Shown here: piece after piece, positions 1-64,000 of the stretch | Numbering within the stretch: the first letter of the stretch is position 1 | Layout of the letters: each line of letters begins with the position of its first letter | DNA from: Icerya purchasi | Taxonomy: Eukaryota; Arthropoda; Insecta; Hemiptera; Monophlebidae | DNA: 64,000 bases | Assembly: GCA_039619475.1 (NCBI GenBank) | Contig: CM077115.1 | Span: 595,349,643-595,413,642, forward strand | Direction: 5' to 3' | The notes under the pieces: generated by a model | Databases searched by the model: none | Seen by the model: only the letters and a program-made list of their open reading frames with translations | What the model was told of the DNA's origin: nothing | Program-made: the position numbers and the translations under genes

Positions 1-711
1 CTAGTTCGAAACATTGGTCGAATTATATTCTTATATTTCTTAGTGGGAAGACCTTTCAATTTACCATCGGATCGTAAATGAGCTCCTGTAAATTCCAGTA
101 ATTGTTTATATATTTCCAAATCATCGCTAGTATATTCCTTCTTATCTACATTCGTCTCCAATAATAAATGCATTAGACCCTCAGTGTATGGGAATTTCAC
201 ATGACTATTCCCTTTTCCTAAATATATTTCTCCGCGATTTTTATTCCATGAAATTGTTGTTGTACCCAACGTATACTCATCGGTAGCAGGATTATACTTT
301 ATTCCGGTAAAATAAATCTCTAGGCATGGGATCATCTCCGTCAATACGAAAAGAACCCATTTCACTTAGATTAAATGAATCATATTTTATTTCTTCATCT
401 ACACCAGTAGTTCTATCTTTCCTGGGAGTACTATGCATCAATTTTTGTTCTGCAGCTGGAGAATTAGTTATTGCATCGGCATCCTTTATCTTTCTTTTCA
501 GTTTTTGTAATGCTTCACGAATCTCCGACAATGGTTTTGTAATAGGTTCAAGCACTACGGCTGAAGTATTTGTAATAGATTTACTCTCTGACTTTAACGT
601 ATTATATTTATTCATTATATCAGCACGTATTTTTTCCAATTCCGTTTTAAGTTGTAATTCATCTTCGATATTTCTTTTAACGGTATTCTTCACCATCTTT
701 TTCATCTTCAA
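1..711 (-). pseudogene. DUF8207-like Polinton protein, 3' end at window edge, frame break
   Basis: Seen: the open frame read leftward from 711 has a charged, coiled-coil-like N-terminal half (LEKIRADIMNKYNTLKSES) and a K/R-rich linker. It stops at 292, but homology continues in another frame to base 3, with motifs ISWNKNRGEIYLGKG, FPYTEGLMHLLLETNV and YKNIIRPMF. The same two halves occur in a second copy at 24,112-24,863. Known: DUF8207-type proteins are common, functionally unassigned Polinton genes found beside the packaging ATPase. The open frame begins at a TTG; the first ATG is at 705, inside the 3' end of the ATPase gene, so the two genes overlap by about 30 bases. The frame break is near 300-320, next to a T-rich stretch. 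A virion-associated role is inferred only from the neighbours. The C-terminus probably ends at or just beyond the window edge. Confidence 0.75.
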
Positions 712-1405
712 TCACTATAAACTCATCGAAACCACGACGAAACCGTCCTTTATATACTTCACTCTCCTTATCAATTACCAAGAAACCGTGTTTATTCTTC
801 CAACATGTTTTACAAATTATTTTAAAAGTTTTAAACGGACACATACCATTAACATGTTCATCGTATATGTGACGTATATTTATATCATCTTGAGCAAATA
901 CAAGTATGAAATTAGCATTATCTCGTATCATATGTTTAGGAATCATTACATACGTTTGACACAAATAGAAACAATCTACGTTTTTATGTCGACCCATCGA
1001 AAAATATTGTTGCACAACAGGTTGAACTCTGCACGTCGGTATATCATCAAATATAAATATCGAATTTGGATTAATCGTGTCAGGTGTTATTAAATTTAGA
1101 TCATCTGAAAATGTTTGATAACCAATATTAGGCGTAGACTTGTATATCGTATCTAACAATTTATATTTCGGTTGATATAAAGAAGTACTGTAAATGTAGA
1201 CATTTTCATAACGCAATCCATTCGAATGTGTTAATAATGTAAATAATGAATTTGTTTTTCCACACCCGCTCGGACCGATAATTAAACATCTTATATTATT
1301 CGGAAACAATGAACCGTGTTTATTATGCACTGATGTGTCACTAGGTTCTATCAATGACAACGCATTATTTATAGGCAATATAGTTGACTGCTTTTCAATT
1401 TTCAT
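677..1405 (-). CDS. Polinton/adintovirus genome-packaging ATPase (A32/FtsK-HerA type)
   Basis: Intact 242-aa frame from an ATG at 1405. Walker A is GPSGCGKT at about residues 43-50; a hydrophobic strand followed by two acidic residues (SIFIFDD, about residue 115) forms Walker B; a polar QT (FYLCQT) follows at about 149, as in the A32-like family. The family powers DNA translocation into preformed capsids in Polintons, poxviruses and giant viruses. It is transcribed divergently from the PLA2/capsid block and overlaps the start of the DUF8207-like gene downstream. Length is normal for Polinton ATPases, and no break is visible, unlike several neighbours. Confidence 0.93.
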   Translation of the reverse strand: MKIEKQSTILPINNALSLIEPSDTSVHNKHGSLFPNNIRCLIIGPSGCGKTNSLFTLLTHSNGLRYENVYIYSTSLYQPKYKLLDTIYKSTPNIGYQTFSDDLNLITPDTINPNSIFIFDDIPTCRVQPVVQQYFSMGRHKNVDCFYLCQTYVMIPKHMIRDNANFILVFAQDDINIRHIYDEHVNGMCPFKTFKIICKTCWKNKHGFLVIDKESEVYKGRFRRGFDEFIVIEDEKDGEEYR

Positions 1406-1524
1406 TATAACTTATTTATTCACGTAATAAACAACAACTAAAAAGTATAAATACACGTTTATATACAGGTAAAACTCGCAGAATTTAGTGAAAAACAGTA
1501 TATATATAGAAAAATAATTTTGAA
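1406..1524. promoter_or_regulatory. Divergent promoter with two adjacent TATA boxes
   Basis: This 119-base gap separates the ATPase (leftward) and PLA2 (rightward) start codons. It holds TATAAATA at 1446-1453 on the plus strand, about 72 bases before the PLA2 ATG, and TATATAAA on the minus strand at 1458-1465, about 55 bases before the ATPase ATG. The two boxes are only 4 bases apart. The spacing suits compact RNA polymerase II promoters of viral type. Promoter activity is inferred. Confidence 0.55.
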
Positions 1525-2391
1525 ATGGCGAGAAAACAAAGAAGGCAACGAAACGTTAAAGTGTTAAAAAAGAGTAAAAAGTGCGGTCGCGGCGTCGGTA
1601 CTGTATTAAATAGAGTTATAGATAAGCTTCCGTTGCAATTACATTATCCGGGTTATAATTATTTAGGACCCGGTACAAAGTTAGATCATCAACTAAGTCG
1701 CGGTATAACTGGTATAAACCTACTGGATGAGGCTGCTAAAGAACACGATATAGCATATAGCAAGTATTCGGATAATAAAAATCGTGCTGAAGCGGATAGA
1801 ATATTAGAAAATAAAGCTTGGGAACGTGTTAAAGCATCGGATAGTAGTTTCGGTGAGAAAGCGGCTGCTTGGATAACGACGAACGCTATGAAAGTAAAAC
1901 GTAAATTAGGCGGTAGATATCGTCGTCGCGGTAAAAAACAAGTGGGGAAACGAAGAACCAAATCAAAATCCTCGAAAGGAAAAAATGTATATTTCAGAGA
2001 CGTGTTAAATGTGGCGCAGAAGGCTGTTCGTAAAGAAAAAACCCTCCGAGGACGAATGAAAAGAGCAATTAAAGCAGTTAAAAAATTAAATCCTACAGTA
2101 GCTGATAGTGAAAATGTTCGAATTATTCCAATTAACAAAACTGGAGGAGCTCTTCCCCTTATACCATTATTAGCTGGAATTGCTACATTAGGAGGAATTT
2201 CATCATCTGTATCATCAATAGCAAAAGCGGTGAAAGATGTAAATGAAGCTAGAAAAAGTTTTAAATGGGGCAAAGGTTTACAAATTGATAAAAAGATCGG
2301 GAAAGGTCTTTATTTACGACCATACAGAAGCGGTCTTGGTTTATATTTAGCTCCATATAGCGGTAACTCGAGATGTAATCAGTTTTTTTGA
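1525..2391 (+). CDS. Virion protein with parvovirus-type phospholipase A2 domain and basic tail
   Basis: 288-aa frame from ATG 1525. A basic N-terminus (RKQRRQR) precedes a VP1-type PLA2 domain at about residues 48-100: a YLGPG calcium-loop-like motif and the catalytic HDIAYSKY helix with the His-Asp pair. After it comes a long Arg/Lys region (about 120-200, GGRYRRRGKK), then a hydrophobic glycine-rich stretch (LIPLLAGIATLGGISS) and a Gly/Leu/Tyr tail. Known: such PLA2 domains in parvoviruses and adintoviruses help the virion breach endosomes; basic and hydrophobic segments resemble adenovirus core or membrane-lytic proteins. The frame ends in a run of seven T at 2383-2389, exactly where protease homology takes over in the next frame, so this C-terminus may not be the native one. 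Confidence 0.85.
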   Translation: MARKQRRQRNVKVLKKSKKCGRGVGTVLNRVIDKLPLQLHYPGYNYLGPGTKLDHQLSRGITGINLLDEAAKEHDIAYSKYSDNKNRAEADRILENKAWERVKASDSSFGEKAAAWITTNAMKVKRKLGGRYRRRGKKQVGKRRTKSKSSKGKNVYFRDVLNVAQKAVRKEKTLRGRMKRAIKAVKKLNPTVADSENVRIIPINKTGGALPLIPLLAGIATLGGISSSVSSIAKAVKDVNEARKSFKWGKGLQIDKKIGKGLYLRPYRSGLGLYLAPYSGNSRCNQFF

Positions 2392-2791
2392 GGTTAATTC
2401 TATACTTAGCAATAGAGCGTTAACAAATTTCGATATTTTATTTTACGCGAAAAAATTAAGAGTTCCAAATTTTAGAGGAGTTTACGATCGTGATGGATTG
2501 CCTACCAAACCTAAGAAAAGTGAGTGTGCGATTGTTAATATGGATTCGCAAAAAGGTCCAGGAACTCATTGGACCGCCTACAGAAAATACGGTAGTCGTG
2601 CAGAATATTTCGATAGTTATGGAAATTTATCTCCCTCCTCAGAGTTAGTTAAATATTTATGCAAATACGATCCAAAGATTGAAATTCTATACAACAGACG
2701 CGTCTATCAACGTTATAATTCGGTTAATTGCGGAGAACTATGTTTGCGATTTCTAACAAATACGTTACCTGCCCCATTTGGTGTTCAATGA
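2351..2791 (+). pseudogene. Adenain-like cysteine protease (C5 type), no own start codon
   Basis: Homology to adenovirus-type maturation proteases runs from about 2384 to the stop at 2791. Visible motifs are LTNFDILFYAKKL, FRGVYDRD, the catalytic His in GTHWTAY, an acidic YFDSYG segment, and the Gln and Cys of a YNSVNCGELC block. Known: this protease cleaves capsid and core precursors in adenoviruses and Polintons. The frame is open back to 2351 but has no ATG before the conserved N-terminal region. The preceding PLA2 frame ends at a seven-T run (2383-2389), and the protease reads in the next frame. Possible causes are a one-base indel that split a fusion gene, an assembly homopolymer error, or recoding. 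The core motifs themselves are undamaged. Confidence 0.82.
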
Positions 2792-2802
2792 TGTCTTCAT
2801 TA

Positions 2803-2810
2803 GTATATAA
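2803..2810 (+). promoter_or_regulatory. Candidate TATA box for the penton-like gene
   Basis: GTATATAA lies just after the protease stop and about 130 bases before the penton ATG at 2940. The intervening stretch is AT-rich and has no gene. It resembles the boxes upstream of the PLA2 gene; function is inferred. Confidence 0.35.
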
Positions 2811-2939
2811 GCACGTGTGATTGTAATTTTTTTCGATTATTGTAGATATTAGTTTTAATTTTGAATACAATATTTTTTAAAAATAGTTCGCGTTATTATT
2901 ATTTTTGTTTATTTCAATTTGTGTAAAACCGATACAGTC

Positions 2940-3656
2940 ATGTCATACTTATTTCAGTTAAGCGGTAAAAAAGGTAATTTAACCAGTAATGTGTATCCAC
3001 CGCTATTATTATCAAATAATCGTCAATGGAGTATCGGGTTAGTATCGTTAACAACATACCATTCTACACATAATATCACGTCGGAATGCAATACATTGTA
3101 TTATTACAATTCTGCGTTGGCAGTTGAAAGAAACGAATCCCTGAAATCTATTATATTACCTAGTGGATGTTACAAAGTGGAAGATGTGGAAGAATACTTA
3201 CGAGAGCATTTTGATGATGGTATTATTATAAAAGGCAGTGAAAGAACGTTAAAGTGTGTTATACAGAGTAAATATTACATACAATTTACTGGACCGCGGA
3301 GCATTGGTCCACTATTAGGTTTTGGTGGTGTGACAAATGTTTTACCCCCGCAAATGAATCATACAAGTCATAACACTGTACAGATTACACCGATAAATAT
3401 ATTAAATGTTTATTGTAATATAGCAACAGGCGGATATACAAATGAAGCATCGTCTCATCTTATTTATAGTTTTCCTTTAAATATAGCACCTGGATATAAA
3501 ATTTCTGAAAATCCGAAAACTATCATTTATTTACCTGTAAGTACAGATTACATATCGGAGTTAAATGTATATATAAAGGATCAAAATGGGAATATCGTTG
3601 ATTTTGCTAGTGAAGATTTAATTATAAATTTACATCTAACTAGTTCTTCATCTTAA
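2940..3656 (+). CDS. Penton-like minor capsid protein (single jelly roll)
   Basis: 238 codons from ATG 2940; the frame is open slightly further upstream but only from a TTG. The N-terminal YPPLLLSNNRQWSIGLVSL and the later LPSGCYKVEDVEEYLREHF (the P-G-x-Y...I..L pattern), followed by a GPRSIGPLLGF block, match Polinton/adintovirus penton proteins. In the family this protein forms the pentameric capsid vertices. It lies between the protease and the major capsid protein, the usual neighbourhood. No frame break is visible. Confidence 0.75.
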   Translation: MSYLFQLSGKKGNLTSNVYPPLLLSNNRQWSIGLVSLTTYHSTHNITSECNTLYYYNSALAVERNESLKSIILPSGCYKVEDVEEYLREHFDDGIIIKGSERTLKCVIQSKYYIQFTGPRSIGPLLGFGGVTNVLPPQMNHTSHNTVQITPINILNVYCNIATGGYTNEASSHLIYSFPLNIAPGYKISENPKTIIYLPVSTDYISELNVYIKDQNGNIVDFASEDLIINLHLTSSSS

Positions 3657-3682
3657 TAAAAATATATTATTATCAATTTAAA

Positions 3683-3841
3683 ATGCCGTTCATATACACT
3701 AATAGAAGTATATATAAACGTGTTCAAACGCCGTTTCGAGCTGAAAAAAAATATATAAATAGAGGAAAAAAGAAGAAATTGTTGAGTAGAAAAAGTATTA
3801 GTGTACTAAAGTCGTTGGGTTATAACGTGTTGATTAAGTAA
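3683..3841 (+). CDS. Small basic virion-protein candidate, 52 aa
   Basis: A short ATG frame between the penton and major capsid genes. It is strongly basic (KKYINRGKKKKLLSRK) and ends in a hydrophobic LKSLGYNVLIK. Similar small basic proteins with a C-terminal FLxSLG-like motif recur in adintoviruses and Polintons and have been compared with adenovirus core peptides; that comparison is from family knowledge. It starts 26 bases after the penton stop and ends 29 bases before the capsid ATG, fitting a compact gene block. Confidence 0.55.
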   Translation: MPFIYTNRSIYKRVQTPFRAEKKYINRGKKKKLLSRKSISVLKSLGYNVLIK

Positions 3842-3870
3842 GAAAAAACATTAGTTTGATTTAGTTTGCA

Positions 3871-5095
3871 ATGGAACATATATTACAAATTGATTCTGCA
3901 AATGCAGTTATTGATGAAACAATAGCGGCTTACAAAATACATACACATAAACCATACGCAAGTTCAAGATTTGGTACTGGTGATGAAATACGTATACCTG
4001 TTCAGCAAAAAGATGTTATTACTTTACCATCGGAAAGTTATTTACTTCTACAAGGCACAGTTTCACCAGGCAGTAGATTTTTCAATGAATGGGCCTTTAT
4101 TTCTATTCACAGAGCTATGCTACGAAATTAATGGAACTATTATAGAATGTGTATGGCAATGGGGAATTACAACTCTTACATGTAGATTATTATGTTCGGA
4201 GAATATCAAATCAGATTACAACTACAGTACATGCGCTCTAAATACAGAAGAATTGAAAGTATTTACACGAGAAATTACTGATACATCAAGTCCCTCAACA
4301 TCATTAGGTGCCGGAGCTAAATTATTGTTGGAATTTCAGTTTATTATTCCTTTACACTACATATTCAGTTTTGCAGAAGATTATAGACGTGCAATCGTAC
4401 ATGCAACACAAGAAATTATTCTCATCCGTGTAAACAATGATAAAAATGGATTTACTGCAACAGCTGATAAGACAATTAATGTAACATTTCAAACTATTGC
4501 CTGGCAACTACCTTTTGTTAAACTGAGTGATCGAGCAAAAATATCTTTACTTAATCGAATAAAGAAAATAAAACAAGCACCTATACAATTTAGAGCGTGG
4601 TCTCTTTCACATCAACCATCTTTACCCACCATTTCCGAGCATAGCTGGGTAATCAAATCAACTTCCACTGTAGAACGTCCTCGCTTCATCATTATTGGAT
4701 TCCAGACAAATAAACGAAATGATTTAACCAAGGATGCCTCTACATTTGATCATATTAATGTAACTGAGATTTGTGCGTACATATATTCAACAAGATATCC
4801 TTACGAAGTGATGAATTTAGATTTTGAACAGAAAAGATTTGGTAATCTGTATTTGTTATATGCGAATTTTCAAACAATGTATTATGGAAAGGACCCACCA
4901 CATCCTGTAGTTAGTGTAGATTCATTTCTCAGTAAATATCTGCTTTTTATTATACCGTGTAATTTTCAAAATGAACTCTTAAATGACGGTAGTCTGTTAC
5001 AGATTAGAGTGGATTTTAAGACTCGTGATAACACTTCATGCTACGCGCTTATAATACACGATAAAACAACCAGTTATAACGTGCTCGAATTGTAA
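3871..5095 (+). pseudogene. Hexon-like major capsid protein (double jelly roll) with one frameshift
   Basis: The N-terminal part (from ATG 3871) has the family signature YASSRFGTGDEIRIPV; its frame stops at 4131. Capsid homology switches to the next frame around 4078-4090, beside a five-T run at 4078-4082, and continues unbroken to the stop at 5095. Typical Polinton motifs after the break include ELCYEINGTIIE (the strand leading into the first jelly roll) and TIAWQLPFVKLSD. Total coding span is about 405 codons, short for a Polinton capsid protein (often 500 or more), so internal loops may also be missing. In the family this protein forms the trimeric capsomers. Only one frame break is seen, so inactivation is recent or an assembly error. 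Confidence 0.85.
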
Positions 5096-5280
5096 ATAGA
5101 AAAATTATAAAAGAATGCTGTTCGATATTTTGCTTTTAGTATTATGTTGAATGTGTTTCTGTAATGTTCTTTAAAGTTGTAAGTTAAATTTTTGTTTTTA
5201 CACGATTGAATTTATTTTTAATTAATAAAGTTTTTATTTTGTTAAGTTTTCTCTTTCTGTTTTCCACTACAGTAAGTAAT

Positions 5281-6186
5281 ATGCATGAAGTAATAATTGA
5301 TTTCCAGTGTTTTAAAAATAATGATAACGCATACATTATTAAGGAGCTTGTGATATTAGCTTTAAATGGAGAAATAAAATTTCATCGAGTTTACAAACCA
5401 CCAATCGATTGGAATATATTAACCAGTAGTAAAAGACGTACAAATTTATGGCTCACACGAAATTATCATTCAATCCCATGGAATGCTGGAGATTCCAATT
5501 ATAGAAATATATCTATAGATTTGGAAAATGTTTTAATTAGTTTACAACCCTTAAAAATTTATGTTAAAGGAGATTCCAAAATTGAAACTATATGGGAAAA
5601 ACTAATGGTAACGTCGCTTACGGATTATAAAATAATTAACTTAGAAACACGTTACAGTATGTCGAATTTGAGAAATTTAAATAATAAGTACAATGCTATA
5701 GCGAGTACTGTAAAATGTGACGCACACACTGATGGACGACTTAATGTATGCTCATTACAAAACGCATTTATAATGATGAAATGGTATGATATGAATGTTA
5801 GACCCAAACCACAAGCGATACAGAAGGCTGCTGCAGAAACATTAGTTTCCTTGTGCGCCGATAAAATTTGTGATTTTTATGATAAATTACCTGAATCATT
5901 AAGGAAAAACGAAGATATTAAAAAATGTTTGCCGTGTTTTAAACATCATAGATTTGATATACCAGATTCATTACTGCTCAATGCAGTTCATCCTGTCTTA
6001 ATTAAAGATTGTAAACAGTGTAACCATAAAAATGTAACCGATTTTTTACAAGATATGTGCCTGGAAACTTTAGGAAAAGATTTTAATAATGGAGATCAAA
6101 CAATTTTAGAAGAAAATATAGTTTGCGATTGTAATGGTCCTAAACCTACAACAATTCCAATTTCAGCTCATAAATTTTTTTTTTGA
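5281..6186 (+). CDS. Exonuclease-like Polinton-associated protein (RNase H-like fold suspected)
   Basis: 301 codons from ATG 5281; the open frame extends upstream to a TTG at 5206 through a hydrophobic stretch, but 5281 is the first ATG. The order of motifs is EVIIDFQCF, KELVILALNG, YKPPIDW, a WLTRNYHSIPW block, IYVKGDSK, NLETRYSMSNL, then a Cys/His segment (CDAHTDGRLNVC) and MMKWYD. Proteins with this layout are frequent beside insect viral-like elements; the acidic start and KG/NLE motifs suggest a DEDD-type nuclease fold, but that is a pattern judgement and a catalytic set is not proven. A diverged homologue occurs once in each arm of the palindrome (29,176 and 47,182). Confidence 0.55.
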   Translation: MHEVIIDFQCFKNNDNAYIIKELVILALNGEIKFHRVYKPPIDWNILTSSKRRTNLWLTRNYHSIPWNAGDSNYRNISIDLENVLISLQPLKIYVKGDSKIETIWEKLMVTSLTDYKIINLETRYSMSNLRNLNNKYNAIASTVKCDAHTDGRLNVCSLQNAFIMMKWYDMNVRPKPQAIQKAAAETLVSLCADKICDFYDKLPESLRKNEDIKKCLPCFKHHRFDIPDSLLLNAVHPVLIKDCKQCNHKNVTDFLQDMCLETLGKDFNNGDQTILEENIVCDCNGPKPTTIPISAHKFFF

Positions 6187-6574
6187 TTTTCAAAACTTTT
6201 TTAATTATAATTTTTATATTTTAGTATTAAATTTTTTTTTTGAATATATATATAATTTTCTCCAAATGAAATGAGTATTTTTTCTTTTTCTTCTTCTTTT
6301 CTTCTTGTGTACTAACCTTCATAGTTTACACTTAATTTTGAAACATACCATGTATTATACAATACAAATAATAATGGTAAATTGAAATAAACACATGGAT
6401 AAACAAACAAATAGTAAAAATGTATTTGAAATAATGTACATTTAATATATACATGTCAAAGAAAATATATATACAAATCATTATAAAAAAATATACACAT
6501 AAAAACATATGTAAAATCAATAAAAATTATATATAAAAATAAAACAAGTACAAGCAAAAAAAAAACAGCAAACA

Positions 6575-6619
<45 letters not shown>

Positions 6620-6721
6620 AAAATAAAATAAAATAAATAAATAAAATGTAGATTTATTCAACAGCAGATGTAACACACATTTACTTTACATACTCATGCT
6701 GGAACATATGTATACATTAAC
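6187..6721. repeat. Low-complexity spacer between convergent genes, (AT)n
   Basis: AT-rich sequence between the convergent exonuclease-like and polymerase genes. It contains T-rich runs and an (AT)n run at about 6,578-6,615. It probably holds both polyadenylation regions; no coding sequence is supported. Confidence 0.6.
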
Positions 6722-9700
6722 TTATCCTATTAAATCCTTATAATATTTATCAGGTATGTAACTATTACACCTTTTCTTTGCTAAACATTCAGAAAATTCG
6801 GGAAAAATGTTTTTAAATTTACTTTTAAAATTAACATAATCCTTATGACCTATTGCATATGTATGTATGTTATCTGGGGCTATGATACACTTATCATCTG
6901 ATGCTGATAATGCAAGTTTTGATTGTTTTATAGTATACAAAACATGTTTATAACTACGAATATTATAAAAATTACGATGAGTTTTTGTAATGCATGACTT
7001 ATTTAATATACAATTTCTATAATGTTTAAATGAAATTTCATTTTTAACAATATTACATAGTATCCCTTTACATTTCTTAATATACTTATTTTTATTAATT
7101 TTAATACTATACATTTTTGGTCGGAGTCCAACAAAAGCACTAATTGCTGTACCATTTAATTCATCTTTAAATTTTCCCAGTGCTTTTTTGTTTGTTAGAC
7201 TATGGCATGGATGTTGAGGAGGATAATCAGATGTGTCAAAATGAGAAAGGTTATTTTTAATATCATCATACACATCCTTTGTTCTGATGTTATAAACAAA
7301 TGAATCTGTATCCATATACAGAAGATTTAATTTATCTGACCCATACATAGACTGCATATTTTCATAATGGAATTTATACATGCATTCTTTACTGATGTCA
7401 AGTATTGACATTCCTGCATATATTGGTTTGTCAAACATCAGTCATGTGGGATGTCTATGCACTGCACAGAGAAAAGGACTTTCACTAAAGATTGTCCTAT
7501 CCTTGAAACTGGTTTTTCCAACTAGTTTACTGAATTTAATCTCGTTACATACAATCTGTATGTTAGGTCGCATCCTAATATTTTCAAGCGTCTTCCCAAA
7601 AACTGTATTTTTAAGGAGCTTAAAGAAGTCCTTCTCAAAGTCATTTTTTGCTTGTTGACGATAATGTGTATTGAGATTTATATATGGTTGCAACCATGCA
7701 GTTTGTTCAAACTTTATTCCACGATGTATTTTGTTTAGTTTTAATCCATTTTGCAATGCTAATTTCAGGTACATATAATGGATTATATATTTATTCTTGT
7801 TTTCTAAAGTAGCAACTAGTTTTTTCACCTCCCCTCTCCTTGAAACATTTTTATTTTCAGGTAGGAACAGTAAATTGTTATGTGATAAATGCAAATCTTC
7901 AGGGTATTCAATATCCACTTCCAATACATATCCCACAGATGCATCTTCTTCTATATCCATAATATTGAGTGTGTCTATTTCATTCTGAGATATCCATTGG
8001 AATCCTTTATGTGGTAAAGGTTTTGACATAGCAGTCCCATATAAATTATTGCAGTCTATGTATAAAATGAAGTTCGGATCTTCTTGAACACGCCGTGTAA
8101 TTTTATTTGCAACATATTTATTATGTGCAACACAATAGCGTTGTATGCACTGAGTTAATCCTCCTCTAATGGCTGATTCGAAAAATATGTACATGTCATA
8201 GTCTGTAAGGAGTTCCAGCTCAATCTTTTTTGCCTTCAACATTGCTTGAAAACTAAGAGAAGGTGCTGTATAAAACCAACAAGCATCCAATTTGTAAATC
8301 TTATGGCAAACATCTCGGAAGTTTTCAAATACATCAGCCAGCAATAGTACATCTGTGCGAAGATATACATCACTGTATTCTCCTAATGTTTTTATCCCCA
8401 TTTTTTTCCACACTTCCTTTGCATGTTTATAATTATCTAATGAAACGTGTGACTTAGATAGGGAGCTATAGAAATCTCTCCTTCTTGGTAATGATTTCTC
8501 TTTAAGCTTGTTCCAATCATTGAGGTATTCATATGGGAATATACCTTTGCGACGGAGTAATGGAAGAAAGGATGAGTTGGGAATATGTTGTATAGTGTGA
8601 TGAAACGCATCATCAGGTAAATTCCCAGCCAACTTCTCTAAACTGCATGCCATAAATTGAAAACTGTCAATAAATTGTAAACTGATGTTTTCAGACACTT
8701 TTTTTGTAAAGCCTTTATATTTTTCTTCACTATTAGCTAATACAAAGATGTCTTGATTGTCATAAGCCAATTCACGAATTAAGATATGTCCATCATAACC
8801 ACTCAGGTTATGCATGATAACTGGTATAAAATTAGGCAGTTGATACTATATGTTGCACTTTGAATGTGCAGCACCACAATATTTCCCTGATATGTGATCA
8901 TGATCTGCAACTTTATCATTATTTAGAGGTCCTTCACAAATGTGGCATTCTGTTGCATTAAAATAGTCTATATCTTGTTGAGGAGTTCGATTCATAGGTT
9001 TATTCAGCTTATACACTTTTTCAATGTTTGCAGCTTCCTGAACTAACTTCTCTACAAATACTTTTGCAGCATCTGGTCCTTGATACAAATGGGGTTGTGA
9101 TACAGTGTTATCAATCCTTGACACAACATAGAAGCAAAATGACATTGCTTCATGTAGTTGGACCTTGATAGTGTTGCTGCACTGAGGTTTTTGTGTTCTA
9201 TGAATAAAACATGATGCAGGTTCCTCATCATTCCTTTCAGCAAGGCGCCCAGTTGCATTTGTTTCATTATCATGATCTGTATCCATTTTGTTTTCATCAT
9301 CTTCATCCTTCTCTTCCTCCACAGGGATGAGCATGCACTATGTGTCTGCATATATGACGTATGGAATAAACTGTTGATATTTAAATTTATCAAATTTAAA
9401 AATATTTTTTCCTTCTTCTGGCATTAACACCTTCACTGGAGGTAGCTCCCCACATTGTCTTATATGATCTTCATATTTTGTTTGGTTGTGTACATACCAT
9501 AGACATCTATGGCATATAAACACATGACATTTAGTCTTAGTGATTTGACATACCACCAACCGCTCCAAATTTTTAATGCAACAAAAGTGTTGCCTATCAC
9601 CATCTTTTAGCATGAGCAGGTCGTGATGATCATATTTTTCTTCTTTTGTAATGTGTAGAGGATATACAACATCTTTATCATCTAATCCATATATATTCAC

Positions 9701-10381
9701 TGATGTTTGAATATTATTTTTTTCAAATGTTTGAATATCATCTAGTGAAGTTGGGAATGAGATATTGCTCCAATTATACCGTTCTCTCAGCTCTGGTCGC
9801 ATCAAGTAGGTGTTGACTCGTTGAGGATCTTTTTCTACAAATCTGGCAAGAATTGAATACATAAAACAACGCTCATCTGTGTTTTTAACATTTACTACAG
9901 CCTTTTTAGCAGCAATTGATTTAGGTAGCTGCATAAATGAACTTGCACATGATAGAATATTGCGATAATTTAACCTAATCTCTAGGTATTTAATCCTGCT
10001 TATTGACCATCCAGATCCTGTTGCATGCTCAAATTTATCTATTATTGCATTTAATTTATTTACAGCTTGCTCATACCACACATTCAGATTGTCTCCTTGT
10101 AATATTAAACAGGCATCAGTGGGGAAATATGGCTGTGATATTTGTATTTCTTCACCTTGTAGCTTCTTAAATTGTGCACACAGTGTAAAATTGACTTTTA
10201 CACCAGTGCTGATTCTTGTTGATATAGTCTTGAACACAGCTACAGCAATATCACACAGGAATCTGTTGATATCTAGTTGTCTGCTGTTGTTATTGATAAT
10301 TCGAAAGGTGGCAAAGCGATTACTATATTTTGTCTTCACTTGTTCCGCGAAAAAGTTGTTAATTTGCGATGATGAACTCAT
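6722..10381 (-). pseudogene. Protein-primed family B DNA polymerase with three in-frame stops
   Basis: One reading frame of 1,220 codons from ATG 10,381 to 6,722, interrupted only by TAG (9,338-9,340), TAG (8,846-8,848) and TGA (7,442-7,444). In order: a zinc-finger-like CHVFICHRC...H....C segment; Exo I (YADT, with the first stop right after it, where the second acidic residue is expected); an endonuclease-VII-like zinc motif (CHICEGPLNND...DHDHISG); Exo II (HNLSGYDGHIL); Exo III-like (YLRTDVLLLADVF); palm motif A (LYIDCNNLYG); motif B (NTVFGKTLENI); motif C (YMDTDSF). Length and layout are typical of Polinton polymerases, which start synthesis from a protein primer at the terminal repeats. 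No frameshift is seen over 3.66 kb. It converges on the capsid block. Confidence 0.93.
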
Positions 10382-10399
10382 GATTTTTGTTTTTAACAC

Positions 10400-10835
10400 G
10401 AGTAATCTAAATCAAAACAGTAAAAGAATTTTTTATACTAAATGTAATTGAGCATTTGCAGAGAATATTTATACTTTTAAAATTATGGCTAAGGCTTTAT
10501 TTTTATAGGGATAATTCTAATTGAAAATCAACTTTATTTTTAGTGTAGAGATAGACTTTATACATTTCTCTATTGCAAATTTATTTATGAAATGTGTATC
10601 CTCATTATAAAATATTAAGATTCCTATCCAAATATTTTTTTTCTTTGTATATAAGTTTGTAGAGATTCATATTTTACATGTAGACATAACATATGGAAAT
10701 AAATATAATAATAGCAACATATATGACAGCGCAATGTAAATATCATGAAGTAATATGACAAAAAGAAAAAAAATTAAATAAAATAAATAATATGGACATC
10801 TGTCAACATTGTTATAAAATATTACCTATATGTAT
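10400..10835. other. Non-coding flank of polymerase gene
   Basis: AT-rich sequence upstream of the polymerase start. I see no gene or repeat of note. It runs up to the 4-bp duplication GTAT (10,832-10,835) of the LTR element and resumes after 15,556. Confidence 0.5.
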
Positions 10836-11726
10836 TGTAACGGTTCTAGACGTTAACTTGGTAGTCAGGGATGCCAACCACGAGGTTTTATCCTCGTGGA
10901 TTTCTTTATTTTTTAGTTTTATCGAATTTATTAAAATAAGAGGTTTTGGACAGATTACTTTCAGAGCTTTTATAACGAACAATATATTATTAAAAAGTAC
11001 ACCTAGCTTTCTTTGCCGGTCGACCGCTGAAAAACAATATTAGTCCGAAAATAGCGCAATTACGAACACACAACAATACATATGTATATAGAAAGAGAAT
11101 ATAAATTATACGTATCACTGTTGTCGGTGATCGGGGGTCTATTGGTGGTGATTCGGCGGTCGGTTGCGTTGCAGAAATCGGAATCGGTCGAGGAAGATTT
11201 ATCGAACACTTTCGTTGAGGACCGGTTGCAAATCCGAATCCAAACTTTGCCGAACAGCAAGAATCACTACTCGCGCCACTTCGATATTTATCGATAAATT
11301 TAACCTATGTCGTACGTAGTAACAAGACGGCGACTTTTCCACCAGAAACAAAACGGAAGTATTTCTACAAAATTAAAACCCGGTAAACAGCCACTGACTG
11401 GCTTGACCGAAGGTAAAAACGAGACCGCTTGCTCGAAGGTAAAAACTGAGACTAACTCTATAAGGCTGCCACTGCCTTTCTCGCTAAAATCTTCTTCTCG
11501 ATTTTCCAAAATTTCGACCGCCTACTCGATCGTGACCATTGGACTTGGCCGAATCAGGTAGATCCTTTTTGTTTCCTGCAGGATGCTGATTGGCTCGTCC
11601 CACCGACAACAGTTCCATGCACGCACACACTCGCACCCGCACCACACATTCCAAATTATTCTTATTATTATTTATTTCTTTTGTTTTTCTAAATTTTTAT
11701 ATGTTCTATGTAATGGACACATTACA
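10836..11726 (-). repeat. LTR (3' LTR in element orientation)
   Basis: 891 bp, matching 14,662-15,552 nearly base for base. Visible differences include GGCTCGTCCC here against GGCTGGTCCC in the partner, and CACGCACAC against CACGCGCAC. Another family member is the solo LTR at 58,083-58,949. Confidence 0.93.
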
Positions 11727-11759
11727 TATGCCCGCCTCCCAAAGAAAAAATTTATTTAT

Positions 11760-11790
<31 letters not shown>

Positions 11791-13216
11791 GACAAAAAAA
11801 ATTTTTTATTTAATATTTTGATTACAATTCTAATGTATTTACATTTATTTACTATTTACACTTGCGAACCATCGTTTAATTAAGGTGTATTTATTTATGC
11901 TAGATGGTCACTTAAATTTTCCTTCATTCATCTGCCTCGCCGACCTATTTCTGTTCATATTCTTCCTTTACCCAACACTTGCCGCTTTACCTGCTCGGGC
12001 ATTCGCCCTTATACCGGTCATTCCTTTCATTCTTTTGTATTTAACATCTCTCATCTACAACCGATATATTTTTCTTTCTTCGTTGTTTTCGTAGAGTTTC
12101 TCACGAATATGTCGGTATCGTTAGCCTTGGTATAATTCTCTATTTTACACAAATGACCTTTTTCTTTTATCGGTATACGAATAGATGATTATTTTTATAC
12201 TTTTTCTAGAACCCCGGTCCCTTTACTTTTTACTTTTGACATGATTTCTGGTTGGAGTCGATGCTTTTAGTTTACGCACTTTATGACATGCCGTTAACCT
12301 TTTTTACTATTTCTTGTTAGTGTCCTTTTATTTGTCGCTTCGGTATGTTATTTACTAAACCTTTTGCTAATTATGACCAACTATTCCGCAGACTGGTCGA
12401 CGTTCTACTTTAGCCGGAATACCGCCTTTTGTTCGTAAAATACCCGGACATATACTGGTTCGTGAGAACCGCTGATTGACCTTTTTTTTTTCTTGGAGAA
12501 TGCTTATCTATGGGCCGCCGCTAACATTATTAAATTTCAACGATTTTCTCACATTTCGGCTCCTTTTTATATTTGTGGGAATCATTTAACAGCTCGTGAA
12601 ACTTCCTTTTTACACTTAGTAAGGTAACAACGTAGGCAAAGAAATCCTCAGAAATTCTGACAAAAAACAAGTAATAGTCGTAAAACTATAAATGGTCATT
12701 CGACATAGTCTTTTCTTTCGAGACACGCCGCTTTTTGAAATATAATACCTTAAAATTTTGAAAATTCTCATGGCTGACGAAACCCACCTTAACCGTTTAC
12801 ACATATAACTAGACTTTGACCTTATGCGTACTTGCACGATTATTGATTAATCTGACTTAAATATAACTTGTTCATACAATTTATCCTTGCACGATTCCCA
12901 TTTTCCTCTATACCGATTCTTTACCAATATTATTATTACAAAACTTAACTCTTATTTACATTATTAAATTATTCTATTCGACATAGCAAAGTATACATGC
13001 CTAATCTCTGATGAATATTTACCAATTTACATTCTACCTTTCCTACCAAAATTTTAGTAATTCATATTCTGTTCAAATTACAAAATTTTATACTAATTAT
13101 TCCTTTTGAACATAATTAGTCCTAGTATGTCTATCTCTACCTTTCTATATAAACTATTTACAATATATACACTTAGATTTAGCGCTAACGAATTTAACTA
13201 TTCTTATTGCGGTATT
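11727..13216 (-). other. Decayed interior of LTR element
   Basis: About 1.5 kb between the gag-like frame and the 3' LTR, on the element's sense (minus) strand. It contains a long T run at about 11,763-11,790. All frames are broken by stops; I could not recognise protease, reverse transcriptase or integrase motifs. It may be degenerate gag/pol or replacement filler. Confidence 0.5.
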
Positions 13217-14548
13217 TCAAGTGATCACCCTGTACAACCACGTTTTCCACGGCTGTTCACTTTTCCTGCCTTCCAATTCTCTTACCGGCTGTACGTACGT
13301 TAACCTTCTTTTTTCTATGGAGGTTCTTTTAAAATTACTCCGTAAATTATCACCTTTCAATGATTTCTTCTTCAATCTCTTCCGGATGCTTATTATTCGT
13401 ACCAATCTCCTATAATCTGTCCGTCTATTTGCGGCTCTTAGCTTTTCATTTTTCCAATTAGCTTCGTTTCGTCGTTCTGCTAATTTACTTGGGAAGTTTT
13501 CCAGTTGCTTTACCGACTCTCTTATATATATTTTCTTTGCCTTTATTTTCTCCTTTAAATTTTTTCTACGTCGATATAGTTCGACGTTTGTTTCCTTCTC
13601 TATCTTCACTACTCGCCGGTTTCTTTTCTTACCGGGATTTTTTACTCTCATCTTCCTCCCCGGAAGAGCACTTGATATGTCACTATTCGTTATAGCAGGT
13701 TTCGTATTCACTTTGATTTTGACTTTAGCCTTACCGCTACTTTTTGTGAAATACCCAATCAATTTTGCTAACGATCTCTTTAAAGACTCTTTCGCATCCT
13801 TTATTTTCACCCTATTCTTGTTTATAAGTGCATTGGCGCATTTGGCCGCATTACTTTTAATTCTCACTTCGATTTCTAAGTTTGAGAAATTAATTTTCTT
13901 ATTTTCCCTTACCTCATGCCGTTTCGCACTTTTCGACTGGGTGGGGGCTCTTTTTTCCTTTCTCCTAATTTCCTGACCGAGCTCTTTTACACCTTTATTC
14001 CTCTGCATAACCTCTTTCGTTCGAGTCTCGCTTTCCTTCTTTCTGCCTTTTCGTTCCTTATCTACCTCCTTTTCTTTTTCTACTTCGCTCGCTAGTTTCC
14101 TTAACTCAGCGCGGTCAGTTTTTATCTCCATCTCATTAATTTTTCTATTCTCTAATTTCTCCTCTATGTCGGAGACCTTCGCATCAACCACTTTCTTCTG
14201 TCTCTCATTAATTTTTCTATCCTCCAATGTCTCCTCTATGTCGGAAACTGTTTTGTCGACCTTTTGTTCAATTTCATTTTTAAAATTATCGAACTTTGAA
14301 TTGATTGTATTATTTATCTGATCCACCTTATTATTAAAATTATTATTTTGTTCTAGCAATTTATTATTAAAATCTGACCTCTGTTCGTCAAATTTTTTAT
14401 TAACTTCTGATTTTACTTCGTCAAATTTTTTATTAACTTCTGATTTAACTTCGTCAAATTTTTTATTAACTTCGTCAAATTTATTATTCATTTGAGCATT
14501 CATCATCTCAAATTGTAATTTCAAAAATTCCATCATATTAGGTTCCAT
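13217..14548 (-). CDS. Gag-like coiled-coil protein of LTR element
   Basis: 443-aa open frame from ATG 14,548, about 113 bases inside the element's 5' LTR. The N-terminal 90 residues carry a repeated heptad-like unit (VNKKFDEVKSE, four copies), then a pair of SDIEE-E-L-E-RKINE repeats, then a very Lys/Arg-rich half. This suits a self-assembling, RNA-binding Gag, although no CCHC knuckle or capsid homology is recognised. Position right after the primer site supports Gag. The internal repeats at 14,380-14,480 are near-identical at the DNA level. Confidence 0.6.
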   Translation of the reverse strand: MEPNMMEFLKLQFEMMNAQMNNKFDEVNKKFDEVKSEVNKKFDEVKSEVNKKFDEQRSDFNNKLLEQNNNFNNKVDQINNTINSKFDNFKNEIEQKVDKTVSDIEETLEDRKINERQKKVVDAKVSDIEEKLENRKINEMEIKTDRAELRKLASEVEKEKEVDKERKGRKKESETRTKEVMQRNKGVKELGQEIRRKEKRAPTQSKSAKRHEVRENKKINFSNLEIEVRIKSNAAKCANALINKNRVKIKDAKESLKRSLAKLIGYFTKSSGKAKVKIKVNTKPAITNSDISSALPGRKMRVKNPGKKRNRRVVKIEKETNVELYRRRKNLKEKIKAKKIYIRESVKQLENFPSKLAERRNEANWKNEKLRAANRRTDYRRLVRIISIRKRLKKKSLKGDNLRSNFKRTSIEKRRLTYVQPVRELEGRKSEQPWKTWLYRVIT

Positions 14549-14641
14549 CTTTATTTATTTAAATTTATTATTATGAACTTTAACTAATTTATTGTTTTGT
14601 TATTTGAGTTCGTCCCAGGAAAGAACAATTTACAAAATTGT

Positions 14642-14661
14642 TCCCCACCAGGGATGCCAAA
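14642..14661 (-). promoter_or_regulatory. Primer-binding-site-like sequence
   Basis: On the minus strand, TTGGCATCCCTGGTGGGGAA follows within a base or two of the LTR end. A TGGC start next to the LTR is the pattern expected for a tRNA primer site; the tRNA is not identified. Confidence 0.5.
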
Positions 14662-15552
14662 TGTAACGGTTCTAGACGTTAACTTGGTAGTCAGGGATGC
14701 CAACCACGAGGTTTTATCCTCGTGGATTTCTTTATTTTTTAGTTTTATCGAATTTATTAAAATAAGAGGTTTTGGACAGATTACTTTCAGAGCTTTTATA
14801 ACGAACAATATATTATTAAAAAGTACACCTAGCTTTCTTTGCCGGTCGACCGCTGAAAAACAATATTAGTCCGAAAATAGCGCAATTACGAACACACAAC
14901 AATACATATGTATATAGAAAGAGAATATAAATTATACGTATCACTGTTGTCGGTGATCGGGGGTCTATTGGTGGTGATTCGGCGGTCGGTTGCGTTGCAG
15001 AAATCGGAATCGGTCGAGGAAGATTTATCGAACACTTTCGTTGAGGACCGGTTGCAAATCCGAATCCAAACTTTGCCGAACAGCAAGAATCACTACTCGC
15101 GCCACTTCGATATTTATCGATAAATTTAACCTATGTCGTACGTAGTAACAAGACGGCGACTTTTCCACCAGAAACAAAACGGAAGTATTTCTACAAAATT
15201 AAAACCCGGTAAACAGCCACTGACTGGCTTGACCGAAGGTAAAAACGAGACCGCTTGCTCGAAGGTAAAAACTGAGACTAACTCTATAAGGCTGCCACTG
15301 CCTTTCTCGCTAAAATCTTCTTCTCGATTTTCCAAAATTTCGACCGCCTACTCGATCGTGACCATTGGACTTGGCCGAATCAGGTAGATCCTTTTTGTTT
15401 CCTGCAGGATGCTGATTGGCTGGTCCCACCGACAACAGTTCCATGCACGCGCACACTCGCACCCGCACCACACATTCCAAATTATTCTTATTATTATTTA
15501 TTTCTTTTGTTTTTCTAAATTTTTATATGTTCTATGTAATGGACACATTACA
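14662..15552 (-). repeat. LTR (5' LTR in element orientation)
   Basis: 891-bp partner of 10,836-11,726, flanked on the right by GTAT, the same four bases found left of the other LTR. Confidence 0.93.
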
Positions 15553-18500
15553 GTATATAAAAATATTTAATATTTCCTTTATTTGTTCTTATTTAGAAAA
15601 AGAAAATATATCGATTGAGTGAAATTTTTAAATTATATTCCATCTATTAAACATTTTTCTAAAGAGCATGATTTTGAATGAATAATATAAATTTATTGAT
15701 TGAAAGTGTTGGAAAATAGGTATTGCCTGTATACATATAAATATATCTATTACTTGTACTAATTTAGAAAAAAAATATATTGATTGGATGAAATTATTAA
15801 ATTATGTTTTATGTATTAAAAACTATCCTGAGGAACATGAATTTAAATAAATGACATACATTTACAATTATAAATTGTTCACGTGTATATTGATTACATG
15901 TATTTATTTAGAGTATTAAAAGTTTTTCTAAAAGAATGTGATTTTGAATAAATAACATTCATTTTTTTGATTGAAAATGTTTGAAAATAGATATCGTCTG
16001 TATGCATATAAATATATCCATTGTTCATTTTTAATTTAGAAAAAAAAATAAATTGATCAGATGAAATTATTAAATTATGTTTTATGTATTAAAAACTTTC
16101 CTGAGGAACATGAATTTAAATAAATGACGTATATTTTCAATTATAAATTGATCATGTGTATATTGATTATATGCATTTATTTTAAGTATTAAAAATTTTT
16201 CTGTAAGAATATGATTTCAAATAAATAACATATATATATTTTTTTTTTTGATTGAAAGTGTTTGAAAATAGGTATTGCCTGTATACATGTAAATATATCT
16301 ATTACTTGTACTAATTTAGAAAAAGAAAATGAAAGGAGAAAAAAAAAAACATCCTTTGTTCAAAATTATAAATTTTATTCTGTGAAAATTGCTCTAAAAA
16401 TAAGATTTTTTTTGATTAAATGAAGTATTGTGAAATATAATCAAAATATAAACTTATAATTTCTTTTAAAATTTAACATGATCGATTGTGTACATTCTTA
16501 GAATTCAACATTGTAAATATATATAAAAATTTAAATAATGAGGCATAAGAAAGGAGGTTCTTCAATATGAATAGTAATAAACAAAAATGAAAATAAATAG
16601 GAGTTGTAAAGATTACTTTTGCATGAAATAAAAAAAGTTAAATTATTGAATAATGTATGAAATGTAATAAATTAATGCACGTGTGCAGTATGAAATGTGA
16701 GAAATATATATTTACAATCAGAATCTTGAATGAAATAATTTGTAAATATATTTTTTTTTTTTGTAAAATAGAAATGAAGCAGTTTTGAAAAATAATAAAT
16801 GAATGTAATGAAATTTAAAAATTAATTAAAATCAATTTTTTTTTTATAGATTTCAAATGTAGTATATTAAAAATGTATATTAAATAATTTTAAGTACTTA
16901 CTGATCTGTATAATCATTAAAATGTGAATTTTTGGAATGAGGGCCTTTAAGCTGATGCCTCTTAAATTTCGGATTCTTGGTATTTAGGATACCTCACTAC
17001 TAGTGGGCTGTATCAGCAAATATATGAAAACAATTTTGGAGAAGACCGCTCCTTTTCTAAACAACAAAAATGTGCTAAAGAAACAAAATATAAATTGAGA
17101 TTAGTATAATGTGAATAATTAAAAAAACGGATATAGCAATAATTGAATTTCTATCAGTTTCTAAATAATCCCATATGGGGTAATAATTTCTTTTTTTTTT
17201 AATTTCAATAATAATATATGAAAAACAATTTATTTTTGAGGAATTACATGGTAAATCATTCAATAAAAAGTAATCATGAATAATATGTGAATTATAGTTC
17301 GATCCTAAATATATCATCTGAGGAATAGGATAATAAGTAAAAATTTAGTGAGAATATTAAGAAATATGAGTAAATGGTGTATAATATAAAATCTATGAAT
17401 ATATACTTTAAATAATGTGGAATGAAAAGTGTTTGAATTAATAATACTGAAAGGATATTTCTGAATAACAGTTGAGGGAAATAAAAAAAATGAGAACGTT
17501 TACTTACCAATATATATTTTCCTTTTTTTTTTTTTCAGAATCAGTGATATTCTGTTCAAAAAAATACACGGCTCCCCCGTTTTTATTAATTGAAAAACAA
17601 TCGCTAATGATAAAATCAGGATACACTACATAAAATATATTTATATGGATAATTAACATAATATTTTACATCACAACTTCTAAATTTAAATATTAATAAC
17701 AATAAATAATGAGGCATAAGTTGTATTACATAAAAGCTATTAACTAGTTTGAGGAAGAAATATGTTGGGTGTATCCTTATATAATTTTATATTATTAGAT
17801 TTACATTTTTTAAAGTCATGGGAAAAGACATCATGAAAATTAGTAAATATTGTTCCTTTTATCATATCTATCACTAATTTGTGAAAATAGAAATAATTAA
17901 ATCCAATTTCGAGAGATATTATATGATGTATGAAAATAAATATGTTCCAATTCTAATATTTTTGGAAAGAAAAATCCATTTTATTATATAAATCGATCAA
18001 GTGAAGTTATATATATATATACATTAAAATTAATACCATACTCGTCTTTGCAAAAATTCTCCGCTATATACATCTGTAAAATCTATTATAAAAATGATGT
18101 AATTAAAAATATGTTGTGGGGTCTAAGAAAAAGAAAAAGGAAATTTTACAGGTATTGAATGAAAAAAAAAAACAGACATTGAGCAGTGTATTGTATTAAG
18201 CAGTAAATAATATAATGTAAGAGAAATCTTCAAAATATTTGAGAAATGAAAATTTTTGTAATGTGTAATAAAATATCTGAATCATTTTTTGTGAATTCTA
18301 AAACTTATTAAAATTATTTGAATGGCGTATACATGGAATAATTCAAAGAATATATGAAAAAATAAAACAAAATGAATAAAATCGCGGTAAATTTCGAAGT
18401 GTGTAAAATTTATCTAAGGGACTAAACAAAAATGAATGGAATAATTCCAAAGAATAATTACGAGCATGTACATAAGAATGAAGCAATTAAAAAAGAATAG

Positions 18501-18740
18501 TTAAATAAAAATATAAATGTATTATATTACTTACCGAAATAAATACGATGATTGATGAAATGAATTGGAAAATATAAAAAAGAAAAACTGTGAAAATTTA
18601 AAATACTCCGAGAGTAGCAAAATGATGATCGCTTGAAGACTTTTAATTTTCAACTGATCGTCTTGCTCAAATTCACAAATGCTCTATAACTAAAAACTTC
18701 GCGATTTCTTTATTATTATCAGCTTAAACTAAAGAGGTTT
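15553..18740. other. AT-rich non-coding side of element A
   Basis: Very AT-rich, stop-filled sequence after the LTR element. It holds tandem repeats at 15,695-16,330 (listed separately) and a short, more GC-balanced island at about 16,930-17,060 that I could not identify. No gene is supported. It continues the flank seen at 10,400-10,835 and is probably subterminal sequence of the Polinton. Confidence 0.5.
15695..16330. repeat. Tandem repeat, unit about 275 bp
   Basis: The phrase GATTGAAA-TGTTTGAAAATA followed by TATTGCCTGTATACAT recurs at about 15,698, 15,979 and 16,249, and TAAATTATGTTTTATGTATT with CTGAGGAACATGAATTTAAA recurs at about 15,795 and 16,070. Copies are diverged, so the array is old. 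Confidence 0.75.
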
Positions 18741-19399
18741 TCAATGGTAGATTTAGGTACACCGTTAAAATATCATTTATTCGAACCATTTTTTCAGGTA
18801 TTCAAGCATCAAGCATATTCCCATATTTCTTTTGTTGCCAGCGGGCATTTCAACGACAGTATTTCAGCTACCTTATTAAGGATGTTTTACCGTTCATCGC
18901 AATATTGCGGTTGCTTAATTAGTTATACAACATGAATGTAATGTTTTAAAAGATTGCTTTTAAACGGTGATTTTCGTGAAATACCGCCTGCTCTCGCTGA
19001 TCGTTAACCAAACAGGATCTTTGTCAACCGTTTTACCACACGCATGTTACATGTAAATATACATTCCAGTATCTATCTTTATTATTATGACCGTTTTAAA
19101 CTAAATTTTTCGTAATGTTAGTGGTTATTTAATGAATATTAGTGGATATCAGTCGATATTCATAACCGTCTCCGATGTAAAAAATCTGCTATAACGGAAT
19201 ATGTGCTTACTGCTTCAGGATCTGTACTGGTTATTGCGGTATAAAGGTTACTACATATTAATACTGTTCATTTACATGTACACACACACACATAGACCCT
19301 CCGGCAATGTCATACCGATACGTTTCTACACCTTTTCTCTATAATGTTGAAGACTGATCGTAGATGGCTTTACATATTTCAAAAATATACGCGCGAAAA
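18741..19399. other. Unassigned non-coding segment
   Basis: Less AT-rich than its surroundings, with short frames only. No family recognised, no RNA gene seen. Confidence 0.4.
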
Positions 19400-21480
19400 A
19401 GAAAAAAAAAAAAAAATATATATATATATACTTGGGCTAATTGAAAACCCACGCTCGGAAAAATGATTAGGACTAATACGGAAACTTACGAGAGCAGTGT
19501 GTGTGTGTGTGGGATCGGATTGTGCACTTTGTGTCAATCACGATGTACTTGGAAAAATTTTTAGAACCATAGAAATTGAAAAAATATATTTTGACTAATT
19601 TTATAATACTTAGGCTCGGGAAAAAATATTATGAACGATAGGGAAACTAATGAAAGCAGAATGTGCATGGGATCGGACGGTGCGCATTCATTGAGGGGCG
19701 AGACATCGATAGATTTATTTTTAGAACCGGGGAAAACATACATAAATACTTACGGATGGAAAAGTAATCGTAAGTGAGAAAAAAAATAAATATACTTAGA
19801 CTAATTCTATAATACTTAGGCTTGGAAAAATTATTATGAACGATAGGGAAACTATCGAGAGCAGAGTGTGCACGGGATCGAATGGTTCGCTTTCGCGGTG
19901 GCTAATGCTATGGTAGATATAAGCGTGTGATCTGTCAGTGCTAGTGATGTGCGATTTCGAAATGTTTTCACAATCGATACAATCAACAATCGTCAAAAAA
20001 AAAAAAAAAAAAAACAATCAAATGATTTTAATTCGAATGATTTTGATTCGAATGATTTTAATTCGAATGATTTTGATTCGAATGATTTTAATTCGAATGA
20101 TTGTTGTGAATACGAATGAATTATACGAATGAAATAACATTTTGAATGTAACTGTGGAACAATCGAATGCATTCGAAGTTATCGAACAATCGAATAATTC
20201 AAATGAAACATTTCGAAGTTGCCCATCACTAGTCAGTGCGCTTTTGTAACGATCGGAGAATAAGGAACAAATTTTGGAACCATAGAAAATGAGAAATATA
20301 CTTAGACTAATTTTATAATACTTACGGACGGAAAAATAATCGTAATGAGAAAAATAATAAAATATACTTGGACTAATTTTGTAATACTTAGGCTTTGAAA
20401 ATTATTATGAACGATAGGGAAACTATTGAGAAGAGAGTGTGCGCGGGATCGGACTTTGTGCATTCGATGAGGGGCGAGACATCGATAGATTTATTTTTCG
20501 AACCGGGAAAAACATACATAAATAATTACGGGTGGAAAAATAATCATAAGTGAGAAAAAATAAAAAATATACTTGCACTAATTCTATAATTCTTAGGCTT
20601 TGAAAAATTATTATGAACGATAGGGAAACTATCGAAAGGAGAGTGTGCGCGGGATAAGACTATGTGCATTCGATGAGGAGCGAGACATCGAAGGATTTAT
20701 TTTTAGAACCAGGGGAAACATATAAAAATACTTATGGACGGAAAAATAATCGTAAGTGAGAAAAAATAATAAATATACTTAGACTAATTCAATAATACTT
20801 AGACTTGTAAAAATTATTATGAACGATAGGGAAACTATTGAGAGCAGAGTGTGCACGGGATCGAATGGTATGCTTTCGCGGTGGCTAACGCTATAGTAGA
20901 TATAAGCGTGTGATCTGCCAGTGCTAGTGATGTACGATTTCGGAATGTTTTTACAATCGAAACAATCAACAATCGTCAAAAAAAAAAAAAAAAAAACCAT
21001 CGAATGATTTTCAACCGAATGATTTTGATTCAAATGATTTTAATTTGAATGATTTTGATTCGAATGATTTTAATTCAAATTATTTTAATTCGAATGATTG
21101 ATGTGAATACGAATGAATTATACAAATGAAATAACATTTCGAATGCAACTGTGGAACAATCGAATGCATTCGAAGTTATCGAACAATCGAATAATTCGAA
21201 TGAAACATTTCGAAGTTGTCTATCACTAGTCAGTGCGTTTTTGTAACGATCGGAGAATAAGGAACAAATTTTGGAACCATAGAAAATGAGAAATATACTT
21301 AGATTAATTTTATAACACTTAGGCTCCAGAAAAAATATTATGAACGATAGGGAAACTAATGAGAGCAGAATGAGTGTGGGATCGGACAGTGCACATTCTT
21401 TGAGGGGCGAAACATCAATGGATTTATTTTTAGAACCAGGGAAAACATACATAAATACTTACGGACAGAATAAATAAAAT
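19400..21480. repeat. Subterminal repeat array of element A
   Basis: A unit built around ATACTT-GACTAATT-TATAATACTTAGGCT followed by ATTATGAACGATAGGGAAACT recurs at about 19,590, 19,790, 20,365, 20,570, 20,785 and 21,295. On top of this, 19,860-20,260 and 20,840-21,250 are a longer duplicate about 985 bp apart (shared GCTTTCGCGGTGGCTAA and GTGATCTG motifs). The same unit type (TAGGCTAATTCTATAATAT, ATTATGAACGATA) fills the arms of the palindromic element around 28,000-28,400 and 48,000-48,400. This links the non-coding side of element A to that element. No genes. Confidence 0.7.
20021..20115. repeat. 15-bp tandem repeat (TCGAATGATTTTRAT)
   Basis: At least five perfect or near-perfect copies, alternating A and G at one position, beside a poly-A run. 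A more diverged copy of the array lies at 20,998-21,098, in the matching place of the 985-bp duplicate. Confidence 0.8.
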
Positions 21481-21770
21481 AAAAAGTATGTTTGAATGAT
21501 AAAAGGTGGTCGATCGGAGCTTGGTTTCTGGCTTTAAATTTTATTCTTAGGCTAATTTTTAAATGCTCCAAATTATCGTTGATGGGGGGGACTGCACGGG
21601 GGAATTTGGGGGAAATTTGGTGAACCACAAAGAAATTTGGATGAATTTGCACTGTCGGAACAAAAAAATTTTGGTTACTTTTGCCTCACAAATAAAATAC
21701 ATATGTTAGTTTCTGCAAGCAGATCGTGTTTTCAGATGCGACACTAGCGCTCCTACATTTTCTGGTGGAG
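21481..21770. other. Probable truncated terminal region of element A
   Basis: Contains a G-rich stretch (GATGGGGGGGACTGCAC, then GGGGGAAATTTGG) resembling the G/C-rich termini of the palindromic element. No match to its AGTAGCTT end is present, so the terminus is probably lost. The rest is unassigned. Confidence 0.35.
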
Positions 21771-21774
21771 AAAA

Positions 21775-22910
21775 ATGGAACTATGTGCCAAAGTCCCTAA
21801 AAATAAGCTACTGTCTCTTACATCTTCCTCACGTATTTCATTTGTCAAGTTCCGCTAAATTCCTTCCTCACACTATAGTTAGATCTGAATTTCACATGGT
21901 TTTAAGCTCTTTATTTCCCAATCATTCCTTTATTTTTACTGATGGTTCTAAGAGGGCTGATGGGGTTGGTGCCGCCTTTGTTTTTCCTTCTCACAACTAC
22001 TCCGAATCCTTTAAACTTCCTTTCTGCTGCTCTATATTTACTGCTGAATCTGCTGCACACTTCATGCAATTCTTTTTATCTCTTCCTCTTCTATCCTCTC
22101 GGATAAATTTCTTTTAATAGCTGACTCTGAAAGTGTCTTGCAGGCGGTCTCTTCTCCCTTACCGTTGCCCTCTTTTGATCCTTCCATTCTCCTTATTCGC
22201 AATCTAATTCACGAATTATTCCTGCTCCATTCGATCCAAATTGATTTATTGTGGATTCCTAGCCATGCTGGAATTGAGGGTAATGAGGTGGCTGATTCCT
22301 TGGCTCGCTCAGGAGTTTTCAATAGACATCCTCTTCACAAATTTTCCGCTCACAATATTAATCATATATCCAGACAGTTCCATATTACATTATGGAAGGA
22401 TATTTATTTTTTTCTTTTCTCAAATCCGAATTCCTATTTTTCCGTTCAGCACTTACCGTCTTTGACCAGATGGTTCGACATGTTTCCTTCCCCTTGTCGT
22501 CCCCTGATCACCGCTATATGCCGTCTTCATTTCGGTCATACCTTTCTTCCTTCGTCACTTTATCGTTTTTCCCTCGTCTCTTCTCCGCGGTGCCCTCTTC
22601 ACCCAGAGGACTCCTTTTTTCTGTGTGATATCAATCACGTCTTCTTCGAATGTTCCTCACTGTCTTCAGAACGTTCTCTCTTTTATTCTCGGCTTTTGGA
22701 TCTTCGTCTTCCTACTCCATACAATGATTCTTATGTTCTCTCATTTCCTTCCTTGTCAGTTGTTGCTATTCTATCTTCTTCCATTCATTCAATCTCGCAC
22801 CAGATTGAAATCTAATATGTTATTCTCCTTTTGAACAATTACTTAGATTCCTTGGCTGATTGGGCTGTTGCTCTTCGTTGGCGTACCCATAAAAAAAAAA
22901 AAAAAAAAAA
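21775..22910 (+). mobile_element. I-like LINE, 5'-truncated RNase H end
   Basis: Coding remnants in two frames match the C-terminal RNase H domain of the full-length I-like LINE at 39,752-43,495: FTDGSKRADGVGAAFVFPS, then IDLLWIPSHAGIEGNEVADSLAR, and a Cys/His tail (CPLHPEDSFFLCDINH). A frameshift lies near 22,110. A poly-A tail at about 22,889-22,910 marks the 3' end. The I-like family has endonuclease, reverse transcriptase and RNase H; only the last remains here. Confidence 0.85.
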
Positions 22911-23700
22911 ATATTTTAGTTAATATATATCTTCAAAGCACTTTCTTCATTACCCGATATTTCTTTATCGAATATTTTGACGCTCTTTTTATGCTTGAGG
23001 AAAAGGTCGGCTATTCGTCTACCGGGTTTAGCAATAATCGGCTTCGGTAATTTTAAATTCTTGCTGGGCACCCTGTGACAAGCCAGAATGTCCTCTTTTT
23101 TTACCTCAATGTTTAATTTTTGTGCCACCTTAATGACAATTTCCTCTACATTTTCTCCTGGTCTTTCGGAGACTCCATGTAGCTCAATATTCTCTCTCCT
23201 ACTATATTGGGCTAATTTATTTACTGTCCTTTTCAGTTCGGCGATTTCACTATCTTTTTATTTTGTTTCAGCAGTTAAGACATTAACTTGCTCCCTCAAT
23301 GCCTTCACTTCATTTACGAGAGAGCCGTGGATTTGCCCGAGGTCGTCGTACTTTTCCGAAATGAATTCGAAGCATTTTTTAATTTCCGTGAACTCTCTCC
23401 TAAGCTCTTGAACGGAACACTGTTCGATCTCTTCGTCCCGTTCGTCATCTTTCGAGTGGTACTCCGTTATTTTTGTAGCTTTTTTGGCAGTTGGTTCAGT
23501 ACTTGATGTGCTGAAATCACTGTGCTGCCTTTTGCACTCTTTCGCTGTGTTTTGTAATCTTTTTGGTTTCGGCACTGTGAATGGATAAAATTATTACTGA
23601 TGAGAACTATTAAGAAATATAGAACGTTCTTACTTGTTGTTTCTCGACAATCAATGAATAAACGCGTTATCACTAAACTTTACTCGACTACTGATTATTT
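22911..23700 (-). mobile_element. CR1/L2-like LINE ORF1 fragment
   Basis: Reads leftward from ATG 23,575 and is very close to the intact ORF1 at 56,036-56,863. One in-frame stop at 23,258 interrupts it; homology continues (ILACHRVPSKNLKLPKPI, at 22,916-23,128 and upstream). It is cut off at 22,911, where the poly-A of the I-like fragment abuts head-on. 23,576-23,700 is probably its 5' UTR. Confidence 0.85.
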
Positions 23701-24055
23701 GTAGATGTGTAGATATATATGTAGATATATATGGATATATATATCCTGTGTGTGAATTACACTGCTCTAGATTTTGCAATATCATTGGTAGAAGTTTAGA
23801 TGTTATCACATATTTTGAGATATTAGTATATTGAAATATAAATAATGTAATTCTTAAATTCCATTAAAGATTCTGTCCCACTTTTGTTGTTTATTTTTAT
23901 TTAAAAGGAATTTGTTTCCTGAATAGTGTATTTAGGGAACAGTTTGAAATACAGTATGTATATAATAAGCATCATTTAAGCCTTTAAAAACATTCTATAA
24001 ATTATTGATGATGAATAAGCATTAACTCTCTGTGATCAAAGTAGATTGTGAAGTG
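23701..24055. other. Non-coding AT-rich gap
   Basis: Begins with a GTAGATATATAT-type simple repeat, then unassigned sequence. No remnant of the packaging ATPase, which would precede the next gene in element A, could be recognised. Confidence 0.4.
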
Positions 24056-24064
24056 TATATATAG
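24056..24064 (+). promoter_or_regulatory. Candidate TATA box of second Polinton gene
   Basis: TATATATAG lies about 48 bases before the ATG at 24,112. It suggests that in this element the DUF8207-like gene has its own promoter rather than overlapping the ATPase. Confidence 0.35.
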
Positions 24065-24111
24065 AGAAGATTTACATGTAAGTTTTGATGAATTTTTAAT
24101 TACCTGTAATA

Positions 24112-24863
24112 ATGACGTCAACGAGTAAAGTGATGGTTAATGCTGGTAATAACGGAATAATTAATGAAGTAATTCTTAAAAGCGAACTGGAAAGGATACG
24201 CAGCGATATAATGAAAAAATATAATGCGTTAAAGTATGCGACTAAATCTATTACAAACACTTCAGCTGCAATGCTTGAACCTGTTACAAAACAGTTACTG
24301 GATATTTGGGAATCATTACAAATACCTAAAAGGATGAAAAATGGTTCTGATGGAATAAGTGATGATGCATCAATGGTTAAACGTCACAAACTTTCTGATG
24401 ACAGTAGGAAACGTGATTATGAGACTGATATTGAAAATGAAGAAGAATATGAAAATCGTGATAATATGTCTGGATATAAGGCCCTTGATATACCTGAAAT
24501 GGCTCCATTTCAAATAGATATGGTGACGAACCTGTACCAAATGATCCTGTATATGGGATACAATATAATGCTAACACTCGTGAGTATATGATGGGTTTAA
24601 CACCAATTTCATGGAATCGGAAATGTGGTGAAATTTATTTAGGAAAAGGAAGAACACTAACTAAATTTCCTTACACGCAAGGACTGATCCATTTACTGAT
24701 GGAAACAAATGTTGATAGGAATAAATATACAAATAATGATTTAGCTTTATATAAACAAATACTGGAATTTACCGGAGCTCATGTACGTGTTACTGGTGTA
24801 TTAAAGGGTACTCCACTTCCTAAATACAGAAAAATAATACGTCCTCTGTTTCAATCTAGATAA
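24112..24863 (+). pseudogene. DUF8207-like gene of a second Polinton, one frame break
   Basis: Starts at ATG 24,112. The N-terminal coiled-coil-like half (LKSELERIRSDIMKKYNALK, SITNTSAAMLEPVTK) and the C-terminal half (ISWNRKCGEIYLGKG, FPYTQGLIHLLMETNV, YRKIIRPLF) match the copy at 1-711. The two halves are in different frames, with the switch near 24,505-24,530, in the same linker region that is broken in element A. It differs in sequence from that copy, so it comes from a different element. It is followed after 26 bases by the usual next Polinton gene. Confidence 0.78.
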
Positions 24864-24889
24864 AGAATGTAAAAGTTTATCAGGTTAAA

Positions 24890-25054
24890 ATGAAAAAGAA
24901 ACGTGCATATAGGACTGTTCGCAAAGTAAATCATGAAGACTCTCATTTCAATTATTCTGACGATCCGAATGAATTGGTTAAGCGATTATTGATACTACAC
25001 AAATCCGAACAATCGGGAAATAATGGTTTAAATACTGAAATTCGGATGATTGAG
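24890..25054 (+). pseudogene. Polinton small gene, 5' part only
   Basis: ATG frame with a basic start (KKKRAYRTVRKVNH) and the motif DPNELVKRLLILHKSEQSG, characteristic of the unassigned gene that often follows the DUF8207-like gene in Polintons. About 55 codons remain; after about 25,054 the sequence switches to LINE-derived DNA. The corresponding gene of element A would lie left of the window. Confidence 0.6.
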
Positions 25055-25238
25055 TTTCATTCAGCCGATTCCTCGTTCCCTGTCTTGGTTTCATTCTATT
25101 CCTTTCGGTCGTCGCTCTTCTATTGTCACCCTAATTCGTCTCCGGATCAATCATTCTCTCCTCCCCTCGTCTCGTTTTCGATTTGCTTTGTCGCCTTCTT
25201 CTGATTGTTCTCTTCACGATTGCGATCCTCCTCATAGG
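25055..25238 (+). mobile_element. I-like LINE sliver
   Basis: About 180 bases encoding FGRRSSIVTLIRLRINHSL and CSLHDCDPPH, matching the C-terminal part of I-like ORF2 after the RNase H domain. It has no poly-A and is joined directly to the CR1/L2-like sequence at about 25,239. Confidence 0.75.
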
Positions 25239-26611
25239 AATAAGAGTGAAGGATATCAGGAGACACTCAAAACTACTAACCCCAATACTAACGAAAATAA
25301 TTAATTACTCCTTGAAAGAAGGAATATTTCCCAGAGAGTTAAAAATCGGTATGGTACGGCCAATTTATAAAAGTGGAGATAGAAAACAGTGTGAAAACTA
25401 CAGGCCGATCATATTAATTTCAGTCATAGCAAAAATAATTGAACAATACGTGGGGAAATATTTGAAAAATTACTTGGAGGGAAATAAGTTGATAAATTGT
25501 AATCAATTTGGTTTTAGAGAGGGAAAATCGACTATATTACTACTTAGAACACTAATATCAGATATAAATAAAGGATTGGCAGCGGATAAACAATTTCTGT
25601 TAGTTTCTTTAGACCTTACTAAGGCTTTTGATCTAGTGGACCAAGAAATACTAATTGAGGGCATAAGAAAAATGGGTGTAAAAGGGAGGTAACTAAAACG
25701 GGTTTTGGAGTTACATAAGAGGAAGAGAATTTTTAGTAAAGATCGGGAATGAACACAGTAGAAAAGAAATAATGAATTATGGAGTTGGACAAGGGACAAT
25801 ATTGGCACCTATACTATTTTTGATATATACGAATTCGCTCTACCGATATGTAAAGAACTCTAAAGTGTATGTTTATGCAGATGATATCGCACTAGTTATT
25901 GAACACTCTGACATTGAAAGTGCGAAAAAATGTTACAAGAAGATCTCAATAATGTATGCAAATGGGCGCATGACAAAAAACTATTAATTAATGCTAAAAA
26001 AACAAAAGTGATGCATATAAGAACGCCAAGCAGGTTTAGAACGTTCGTCCCCAAATTAATTTTACATAATACAAAGTGTTTACATAGAAAGAAAGTATGT
26101 GGTTGTGAAAAGTTAGAAAATGTGAATGAATTTAAATATCTTGGGATATAATTAGATAAAGGCTTAACATGGAGAAACCATATTGACAATATTACAGGGA
26201 AAGTTAGACAAACTATTCCAGCACTATATAAACTAAAACAAGGTATGACATACAAAAGCCTAAGGTTATATTTCGAAGCTGTAATAATGTCCAGAATTAA
26301 ATACGGAATCGGAATTTGGGGTGAGGCGAAAATTACAGAAATGAGGAAAATCAACAAATTGCAAAAAGAATGTTTAAAACTGGTTTTACACAACGAGAGC
26401 AAGACGGGCGCATTAGTTAACATCACTTGGTGAACAAAAATAACGAAATGTCACCAAAAATGTTATATTATTACAGAAAATTACTCAGTGCTAAACTCGA
26501 AGATAGGCAGTTACCAACTAGTACAAGAACGTACAGGACCAGAAATTGCGATAAACCTTGCTATGTACGATCTAGAGGGATTAACAGTAAAATAGACAAT
26601 ATAGAGGAAGA
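25239..26611 (+). mobile_element. CR1/L2-like LINE C1, 5'-truncated reverse transcriptase part
   Basis: Decayed reverse transcriptase with motifs YRPIILISVIAKIIEQYV, LDLTKAFDLVD, GVGQGTILAPILF and YVYADDIALVI, close to C2 at 52,498-53,970. Frame breaks occur near 25,690, 25,930, 26,150 and 26,430. Coding stops abruptly at 26,611 at the edge of the palindromic element; the missing C-terminus, 3' UTR and poly-A are at 49,728-50,262. Confidence 0.88.
26606..26611. repeat. Left target-site duplication GGAAGA
   Basis: Six bases immediately before the palindrome start; identical to 49,728-49,733 immediately after its end. Six-base duplications are the hallmark of Polinton integration. Confidence 0.8.
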
Positions 26612-26639
26612 AGTAGCTTAAAAAAGCAGGGACTGGGCC

Positions 26640-27070
26640 AGTTTCCCCCGATTTCCCCCGATTTTCCCCGGGGGTAGGTACCCCCGAGCGTCCAGGTTTC
26701 CCCCAATTTTCCAGGGCAGCTGCTGAAATTTCACCCCAAATTCTCATCCAGGTGCTCAAAACTCACCCCAATTTGTGTCCAGCTGCTCAAAACTCACCCC
26801 AATTTGTGTCCAGATGTCCAAAATTCACCCAAATTTATGTCCAGGTGCTAAAAATTAACCCCAATTTCTCTTTTAGAGCCCAAAGTTACCCCAAGTTTCC
26901 CCTGATTTCACGGATTTCCTCTGAGTTTTCCCTGTTTACCCCTGATTCCCCTGGACAGTTCTGCTAATTCGATCCCTAATTTCCATCAAGGTAGACAAAA
27001 TCCACCCCAATTAGCGTACAGGTGCTGAAAGTTCACCCCAATTTGTATCCATATGGTTAAAATTCACCCA
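26640..27070 (+). repeat. Terminal minisatellite of left arm
   Basis: Diverging units of about 30 bp with the core CAAAACTCACCCCAATTTG and spacer TGTCCAGCTGCT recur from about 26,720 to 27,070, after C-rich repeats TTTCCCCCGATTTCCCCC. The mirror image lies at 49,265-49,700. It makes the element ends far more GC-rich than its interior. Confidence 0.8.
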
Positions 27071-27893
27071 AGTTTCCCCAAAATTTCTTCAAATTTTCAC
27101 GATTCCCCGTTCATACTGCTATCTGTAAATGCGCTCGCACCGTTTCCACGCATATATTCAACATAGCCTTAGCCGCCATGAAAGTGTACTCGCTTTCCCA
27201 TACCCGCGCCTTCCATCATCATGTGTATGTATTATATATGACTCTTCGTGTAATATATGTAGCATACTTTTTAATTTTCATTTTTCGAGGTTGGGAGGGG
27301 TAAAATTTTGCCAGAGTGATAAAAACGTTTGAATCTCAACACTTAGAACCCAAAATTTAAAGGAATTTTCAGAGTCGTGCTCCGTTCCGGCATTTTTTTT
27401 TTTCAAAAAATTTTATCTTTAAAGAAAATATTTGAACGTTCCATCAGTCGAATGAGAGCGGGCGAGTGTGCTGCTATGGGATGTATTATGTAAGCGCGAG
27501 CGCGGCTGTAATGGAAATATTTAAATGTTCCAGCAACTAGTTGAAACTGTCACCAGGTGAGGTGAATTCCACTCGTTCGTTTTGAAATTAACCAGCCGAT
27601 CATCTATGCTCACTCTCACACGCCACCGATAGAAACCTGTTCGCGATCGCTACAAGTTCATACACACGCACGTACACACCACCACTTGATAAATATTTTT
27701 TCGTCTTTTTCCGCTTCCGATCTTATACTTAATCCGTTGATATTTTTTTATTTTTATTTTTACGTATTCTCTGTTCATTGCAAAAGCACACCGTCCATTC
27801 CTGCACACATATCAAGCATTGAGTTAACCTGTACAAAGGTACACTGTACTATTCCATGCACGCTCTGTCGCCACCGAAATAAACACCGCGATA

Positions 27894-27895
<2 letters not shown>

Positions 27896-27949
<54 letters not shown>
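27896..27949 (+). repeat. (CA)n microsatellite
   Basis: More than 20 CA units; the mirror at about 48,410-48,450 is a shorter (GT)n run. Length difference between arms shows they are not one sequence read twice. Confidence 0.9.
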
Positions 27950-27952
<3 letters not shown>

Positions 27953-29175
27953 CACCACCACTTCATACATATTTTATTTTCGAGTCAAAATATTATAGAA
28001 TTAGCCTAACTATATTTTTCTTTTACGCTTCTGTTTATTTCTTCCGAACGTTCATAATTTTTATATTTTTTTGTTTCTCTGATTCTAAAAATTAATCTGT
28101 CAATGTATTAGCCACTCTTTCATTCGCATTCATCTGCTACCGGTAGTTCTCTTATCGTTCATAATAACTTTTTCAAGTCTAATATTATAGAATCAGCCTA
28201 ATTATATTTTTTTTCGCTGCCAATCATTTCCTCCGTCCGTTGATAATTTTCTTATTTTATTTTTTTCTCAGGTTCTAAAAATAAATCCATTGATATCTTC
28301 ACTAGTATGATTGCGTAAACATCTTCTAACGGTATTCCTCATATTGTTCATAATAATTTTTCATGTCTATGTATTATGGAATTAGTCTAAAATATATTTT
28401 TTCCCCTCTAAAGTCTTTTTCCAATCGTAAGTATTCAAAAATTAATTCGAGTATATTTTTATTTAAAGCTGTTTCATATTTTCCCTCTCCCCTATCCACC
28501 CTACACAAATTTAAATTCTTTTCTATTATTTTTCATGAGTACATCCCCCCCCCCCCTTGAATCTACAGTGAAACCATACCATTCATTCCCACGCATCCAT
28601 CTGCTAACAATGATTTTCTCATCATTCATAATAATTTTTTTCGAATCTGTTAGTTTAAGATTATTTCATTTTTTTCAAACTCTAAATATTTTTTTTTTTT
28701 TTTCAATATCTTCCATATTTTCCCCCAATATGTCCGCATACGCTCATAATGCAAAGGTACTCTGCTTATTTCCTTGCATGAATGTTGCTATGTCGTTGAT
28801 TTCGATCATGTGTCAAGGTCATCAAGTCTGCCCAGATCTTCTCCTTCATATCTTTTGTAGAAAAACCGGTTGACATGTACACACCTACACACAAACACCC
28901 ATAACCTAAAGATCACCTGTAAATTTCGTTCATTTGCGTATGCAACCAGCTTTCAACAAAGGAATGTGGTTTTTCTGGTGCAACCCGCCCTCTTCAAAGA
29001 CATGCATCGAGCTAGAATCTCGAAAGGATCTGTTCAAACAGTCAGTATTAGTGTTACATTAAACGTGTAGAATTTGTTGAAGCTGTGTTCTTCACACATT
29101 AATAAAAGTTTGCTCTAACATTAAAAGTAATAATTTTCTACATTCTTAGTAAAAAGTTAAAAATATTATTCAAAC

Positions 29176-30311
29176 ATGAATAACAATACCGATTCGATTG
29201 ATATTAAAGTCGACGAATTTATTCAGAATTCATTTTCGAGTGATAGTGTCTCGCATACAACTTCATCACCTCAATCACAGCAATCAGATGATGGTTATAC
29301 AGCAGAAGGATCAACATCTTCTGTACATAATATCATTGGTCCTGTATTATTATCAGAACAAGCAGATATAGCGGAATATTTTGTAAATATCAGCATCCAT
29401 ATAGATTGTGATTATGGTTTTCGAGTAACCGAACTAGCAATGATTGATATGTCTGGTGGAAAGTGTTTGCATACACTGTATAAGCCAAGCAGAGCATGGC
29501 ATTCATCAAAAACGCCACATTTACAATGTTCTTCGATGAGTCATCACTTGAAAAATCCTTCATTATTTCCCTCTCGGGAAGAAACATTTATGGCACGCGA
29601 TATATTCACGATAATATCTCAAAAACCGAGAGCTCGCATATATATTTTAACGGTATATGCTAAACTTACACTAATGGAACTTAACGAAAAGTCTGAATTG
29701 TTGAGTGATTTAGACTATGAAATCGTTAATATGGATAAAGTCTTTCGACTACATAGTATTGAGAATCTACATGAAGAGTATTTTGGTATAAGCAATTTGA
29801 TAACATGTAAACATCATAATGAGAATGATAGTTTTCATTGTGCAGCGAAAAACGTTATGGTAATGAAGGCCTGGTACGATCATGTTATCCATCCGCTGAA
29901 GCTTATGAATAATCTCAATATAAATGATTTAAGTCAGTTGTTCATTACAGCCACCAAAGAAATGATAATTACATTATTTCCAAGTTGTGTTGGAGACATT
30001 TATGCATTTCTACAGATAGATTAAAACCGGATGATATGATAAAATCACTTCTACCATGTTACGAGCATGAGCATGATGAAGAATTCGTCTATGAGGTGTG
30101 TTGATCAATAGAGCAACAGGTAGAAAACCTAGTAGTTTACGAGACACAGCATGTTCAAAGAAAAAAAACGAACTAGCACAAGCAGATCAGAGTTGCAACA
30201 TACGAGTGGGAGTTATATTCTCGAGAACAACAGCTTGATTATAAAAAACGTCGAAGATACATGTATCTATCTGTGAACAATTATCACATCAAACATAAAA
30301 AGGTTGACTAA
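29176..30311 (+). pseudogene. Exonuclease-like gene, left-arm copy
   Basis: 282-aa frame from ATG 29,176 to 30,024, related to 5281-6186: a poly-Ser/Gln N-terminus, then ISIHIDCDYGFRVTELAMID, LYKPSRAW, IYILTVYAKL, YEIVNMDK, CKHHNENDSFHC and VMKAWYDHV. Family homology continues after 30,024 in other frames (a short KSLLPCYEH-type segment, then a basic tail ending near 30,311), so the gene is broken near its C-terminus. Several motifs differ from the element A protein, including the KG of its IYVKGDSK block, so nuclease activity is doubtful. It is the only gene recognised in the arm, about 2.6 kb from the end. Confidence 0.65.
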
Positions 30312-32689
30312 AAGATTATTATTTTCTTTTTTCGTTCATTCTCGCCACTATTACCACTGGCGCCCCCACTGTCAAGACCTCTAAACATACATTACTAACC
30401 TCGCCAAAACTATAATATTTTTTCTCTTTGTTAGTAAATTAACCCAAGTATATTTTTATTCATTTGTTACACAAACATTTGTTCAAATCTTTTGTAATAT
30501 ATCGTACACACATTTATAGCCCACAGACACTACTTGCTTCATTACCACGAATACATCTCTTTCATGGTCACTTATCGTAACATAGTTTTTCCTGAAATTG
30601 TAAAAAAATTCTCTTCGTTCCATTCTTCCAAGTTTTCCAAATTTCAAATCATGCATAATTATTTAAGAATCAAATTAAGTATATTTTATCATTTCCAAAA
30701 AATTAATCATCTCTGTACAAGGCATTAACTCATTTTTCAAAACAAACATATTATTTTTTTAATCTATCATACATATCATTTTTATCATTCAAATTTTTTT
30801 CTGAATTCACAAATAGTTAACCTATAGAAAACATCTTATTGTAAACATACATGACGAAGTCACTCCTCATAATTACATCATGAATTCATTTTTTTTCATT
30901 TTTTTTTTTACCATCATAAAATTGTAGTAGTGTTTTTAATTTTTTTATTTTCCATACATGAAAAAAGCAATAAAATCACGACATCTATGAATACACACCA
31001 TATGCTTCCAATAACCTATCATGCATTTTTTTAAATTAGTCCAAGCATACTATTTTTCAATAACAAAGCCGATTATACATAATTTTTTCTTCTATATAAT
31101 CACTAATCTATGAAAACACTTGATTCGTTTTACTCATACTGTAGCAACCACTCCTTTTCCCTCATGCTAACAAACTTCAAAATTTAATAATATAACACGA
31201 AATTAATCTAAATATCTGTTCATGCTATTAAAATTAATATATCAATCTTTACATTCCTTTTGTACATTTCTGAAAAAATCCTACAACATGTTTTAAAATT
31301 AATCGAAGTATACTATTTTATTACCTAAAATCAATTATTCTCTCATACAGTTTTTTCCAATCATCCATAATGTTTTTTCTGTATTGTCATTATTACAAAG
31401 TCACACAAAACAACAACACATTTTTAATCATAATGAATCCTTCATTCCATTCCGTTCATGCTATATACCATTATCATTCAATTCAACGTTATGAAATTAG
31501 TCTAAATATACATTCATGCTAGCAAAGTTATTATCTCACCCTTTGCATTGTTCCAAGATGATTTATTTGACATTTTTTCTTTAAATTTCCCTCATACTAT
31601 TATTTTTGAAATGTAGGATGATGACTATGATTAGAATTCATGATTATGAAGAGAGAGATGCATGGTGAAATTGTATTGACATTATATGCGAGATGATGTG
31701 TGTTTGTGGGTGAGTATGGATGCATGTAAAATATATGAGTGTGTTAGTAGAAAACATCCGTTCATGCGTGAACACAGGTACAGATACAGTTATAGAATGA
31801 GAGAGGTAAAAATATATATTTTGTTATGTTTGATATGTGCATGATAAAGAGGTTAACAAAGAATAATCACATTACCCTCACAACTTAGACATTGAGTTTT
31901 ACCTTTGCAATATTTTAGATGTAAAAGCAGTGACATTGACATGTGGTAAACGTTTTCATCACTTTTGACTAATTATAACCAATTTTCCAACATTTCTCTT
32001 CGTTTTTCCTACATTTTAATACTTTTACACCGTTTCAGTCAATTTTTGCTATTTAATGCCAATTTTTTCCAGTGTTTTTACCACCTTTCTCACAATTTTC
32101 ATCATTCTTTCATCATCTTTGTTAGGTTTTTTCTTACAACTCTTTAACATTTCGATCGTTGCTAGTGATAACCATCATTATTTATACTTTCAATCCTTCC
32201 ACTTCAGCAATGCACACATACAGCTTAGCAATCGCCGCAGCCATTGAACGTTGTAGGACTGCAATTGTGATCTCCATTTGATTATTGGGATTTAAAAGTC
32301 ACATCTTTGAACGCTTGATCTAATGCATCAACATGATTTTTTTTGTATTCGCCCACCCGCTGCTGGAGGTTCCACTTGATATTCTCAACAGACTATCATA
32401 CAGTCGTTTAATAAGAGAATCTGTAAGACCCGAGACATTTACTTAACGTTTTCCCAACACATTTACAGACATACCTTGTACACTAAGGAAATCTTTAAAC
32501 ATCTCTGTAACCATTCCTTTTAAGCTGGCGGGAGCAAGGAACTCTTATAAACGTTTATCAATCAGCACTTCATCGTTCATCGCCCTGGTTTCACTCGCCG
32601 TTTCACAGACATGTAATAAACATTTTCTTCTTTTACAATTTTCTTATGCTATAACACTATTACATCATTTTTCCTCGTTTCTAACTAAT
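30312..32689. other. AT-rich arm interior without genes
   Basis: Non-coding, with diverged repeat phrases such as AAATTAATCTAAATAT and GAAATTAGTCTAAATATACATTCATGC about every 240-310 bases, like the units in element A. Mirror: about 37,245-39,655. Confidence 0.55.
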
Positions 32690-33065
32690 TGTAACCAGTT
32701 TTCCATTATTTCTTAGCATGTTGTTCTGTTTAGGACCTTTTGCGCTATTTTTTCATCAATTTATGTTATTTCACATCGTTTTTCTGGTGATTTTAGTGCC
32801 TTTCACACAATTTTACTAATTATTTTCGACTATTTCTTAACATGTTCTTCTGTTTTAGGTCCTTTTTGCACTATTTTTTCATCAATTTATGTTATTTCAC
32901 ATCGTTTATCTGGTGATTTTAGTGCCTTTCACACAATTTTACTAATTATTTTCTACTATTTCTTAACATGTTCTTCTGTTTTAGGTCCTTTTTGCACTAT
33001 TTTTTCATCAATTTATGTTATTTCACATCGTTTTTCTAATGTTTTACTACCTTTCACACAATTTT
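32690..33065 (+). repeat. Tandem repeat, unit about 125 bp
   Basis: Three copies, with CCTTTTTGCACTATTTTTTC recurring at about 32,861 and 32,987, and a variant at 32,736. The mirror array is at about 36,865-37,245. Confidence 0.8.
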
Positions 33066-34668
33066 ACTCAATTTTTCCCCATCTTTGAAGATTTTTTTTT
33101 CATTTATCTCATACATTATATCTCCGAATGTGACGATTAGCTATCCTTTTAAGTACATTTTTTTTAATTTGATATAAGTGAGGAGTACTTTTCAGGTCGA
33201 CATGTATACTTCGTGATATGACATTCAATTCATTATTAATCTATGTTTCAACAGGTTTGTGGTCGGTTGTTGGAGGTTTACAGAACTTTCTGTTGCATTG
33301 CTTATAGTATAATGGTTCTTGTGTGCTAGTGAGATGATGGTGTTTTGTGGGGAATAATAAACATGGGAAAGAGAAGGAGTGCGCCCCATCAAGCAGGGGG
33401 GAGTGATGCTTCGTAATTAACTTGGGTATTGCGCGCATTGCATGGCAGTTATAATATGCTCGAGCAAAAATTAGTCGCTGTACTCGCATGGTGTTCATGT
33501 TATTCATTAAATGTTCACACTGAGAGATGCAATGGGCTCATCGACAGATGGATCCATGCTATCATTTCGATTTTTATAATTGTAATCTGCACTGAGCATG
33601 TATGTATTACAACGAACCCATCAACTCTGTTACAGATGGTAATGTTTGAGGATAGATAGTGAAACGTTCATTAGAACATGAATGTGTATACAAAGTGTTG
33701 TTAAATCACATGTATGTCATCAAATTAACTAAAATGTTGCGTCTATAGTAAAAAAAAGAAATGAGGGTTTTTCCCTAAGAGGGCGACTATAATAAAATTG
33801 ATGCGATTTTAGATGGAAATGGGAGTATTTTACAGTAAAAACGCTGTTTTGCACCTAAATGGTGAATATTCTGGAGGTTAAACGGCATTTTTCACACAAA
33901 ATTTGATGTTTTTTTATAAATGTGGCTATTTTACTCCTACATGGAGTAATTTCTGCATGAGGAGTACTTTTTGGACTGACATGTATACTTCTTGATGTGG
34001 TATTCAATTCATTCTGAAGCTATGTTTGAACAGCTTTGTAAATGGTTGGGGGGGAAGTTTACAGAACTTTTCTGCTGCATCAGTTATAGTATAATAGTTT
34101 TTATATGCTAGTGAGATGAAGGTATTTGGTTAGGAATAATAAATATGGGTAAGAGGTGGAGTGCATCCCAATCAAGCATGGGAGAGTATTGTTTGAGAAT
34201 TAACTCCATTATTTGCACACATTGCAATACAATTATAATCAGTTTGGTCAAAATTACTTGTTATATATCGTTCATGTTATACATTAAACATTCACACTGA
34301 GAAACGAACTGGACTCTTCGACATCAAGGTCCATGCGATCATTACACTTTTTTTCAACAATTTGTGACGTTTCATACTATTTTTTAATGTTTTAAACGGC
34401 TCTTATGATGTATTTCAGCACATTTTCACAGGTACAAAGTTCGTAATGCGAAATAATTTGAATTATTTCGACAGTCTTTACACACAAATAAAATACTATA
34501 CCATTAACACACTCAACATGAAACAAATCATTACAAATAGAAATAAACAACGAAATTGCTCAGAAATTTTAATGAAATTCAAGAAGCATAGTGTATATGA
34601 AAATGAATATATTCTTTAAATCAACACTCCAAACTTGCAGTTTCAGAATTATATCAGACCCTGACTAA
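33066..34668. other. Inner arm sequence without genes
   Basis: Contains a diverged internal duplicate of about 750 bp: 33,180-33,600 (AGGAGTACTTTTCAGG...GACATGTATACTTC) resembles 33,960-34,330. No gene seen. Mirror: 35,263-36,865. Confidence 0.5.
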
Positions 34669-34719
34669 GAACCCCGTTGTTCCTTTTGCTGCATATATAT
34701 GTATACTCGTATAATCATA

Positions 34720-34763
34720 TAATATTAAATTATACATATACCTACATATATACATATATATGT

Positions 34764-34813
<50 letters not shown>

Positions 34814-35215
34814 ATATGTCGATATATATGTCTATATATGTAGATATATATATGTATACATGTAGATATATATATATATGTATATATGTAGATATATATG
34901 TGTATATATGTAGATATATGTATGTATATATGTAGATATATGTATGGATATATGTAGATATATATATGTATTTACATAGATATATGTGTATATATGTAGA
35001 TATATGTAGATATATATGTATTTATGTAGATATATATGTATATATGTAGATATATATGTATATATGTAGATATATATGTATATATGTAGATATATATGTA
35101 TATATGTAGATATATATGTGTATATATGTACAAATATATGTATATGTATGTAGATATATATGTATATATTTAGATATATATATGTACATATGTAGTTATA
35201 TGTATAATTTAATAT
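34720..35215. repeat. Central AT-rich repeat at the palindrome axis
   Basis: Composed of (TA)n and a TATATGTAGATA-type repeat. The axis computed from the matching GAACCCCGTTGTTCC / GGAACAACGGGGTTC edges (34,669 and 35,262) is at about 34,965. The sequence could extrude as a cruciform. Confidence 0.85.
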
Positions 35216-38200
35216 TATATGATTATATACATATATATGCAGCAAAAGGAACAACGGGGTTCTTAGTCAGGGTCTGATATAATTCTGAAACTGCAAGTTT
35301 GGAGTGTTGATTTAAAGAATATATTCATTTTCATATACACTATGCTTCTTGAATTTCATTAAAATTTCTGAGCAATTTCGTTGTTTATTTCTATTTGTAA
35401 TGATTTGTTTCATGTTGAGTGTGTTAATGGTATAGTATTTTATTTGTGTGTAAAGACTGTCGAAATAATTCAAATTATTTCGCATTACGAACTTTGTACC
35501 TGTGAAAATGTGCTGAAATACATCATAAGAGCCGTTTAAAACATTAAAAAATAGTATGAAACGTCACAAATTGTTGAAAAAAAGTGTAATGATCGCATGG
35601 ACCTTGATGTCGAAGAGTCCAGTTCGTTTCTCAGTGTGAATGTTTAATGTATAACATGAACGATATATAACAAGTAATTTTGACCAAACTGATTATAATT
35701 GTATTGCAATGTGTGCAAATAATGGAGTTAATTCTCAAACAATACTCTCCCATGCTTGATTGGGATGCACTCCACCTCTTACCCATATTTATTATTCCTA
35801 ACCAAATACCTTCATCTCACTAGCATATAAAAACTATTATACTATAACTGATGCAGCAGAAAAGTTCTGTAAACTTCCCCCCCAACCATTTACAAAGCTG
35901 TTCAAACATAGCTTCAGAATGAATTGAATACCACATCAAGAAGTATACATGTCAGTCCAAAAAGTACTCCTCATGCAGAAATTACTCCATGTAGGAGTAA
36001 AATAGCCACATTTATAAAAAAACATCAAATTTTGTGTGAAAAATGCCGTTTAACCTCCAGAATATTCACCATTTAGGTGCAAAACAGCGTTTTTACTGTA
36101 AAATACTCCCATTTCCATCTAAAATCGCATCAATTTTATTATAGTCGCCCTCTTAGGGAAAAACCCTCATTTCTTTTTTTTACTATAGACGCAACATTTT
36201 AGTTAATTTGATGACATACATGTGATTTAACAACACTTTGTATACACATTCATGTTCTAATGAACGTTTCACTATCTATCCTCAAACATTACCATCTGTA
36301 ACAGAGTTGATGGGTTCGTTGTAATACATACATGCTCAGTGCAGATTACAATTATAAAAATCGAAATGATAGCATGGATCCATCTGTCGATGAGCCCATT
36401 GCATCTCTCAGTGTGAACATTTAATGAATAACATGAACACCATGCGAGTACAGCGACTAATTTTTGCTCGAGCATATTATAACTGCCATGCAATGCGCGC
36501 AATACCCAAGTTAATTACGAAGCATCACTCCCCCCTGCTTGATGGGGCGCACTCCTTCTCTTTCCCATGTTTATTATTCCCCACAAAACACCATCATCTC
36601 ACTAGCACACAAGAACCATTATACTATAAGCAATGCAACAGAAAGTTCTGTAAACCTCCAACAACCGACCACAAACCTGTTGAAACATAGATTAATAATG
36701 AATTGAATGTCATATCACGAAGTATACATGTCGACCTGAAAAGTACTCCTCACTTATATCAAATTAAAAAAAATGTACTTAAAAGGATAGCTAATCGTCA
36801 CATTCGGAGATATAATGTATGAGATAAATGAAAAAAAAATCTTCAAAGATGGGGAAAAATTGAGTAAAATTGTGTGAAAGGTAGTAAAACATTAGAAAAA
36901 CGATGTGAAATAACATAAATTGATGAAAAAATAGTGCAAAAAGGACCTAAAACAGAAGAACATGTTAAGAAATAGTAGAAAATAATTAGTAAAATTGTGT
37001 GAAAGGCACTAAAATCACCAGATAAACGATGTGAAATAACATAAATTGATGAAAAAATAGTGCAAAAAGGACCTAAAACAGAAGAACATGTTAAGAAATA
37101 GTCGAAAATAATTAGTAAAATTGTGTGAAAGGCACTAAAATCACCAGAAAAACGATGTGAAATAACATAAATTGATGAAAAAATAGCGCAAAAGGTCCTA
37201 AACAGAACAACATGCTAAGAAATAATGGAAAACTGGTTACAATTAGTTAGAAACGAGGAAAAATGATGTAATAGTGTTATAGCATAAGAAAATTGTAAAA
37301 GAAGAAAATGTTTATTACATGTCTGTGAAACGGCGAGTGAAACCAGGGCGATGAACGATGAAGTGCTGATTGATAAACGTTTATAAGAGTTCCTTGCTCC
37401 CGCCAGCTTAAAAGGAATGGTTACAGAGATGTTTAAAGATTTCCTTAGTGTACAAGGTATGTCTGTAAATGTGTTGGGAAAACGTTAAGTAAATGTCTCG
37501 GGTCTTACAGATTCTCTTATTAAACGACTGTATGATAGTCTGTTGAGAATATCAAGTGGAACCTCCAGCAGCGGGTGGGCGAATACAAAAAAAATCATGT
37601 TGATGCATTAGATCAAGCGTTCAAAGATGTGACTTTTAAATCCCAATAATCAAATGGAGATCACAATTGCAGTCCTACAACGTTCAATGGCTGCGGCGAT
37701 TGCTAAGCTGTATGTGTGCATTGCTGAAGTGGAAGGATTGAAAGTATAAATAATGATGGTTATCACTAGCAACGATCGAAATGTTAAAGAGTTGTAAGAA
37801 AAAACCTAACAAAGATGATGAAAGAATGATGAAAATTGTGAGAAAGGTGGTAAAAACACTGGAAAAAATTGGCATTAAATAGCAAAAATTGACTGAAACG
37901 GTGTAAAAGTATTAAAATGTAGGAAAAACGAAGAGAAATGTTGGAAAATTGGTTATAATTAGTCAAAAGTGATGAAAACGTTTACCACATGTCAATGTCA
38001 CTGCTTTTACATCTAAAATATTGCAAAGGTAAAACTCAATGTCTAAGTTGTGAGGGTAATGTGATTATTCTTTGTTAACCTCTTTATCATGCACATATCA
38101 AACATAACAAAATATATATTTTTACCTCTCTCATTCTATAACTGTATCTGTACCTGTGTTCACGCATGAACGGATGTTTTCTACTAACACACTCATATAT

Positions 38201-39654
38201 TTTACATGCATCCATACTCACCCACAAACACACATCATCTCGCATATAATGTCAATACAATTTCACCATGCATCTCTCTCTTCATAATCATGAATTCTAA
38301 TCATAGTCATCATCCTACATTTCAAAAATAATAGTATGAGGGAAATTTAAAGAAAAAATGTCAAATAAATCATCTTGGAACAATGCAAAGGGTGAGATAA
38401 TAACTTTGCTAGCATGAATGTATATTTAGACTAATTTCATAACGTTGAATTGAATGATAATGGTATATAGCATGAACGGAATGGAATGAAGGATTCATTA
38501 TGATTAAAAATGTGTTGTTGTTTTGTGTGACTTTGTAATAATGACAATACAGAAAAAACATTATGGATGATTGGAAAAAACTGTATGAGAGAATAATTGA
38601 TTTTAGGTAATAAAATAGTATACTTCGATTAATTTTAAAACATGTTGTAGGATTTTTTCAGAAATGTACAAAAGGAATGTAAAGATTGATATATTAATTT
38701 TAATAGCATGAACAGATATTTAGATTAATTTCGTGTTATATTATTAAATTTTGAAGTTTGTTAGCATGAGGGAAAAGGAGTGGTTGCTACAGTATGAGTA
38801 AAACGAATCAAGTGTTTTCATAGATTAGTGATTATATAGAAGAAAAAATTATGTATAATCGGCTTTGTTATTGAAAAATAGTATGCTTGGACTAATTTAA
38901 AAAAATGCATGATAGGTTATTGGAAGCATATGGTGTGTATTCATAGATGTCGTGATTTTATTGCTTTTTTCATGTATGGAAAATAAAAAAATTAAAAACA
39001 CTACTACAATTTTATGATGGTAAAAAAAAAAATGAAAAAAAATGAATTCATGATGTAATTATGAGGAGTGACTTCGTCATGTATGTTTACAATAAGATGT
39101 TTTCTATAGGTTAACTATTTGTGAATTCAGAAAAAAATTTGAATGATAAAAATGATATGTATGATAGATTAAAAAAATAATATGTTTGTTTTGAAAAATG
39201 AGTTAATGCCTTGTACAGAGATGATTAATTTTTTGGAAATGATAAAATATACTTAATTTGATTCTTAAATAATTATGCATGATTTGAAATTTGGAAAACT
39301 TGGAAGAATGGAACGAAGAGAATTTTTTTACAATTTCAGGAAAAACTATGTTACGATAAGTGACCATGAAAGAGATGTATTCGTGGTAATGAAGCAAGTA
39401 GTGTCTGTGGGCTATAAATGTGTGTACGATATATTACAAAAGATTTGAACAAATGTTTGTGTAACAAATGAATAAAAATATACTTGGGTTAATTTAGTAA
39501 CAAAGAGAAAAAATATTATAGTGTTGGCGAGGTTAGTAATGTATGTTTAGAGGTCTTGACAGTGGGGGCGCCAGTGGTAATAGTGGCGAGAATGAACGAA
39601 AAAAGAAAATAATAATCTTTTAGTCAACCTTTTTATGTTTGATGTGATAATTGT

Positions 39655-39664
39655 TCACAGATAG

Positions 39665-39667
<3 letters not shown>
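39655..39667. repeat. 13-bp target-site duplication, left
   Basis: TCACAGATAGATA, identical to 46,082-46,094. The left arm has one copy of the corresponding sequence near 30,260-30,275. Confidence 0.88.
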
Positions 39668-39703
<36 letters not shown>

Positions 39704-39751
39704 GGGCTCGGTGTTAACACTGACCCAACTACATGGACCTAGATCACCTAC

Positions 39752-42700
39752 TCAGATTCTGAGGCGATCGGAGATAGAAAGTATAAAGGAAAGAAGGAGG
39801 GGAACAACGGCTGGAGATGGGAAGGAAAGGATAAAGGAAGCATTGAAAGGGGTAGGAAGATCTAACGCCAAAAGTTCGGCGTATAGATGAGAGCACTGAG
39901 GAAAAAGAGCAGAGCATTCGAAAAGGATATGGTTGGGGTCACATATAAAGGGAGGATCATTTGAGTGGAGAGGGCAAAAGGGAGAAGGTGAAAGAGAAAA
40001 AGAAAAACGAGAAAAGGGAAGGAGGGAATGGCCAAGTCTCAGTCTGATTAAAGAAACAATAGCCGAGCGCCGAGAAAAAGGAAGAAATTGGTACCAAGGC
40101 TGTGAATTGGGAGTAGGCTGTAGGAGGAGATAGAAAGAGGAGCGATTGGCAAAAAAGGAAGGGTAGATGTCAACCCACAGTCTGGTATGGAGACTTGCGG
40201 AGAGGAAAAGGATGTCTGAGGCAGGAAAATGCGGAAGGAATGGACCATTGAGAGACGCTGAGCGAGCTAGGAAGTCAGCTGCTTCGTTGCCCTCAATCCC
40301 AGAGTGGCCAGGAACCCATAAAAAGTCAATAAGGATAGAACGTGCTAAGCGCAAGTTGGAGATAGAGGCACGAACAGAAAGAATAATGTCATTAGTCGAG
40401 TGGGAAGGAGGAGAAGAGATAGCTTGCAGCACGGATTTGGAATCAGTAATAATGAGAAACTTACAGATCCCTCTTGAAGAGGAAATAAAGGAGACAGCAC
40501 GGAGAATGGAGACTGCTTCAGCAGAAAAAATGGAACAAAAGGAAGGAAGTTTGAAGGATTCCGAGTGATTAAGCGAGGGGGCTGTAAAAGCACCGCCCAC
40601 CCCGCAATCATTTTTGGAACCATCAGTGAAAATTTTTACATGACGGGGAAATGAAGAATTTAATATGTGGACATATTCACTGACCACTGTGCTCTGAGGA
40701 GTGGAGTTAGCACGAAGAGGAAGAGAGGAGAATGAGACGGGAAGACATGTACTATTGAAATCAAAAGAAAAGTAAGGAAGCTTATTGCGGGAAAAGACAT
40801 AAGGAGAGAACTTAGAGACCCGAGCAGCTATGTGCGCAAGAACCGGGATTTTGTGAGGAACGAAGCGCCAGTGGTCATTGATATACAGATAGGAAGAAAT
40901 AAGTTTAGATGAAGAGATCGGGAGGCGTTTAATTAGAAAACGGTAACCAAGCAGAGATCTGCGGATAAACAGGGGTTTAATATTAGATTCAGACAAAATG
41001 GCAGGAATGGGAGAAGACTTTAGGGCCCCAATGCAGAGCCGAAGACAGGAGTTTTGGATTCTATCAAGTTTGCGCAGGAGGGAGTTTGAGGCATTGCCGT
41101 ATAAGAAGGAACAGTAGTCTAGTTTGGAACGAATGATGGATTTATAGAGAATTATGAGAATATATGGATCACCGCCCCACTTGAGAGGACATAAGGCTTT
41201 CAGGAGATTTAGTCTCTTAAGACAAGATATATAAAGGTACTCGATATGTTCTTGGAAAGAGAGTCGACTGTTTAGGAAAAGACCAAGATAGCATATGGAA
41301 TTAACAATAGGAATAGGATAGTTGGAGGAGATGATGTTTACCAGAGCACGATTATATGGGCGGAGGGAGAAAATAATAGAAGAAGACTTGGAAGGAGAAA
41401 GAGAAAGAAAAGCACTGGAGAGGGAACTACTGAGGACTGATAGAGAACAATTAATCTCCTCGTTAGCTGTAGCTAGCACGTCTGAAGTGGAGTAGATAAG
41501 GATATCATCCGCAAAAAGGAGAGAAGAAGAAGGAATGCGAAGAGTAGCGATATCAAGGAGATAAATATTAAAAAGAGAAGGACTAAGACAGGAACCCTGA
41601 GGCAAGCCGCGGTAACAACGTCTGATTGTTGAAAAGGAGGGAACAGAAAGAAAAAGAGATCTATTTTGGAACAGATTAAGAATAATGGTAACGAGAATAG
41701 GAGGAATATTGAGGGAAATGAGCTTAGAAGCCAGTGAAGGAAGATGAACATTATCAAACGCAGATGCGACGTCGACGAATGTGGCAATAGTAAACTTTCT
41801 ATCTAGGAATGATTTGTAGATGTCCGATAGAAAGGTACTAATGCAGTCGATTGGACCAAGACCAGGGCGAAAACCAAACATATTGGGAGGGAGGAGATTG
41901 TTATGCTCCAGCCACCAGACTAAACGATTGTTGATTAAGCCTTCGAAAAGTTTTCGAAGACAAGAGGCGAGGGAGATAGGTCGGAAAGAAGACTGGTTTC
42001 TTTTAGGAATAGGAATGATTATAAAATCATTCCAGGATTTAGGAGTGTGACCAGATATTAGAAAGGAGTTATAGATAGCTAAGAGAGAATGCAACGAGGA
42101 AGAGGAGAGATTTTTAAGGATTGGATATGAGAGGCCATCTAGTCCGGGGGTGGAGTTAGTGGATTTGTTAAGAACGGATAGGAGCTCATCGTAACGAAAA
42201 GGAGAGGAAAGAAAATGGTCTTCAGAGGTAGAGGAGTAAGAGGGGGAACTAATTTCTTCAAGAGAAGGAACATAAGCGGGCGAGATAAAGTCCAAAAAGG
42301 AATGAAGATGTGGCAACGCAGGAGTAGAATGGAGAGGGCGCTCGGAGGAGGGAAATCTAAAGGCCCTAGCTAACTTCCAAATTTGAGAGAAGGGCGTATC
42401 TCTAGAAAATGAGGAACAGAAACTTCTCCAAGAATTCCTCTTGGCAGCCTTTAGGATGCTACGGGCTCTAGCGTTAGCTTCTTTGTGAGCTAGGAAGTTA
42501 GACATAGAAGAGCAGGAGCGAAAAGTTCTAAAAGTGTCGGTACTCTTCCTGAAGGCTGCTTTACACTCGTCATTCCACCAGAGTGAGGAGGCAGCAGAAG
42601 TTTTACGACAGTTATTAGAAGGGAAGGGAGGGGATGAGAGGGAAAGAGCAGAATAGAGAGACTGGGTGAAAAGGTTGTATTGAGATAGAGGATCGGAATC

Positions 42701-43495
42701 AGCCTGAATAGGAGAGAGAGAGGAATCGACTAAAGAACGAAATTTGCCCCAATCAGTTTTGGAGAGAAGCCAATGAGGAGAATGAAGAGGTTTGAAGCAT
42801 GAAGGAGGTAGGACGTCATTAAGAGTTAGAACAATAGGAGAGTGATCACTGCCAAAAGTACCATCAAGAGTTCTCCAAGAGCAGTTTAGACCAAAATTGG
42901 GAGAAGAGAAAGAAAGATCGACTGCACTAGGAGATGAAGGGTTTTTGAAGCAGGTAGGAGAAGAATCATTAAGGAGGAAGAGGTTATGATTTAGGATGAA
43001 GTTTTCAAGGATAGAGCCATTGCTGTCGTGACCAGAGCAGCCCCAGAGTGGAGAATGGGCATTCCAATCACCCCCAATGATGAATGGATTTGAAAGAGTC
43101 GAAAGGAATGGGTGAAGGGGAAGCTGAGCAAGACTAGAATTTGGTGGATTGTACACACAAGCGATGTGAATAGGGGTAGGAAGGAGATTTGATAGAGAAA
43201 TATGTGCCATATTAGGGAGATTAGGATAAGGAGGAGGAAGGAAGGAAATACTGTGCGACTGGTATGGTAAGTCGTTTCTAACAAGAATAGCCACTCCACC
43301 ATACCCGTCTACACGATCAGAACGTACTATGAAGAAGTCTTTGAAGTGGATTTTTGAAGTGGATTTTAACCAAGTTTCAGACAACAATGCTACTTGAATG
43401 TTGTAGAGGTCTAATAGCCCCTCTAACGCTTGTTTATTTGCATGTATGCTACGACAGTTCCACTGAAGAATATTTAAAGAATTATTCTGAGACAT
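39752..43495 (-). CDS. I-like LINE ORF2: endonuclease, reverse transcriptase, RNase H
   Basis: 1,247-aa intact protein. The APE-type endonuclease (residues 1-230) shows LQWNCRSI, SETWL, GGDWNAHSPLWG and FGSDHSPIVL. Reverse transcriptase (about 430-720) shows FRPISLASCLRKLFE, TFVDVASAFDNVH, GLPQGSCLSPSLFN and the catalytic FADD. RNase H (about 930-1,060) shows FTDGSKNDCGVGGAF, a conserved Glu, ITDSKSVL and WVPGHSGIEGNEAADFLAR. A Cys/His segment (CPLHSNDPPFICDPNH) follows. The enzyme nicks target DNA and copies the element RNA in place. A 474-base gap separates it from ORF1. Confidence 0.96.
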   Translation of the reverse strand: MSQNNSLNILQWNCRSIHANKQALEGLLDLYNIQVALLSETWLKSTSKIHFKDFFIVRSDRVDGYGGVAILVRNDLPYQSHSISFLPPPYPNLPNMAHISLSNLLPTPIHIACVYNPPNSSLAQLPLHPFLSTLSNPFIIGGDWNAHSPLWGCSGHDSNGSILENFILNHNLFLLNDSSPTCFKNPSSPSAVDLSFSSPNFGLNCSWRTLDGTFGSDHSPIVLTLNDVLPPSCFKPLHSPHWLLSKTDWGKFRSLVDSSLSPIQADSDPLSQYNLFTQSLYSALSLSSPPFPSNNCRKTSAASSLWWNDECKAAFRKSTDTFRTFRSCSSMSNFLAHKEANARARSILKAAKRNSWRSFCSSFSRDTPFSQIWKLARAFRFPSSERPLHSTPALPHLHSFLDFISPAYVPSLEEISSPSYSSTSEDHFLSSPFRYDELLSVLNKSTNSTPGLDGLSYPILKNLSSSSLHSLLAIYNSFLISGHTPKSWNDFIIIPIPKRNQSSFRPISLASCLRKLFEGLINNRLVWWLEHNNLLPPNMFGFRPGLGPIDCISTFLSDIYKSFLDRKFTIATFVDVASAFDNVHLPSLASKLISLNIPPILVTIILNLFQNRSLFLSVPSFSTIRRCYRGLPQGSCLSPSLFNIYLLDIATLRIPSSSLLFADDILIYSTSDVLATANEEINCSLSVLSSSLSSAFLSLSPSKSSSIIFSLRPYNRALVNIISSNYPIPIVNSICYLGLFLNSRLSFQEHIEYLYISCLKRLNLLKALCPLKWGGDPYILIILYKSIIRSKLDYCSFLYGNASNSLLRKLDRIQNSCLRLCIGALKSSPIPAILSESNIKPLFIRRSLLGYRFLIKRLPISSSKLISSYLYINDHWRFVPHKIPVLAHIAARVSKFSPYVFSRNKLPYFSFDFNSTCLPVSFSSLPLRANSTPQSTVVSEYVHILNSSFPRHVKIFTDGSKNDCGVGGAFTAPSLNHSESFKLPSFCSIFSAEAVSILRAVSFISSSRGICKFLIITDSKSVLQAISSPPSHSTNDIILSVRASISNLRLARSILIDFLWVPGHSGIEGNEAADFLARSASLNGPFLPHFPASDILFLSASLHTRLWVDIYPSFFANRSSFYLLLQPTPNSQPWYQFLPFSRRSAIVSLIRLRLGHSLLPFSRFSFSLSPSPFCPLHSNDPPFICDPNHILFECSALFPQCSHLYAELLALDLPTPFNASFILSFPSPAVVPLLLSFILSISDRLRI

Positions 43496-43969
43496 GTGGT
43501 TTAGGAGGTGGAGAAAGGTAAGGAATGAGTGTTATAGGAAAAGGAATGCAAGGAGGAATGGAATCGTAACAATAAAAATAATTTAAGGCGATGAAAGAAA
43601 AAAAAAATGGGCTCGCGGAATCTTGGTTATGTGCCAGTTTAGCAACCTTCAAGTTTAATTGCGGCCAAATTCGGAACAGAGTGAGCGAAAGCAAGAATAG
43701 AATAACCTGCACGAACTGGTGTAGGACCAGTTTGTAGGCCTCCTTCTGCTTAACGCCATCACCAACGAGATGATAATTTTCTGGAATGAACCGTAGCGTG
43801 GAAAATTCCATATGTAAAGCGTGCAAGTAAGCAATTGTACTGAACTGTAAGAAATACAGAAAGAAGAAGAAGGGTATTGAAGGGTAGAAGGAGAAAAAGA
43901 AGAAAAAGAAAAAAAAAAGAAAAAAAAAATAAAGGAAGTAGAAAACAAGAGAAACAAAAATAGGTTGAA

Positions 43970-45841
43970 TTATTTGAAGTTAACGCTGTTAGACAACAAG
44001 GATGAAAGACTGTCGATGAAAGAAGAGGACGAAGGTATATTGTAAGATGCAAGAAGCTCCATAATAGCAGCAGAGAGACTGGAGATGGTTGAAGTGAACT
44101 CTGTGGGAGAAGGCGAAGTGTTGGAAAGAGGAACAGATGAGGGACAAGCAGGCAAGAGAGGATTAAAAGAGGGGGAAGACACTTTATTTAGAGCCCATCC
44201 AACTGAGGGTGAATGAGGGTGATAAGAAGGGATAGAAGGAAATTGGGGGAGCGGTTTATGATGCGGTTTAGACTTGTGAAATTTATGGAATGTTGGAGAT
44301 TTTGGACGAGGAAGAGAGGGAACCTTAGAAGAGTTGATGGACATGTTTGGAGAAGGAATGGGGGCTGCAGCCCGGTTGGCATATGAAAAGGCTTGAGTTA
44401 CAGAGTTAGACGATTTGATCTTGACGGCTTCATGGAAAGAGATATTTTCAAAGGCCATGATCCTTTTTATATCTTTTTGTCTTTGCCACTCTGGACAGCG
44501 ACGATCTGAGGAAACATGGGAACCTTTACAGTTGCGACAGAAAGGAAGTTCCTGTAGATTGGGGCATTCCGAGAAGGAGTGTTTGGATGCACAATGGGAG
44601 CAGATGGAGTGGGAGCTGCGACAATTGCGTGCAATATGTCCGAAAAGAGAACAATTGGAACACTGGGTGGGAGAACGAATGCTAGGAGAGACTGAGAAGC
44701 GAAGTCCATATATGGATACGAATTGAGGGAGGTAGGATTTGGCGAATTTCAGTTCGACACTTCTAGTCGGAATTTTAGAACCTTCTGAAGAGCGGAGAAT
44801 ACGTCGTAATGAAATGACCGGAATAGAGGATACAAGTCCTTCTTTGATGTCTTCCAATGGAAAGGAAGGATGGACACCGGTTATAACTCCAATCCTATAT
44901 AACGCATTATGCGGGATAAATGCGTTAAGATTATGGGATTTAAAGAAGGGAGTCTTAGAAAGGAATTCATTAGCGGAAGAGGCAGAGGGGAACAAAACAG
45001 AGATACGCCCTTTACCCTGTGGGACAATATCTGAAAAAGAGGTAGAAATTTTGTTGATTAATCTAGCCAAGGCTAGCGGATGAAAGTATCCAATATTCTT
45101 ATCAGGGGATGAATTTTCAACAAGAATTGAAAAGGGACCTGGGTGGTCTGGAGGAAAAATGCCCTGATCGCTGCAGAGATTTTCAGAGATATTAACGGTA
45201 TTATCATTACCAGTGATATTATTATTGCTGGTGTTGTTATTACTATTAATGCCATTATTGCTATCATTAACATTGTCATTACTGTTATTATCATTACTAT
45301 TACTATTAGTAGTATTATCATTATCAGTATTGGTACTATTATTGTTACTACTACTACTATTTTGGTTATTATTATTATTATTATTACTATTATTATTATT
45401 ACTATTATTATTATTACTATTATTATTATTATTACAATTATTGTTGTTAATGTTGTTATTGTTATTTTTATTGCCATTGCTATTATTATTGTTATTTTTC
45501 TTTTTAGTATTGTTGTCGTTTGTATTATAATTGGAGGTGGAAGAGGTCGAGTTTTGGCTTTGGTTGATATTATTCTTATTAATATTAGTAATATTATGGG
45601 AATCTATATTACAGTTTTCAGTGGCTTTAACGCTATTAGAATTTGGTAAACTAACCAGATTAGGAAGATCAGGCTGAGAAAGCCGCAGATCCTTGTTAGG
45701 TAAAGTCGAAGACGGCGAGAGGGGACCGGAGAGTTTACGCTTAGCAGCAACGTCAACCTCCATTAGGTTGAGCGACATGCTTTTGCTGGCTTTAGCATCC
45801 TTGGCGGAGGCCGCCGGGCGGCCCCCACTGAACGAGCTCAT
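43970..45841 (-). CDS. I-like LINE ORF1: zinc-knuckle nucleic-acid-binding protein with Asn-rich tract
   Basis: 623 aa from ATG 45,841. Residues about 75-220 are dominated by Asn with Ser/Asp/Thr, encoded by an (AAT/AAC)n-type microsatellite at about 45,180-45,530. A conserved folded region follows (about 230-370). Three Cys/His knuckles come next: CSNCSLFGHIARNC, CSHCASKHSFSEC and CRNCKGSHVSSDRRC. A Pro/Ser/His-rich tail ends the protein. In I-type LINEs ORF1 coats the RNA. The Asn tract length is unusual and may vary between copies. Confidence 0.93.
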   Translation of the reverse strand: MSSFSGGRPAASAKDAKASKSMSLNLMEVDVAAKRKLSGPLSPSSTLPNKDLRLSQPDLPNLVSLPNSNSVKATENCNIDSHNITNINKNNINQSQNSTSSTSNYNTNDNNTKKKNNNNNSNGNKNNNNNINNNNCNNNNNSNNNNSNNNNSNNNNNNNQNSSSSNNNSTNTDNDNTTNSNSNDNNSNDNVNDSNNGINSNNNTSNNNITGNDNTVNISENLCSDQGIFPPDHPGPFSILVENSSPDKNIGYFHPLALARLINKISTSFSDIVPQGKGRISVLFPSASSANEFLSKTPFFKSHNLNAFIPHNALYRIGVITGVHPSFPLEDIKEGLVSSIPVISLRRILRSSEGSKIPTRSVELKFAKSYLPQFVSIYGLRFSVSPSIRSPTQCSNCSLFGHIARNCRSSHSICSHCASKHSFSECPNLQELPFCRNCKGSHVSSDRRCPEWQRQKDIKRIMAFENISFHEAVKIKSSNSVTQAFSYANRAAAPIPSPNMSINSSKVPSLPRPKSPTFHKFHKSKPHHKPLPQFPSIPSYHPHSPSVGWALNKVSSPSFNPLLPACPSSVPLSNTSPSPTEFTSTISSLSAAIMELLASYNIPSSSSFIDSLSSLLSNSVNFK

Positions 45842-46081
45842 TTACCAGCACGAGGAGATGTAGAAAACGTGAACGATAAAAAAAAAGAAAATAAATTAAT
45901 CGCTGAAATATGAAATTGAAATCGAACGAACGTAAAAATAGATAAATGAAATAAATACGCCGCAGTTAAATAAATTAAAACGATCTCACCGAGTAAGCTG
46001 ATAAGAGATAACAGATAACAATCGGCGTTTCGAATTAACAATAACGCGGAGAGACAACCAACTTTAATACGACAGATCACA

Positions 46082-46094
46082 TCACAGATAGATA
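46082..46094. repeat. 13-bp target-site duplication, right
   Basis: TCACAGATAGATA, matching 39,655-39,667. Confidence 0.88.
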
Positions 46095-47182
46095 CATGTA
46101 TCTTCGACGTTTTTTATAATCAAGCTGTTGTTCTCGAGAATATAACTCCCACTCGTATGTTGCAACTCTGATCTGCTTGTGCTAGTTCGTTTTTTTTCTT
46201 TGAACATGCTGTGTCTCGTAAACTACTAGGTTTTCTACCTGTTGCTCTATTGATCAACACACCTCATAGACGAATTCTTCATCATGCTCATGCTCGTAAC
46301 ATGGTAGAAGTGATTTTATCATATCATCCGGTTTTAATCTATCTGTAGAAATGCATAAATGTCTCCAATACAACTTGGAAATAATGTAATTATCATTTCT
46401 TTGGTGGCTGTAATGAACAACTGACTTAAATCATTTATATTGAGATTATTCATAAGCTTCAGCGGATGGATAACATGATCGTACCAGGCCTTCATTACCA
46501 TAACGTTTTTCGCTGCACAATGAAAACTATCATTCTCATTATGATGTTTACATGTTATCAAATTGCTTATACCAAAATACTCTTCATGTAGATTCTCAAT
46601 ACTATGTAGTCGAAAGACTTTATCCATATTAACAATTTCATAGTCTAAATCACCCAACAATTCAGACTTTTCGTTAAGTTCCATTAGTGTAAGTTTAGCA
46701 TATACCGTTAAAATATATATGCGAGCTCTCGGTTTTTGAGATATTATCGTGAATATATCGCGTGCCATAAATGTTTCTTCCCGAGAGGGAAATAATGAAG
46801 GATTTTTCAAGTGATGACTCATCGAAGAACATTGTAAATGTGGCGTTTTTGATGAATGCCATGCTCTGCTTGGCTTATACAGTGTATGCAAACACTTTCC
46901 GCCAGACATATCAATCATTGCTAGTTCGGTTACTCGAAAACCATAATCACAATCTATATGGATGCTGATATTTACAAAATATTCCGCTATATCTGCTTGT
47001 TCTGATAATAATACAGGACCAATGATATTATGTACAGAAGATGTTGATCCTTCTGCTGTATAACCATCATCTGATTGCTGTGATTGAGGTGATGAAGTTG
47101 TATGCGAGACACTATCACTCGAAAATGAATTCTGAATAAATTCGTCGACTTTAATATCAATCGAATCGGTATTGTTATTCAT
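46095..47182 (-). pseudogene. Exonuclease-like gene, right-arm copy, split by LINE
   Basis: 282-aa frame from ATG 47,182 to 46,334, differing from the left copy at a couple of residues (GDLDYE for SDLDYE, CIGDIY for CVGDIY). It stops at the same codon as the left copy, so the break is shared. The remaining C-terminal coding remnant continues to the LINE insertion site at 46,094 and resumes beyond 39,667, so this copy is additionally interrupted. Confidence 0.65.
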
Positions 47183-48406
47183 GTTTGAATAATATTTTTA
47201 ACTTTTTACTAAGAATGTAGAAAATTATTACTTTTAATGTTAGAGCAAACTTTTATTAATGCGTGAAGAACACAGCTTCAACAAATTCTACACGTTTAAT
47301 GTAACACTAATACTGACTGTTTGAACAGATCCTTTCGAGATTCTAGCTCGATGCATGTCTTTGAAGAGGGCGGGTTGCACCAGAAAAACCACATTCCTTT
47401 GTTGAAAGCTGGTTGCATACGCAAATGAACGAAATTTACAGGTGATCTTTAGGTTATGGGTGTTTGTGTGTAGGTGTGTACATGTCAACCGGTTTTTCTA
47501 CAAAAGATATGAAGGAGAAGATCCGGGCAGACTTGATGACCTTGACACATGATCGAAATCAACGACATAGCAACATTCATGCAAGGAAATAAGCAGAGTA
47601 CCTTTGCATTATGAGCGTATGCGGACATATTGGGGGAAAATATGGAAGATATTGAAAAAAAAAAAAAAATATTTAGAGTTTGAAAAAAATGAAATAATCT
47701 TAAACTAACAGATTCGAAAAAAATTATTATGAATGATGAGAAAATCATTGTTAGCAGATGGATGCGTGGGAATGAATGGTATGGTTTCACTGTAGATTCA
47801 AGGGGGGGGGGGGGATGTACTCATGAAAAATAATAGAAAAGAATTTAAATTTGTGTAGGGTGGATAGGGGAGAGGGAAAATATGAAACAGCGTTAAATAA
47901 AAATATACTCGAATTAATTTTTGAATACTTACGATTGGAAAAAGACTTTAGAGGGGAAAAAATATATTTTAGACTAATTCCATAATACATAGACATGAAA
48001 AATTATTATGAACAATATGAGGAATACCGTTAGAAGATGTTTACGCAATCATACTAGTGAAGATATCAATGGATTTATTTTTAGAACCTGAGAAAAAAAT
48101 AAAATAAGAAAATTATCAACGGACGGAGGAAATGATTGGCAGCGAAAAAAAATATAATTAGGCTGATTCTATAATATTAGACTTGAAAAAGTTATTATGA
48201 ACGATAAGAGAACTACCGGTAGCAGATGAATGCGAATGAAAGAGTGGCTAATACATTGACAGATTAATTTTTAGAATCGGAGAAACAAAAAAATATAAAA
48301 ATTATGAACGTTCGGAAGAAATAAACAGAAGCGTAAAAGAAAAATATAGTTAGGCTAATTCTATAATATTTTGACTCGAAAATAAAATATGTACGAAGTG
48401 GTGGTG

Positions 48407-48451
<45 letters not shown>

Positions 48452-49264
48452 TATCGCGGTGTTTATTTCGGTGGCGACAGAGCGTGCATGGAATAGTACA
48501 GTGTACCTTTGTACAGGTTAACTCAATGCTTGATATGTGTGCAGGAATGGACGGTGTGCTTTTGCAATGAACAGAGAATACGTAAAAATAAAAAAATATC
48601 AACGGATTAAGTATAAGATCGGAAGCGGAAAAAGACGAAAAAATATTTATCAAGTGGTGGTGTGTACGTGCGTGTGTATGAACTTGTAGCGATCGCGAAC
48701 AGGTTTCTATCGGTGGCGTGTGAGAGTGAGCATAGATGATCGGCTGGTTAATTTCAAAACGAACGAGTGGAATTCACCTCACCTGGTGACAGTTTCAACT
48801 AGTTGCTGGAACATTTAAATATTTCCATTACAGCCGCGCTCGCGCTTACATAATACATCCCATAGCAGCACACTCGCCCGCTCTCATTCGACTGATGGGA
48901 CGTTCAAATATTTTCTTTAAAGATAAAATTTTTTGAAAAAAAAAAATGCCGGAACGGAGCACGACTCTGAAAATTCCTTTAAATTTTGGGTTCTAAGTGT
49001 TGAGATTCAAACGTTTTTATCACTCTGGCAAAATTTTACCCCTCCCAACCTCGAAAAATGAAAATTAAAAAGTATGCTACATATATTACACGAAGAGTCA
49101 TATATAATACATACACATGATGATGGAAGGCGCGGGTATGGGAAAGCGAGTACAATTTCATGGCGGCTAAGGCTATGTTGAATATATGCGTGGAAACGGT
49201 GCGAGCGCATTTATAGATAGCAGTATGAACGGGGAATCGTGAAAATTTGAAGAAATTTTGGGGA

Positions 49265-49700
49265 AACTTGGGTGAATTTTAACCATATGGATACAAATTG
49301 GGGTGAACTTTCAGCACCTGTACGCTAATTGGGGTGGATTTTGTCTACCTTGATGGAAATTAGGGATCGAATTAGCAGAACTGTCCAGGGGAATCAGGGG
49401 TAAACAGGGAAAACTCAGAGGAAATCCGTGAAATCAGGGGAAACTTGGGGTAACTTTGGGCTCTAAAAGAGAAATTGGGGTTAATTTTTAGCACCTGGAC
49501 ATAAATTTGGGTGAATTTTGGACATCTGGACACAAATTGGGGTGAGTTTTGAGCAGCTGGACACAAATTGGGGTGAGTTTTGAGCACCTGGATGAGAATT
49601 TGGGGTGAAATTTCAGCAGCTGCCCTGGAAAATTGGGGGAAACCTGGACGCTCGGGGGTACCTGCCCCCGGGGAAAATCGGGGAAAATCGGGGGAAACTG
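49265..49700 (-). repeat. Terminal minisatellite of right arm
   Basis: Mirror of 26,640-27,070: GGGGTGAGTTTTGAGCA with GACACAAATT units and G-rich ends. It is followed by the AAGCTACT terminus at 49,727. Confidence 0.8.
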
Positions 49701-49727
49701 GCCCAGTCCCCGCTTTTTTAAGCTACT

Positions 49728-49733
49728 GGAAGA
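49728..49733. repeat. Right target-site duplication GGAAGA
   Basis: Matches 26,606-26,611. Confidence 0.8.
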
Positions 49734-50262
49734 GGTATTAATAAAATTAATGGGGAACATACCAAAGGAAATTCGAAATGAAAAAAATCTGGAGAGATGG
49801 AAAACCAAGGTTAAAATTTGGTTGATAGCATGGTGTAAAGAGCAATAGAAATAGTAACAAAAAAAAAAAAAAAAGTATCGTGATACTAGTAATAATCACT
49901 TATAACATTTACGCTACGTTGACATGATACTCGTTACTATCTCCAGTTTTAAGCTGATAATGAGAGAGGGGTAACTGTATAAAAATTATATTGTATTATT
50001 GTAATATATAAGTTATCATATTAAGGTATTGTAACAGGAAATATTATTTTAGATGATGGTATAATTGTAATATAAATGATAAATAATGAGAGTGTGGATT
50101 TTATAGTATAGTAATATATAAGTTAACACTTTTCATGCTGTAACAGAAAGTATACTTAAGTTAACTTGATGTTATACTGTATAAATAAATGATATAATTA
50201 TGTTGGGAACCCACAGACGGGCTATTGCCTTGTGGGACCCGCAAATTATTATTTTTTAAAAA
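49728..50262 (+). mobile_element. CR1/L2-like LINE C1, 3' end
   Basis: Continues the frame cut at 26,611: the C-terminal NIPKEIRNEKNLERWKTK and IWLIAWCKE match the C-terminus of C2 (NLPKELRDESNLNIW, IWFIAWSKE). The stop is at about 49,848, then a 3' UTR ends in TGTTGGGAACCCACAGACGG...GGGACCCGCAAATTATT and poly-A at about 50,253-50,262. The same 3' terminal sequence, inverted, ends C2 at 51,905-51,960. Confidence 0.88.
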
Positions 50263-50699
50263 AAAAAACATCGTTTAAAAAAAAGAGGGGCCCTCTAGAT
50301 ACCGCGGAAAAGGCTGTGGACTTTTTTTTAGTTTCCATTTTTAACGCTTTGTGCGTGTATTCTCTCAAATTTTGTCCCTAAATATCAAAAAACTTTTTGA
50401 ATTTTATATTTTTCCTGCATTTTGAAGACCTTAGTATGTAGATTAAAAAGAAAATTATTACTGTAACTCATATAGAACCGGCTGTTGGATTTTTTGAAAA
50501 AATTATTCTTCAAACTTGATTTTCACATTTTTCAAAATTTGGACCCTTTAACTTTAAAATGTTGAGAGTTATATAATTTGTTATGATCTTCCGAAGAAAA
50601 TACGTTGATTGAAAAAAAAAATGACTCTCTAGATACTATAGAACGGGCTGTAAGATTTTTTTTATTGCAGCTTTATAAGATATATATTATGGAGAGAGC
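50263..50699. repeat. Diverged repeat with CTCTAGATAC...GGCTGT motif
   Basis: Phrases CCTCTAGATACCGCGG...GGCTGTGGACTTTTTTT (50,291), ATATAGAACCGGCTGTTGGATTTTTTG (50,470) and CTCTCTAGATACTATAGAACGGGCTGTAAGATTTTTTT (50,620) recur about 160-170 bases apart. No gene seen. It may be the 5' region of the LINE that follows. Confidence 0.55.
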
Positions 50700-51884
50700 C
50701 ATTTCATTTTAAATTCTATTCAAACATACGAATTTCGACGTGTTACAATACGATGGTGACCAATATCAGATTTTTCTCAATGATGACGCTGTTCGTTGTT
50801 TCAATTGCAAAAAAGACGGACACACTTCAGCCAGCTGTCCATCCAACATAGAAACCGACGTAATCTCAAAAAAATATAACCATGGAAATGGTGTAATAGT
50901 AATTGAAATGGTAAATGAAGACCATTTAACAAATCAGACAGAAGAAATTCCCTTCAAGTCGACAAACGATGACACAACCACGTTGAAAAAAGGCGCTACT
51001 TCGTCAAATGCAACTGATGACCTTGTTTTAGTTATTCGCAACACAGATACCAACTCTTCAATTCCCACATCAACTACCCCGCCCTTAAAAAACCCTATAC
51101 CGCCGTCATCTGATTCAAACCGTAAACCTTATACATTGAATTCAAAAGAGAACGTGTCTCAAGAAAAATTGACGAAACCTCCAAAAACGAAAAAAGAAAA
51201 CTAAATAATATCAGAAATCCCGATATCAACAAAACAGTTATTAAACTCGGTCCAAACCAGTATTGACAATGGATTTAAGGCTGGAATCTTCCCATTATCC
51301 TCCACAAACTTCTCACTTCTAATGGACATGGTCAAAGGACATCAAGACCATATTCCTCAAGTAAAAGAATTCACTGAAAACTTTGAAGGTGTTATAAAAA
51401 TGATATCGGATACCTACAGCCTTCTAGAACATCGCTCAATGAAATCACGTTTTACAAAACTGAAAACCAAGTTAATTAAATTCACAACTACACAGGACGA
51501 TTTCCAAAACTCTGTTCCTATGGAACCAGATGGAAACGGAAACTTTACATCGGATGAAAGCTATGCATCTGAAGAATTTTCGGATGATGTACACCATCTT
51601 TCGGATTTGTAATACAAACAAGCTCCTCCTTCTTACCGCCTTTTCTTCCATTATTCTACACACCTAATCAACTTTCAATATTATGGATCGTGAAAATAAT
51701 GAAATATTCATTAATTGGAATTGCAATGGCCTATTTAAACACTTAGAGGACCTCAAACTTCTTACATCTATCTATCAACCATCTGTTTTATGCCTTCAAA
51801 AGACGCATTTAAAAAACAATCAAACATTCTACCTTCCTCAATTCAGAATTCTGTACAACAACTTTTCTACAAATTGGTCATCTT
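50700..51884 (+). mobile_element. Jockey-like LINE J, ORF1 and start of ORF2
   Basis: ORF1 remnants have a CCHC knuckle (CFNCKKDGHTSASC, near 50,795) and a Ser/Thr/Pro-rich tail to 51,204; a further frame runs 51,322-51,612. ORF2 starts at ATG 51,683 with endonuclease motifs (INWNCNGL, PSVLCLQKTHL). It is cut at 51,884 by the C2 insertion and resumes near 57,140. Confidence 0.8.
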
Positions 51885-52227
51885 TTTTTTTTTTTTTTTT
51901 TTTTTGTAAATAATTTGCGGGTCCCACAAGACAATTGCCCGTCTGTGGGTTCCCAACATAATTATATCGTTTATTCATCATCTACATCTTAAATCTAATA
52001 CATCATATTCGTCTTATATCTAAATACTTAATTCAACTTAACTTCTATTTTTACTATTCTACGTCTAATTTTAATTCACAACGTTTATACCCATCGCACA
52101 TCGTACCACAATATTTTCACGTAAGCCATTTTTTTGTTTTTTTTTTTGATTACATCATTTATAATTATTTACTCTTTCAATCAACTACCCGTCTTATTGC
52201 TGTTCCTTTACTATGGCTATCCATTTC

Positions 52228-55165
52228 TCATTCTTTGCTCCACGCAATGAACCATATTTTTATTTTGTCTTTCCATATATTCAAATTACTTTCGTCTCTT
52301 AATTCCTTTGGTAAGTTACCCAGTAAATGACTCATAACTTCCTCGTCAACATTATCAATTTTATTATTAATCCCTTTAGGTCTTATAAAACATAAATTGT
52401 CAAAGTTCCTAGTCCCATATACCTTTTCCCTTGTCGGTAATCTTATTTTTTCTGTTTTATACCTTAAAAGTTTACTGTAATTAAAAAACATTTTTGGCTA
52501 CATTTCTTTATTATTGTCCCACCAAGTAGAATTTGTTACAAGATTCGCACTTGTCCAATTCGGTAACAAAATTTTTAAACATCTTTTCTGTATCCTACTA
52601 ATTTTCCTTAATTCCGTTTTTTTTGCCTCCCCCCAAATTTCGATCGCGTATCTAATCCTAGTCATTATTAATGAGTCAAAATACAGTCTCGTAGTTTTGT
52701 AATTCATAACTTGTTTTAATTTGGATAACGCCGGCATAGTCTGCCTAATTTTCCTAGCAATGTTATCTATGTGAACTCTCCAAGTTAACGCCTTATCGAA
52801 TGTTATTCCCAGGTATTTGAAATTATCAGCCGTTTCTAACGGCTCACAACGGCATACTTCCGATCCATGAAGGCAATCTACCTTGTGCAAAACTATTTTA
52901 GGCACGAACTTTCTAAATCTACTCGGTGTTCTTACGTACATCACTTTTGATTTTTTGGCATTTATTAATAATTTTTTATCGTGTACCCATCTGCAAACCA
53001 TATTCAAGTCCTCCTGAAGCAGCCTTTCTGCTATTTCTACGTCTTGATGTTCAATTACCAGAGCAAGGTCATCAGCATATGCATAAAGTTTAGTGTTCCT
53101 AATACAATTGTGAATGGAGTTGATGTAAATTAAAAACAGTAACGGTGCTAATATAGTTCCTTGTCCTACTCCATATTTCGTTTTCCTCATATCACTATAT
53201 TCATTACCAATTTTCACTAAACATTCCCTTTCATGTAAATAACATCTAAAACAATTAAGATATCTCCCCGTTATACCAATTTTGCCTAGGTCTTCTATCA
53301 ATATTTCCCTGTCCACTAAATCAAAAGCCTTAGTAAGGTCTAGAAAGACTATCAAAAATTGTTTGCCGGATGCTAATCCCTTATTTATCGCAGATGTAAA
53401 AGTTCTAAGCAGAGTTACCGTTGATTTCCCCTTTCTAAACCCATATTGGTTATGATATATTAGGTTGTTCTCTTCTAGGTACAATTTAAGATAATTACCT
53501 ACATAGTGCTCAACCACTTTAGCAATAACTGATATTAACGCAATTGGTCTATAGATTTCACAGAGTTTTTTATCCCCATTTTTATATATTGGTCTTATTA
53601 TCCCTACTTTTAACTCCCTGGGGAATATACCTTCTTTTACAGACTCGTTAATAATTTTTGTTAACAGCGCAGCAAGCTTTTTTGAATGTGTAGTTACATC
53701 TTTCACCTGTATACCATCATGTCCTTGGGCATTATTCTTATTCATTTCCCTAATTATGTTTTCTATCACTTCAATTGTGGCTTTCGGTATGTAAAATGAC
53801 GTAATCGTTGTATTCACGTTTTCGGTTCTAATGAGTCCAATATCACAATTATGTTTCAGATTTTCAATAGCCTCCATATAATATTTTTGAAATTCACGCG
53901 CCGCATTGCGATACCCATCAAAATTCTTTCCTATTGCCTCATCTATAATTATAGACCTTTTTTTACACACTACTTGATCTATTATCTTCCAGGTTTTTTT
54001 TGTTATTATTCGCTTTTAGTAATTCCTGTTGGTAATATTTTTCTTTTTCTTGTCTTATTTCCTGCTTTACTAATTTCCTGTATTTCTTATATATTTCTTT
54101 ATATCTTCTATTTGAATTATTCCCTTTACATCTTTTATAATATAGGTCTCTAATATGTATGAGATTTAATATTTTCCTATTCATCCAAGCTGCAATAGGA
54201 TTGTATCTCCTTTCCCTCCTTGTCTGCCTAGTAAATTTGCAATCGCCATAAAGTTTATTGAATACTACTTTTAAATTATATACTAATTCTTCCACTTCTC
54301 TTTTCTCAAGCAAGCCCTGCCAGTGATAAGCTTATCTTTTAACAAGTTCTCATTCAGATAGATTCCACGTGTACTAACGGTCTTCAAGTTCTCGTCTCTA
54401 TCTACACATAGTGCACCACAACTATGTAGTGATCTGAAATTTTTGTCTTTATAATACCCGCCATTACTTTCTCTGTTGCATGTCTAATGAAGATGTTATC
54501 TATACAAGATTTGGTAATACGACCTGCTCTTACCTCTTCTCTAGTTGTTCCTTTAATTAGCTGAATTCCACCGTGTCTTGATAAGATGTTCAGAAATTGA
54601 TAATTTATTTAATGTTGAAATCTCCGCAGATAATAAATTTTGTATTCCGATCTAATCTTTTCAGTCTCTCTTCGAGTTCCTGTAGAAAGTGACCAACGTT
54701 GTTACTCAGTGACCTATAAATTGCCATTAAGTAAATGTTTTGATTTTTTGGTAGGCTTATTTCTACAGTAATGCTATCAGCAGCAGAATTACCCGCGTGA
54801 ACCACGTTGAACCTGAAAGCCTTTGACGCCAATATCATTATTCCCCCATTACGGTTAGGTGGTTTCTCAATTACACATTTCTCATAACCCTCTATGTTAT
54901 AATATTCAGCCTCGTGATCTTTGATGTTTATTTCGGTAAGAACTATTACGCTAACATCCTGTTTATGAATTTGTGTTAATAACTCATCCCAATTGCATCT
55001 AATGCTTCGAATGTTTAAATGGATTATTTTAATAATATTCTTACTATTTTCGTCTTTCCCGTTAAAATTTCTACTTATGTCTGCATTCCATTTTTTTATG
55101 GTTTCGTATTCGTTACACTCAATTTTGTGACAGAACTGTAATAGAGATGTCATTTGATTGCACAA
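52228..55165 (-). pseudogene. C2 ORF2: endonuclease and reverse transcriptase, broken
   Basis: The conventional start is probably ATG 55,153. Endonuclease motifs: IIHLNIRSIRCNWDELL, VLTEINI, GGIMILAS and FIICGDFN. Reverse transcriptase motifs: YRPIALISVIAKVVEHYVG, FLDLTKAFDLVD, YGVGQGTILAP and YAYADDLALV; a 490-aa intact block at 52,498-53,970 carries the catalytic part. Frame breaks or stops lie near 54,605, 54,313, 53,965 and 52,495, so no complete enzyme can be made. Confidence 0.9.
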
Positions 55166-55233
55166 TCATATTTCTGTTTAACTTAAGTTCAACTTTTCGA
55201 ACAAGAATAGATGTAAAAGTGCAAAGTCTGGAT

Positions 55234-55968
55234 TTATATGTGGATTAAATTCACAATTATGCCTTCCATTCGCATCGCACTTATCAAACTAATAATTTGA
55301 TTATAATTATATACATATACTTGATAAATTCCCATACACCTAAGGTAAGTACATAATAGACATATATTCAAGTATACACACACGCCTACGCATCTACCCG
55401 TATGCCCACATTCATAACATAACACCTCCGCGCGGCGAAACCTAAAACTAAACAGTACGGAACGGATTAAAACAAAAAATAATAATAAAATATATATATC
55501 GTCACACACGAATTTCGCACACACCTCGCACATTATCTGCTTTTGACGCATGTAAAAAAAGTTTACGCAGACGGTATTGCGGCACATAATAGCATTGCCA
55601 TGCGCCAACCTCACATACCCCTTCGTACTGCTCTGCCTACTCTCATATACTTGATCTATCAACCTACATACACACGACATGACTGATATGTTGCAATGCA
55701 ACATCACTTCCTTCTTATCACGTAATGCTGCTTCAAGATCTCCTCCCCTCTTACCTTTTCTCGTATCGCTATACTGAACCTGCTGCTTAAACATACAACC
55801 CGACAAATAAACCCTTGTCCACAGCGTTCTCTTAGTGAACTCTGATTTATTTAACGCTGGCACATACGCTTCCAACCATGCTATAAACTTTATCATGTTT
55901 CCTCTCATTGCCCTACCGCTTGCGTAACTCACGTACCCGAACACACATTTATACAAAGCTACACACAT
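55234..55968 (-). CDS. Open frame of unknown function between C2 ORF1 and ORF2
   Basis: 244 codons with many Cys, Tyr and Val and a hydrophobic segment (IYILLLFFVLIRSVLFSF). No family recognised. LINEs of this type normally have a short gap between ORFs, so 870 bases is long. It could be a captured sequence or a chance frame; codon composition does not settle it. Confidence 0.3.
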   Translation of the reverse strand: MCVALYKCVFGYVSYASGRAMRGNMIKFIAWLEAYVPALNKSEFTKRTLWTRVYLSGCMFKQQVQYSDTRKGKRGGDLEAALRDKKEVMLHCNISVMSCVCRLIDQVYESRQSSTKGYVRLAHGNAIMCRNTVCVNFFYMRQKQIMCEVCAKFVCDDIYILLLFFVLIRSVLFSFRFRRAEVLCYECGHTGRCVGVCVYLNICLLCTYLRCMGIYQVYVYNYNQIISLISAMRMEGIIVNLIHI

Positions 55969-56035
55969 ACGAACAATTAATAATTAATTCATTCTGGCGA
56001 CTTAAATAAACGAAAATCGACACGAGAAACTACAA

Positions 56036-56863
56036 TTACAATAATTTGTTCACATCTTCTTCATTCCGAATACGTAGTATACGATCCTCTTGATTTTTCC
56101 TTGCAAAAATCTTTCCTCGTTTCGTCCAAACAAATCTATAATTAAGCGCTCTGGCCTTTTCTTTCGTCTGCCATAATAAATTTTTATAGTATCTAGTGAG
56201 ATTTTCGTTAATATATATCTTCAAGGCACTTTCTTCATTACCCGATATTTCTTTATCGAATATTTTGACGCTCTTTTTATGCTCGAGGAACAGGTCAGCT
56301 ATCCGTCTACCGGGTTTAGCAATAATCGGCTTCGGTAATTTTAAGTTCTTGCTGGGCACCCTGTGACAAGCCAAAATGTCCTCTTTTTTTACCTCAATGT
56401 TTAATTTTTGTGCCACTTTAATGACAATTTCCTCTACATTTTCTCCTGCTCTTTCGGAGACTCCATGTAGCTCAATATTCTCTCTCCTACTATATTGGGC
56501 TAATTCATTTACTGTCGTTTTCAGTTCGGCGATTTCACTATCTTTTTTTTTTGTTTCAGCAGTTAAGACATTAACTTGCTCCCTCAACGCCTTCACTTCA
56601 TTTACGAGAGAGCCGTGGATTTGCACGAGGTCGTCGTACTTTTCCGAAATGAATTCGAAGCATTTTTTAATTTCCGTGAACTCTCTCCTAAGCTCTTGAA
56701 CAGAACACTGTTCGATCTCTTCGTTCCGTTCGTCATCTTTCGAGTGGTACTCCGTTATTTTTGTAGCTTTTTTAGCAGTTGATTCAGTACTTGACGTGCT
56801 GCAATCACTGTGCTGCCTTTTGTACTCTTTCGCTGTGTTTTGTAATCTTTTCGATTTCGGCAT
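56036..56863 (-). CDS. C2 ORF1: coiled-coil nucleic-acid-binding protein
   Basis: 275 aa, intact, ATG 56,863. The N-terminus is basic, then an acidic linker, a coiled coil (about 50-130; ELRREFTEIKKCFEFISEKY, LREQVNVLTAETKKK), then an RRM-like core with ENIELHGVSE and DILACHRVP and a C-terminal domain with KARALNYRFVWTKRGKI. The layout is that of trimeric L1-type ORF1 proteins found in several LINE clades. The copy at 22,911-23,575 is truncated. Confidence 0.88.
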   Translation of the reverse strand: MPKSKRLQNTAKEYKRQHSDCSTSSTESTAKKATKITEYHSKDDERNEEIEQCSVQELRREFTEIKKCFEFISEKYDDLVQIHGSLVNEVKALREQVNVLTAETKKKDSEIAELKTTVNELAQYSRRENIELHGVSERAGENVEEIVIKVAQKLNIEVKKEDILACHRVPSKNLKLPKPIIAKPGRRIADLFLEHKKSVKIFDKEISGNEESALKIYINENLTRYYKNLLWQTKEKARALNYRFVWTKRGKIFARKNQEDRILRIRNEEDVNKLL

Positions 56864-57135
56864 TGTGAATAGTTAAGAATTATTTAATAATAATGATGAC
56901 GGGGACCTTAGTTGAAAAAAATAAAAAATGAAATAAACTAATAACAACTCACCATCGAGCGAAGTGTCAAATATATTTAACAGATGTAGCGGACGATTTC
57001 GGCGATCGTTTTTTTTCTCACGAAGCAATAAAATACGAGTAATATAAACAGAGTGGGACTGATTAACACATGTTTAGAATAAAACCCGCGTAAAATAAGA
57101 AGTATGAACGCGATTGAACGACGATCTCGAAGACG

Positions 57136-58082
57136 AACACTTATTTTTTAGTGGAGTTAGTATAGCCATAAGCTCAGCATTGAATTACATCCAGATTCAA
57201 CTTCAGACAGACCTGCAAACAGTCGCCGCTACAGTATTTCTCAATTCTCCCATCACCTTTTGTACCTTATATCTCACCCCTGATGAAAATATATCGCCAC
57301 ATGAAATTGAAAACCTACCTTCATCACTACCTCAACCATTCATACTTTGCGCAGACTTTAACGCTCACTCCCCTTCATGGGGAGCCTCAAGATTGAACCC
57401 CAGAGGAAGAATTCTGGACATCATAATCTAAACAAGAAGCCTAGGTCTACTTCATCCTGATGATCCTACTTTCTACAGCTTCTCCTACAAATCCTGGCCA
57501 ATACTTGATCGTCTTCTCACGTCACCCTCACTGTTAGGAAACTTGAATCTATACAACCACGAAGATTTTGCAGGCAGTGATCACTTCCCCATAATAGTAC
57601 AATACACTCATTCAAATCCTGCTTTCACCCCTCTAAAACGACGTTGGAACTACCGCACAACTGACTGGGATTTATATGCATCGGCACTACCAACATCACT
57701 TCAGACTTTTCCTTCTTCTGTGGACACTTTATCGGAAGTTCAATCATTCACTGATCTTATTGTGTCTAACACAAACTCTTGTTCACCAGAAATAAAACAA
57801 AACAAGCGCAAAAACGCAGTCCCTTGTTGGACGCCGAAGTGCTCTGTTGCAATAAGAAACCGACGAAAGGCTTTGAAAACACTGAAATCGTCTCCTTCCA
57901 TAGAGAATCACATTGACTTCCAACGACTTAGAGTACGTGCCCGATTCGTCTTAAAACAAGCAAAACAAAATCCTGGCAACAATTTGTCCAGGCTATTAAT
58001 TTGAAAACATCATCATCCAAAGTCTGGAAGAAAATTCAATCACTTGCTCGAAAAATTCTCTCAACTTTTCCTACCAACATAT
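57136..58082 (+). mobile_element. LINE J, endonuclease continuation
   Basis: Remnants in shifting frames: GVSIAISSAL, FILCADFNAHSPSWGASRLN and the endonuclease end FAGSDHFPIIVQY, then a charged linker up to 58,004 and beyond. It continues the endonuclease started at 51,683 and is cut at 58,082 by the solo LTR. Confidence 0.82.
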
Positions 58083-58949
58083 TGTAATGTGTCCATTACA
58101 TGGGACGAATAAAATTCTAGAAAATAAAATAAAAACATAATAAAAAAATAAATAAATAAAATAAATAAAAATAGAAATAATTTGGAATGTGTGGGCGAGT
58201 GCGAGTGTGCGCGTGCTTCCTGGAACTGTTGTCGGTGGGACCAGCCAATCAGCATCCCGCAGGAAACAAAAAGGATCTACCTGATTCGGCCAAGTCCAGC
58301 GGTCACGTCCGAGTAGGCGGTCGAAATTTTAAAAAATCCAGAGGAAAATTTTAGCGAGAAAGGCAGTGGCAGCCTTATAGTCAGTTATCGTCAGTTGCAG
58401 TTTTACCTTCAGTCAGTGAGTTCTTTTTCTACCACCACTGAGTTATGTCTCGTACCTCCGAAGAGTTCGTGTCATAAGAAGTTTTTTACCTATCGTTGGT
58501 TAAAGTGTTCGGTCGTACCGGTAAAGGTGACTAAAAATCGTTAATAACGAAAATTGTTAAATTCGGAAAAAACATGAACGAATCGCGACTATTGGAATTC
58601 ATCAGCCAGTCAACGCACCGCAGATTCACGGACCACGGACCACCGTCGGCAACAGTGTTACGTACCATTTTGTTTTATCGTTTATTAATTCTGTATATTA
58701 TTGTTGTTGCCGTATTCATAAATTAATATTGTTTTTCAGCGGTTAACCGGTAAAGAAAGATAGGTGTGAGTTTTGCTTAATATATTTTTCAGTAATTTCA
58801 ACTAAATTGTTTTCCGTTCATAATCATAAAAAGAAAAAACAAAACCTTCTCCGATAAACTTAAATAAAATCTAAACAAATCAAATCCACGAGCGTAAAAC
58901 CTCGTGGTTGGCATCCCTGATTACCAAGTTAACGTCTAGAACCGTTACA
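58083..58949 (+). mobile_element. Solo LTR with ATAT duplication
   Basis: 867 bp starting TGTAATGTG and ending CCGTTACA, the same family as the 891-bp LTRs at 10,836 and 14,662 (shared GGACCAGCCAATCAGCATCC, CTACCTGATTCGGCCAAGTCC, CCTCGTGGTTGGCATCCCTG), but in the opposite orientation and clearly diverged. ATAT flanks it at 58,079-58,082 and 58,950-58,953. A solo LTR arises by recombination between the two LTRs. Confidence 0.9.
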
Positions 58950-59566
58950 ATATCGATAAACAACACAATAAGTACAGATTTGCTTGAAATAGCGAACTTC
59001 TTTACACAATTTCTAGCTGATCAATCAATCGATTCCAACTATTCACCCTCTGTAGCTGTGAACAAACTGAACATAGAATCCTTTTCACTAGACTTCAACT
59101 CTCAAAACGATGAGCCTTACAACACACCGATCACTTTTGAAGAACTTCAATTTGTGATTAAAGAAACAAAATCAGCAGCTGTCGAATCTGATGGTGTCCA
59201 TATGTGTATGCTACAGAATTCCACCGAGCCAACTCTTTATCTGCAATATTCAATGAAATCTGGCTCTCAAATACTTTCCCGGACAGCTGGAGAATAGCAG
59301 AAGTTATTCTCATTCTTAAAAAGGGTAAGAAGAACCCTCTTCTGATTACAAACTGTCGTCCTATTTCACTCACGTCTGTCCTTTGCAAAGTGTTCAAAAA
59401 AATTGCTAACAGTCGTCATTTGATGTGCTATTGGAAAAGAGGATAATCTGCTCAGCAAACAATAGTCTGGCTTCGGAACTGGTCGCTCGACAACAGACCA
59501 GCTACTGTTTCTTAAACAATCTATTCGAGCTGCTTTCCTTCAGAAACATCACGTTCTTGTTTTTGA
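58950..59566 (+). mobile_element. LINE J, start of reverse transcriptase
   Basis: Frame remnants ISTDLLEIANFFTQFLADQS, FEELQFVIKETKSAAVESDG and TNCRPISLTSVLCKVFKKI, then a FGTGRSTTDQLL region. It breaks off at about 59,566, just before the first catalytic Asp motif, which reappears at 61,745. Confidence 0.82.
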
Positions 59567-61734
59567 CATTTTTATGTCTTTGCTTTGGCACATAAACTTG
59601 AAAAGCGTTACCAAATGAAAACATCACGAAGAGTAGCGTCACGAAATGGACCGTCACGGAAAAGCGTTACGAAAATTTTATGTCTTTACTTGGATATGAC
59701 TGATTACTAATATTATGTCTGTGTCTCTACTTGGGCACATAAACTCGAGAAGCGTTACAAAAATGAGCGGCACAAAATTGAGCCTTATGAAATGCAGCGT
59801 CACGAAATTGAGCCTTATGAAATGCAGCGTCACGAAATAGAATGGCGTGTCATAAATATCGAAAGAACCAACAAATTTTCAACACTTACCCTATGACATT
59901 TTCCATCCGGTCCAGTGATTCGATATTTTTAAGCAATTCGTCATCCGCCGGATATATATATATATATATATATTTTGTTTTAATTGAGAAAATAAAGCGT
60001 TATCACTTGGGCAAGTTCCGAACTGTAGTCAATTAACAACTCGGCGGTAAGTTCCTGGGTAATGTTCGCTATGAATGGCCGTGCATTGTCATGCAACAGT
60101 TGAATTGCTTTCTAAATTTTTATCTCTCTCCTTAAATTGATGAGTGTTTCCAGTAGTTTAGGCCATTAATCGTCTGTCCGCACTCCATAATTCCACTAAA
60201 ATAGTGTGATCCCTTTGTTGTCTCAAAACATCAACATTGGACGGATTTTCTATAAGATTAAACTAACAACGGCGCAATAACCAAACTAGTCTCGTTTTAA
60301 AGGTAAAAATATTACGTTTAATAATTTTTTGTTGCACACATGTCTTTACTTTGGCAAATAAACTTGAAAAGCGTCACGAAATGGAGCGTCACAGAAAAGC
60401 ATTACGAAAATTTCATGTTTTTACTTAGATACAACTGATTACTAATAAGAGAGCATCGAATGAGACTGATTTCCCACATACGCGAGTATGTATTCAATAG
60501 AAGTAGGTTAAAGTGTTACCTATAGCGACTTGTAGAGAGACCTATGAAGATTGTAGGTTTGTGTATTTCACACGTCATTTCCTCAATATTACCACCGCTA
60601 ACGATAATGATGTAAATAAGGAACCTTGTACTAGCGGTAGTTAGTTGTTAAACGTATATTTTTGCGCATACGTTGCGATATAATATGTATAAAGGAAATC
60701 ACAGGTTGCACGACGACGTTTGTCGACGGAGGCGGCGAAGCGGACGACATTCTAATATGTCGGTGAACGCCTGAATGACTGTACAAAGCCCACTTTTAAG
60801 GGAAAACATGAAAATGTCTCACTGTGTTGCGGACTTGTATGCAAGCTGATTTCGAAGATTCTGGAACAAGTAGATAGTAGTTTGGGGGGTAGCCTAAGAA
60901 TTACGTTGTAATTTCTATCAAACTTCATACAGTATTTTTTCTTTCTTTTTTAGTGTAAGAACACCCTAAAAAATCATCAATATTTTTTGTCTAGCTATAT
61001 AAAAAATTAGTTTTCTTTCCGATCTGTATTTATCCGCGTGGTAAATGATGGCGCTGTTAATATTTTACGCGTCAATAGCATTTATTATATTGTTAATATA
61101 AAATGTTTAATCCGCGTTATTTTATGACTACCAGTAACTGCGTTGAACTCATCAGTACACCTACTACGTGGGACATCACTGGCCGGTGTAAACTCTTTCA
61201 AACGAAAAACGAATTATTAAAAGCGGTAATAATCTCCTTTTCTCGAAGTCGGTAACATGAAGAGCTTATAGTCTGATCGTGTATTACGTACTTTTATGGC
61301 GGTGATAAAATGTTGGTGACCTAGGCAAAAATAAGTTACAAGAAGTTATGGGTTTTTAGGAACAACTGACTCAATTGCTATGTAATTTCGATTGTGTTTC
61401 CGAAAAGAGAGGCTGCGAGGAAACAAAGAAAAACAAAATATCTATATTTTCGGTGATAATCCGACTTCTATAATCGCGTATTCGCCAAATTCCAGCAATA
61501 GAGATGCAGAGTTTGAGAACTTTTCCAGGTTAATTAGAAATGAAATGTGCGGTGAAAGTAAAGAGTTTCAGAAACAGAGACGGTTTCTGTGATTTGTATC
61601 ATTTAGTTCATTTACAACAGAAGCATTAGTCTGTTCCAGTTATAATAATTTCCGGTAGCAAAGAAAAATTGTATTCCGGCCAACAGGTTATTTCGTTAAC
61701 TAACGAGAAAATTATATTGTTACCGGCATTAGCT
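59567..61734. mobile_element. Inserted block with mariner relic and internal repeats
   Basis: This 2.2-kb block separates two parts of the LINE J reverse transcriptase. The phrase TGTCTTTGCTTTGGCACATAAACTTGAAAAGCG and CACGAAATG-type repeats recur at about 59,574, 59,730 and 60,341. A mariner transposase remnant lies inside (next entry). The rest, including a more GC-rich patch at 60,690-60,770 and a 66-codon frame at 61,392, is unassigned. Terminal repeats or a target duplication were not found, so it may be composite. Confidence 0.5.
59985..60125 (-). pseudogene. mariner-type transposase relic
   Basis: On the minus strand the sequence encodes IQLLHDNARPFIANITQELT, containing the LHDNARP signature of mariner/Tc1-family transposases around the second catalytic Asp. 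Stops surround it; only about 45 codons are recognisable. Confidence 0.7.
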
Positions 61735-62525
61735 ATTTCTTTTTATCTCACCAAAGCTTTCGACGTCATTTGGACATGCATCATACTTTCAACGCTGCAT
61801 AAATGAGAAATTCGCGGTCACTTGGCAAAATTCATCCAAAATTTCCTCTCTCATGGGCAATTCTATGTTCGTCTAGGCCACATCTACTCCCAACATCATC
61901 TTCTCCAAAATGGTGTCCCACAAGGATCCGGCCTCAGTTTGACACTGTTTAATATTGGCATAAATGGCATAGTTGATCAGATTCATGCTCCAATTCGTTT
62001 TTCTCTTTTCGCTGATGACTTTGTAATGTTCATCACCTGCTCAAATCTACCGCTAGGAAATTAAATTCTTCAACATGCTGTCGACTCTCTTCACACATGG
62101 GCGACAAATAATGGTTTCATGTTCTCTCCAACAGACGCTGCTCACATGAAACCAAAATCTACATAGATAATTCGCCATTAACAACTTCTGATTCCGTGAA
62201 ATATCTCGGAATGATATTCGACGAAAGACTATCATGAAAGCTTCATATAAACAACTTGAAGAATAACTGCATGAAAAAATTGAATATTATCAAAAAACTT
62301 TCAAATACAACCTATGGCTCAGACTGTTCCTCACCCCTAAAAATTTACAACTGGTTGATCAAATCTAGACTCAACTATGGCTCTTCAGTTTACAGCTCTG
62401 CGAATAGATCACTTTTCGACTCCCTCAATACTATTCATCACTCCGCAATCAGGTTATCAATTGGAGTTTTTCCATCGTCACCTATAGACAGCATCCTGTG
62501 CAAAATTAGAAAAATCCCTTTTTAC
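61735..62525 (+). mobile_element. LINE J, catalytic part of reverse transcriptase
   Basis: Remnants with YLTKAFDVIW, NGVPQGSGLSLTLFN and FADDFVMF, then a thumb-like region (KKLSNTTYGSD, IKSRLNYGSSVY). Stops at 61,804 and about 62,062 break it. It is interrupted at 62,525 by a poly-T run. Confidence 0.85.
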
Positions 62526-63841
62526 TTTTTTTTTTTTTTTTTTTTTTTTTGAGACGCGTCAGCGGCATTGACCCAACAACAACAAAAATTAAGGAAAGGG
62601 TTAAATAAAGAGACGATTAGAAATAGAGCTTAGGAAAGATTGTAGTACAGGGATTATATCTGGAGATGGAAAAGAAAGGACAAAGGAAGAATTATACGGA
62701 GCAGGAAGACCCAGTGCCAAGATTTTGGAGTACAAAACAGAGCGCTTGGAATCAAGGGCAGGACATTCAAAGAAGATGTGGTTTGCATCACATATGAGAG
62801 GAGAGATGGAATTATGAAGGGGACAATCAGGCGAAGAGGACAGGGAAAAACGAAAACGTGAAGAGGGTAGAAGGGAGTGATTAATACGCAGTCTGATTAA
62901 GGAAATGATCGCGGAGCGTTAATAAGAATAGGATTGAAACCACGGCTGAGAAGAGGGAACCGGCTGAATTTGAAGATAATGAGAGGCAGGATTAGAAGAT
63001 AGAGAAGGATAGATATCCGACCATAGTCGGGAATGATTAGCTGAGGAAAGAAGGAGGATGTCCGAGGTAGGAATGTTGCAGAATAAAGGACCATCGTGGG
63101 CGGCCGAACGGGCTAAAAATTCCGCTAACTCGTTGTCCTCGATGCCAGAGTGACTAGGAACCCACAAAAGGTCAATAGTAATGGAACGGGATGAGCGTAG
63201 ACTGGATATAAGAAAACGAATTAAAAGAATAATAGAATTGGAGGAATGAGAAGGAGGAGAAGAAATGACTTGAAGAACATTTTTGGAATCGGAGACAATC
63301 AGACATTTACTGATCTCTATTATGGATGGAATAAACGAGACTGCGCGTAAAATGGAGATAAACCCCGCTGTGAAGATAGAACAAAAGGAAGGAAGCTTGA
63401 AGGACTCAGAGTGATTCAGTGAGAAGGAGGTAAACGCGCCGCCCACCCCGTTCTCGTTTTTAGAACCGTCAGTAAAGAATGTTAGATGAGAAGGAAAAGA
63501 TGTGTCAAGCATGTGGAGGAATTAATTGAGCTGGTTTGAGAAGAAATTAATATACTGCCAAATGCTGGAAAAGTCATGGGAGAAGTAAGGAAGTTTGGAA
63601 TAAGAAAAGACATAAGGCGAAAAATTGGAGACTCGAGCTGCTACAAGCGAAAGGATTGGGATTTTGTGAGGAACAAAACACCATTGGTTTTTAATATTAA
63701 GATAGGAAGAGATAAGATTAGATGAGGACACAGAAAGCCGTTTAATTAGAAAATTATAACCAAGCTGCGATCTGCGGATAAAAAGTGGTTGCATAGCAGA
63801 TTCAGAGAGGATAGCAGGAATGGGAGAAGATTTTAGCGCTC
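62526..63841 (-). mobile_element. I-like LINE, 5'-truncated fragment
   Basis: Begins with its 3' poly-A (T run 62,526-62,550). It encodes the C-terminal region of I-like ORF2: LTFFTDGSKNENGVGGAF, LIVSDSKNVLQVIS and LLWVPSHSGIEDNELAEFLAR, then upstream sequence to about 63,841. A frame break lies near 63,515. It lies in the same orientation as the full-length copy but is clearly diverged from it. Confidence 0.88.
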
Positions 63842-64000
63842 CCTATCATCGTAACATAACTCTACTCAACACGCGCCTTCACACCCAAGCAAACCCAAAT
63901 TTTCCGTCATATAACTTGGAATAACAACATCCTACACAATCACGCTCAATTTTCACTTCTCCAACCGCAAGGAAGAAGTTATGTTAACTCGTCTCCGCAT
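63842..64000 (+). mobile_element. LINE J, C-terminal continuation
   Basis: After the I-like fragment a plus-strand frame (YHRNITLLNTRLHTQ) continues the C-terminal part of LINE J ORF2 to the window edge, broken by stops. It is assigned mainly by position. Confidence 0.5.

Follow-up and report, generated by a model that had tools for sequence, protein, structure and literature searches.

Palindromic Polinton derivatives form a mobile family in Icerya purchasi

The palindrome and its neighbouring Polinton

The window analysed here is a stretch of 64,000 nucleotides from the genome of Icerya purchasi (contig CM077115.1). Its segment 26612-49727 is a palindrome with two inverted arms of 8.09 kb each and a loop of 520 bp. 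The arms are 98.6-99.0% identical by BLAST, the lower value including the loop, and the element runs from AGTAGCTT to AAGCTACT with GGAAGA on either side. The near-identical arms, terminal motif and duplication described in the initial annotation are all seen, by BLAST and by reading of the flanks. The arm length of 8.35 kb given there shrinks to 8,094 bp for the arms proper, since the loop is a minisatellite of TGTAGATAT type with all its units in one direction. Without a nested LINE the element measures ~16.7 kb, nearly all of it contributed by the arms.

The outer 3.66 kb of the arms differ by 17 substitutions and 21 indel positions; the inner 4.4 kb by 2 substitutions, outside the LINE junction. 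The LINE occurs only in the right arm, between copies of a 13-bp duplication, TCACAGATAGATA (39655-39667 and 46082-46094). Joined together, 400 nt of left flank and 130 nt of right flank give a gapless alignment over the junction to a LINE at 52-53 kb, whose reading frame is open through the junction. The window palindrome is therefore a true insertion, into a LINE reading frame.

Table 1 Features of the palindrome and of the Polinton beside it, in window positions
Feature	Position	Strand	Evidence
Complete Polinton, right 21.8 kb; separate from the palindrome	1..21812		genes, termini, TIRs, duplication
Target site duplication GGAAGA, left copy	26606..26611		flank reading; rebuilt empty site
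Left arm of palindrome, 8,094 bp	26612..34705	+	arm self-comparison, BLAST
C-rich terminal minisatellite, 31-bp unit	26717..26884	+	repeat analysis
Subterminal ~190-bp repeats	27962..28464	+	sequence comparison with window Polinton
287-aa open frame, left arm	29161..30024 (stop to stop; first ATG 29176)	+	ORF list; homology
Axis loop: one-directional AT-rich minisatellite	34706..35225		arm limits and repeat analysis
Right arm, split by nested LINE	35226..49727	-	arm self-comparison, BLAST
Nested LINE: endonuclease, RT, RNase H	39668..46081	-	domain matches, junction reading
287-aa open frame, right-arm copy	46334..47197	-	ORF list; genome matches of frame
Target site duplication GGAAGA, right copy	49728..49733		flank reading

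The complete Polinton spans C1:595346273-595371454, extending 3.4 kb beyond the left edge of the window. It has TIRs of 1028 bp that are 98.8% alike, a GTCTCT duplication and a length of ~20 kb once an inserted LTR element is discounted. Its PolB is not recognised by Pfam, and a middle piece matches the phage DNA polymerase profile phrog_1907 (1.6e-9); the rest we take to be PolB from familiar motifs and from its position within a Polinton.

The tip AGTAGCTTA is common to the palindrome and the complete Polinton: the window contains three copies where 0.41 would be expected, and the one outside the palindrome is a Polinton tip. Segment 26819-26902, in the region of the terminal minisatellite, has a 69% match to the end of the Polinton (21598-21683), and the main pieces of the subterminal repeats are 65-69% identical to those of the Polinton at 19570-20850. 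In addition, the 287-aa arm frame is homologous to the Polinton gene at 5188-6186, with 23% identity over 213 columns. Tip, subterminal repeats and gene homologue together identify the palindrome termini as Polinton termini. The initial annotation had proposed Polinton-type ends with a 6-bp duplication and suggested looking for a complete Polinton with the same terminal minisatellite and gene; the proposal holds, and a complete Polinton with the same tip and a homologue of the gene lies in the same window.

A deletion derivative elsewhere in the genome (L021/L022) has ends that match the palindrome arm at 88% and 94%, enclosing a Polinton ATPase (89% identical to that of the window Polinton), PLA2 and gene X. 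The window palindrome has a 6-bp target site duplication, AG...CT termini (AGTAGCTT) and TIR sequence in common with gene-carrying members, more weakly with the window Polinton. It lacks short TIRs around a single-copy gene block. No PolB or rve integrase was found in its arms by ORFs and tblastn, nor a capsid gene, and we therefore class it as a non-autonomous derivative and not as a Polinton proper. A separate, non-Polinton superfamily of DNA transposons with 6-bp duplications, having acquired a Polinton gene, would account for arms in which neither integrase nor polymerase is detected and which have in common with the window Polinton only the tip and the ~65-69% repeats. We hold this very improbable: palindrome-type ends surround Polinton genes in L021/L022, and palindromes with Polinton INT, ATPase, capsid genes or PolB, described below, likewise carry AGTAG ends between 6-bp duplications.

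The arm frame has dN 0.030 and dS 0.065, and its differences fall 10/10/9 by codon position, a pattern that gives no clear sign of constraint. It ends early compared with its Polinton homologue, and a copy in L056 continues with a different reading. That it is a pseudogene, as the early end might suggest, is weakened by the 127 of 136 scored genome copies (the best of 3,073 candidates) that have no stop within the 287 residues. Protein searches gave no match at E 0.001 for the arm gene or its homologue; the arm gene has none among viral contigs, nor a 6.7-kb arm piece among phage records. Pfam returned nothing significant for either protein and PDB sequences nothing for the homologue, the sole protein tried there, of which an AlphaFold model built from two sequences is poor (mean pLDDT 34). 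The earlier description of the gene as exonuclease-like finds no support in any of these.

A family of palindromes across the genome

A genome search with the arm ORF gave 3,073 first-look candidates, of which the 136 best were scored. Among these, 124 form 62 head-to-head (+/-) pairs, and the opposite arrangement does not occur; 62 pairs is the copy number that we claim. Ends were retrieved for 10 pairs from this search, picked for their usual spacing; in all 10 the 6-bp duplication is perfect, and the elements measure 16.3-17.0 kb. The proposed search by terminus also found other elements: 10 pairs, with seven perfect duplications, one with one mismatch, one with two and one with none. Duplications are perfect in 17 of these 20 pairs, the chance match of one 6-mer being ~0.0004. 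Members of the palindrome family occupy dozens of sites, if not more.

Judged by its geometry alone, the window copy would suit one defective snap-back genome and one integration event. The 62 inverted pairs among the best matches, with duplications of their own in 10 of 10 retrieved, refute this reading and leave it next to no probability. False palindromes assembled from chimeric or folded-back reads are barely more credible. C1:390282549-390316515, which contains a run of N, does resemble a doubled assembly, C2:466225461-466253667 may be another, and in L019/L020 the inversion extends past the element. Against an artefact stand the many sites with different flanks and 6-bp duplications, and at the window copy the fixed differences between arms, the LINE confined to one of them and the open LINE frame of the joined flanks.

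Arms are closer within copies than between them. Over 415 nt, with L019/L020 set aside for its inversion beyond the element, the closest relative of an end is the opposite end of the same copy in 18 of 20 copies; median identity is 99.8% within a copy and 85% between copies. Per kb, the two arms of one copy differ by 0.03-0.42% in the six copies used, whereas L009 and L027 differ from the window copy by 0.85-9.6%; the six leave out L011, L015, L019 and L025, which are interrupted, short or odd, and L021, which has ordinary TIRs. The within/between ratio starts at 0.04 in the outermost kb, stands at 0.06-0.14 over the following four bins and at 0.02-0.05 in the three closest to the axis, so that the fall in arm differences from the ends towards the axis largely, not wholly, tracks between-copy variability. 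Copies with a readable minisatellite axis all have that one axis. The minisatellite hides the founding point of the family.

Sister palindromes with Polinton genes

Other palindromes carry either integrase or PolB, again with AGTAG ends and 6-bp duplications. The element at C2:283677005-283695957 (18.95 kb) has integrase-to-capsid genes on both arms, which are 99.8% alike, and a TATTGC duplication; it is the one element of its kind in which the duplication was examined. Its arms are 95-96% identical to the window Polinton, the outer 1.7 kb excepted: it is the left half of a Polinton, doubled in inverted form around a loop. The turn lies within a gene, between window positions 5239 and 5379, at TTTTATTT, an AT-rich inverted microhomology of 8 nt, with a loop of about 130-132 nt. 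Among random turns in the same region, 15 of 199,574 have at least 8 nt, with endpoints unslid; sliding could give up to ~tenfold more, and the observation concerns one axis only. L082 and L083 have the same axis, whereas L087 (loop 141 nt) and L085 (loop 81 nt) have others, which indicates that palindromes arose more than once. Five of nine INT-pair centres retrieved show no axis within 1.1 kb.

The PolB palindrome is 19.0 kb long, with PolB on both arms, arms 99.9% alike and a GCCGAG duplication. Of 10 further PolB pairs, taken from 15, nine have perfect duplications (7 of 10 by a cruder first rule). PolB points the other way from that expected if the PolB end of the window Polinton had folded back, and two of nine PolB palindromes have two different end subtypes. 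Three further +/- neighbours lie within 30 kb among the PolB matches: two fall between adjoining palindromes and one, at C1:475.54 Mb, is unexplained. The count of INT-PolB distances used 40 of the 91 PolB matches.

Full copies measured in the three kinds, with unrelated gene content, span 16.3-19.0 kb, slightly under the ~20 kb of the complete Polinton. Such lengths would fit a limit set by packaging.

Proposed origin and meaning

We propose, with a probability of roughly 0.7, that the window palindrome belongs to a mobile family derived from Polintons, founded by fold-back, with arms that are re-equalised. The role of a self-priming polymerase, the supply of functions in trans and a step that homogenises the arms are our inferences. 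A nascent or displaced Polinton strand, initiated at one terminus by the protein-primed polymerase of the element, would halt internally; a short inverted repeat would let its 3' end fold back and prime synthesis along the strand as far as the point where it began. The resulting molecule would have two identical ends, hence two good integrase sites. Since the family has no detected integrase, polymerase or capsid genes, complete Polintons may provide the missing functions in trans, with integration producing the 6-bp duplication. The arms would be equalised at each cycle or nearly so, both being copied from one strand, or else through repair of the long hairpin that a self-complementary strand must form.

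The turn of the INT palindrome, with its 8-nt inverted microhomology and short loop, agrees with the prediction of a self-primed fold-back. The snap-back origin put forward in the initial annotation is thus partly supported, its geometry being visible at nucleotide level in this sister element; the single defective event gives way to a mobile family, and integrase supplied in trans, also proposed there, is plausible. The PolB orientation, the mixed PolB end subtypes, the INT-pair centres with no axis and the neighbour at C1:475.54 Mb count against our proposal, as do the hidden founding point of the window family, a microhomology that is AT-rich and comes from one axis of a sister kind, and an arm frame with no clear constraint. 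The within/between ratio, lowest in the three bins closest to the axis, also counts against it, since gene conversion would produce the same pattern.

Long inverted arms are good substrates for gene conversion. A fold-back type DNA transposon of Polinton descent, made palindromic by host DNA repair and kept alike by chromosomal conversion after insertion, would agree with this, with the common axis of the readable copies and with arm differences that are few throughout (ratio 0.02-0.14, lowest near the axis). We consider this unlikely, given the several axes and gene contents, the inverted microhomology at one axis and a ratio as low in the outermost kb as near the axis. The 1-kb TIRs of the complete Polinton are likewise kept alike, which suggests a process linked to replication.

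Known systems resemble parts of the proposed fold-back family. In Foldback and MITE transposons, mobilised in trans, inverted arms also form most of the element; here the arms are 8 kb long and carry a gene, the ancestor is self-replicating and several kinds differ in gene content. AAV is primed from a hairpin, not from a protein. Its snap-back genomes are a part of the genome copied into a self-complementary duplex, according to PMC8235507. The INT palindrome has the layout of a snap-back genome, with one end of the parent repeated in inverted orientation about a short loop; unlike the AAV genomes, the palindromic Polinton products have been integrated, inherited and multiplied. Vertebrate Mavericks, as outlined in PMC8097293, have 6-bp duplications, AGT-type end motifs and, when intact, TIRs of 46-1,447 bp. 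The palindromes are like Polintons/Mavericks in their AGT...ACT ends, 6-bp duplications, size of 15-20 kb and, in the sister palindromes, Polinton genes. They differ in arms that make up nearly the whole element and, in the window family, in having no detected PolB, INT or capsid gene. No published description of a palindromic Polinton was found in titles and abstract openings of the open-access papers listed by the literature searches.

A broader reading, to which we give somewhat less than even odds, is that some Polintons of Icerya purchasi are palindromic replicons: satellites of a virus-like transposon that arose repeatedly when nascent strands folded back, that go through a stage as a long hairpin, one arm then serving as template for both, and that borrow from complete Polintons their polymerase, their integrase and perhaps their capsid.

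To our knowledge, Polinton replication has been inferred from the polymerase and never directly watched. Palindromes with their turns at short inverted repeats and with integrase duplications would record strand synthesis and self-priming, as well as an integrase that accepts molecules with two like Polinton ends. If the arms are equal at birth, their differences would date insertions, as those of LTRs do. Should complete Polintons be necessary to the satellites, the relation between a virus and its defective genomes would have been fixed and multiplied in a germ line.

The palindrome and the complete Polinton of the window

As the initial annotation had described, a single inverted repeat fills positions 26612-49727 and GGAAGA flanks it on both sides. 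Without the nested LINE and the second copy of its 13-bp duplication, the element measures about 16.7 kb. Its ends read AGTAGCTT and AAGCTACT. Joined to each other, the flanks restore a LINE sequence that is gapless at the junction when aligned to the LINE at 52-53 kb; the entire palindrome is therefore an insertion. Intact vertebrate Mavericks carry terminal inverted repeats (TIRs) of 46-1,447 bp in a total of 12.7-24.6 kb (PMC8097293), whereas here the arms occupy the whole element apart from a 520-bp loop and the LINE.

Features of the palindrome and of the window's complete Polinton (window positions; L056 is a stretch fetched from the genome that holds the Polinton's remainder left of the window)
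Feature	Position or length	Remark
Left arm of palindrome	26612-34705	
Loop between arms	520 bp	one-directional minisatellite
Right arm of palindrome	35226-49727	interrupted by LINE
LINE nested in right arm only	39668-46081	own 13-bp duplication
Integrase of Polinton	L056:8412-9398	rve, 3e-11
Packaging ATPase of Polinton		Pox_A32
Adenovirus-type protease of Polinton		weak match, 0.003
Double jelly-roll capsid protein of Polinton		1e-66

A complete Polinton that shares the terminal minisatellite and the arm gene, which the initial annotation had proposed to look for, was found in the same window, sharing the minisatellite in part and the gene as a homologue. It lies at C1:595346273-595371454 (C1 and C2 denote contigs) between two copies of GTCTCT, and its TIRs of 1,028 bp are 98.8% identical. 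Its genes, read from the left, are those of an integrase, gene X, the packaging ATPase, a PLA2 protein, the protease, a protein that we take to be penton-like, the capsid, an arm-gene homologue (23% identity, E 4e-13) and PolB. The two elements also have in common subterminal repeats, at about 65-69% identity, and the tip AGTAGCTTA, present in the window at these three ends only; past the first nine bases the tips align poorly. Elsewhere in the genome, the palindrome-type ends (88% and 94%) of a deletion derivative, L021/L022, enclose a Polinton ATPase 89% identical to that of the window's Polinton. Together, these shared sequences and the derivative show that the palindrome's termini are Polinton termini.

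Several other insertions and fragments lie nearby. An LTR-type element at 10836-15552 (891-bp direct repeats, 99.8%) interrupts the non-coding end of the Polinton, which itself (window 1-21812 plus L056:6283-9710) apparently sits in a LINE, judging by flank frames read by eye. Directly to its left, L056:1-2895 is a further copy of the palindrome arm (89%). A gene X fragment of a second Polinton, broken in frame and 40-59% identical to gene X at 3-711, occupies 24100-24863; ahead of it, 23827-23943 is 71% similar to near-axis arm sequence at 34495-34611.

Genome copies of the palindrome

Copies were sought in an assembly of 1,103,370,081 bases with a longest contig of 601,656,059. The published Icerya purchasi assembly, made from PacBio HiFi reads with hifiasm, is presumably the same: it totals 1,103.38 Mb and has two chromosomes, its scaffold N50 being 601.66 Mb (PMC11183206). 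The genome search with the terminus that the initial annotation had suggested yielded 41 matches (40 of 250 candidates scored), many of them as +/- pairs. The 6-bp duplication is perfect in seven of the ten pairs fetched first and has one mismatch in another; the deletion derivative shows two mismatches, and a pair inverted beyond the element lacks a duplication. In the five clearest pairs the arms are 98.4-99.9% identical over 5.0-8.4 kb, except for the inner 2.2 kb of L009/L010 (96.7%), a stretch running into the loop minisatellite. Palindromes tend to lose their centre on one side, and some copies (L011/L012, L023/L024) lack it on one side.

The 287-aa open frame of the arms gave 136 scored matches, the best of 3,073 first-look candidates. 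These form 62 +/- pairs (124 matches), with 12 unpaired and none in the opposite arrangement. Outer spacing is 10.4-12.5 kb in 49 of the 62, and ten pairs picked among those of usual spacing all have perfect 6-bp duplications, each different, at lengths of 16,271-17,006 bp. Two relatives depart from this plan: L017/L018 (C2:31236109-31250686) is 14.6 kb long and has gene X once, in its centre, between 6.5-kb arms of 99.9% identity, and in L019/L020 (C1:388718851-388730627), the pair inverted beyond the element, the palindrome extends at least 500 bp into the flank on each side, with no target duplication.

Palindromes with PolB or integrase-to-capsid arms

With PolB of the window's Polinton as query, 30 of 91 scored matches (from 1,718 candidates) fall into 15 -/+ pairs, at about 60% identity to the query. 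C1:588142472-588161498 is such a palindrome of 19,027 bp, its arms 99.9% identical and each bearing a PolB frame of 1,242 aa; the ends read AGTAG, and GCCGAG flanks the element on either side. Ten further pairs had their ends fetched: nine have perfect duplications, and in the other an end was not found. Two observations sit badly with an origin by fold-back, in which a strand's 3' end pairs with an earlier part of the strand and is extended back to its start. In L049-L052 each arm's PolB is directed outward, its C-terminus close to the element end, whereas at its end of the window's Polinton PolB points the other way; and L059/L060 and L063/L064 are PolB palindromes with two different end subtypes, yet a perfect flanking duplication. 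Separately, a 34-kb stretch at C1:390282549-390316515 (L053-L055) holds two PolB palindrome units around an N run, with ATTATT at its bounds, and is probably a doubled assembly; at C1:475538675-475547580 a PolB gene pair has the reverse, +/- arrangement.

From 1,604 candidates the integrase search gave 122 scored matches, 22 of which make 11 -/+ pairs. At least 35 of the 100 unpaired integrases have a same-strand PolB within 15 kb, counting 40 PolB matches only; Polintons carrying both genes therefore exist alongside the palindromes. In the palindrome C2:283677005-283695957, which lies between two copies of TATTGC, the arms agree at 99.8% over 9.3 kb. Each arm carries the integrase, gene X, ATPase, PLA2, protease and penton-like genes as well as that of the capsid, which in both arms lies in more than one frame. 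The left part of the window's Polinton matches the arms at 95-96% identity, apart from their outer 1.7 kb, which has no match to the end of that element.

The axis falls in the arm-gene homologue: the left arm runs to the equivalent of window position 5239, and the other strand resumes from 5379. Both positions have TTTTATTT in common. A strand with its 3' end at 5379 would pair with 5232-5239, leaving a loop of 132 nt, and be extended back to its own start; the observed turn is the outcome expected from such self-pairing. Of 199,574 turns placed at random in this region, their two points 60-300 nt apart, 15 share at least 8 nt. L082 and L083 turn at this axis too, with a loop of 130 nt, L087 at a different one within the arm-gene homologue (141 nt) and L085 at one elsewhere (81 nt); the other five of nine fetched centres show none within 1.1 kb.

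Arm likeness and proposed origin

Ends were compared over their outer 415 nt in 20 copies, the deletion derivative included. In 18 of these an end is closest to the opposite end of its own copy, with one tie and one exception; median identity is 99.8% within and 85% between copies. Per kb bin from the end, the arms differ by 0.03-0.42% (six copies), and copies differ from the window's by 0.85-9.6% (two copies). The within/between ratio is 0.02-0.14, low at both the outer and inner ends of the arm. Had the arms been copied separately over many rounds, the figures within and between copies would be alike, and they are not. So either the arms become alike at each round or close to it, for which LTRs offer a parallel, or they are kept alike afterwards.

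AAV is known to form snap-back genomes (PMC8235507); among the titles and abstract openings of the papers listed we found no palindromic or fold-back Polintons. The initial annotation had read the window's element as a snap-back genome from one event. The microhomology at one integrase-to-capsid axis and the several axes favour the snap-back part, but a single event does not fit: palindromes appear to have been founded more than once, and some to have spread. Protein priming is established for Polintons (PMC6431247) and presumably acted in these palindromes too; supply in trans and a hairpin stage are likewise plausible. All three kinds measure 16.3-19.0 kb despite differing arm content, for which, as a guess, a packaging limit would account.

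For the observed structures, insertions, family, several axes and one microhomology, the best account is repeated founding, in which a protein-primed strand would have folded back on more than one occasion, some of the products then propagating as palindromes whose two arms would be equalised at each round.
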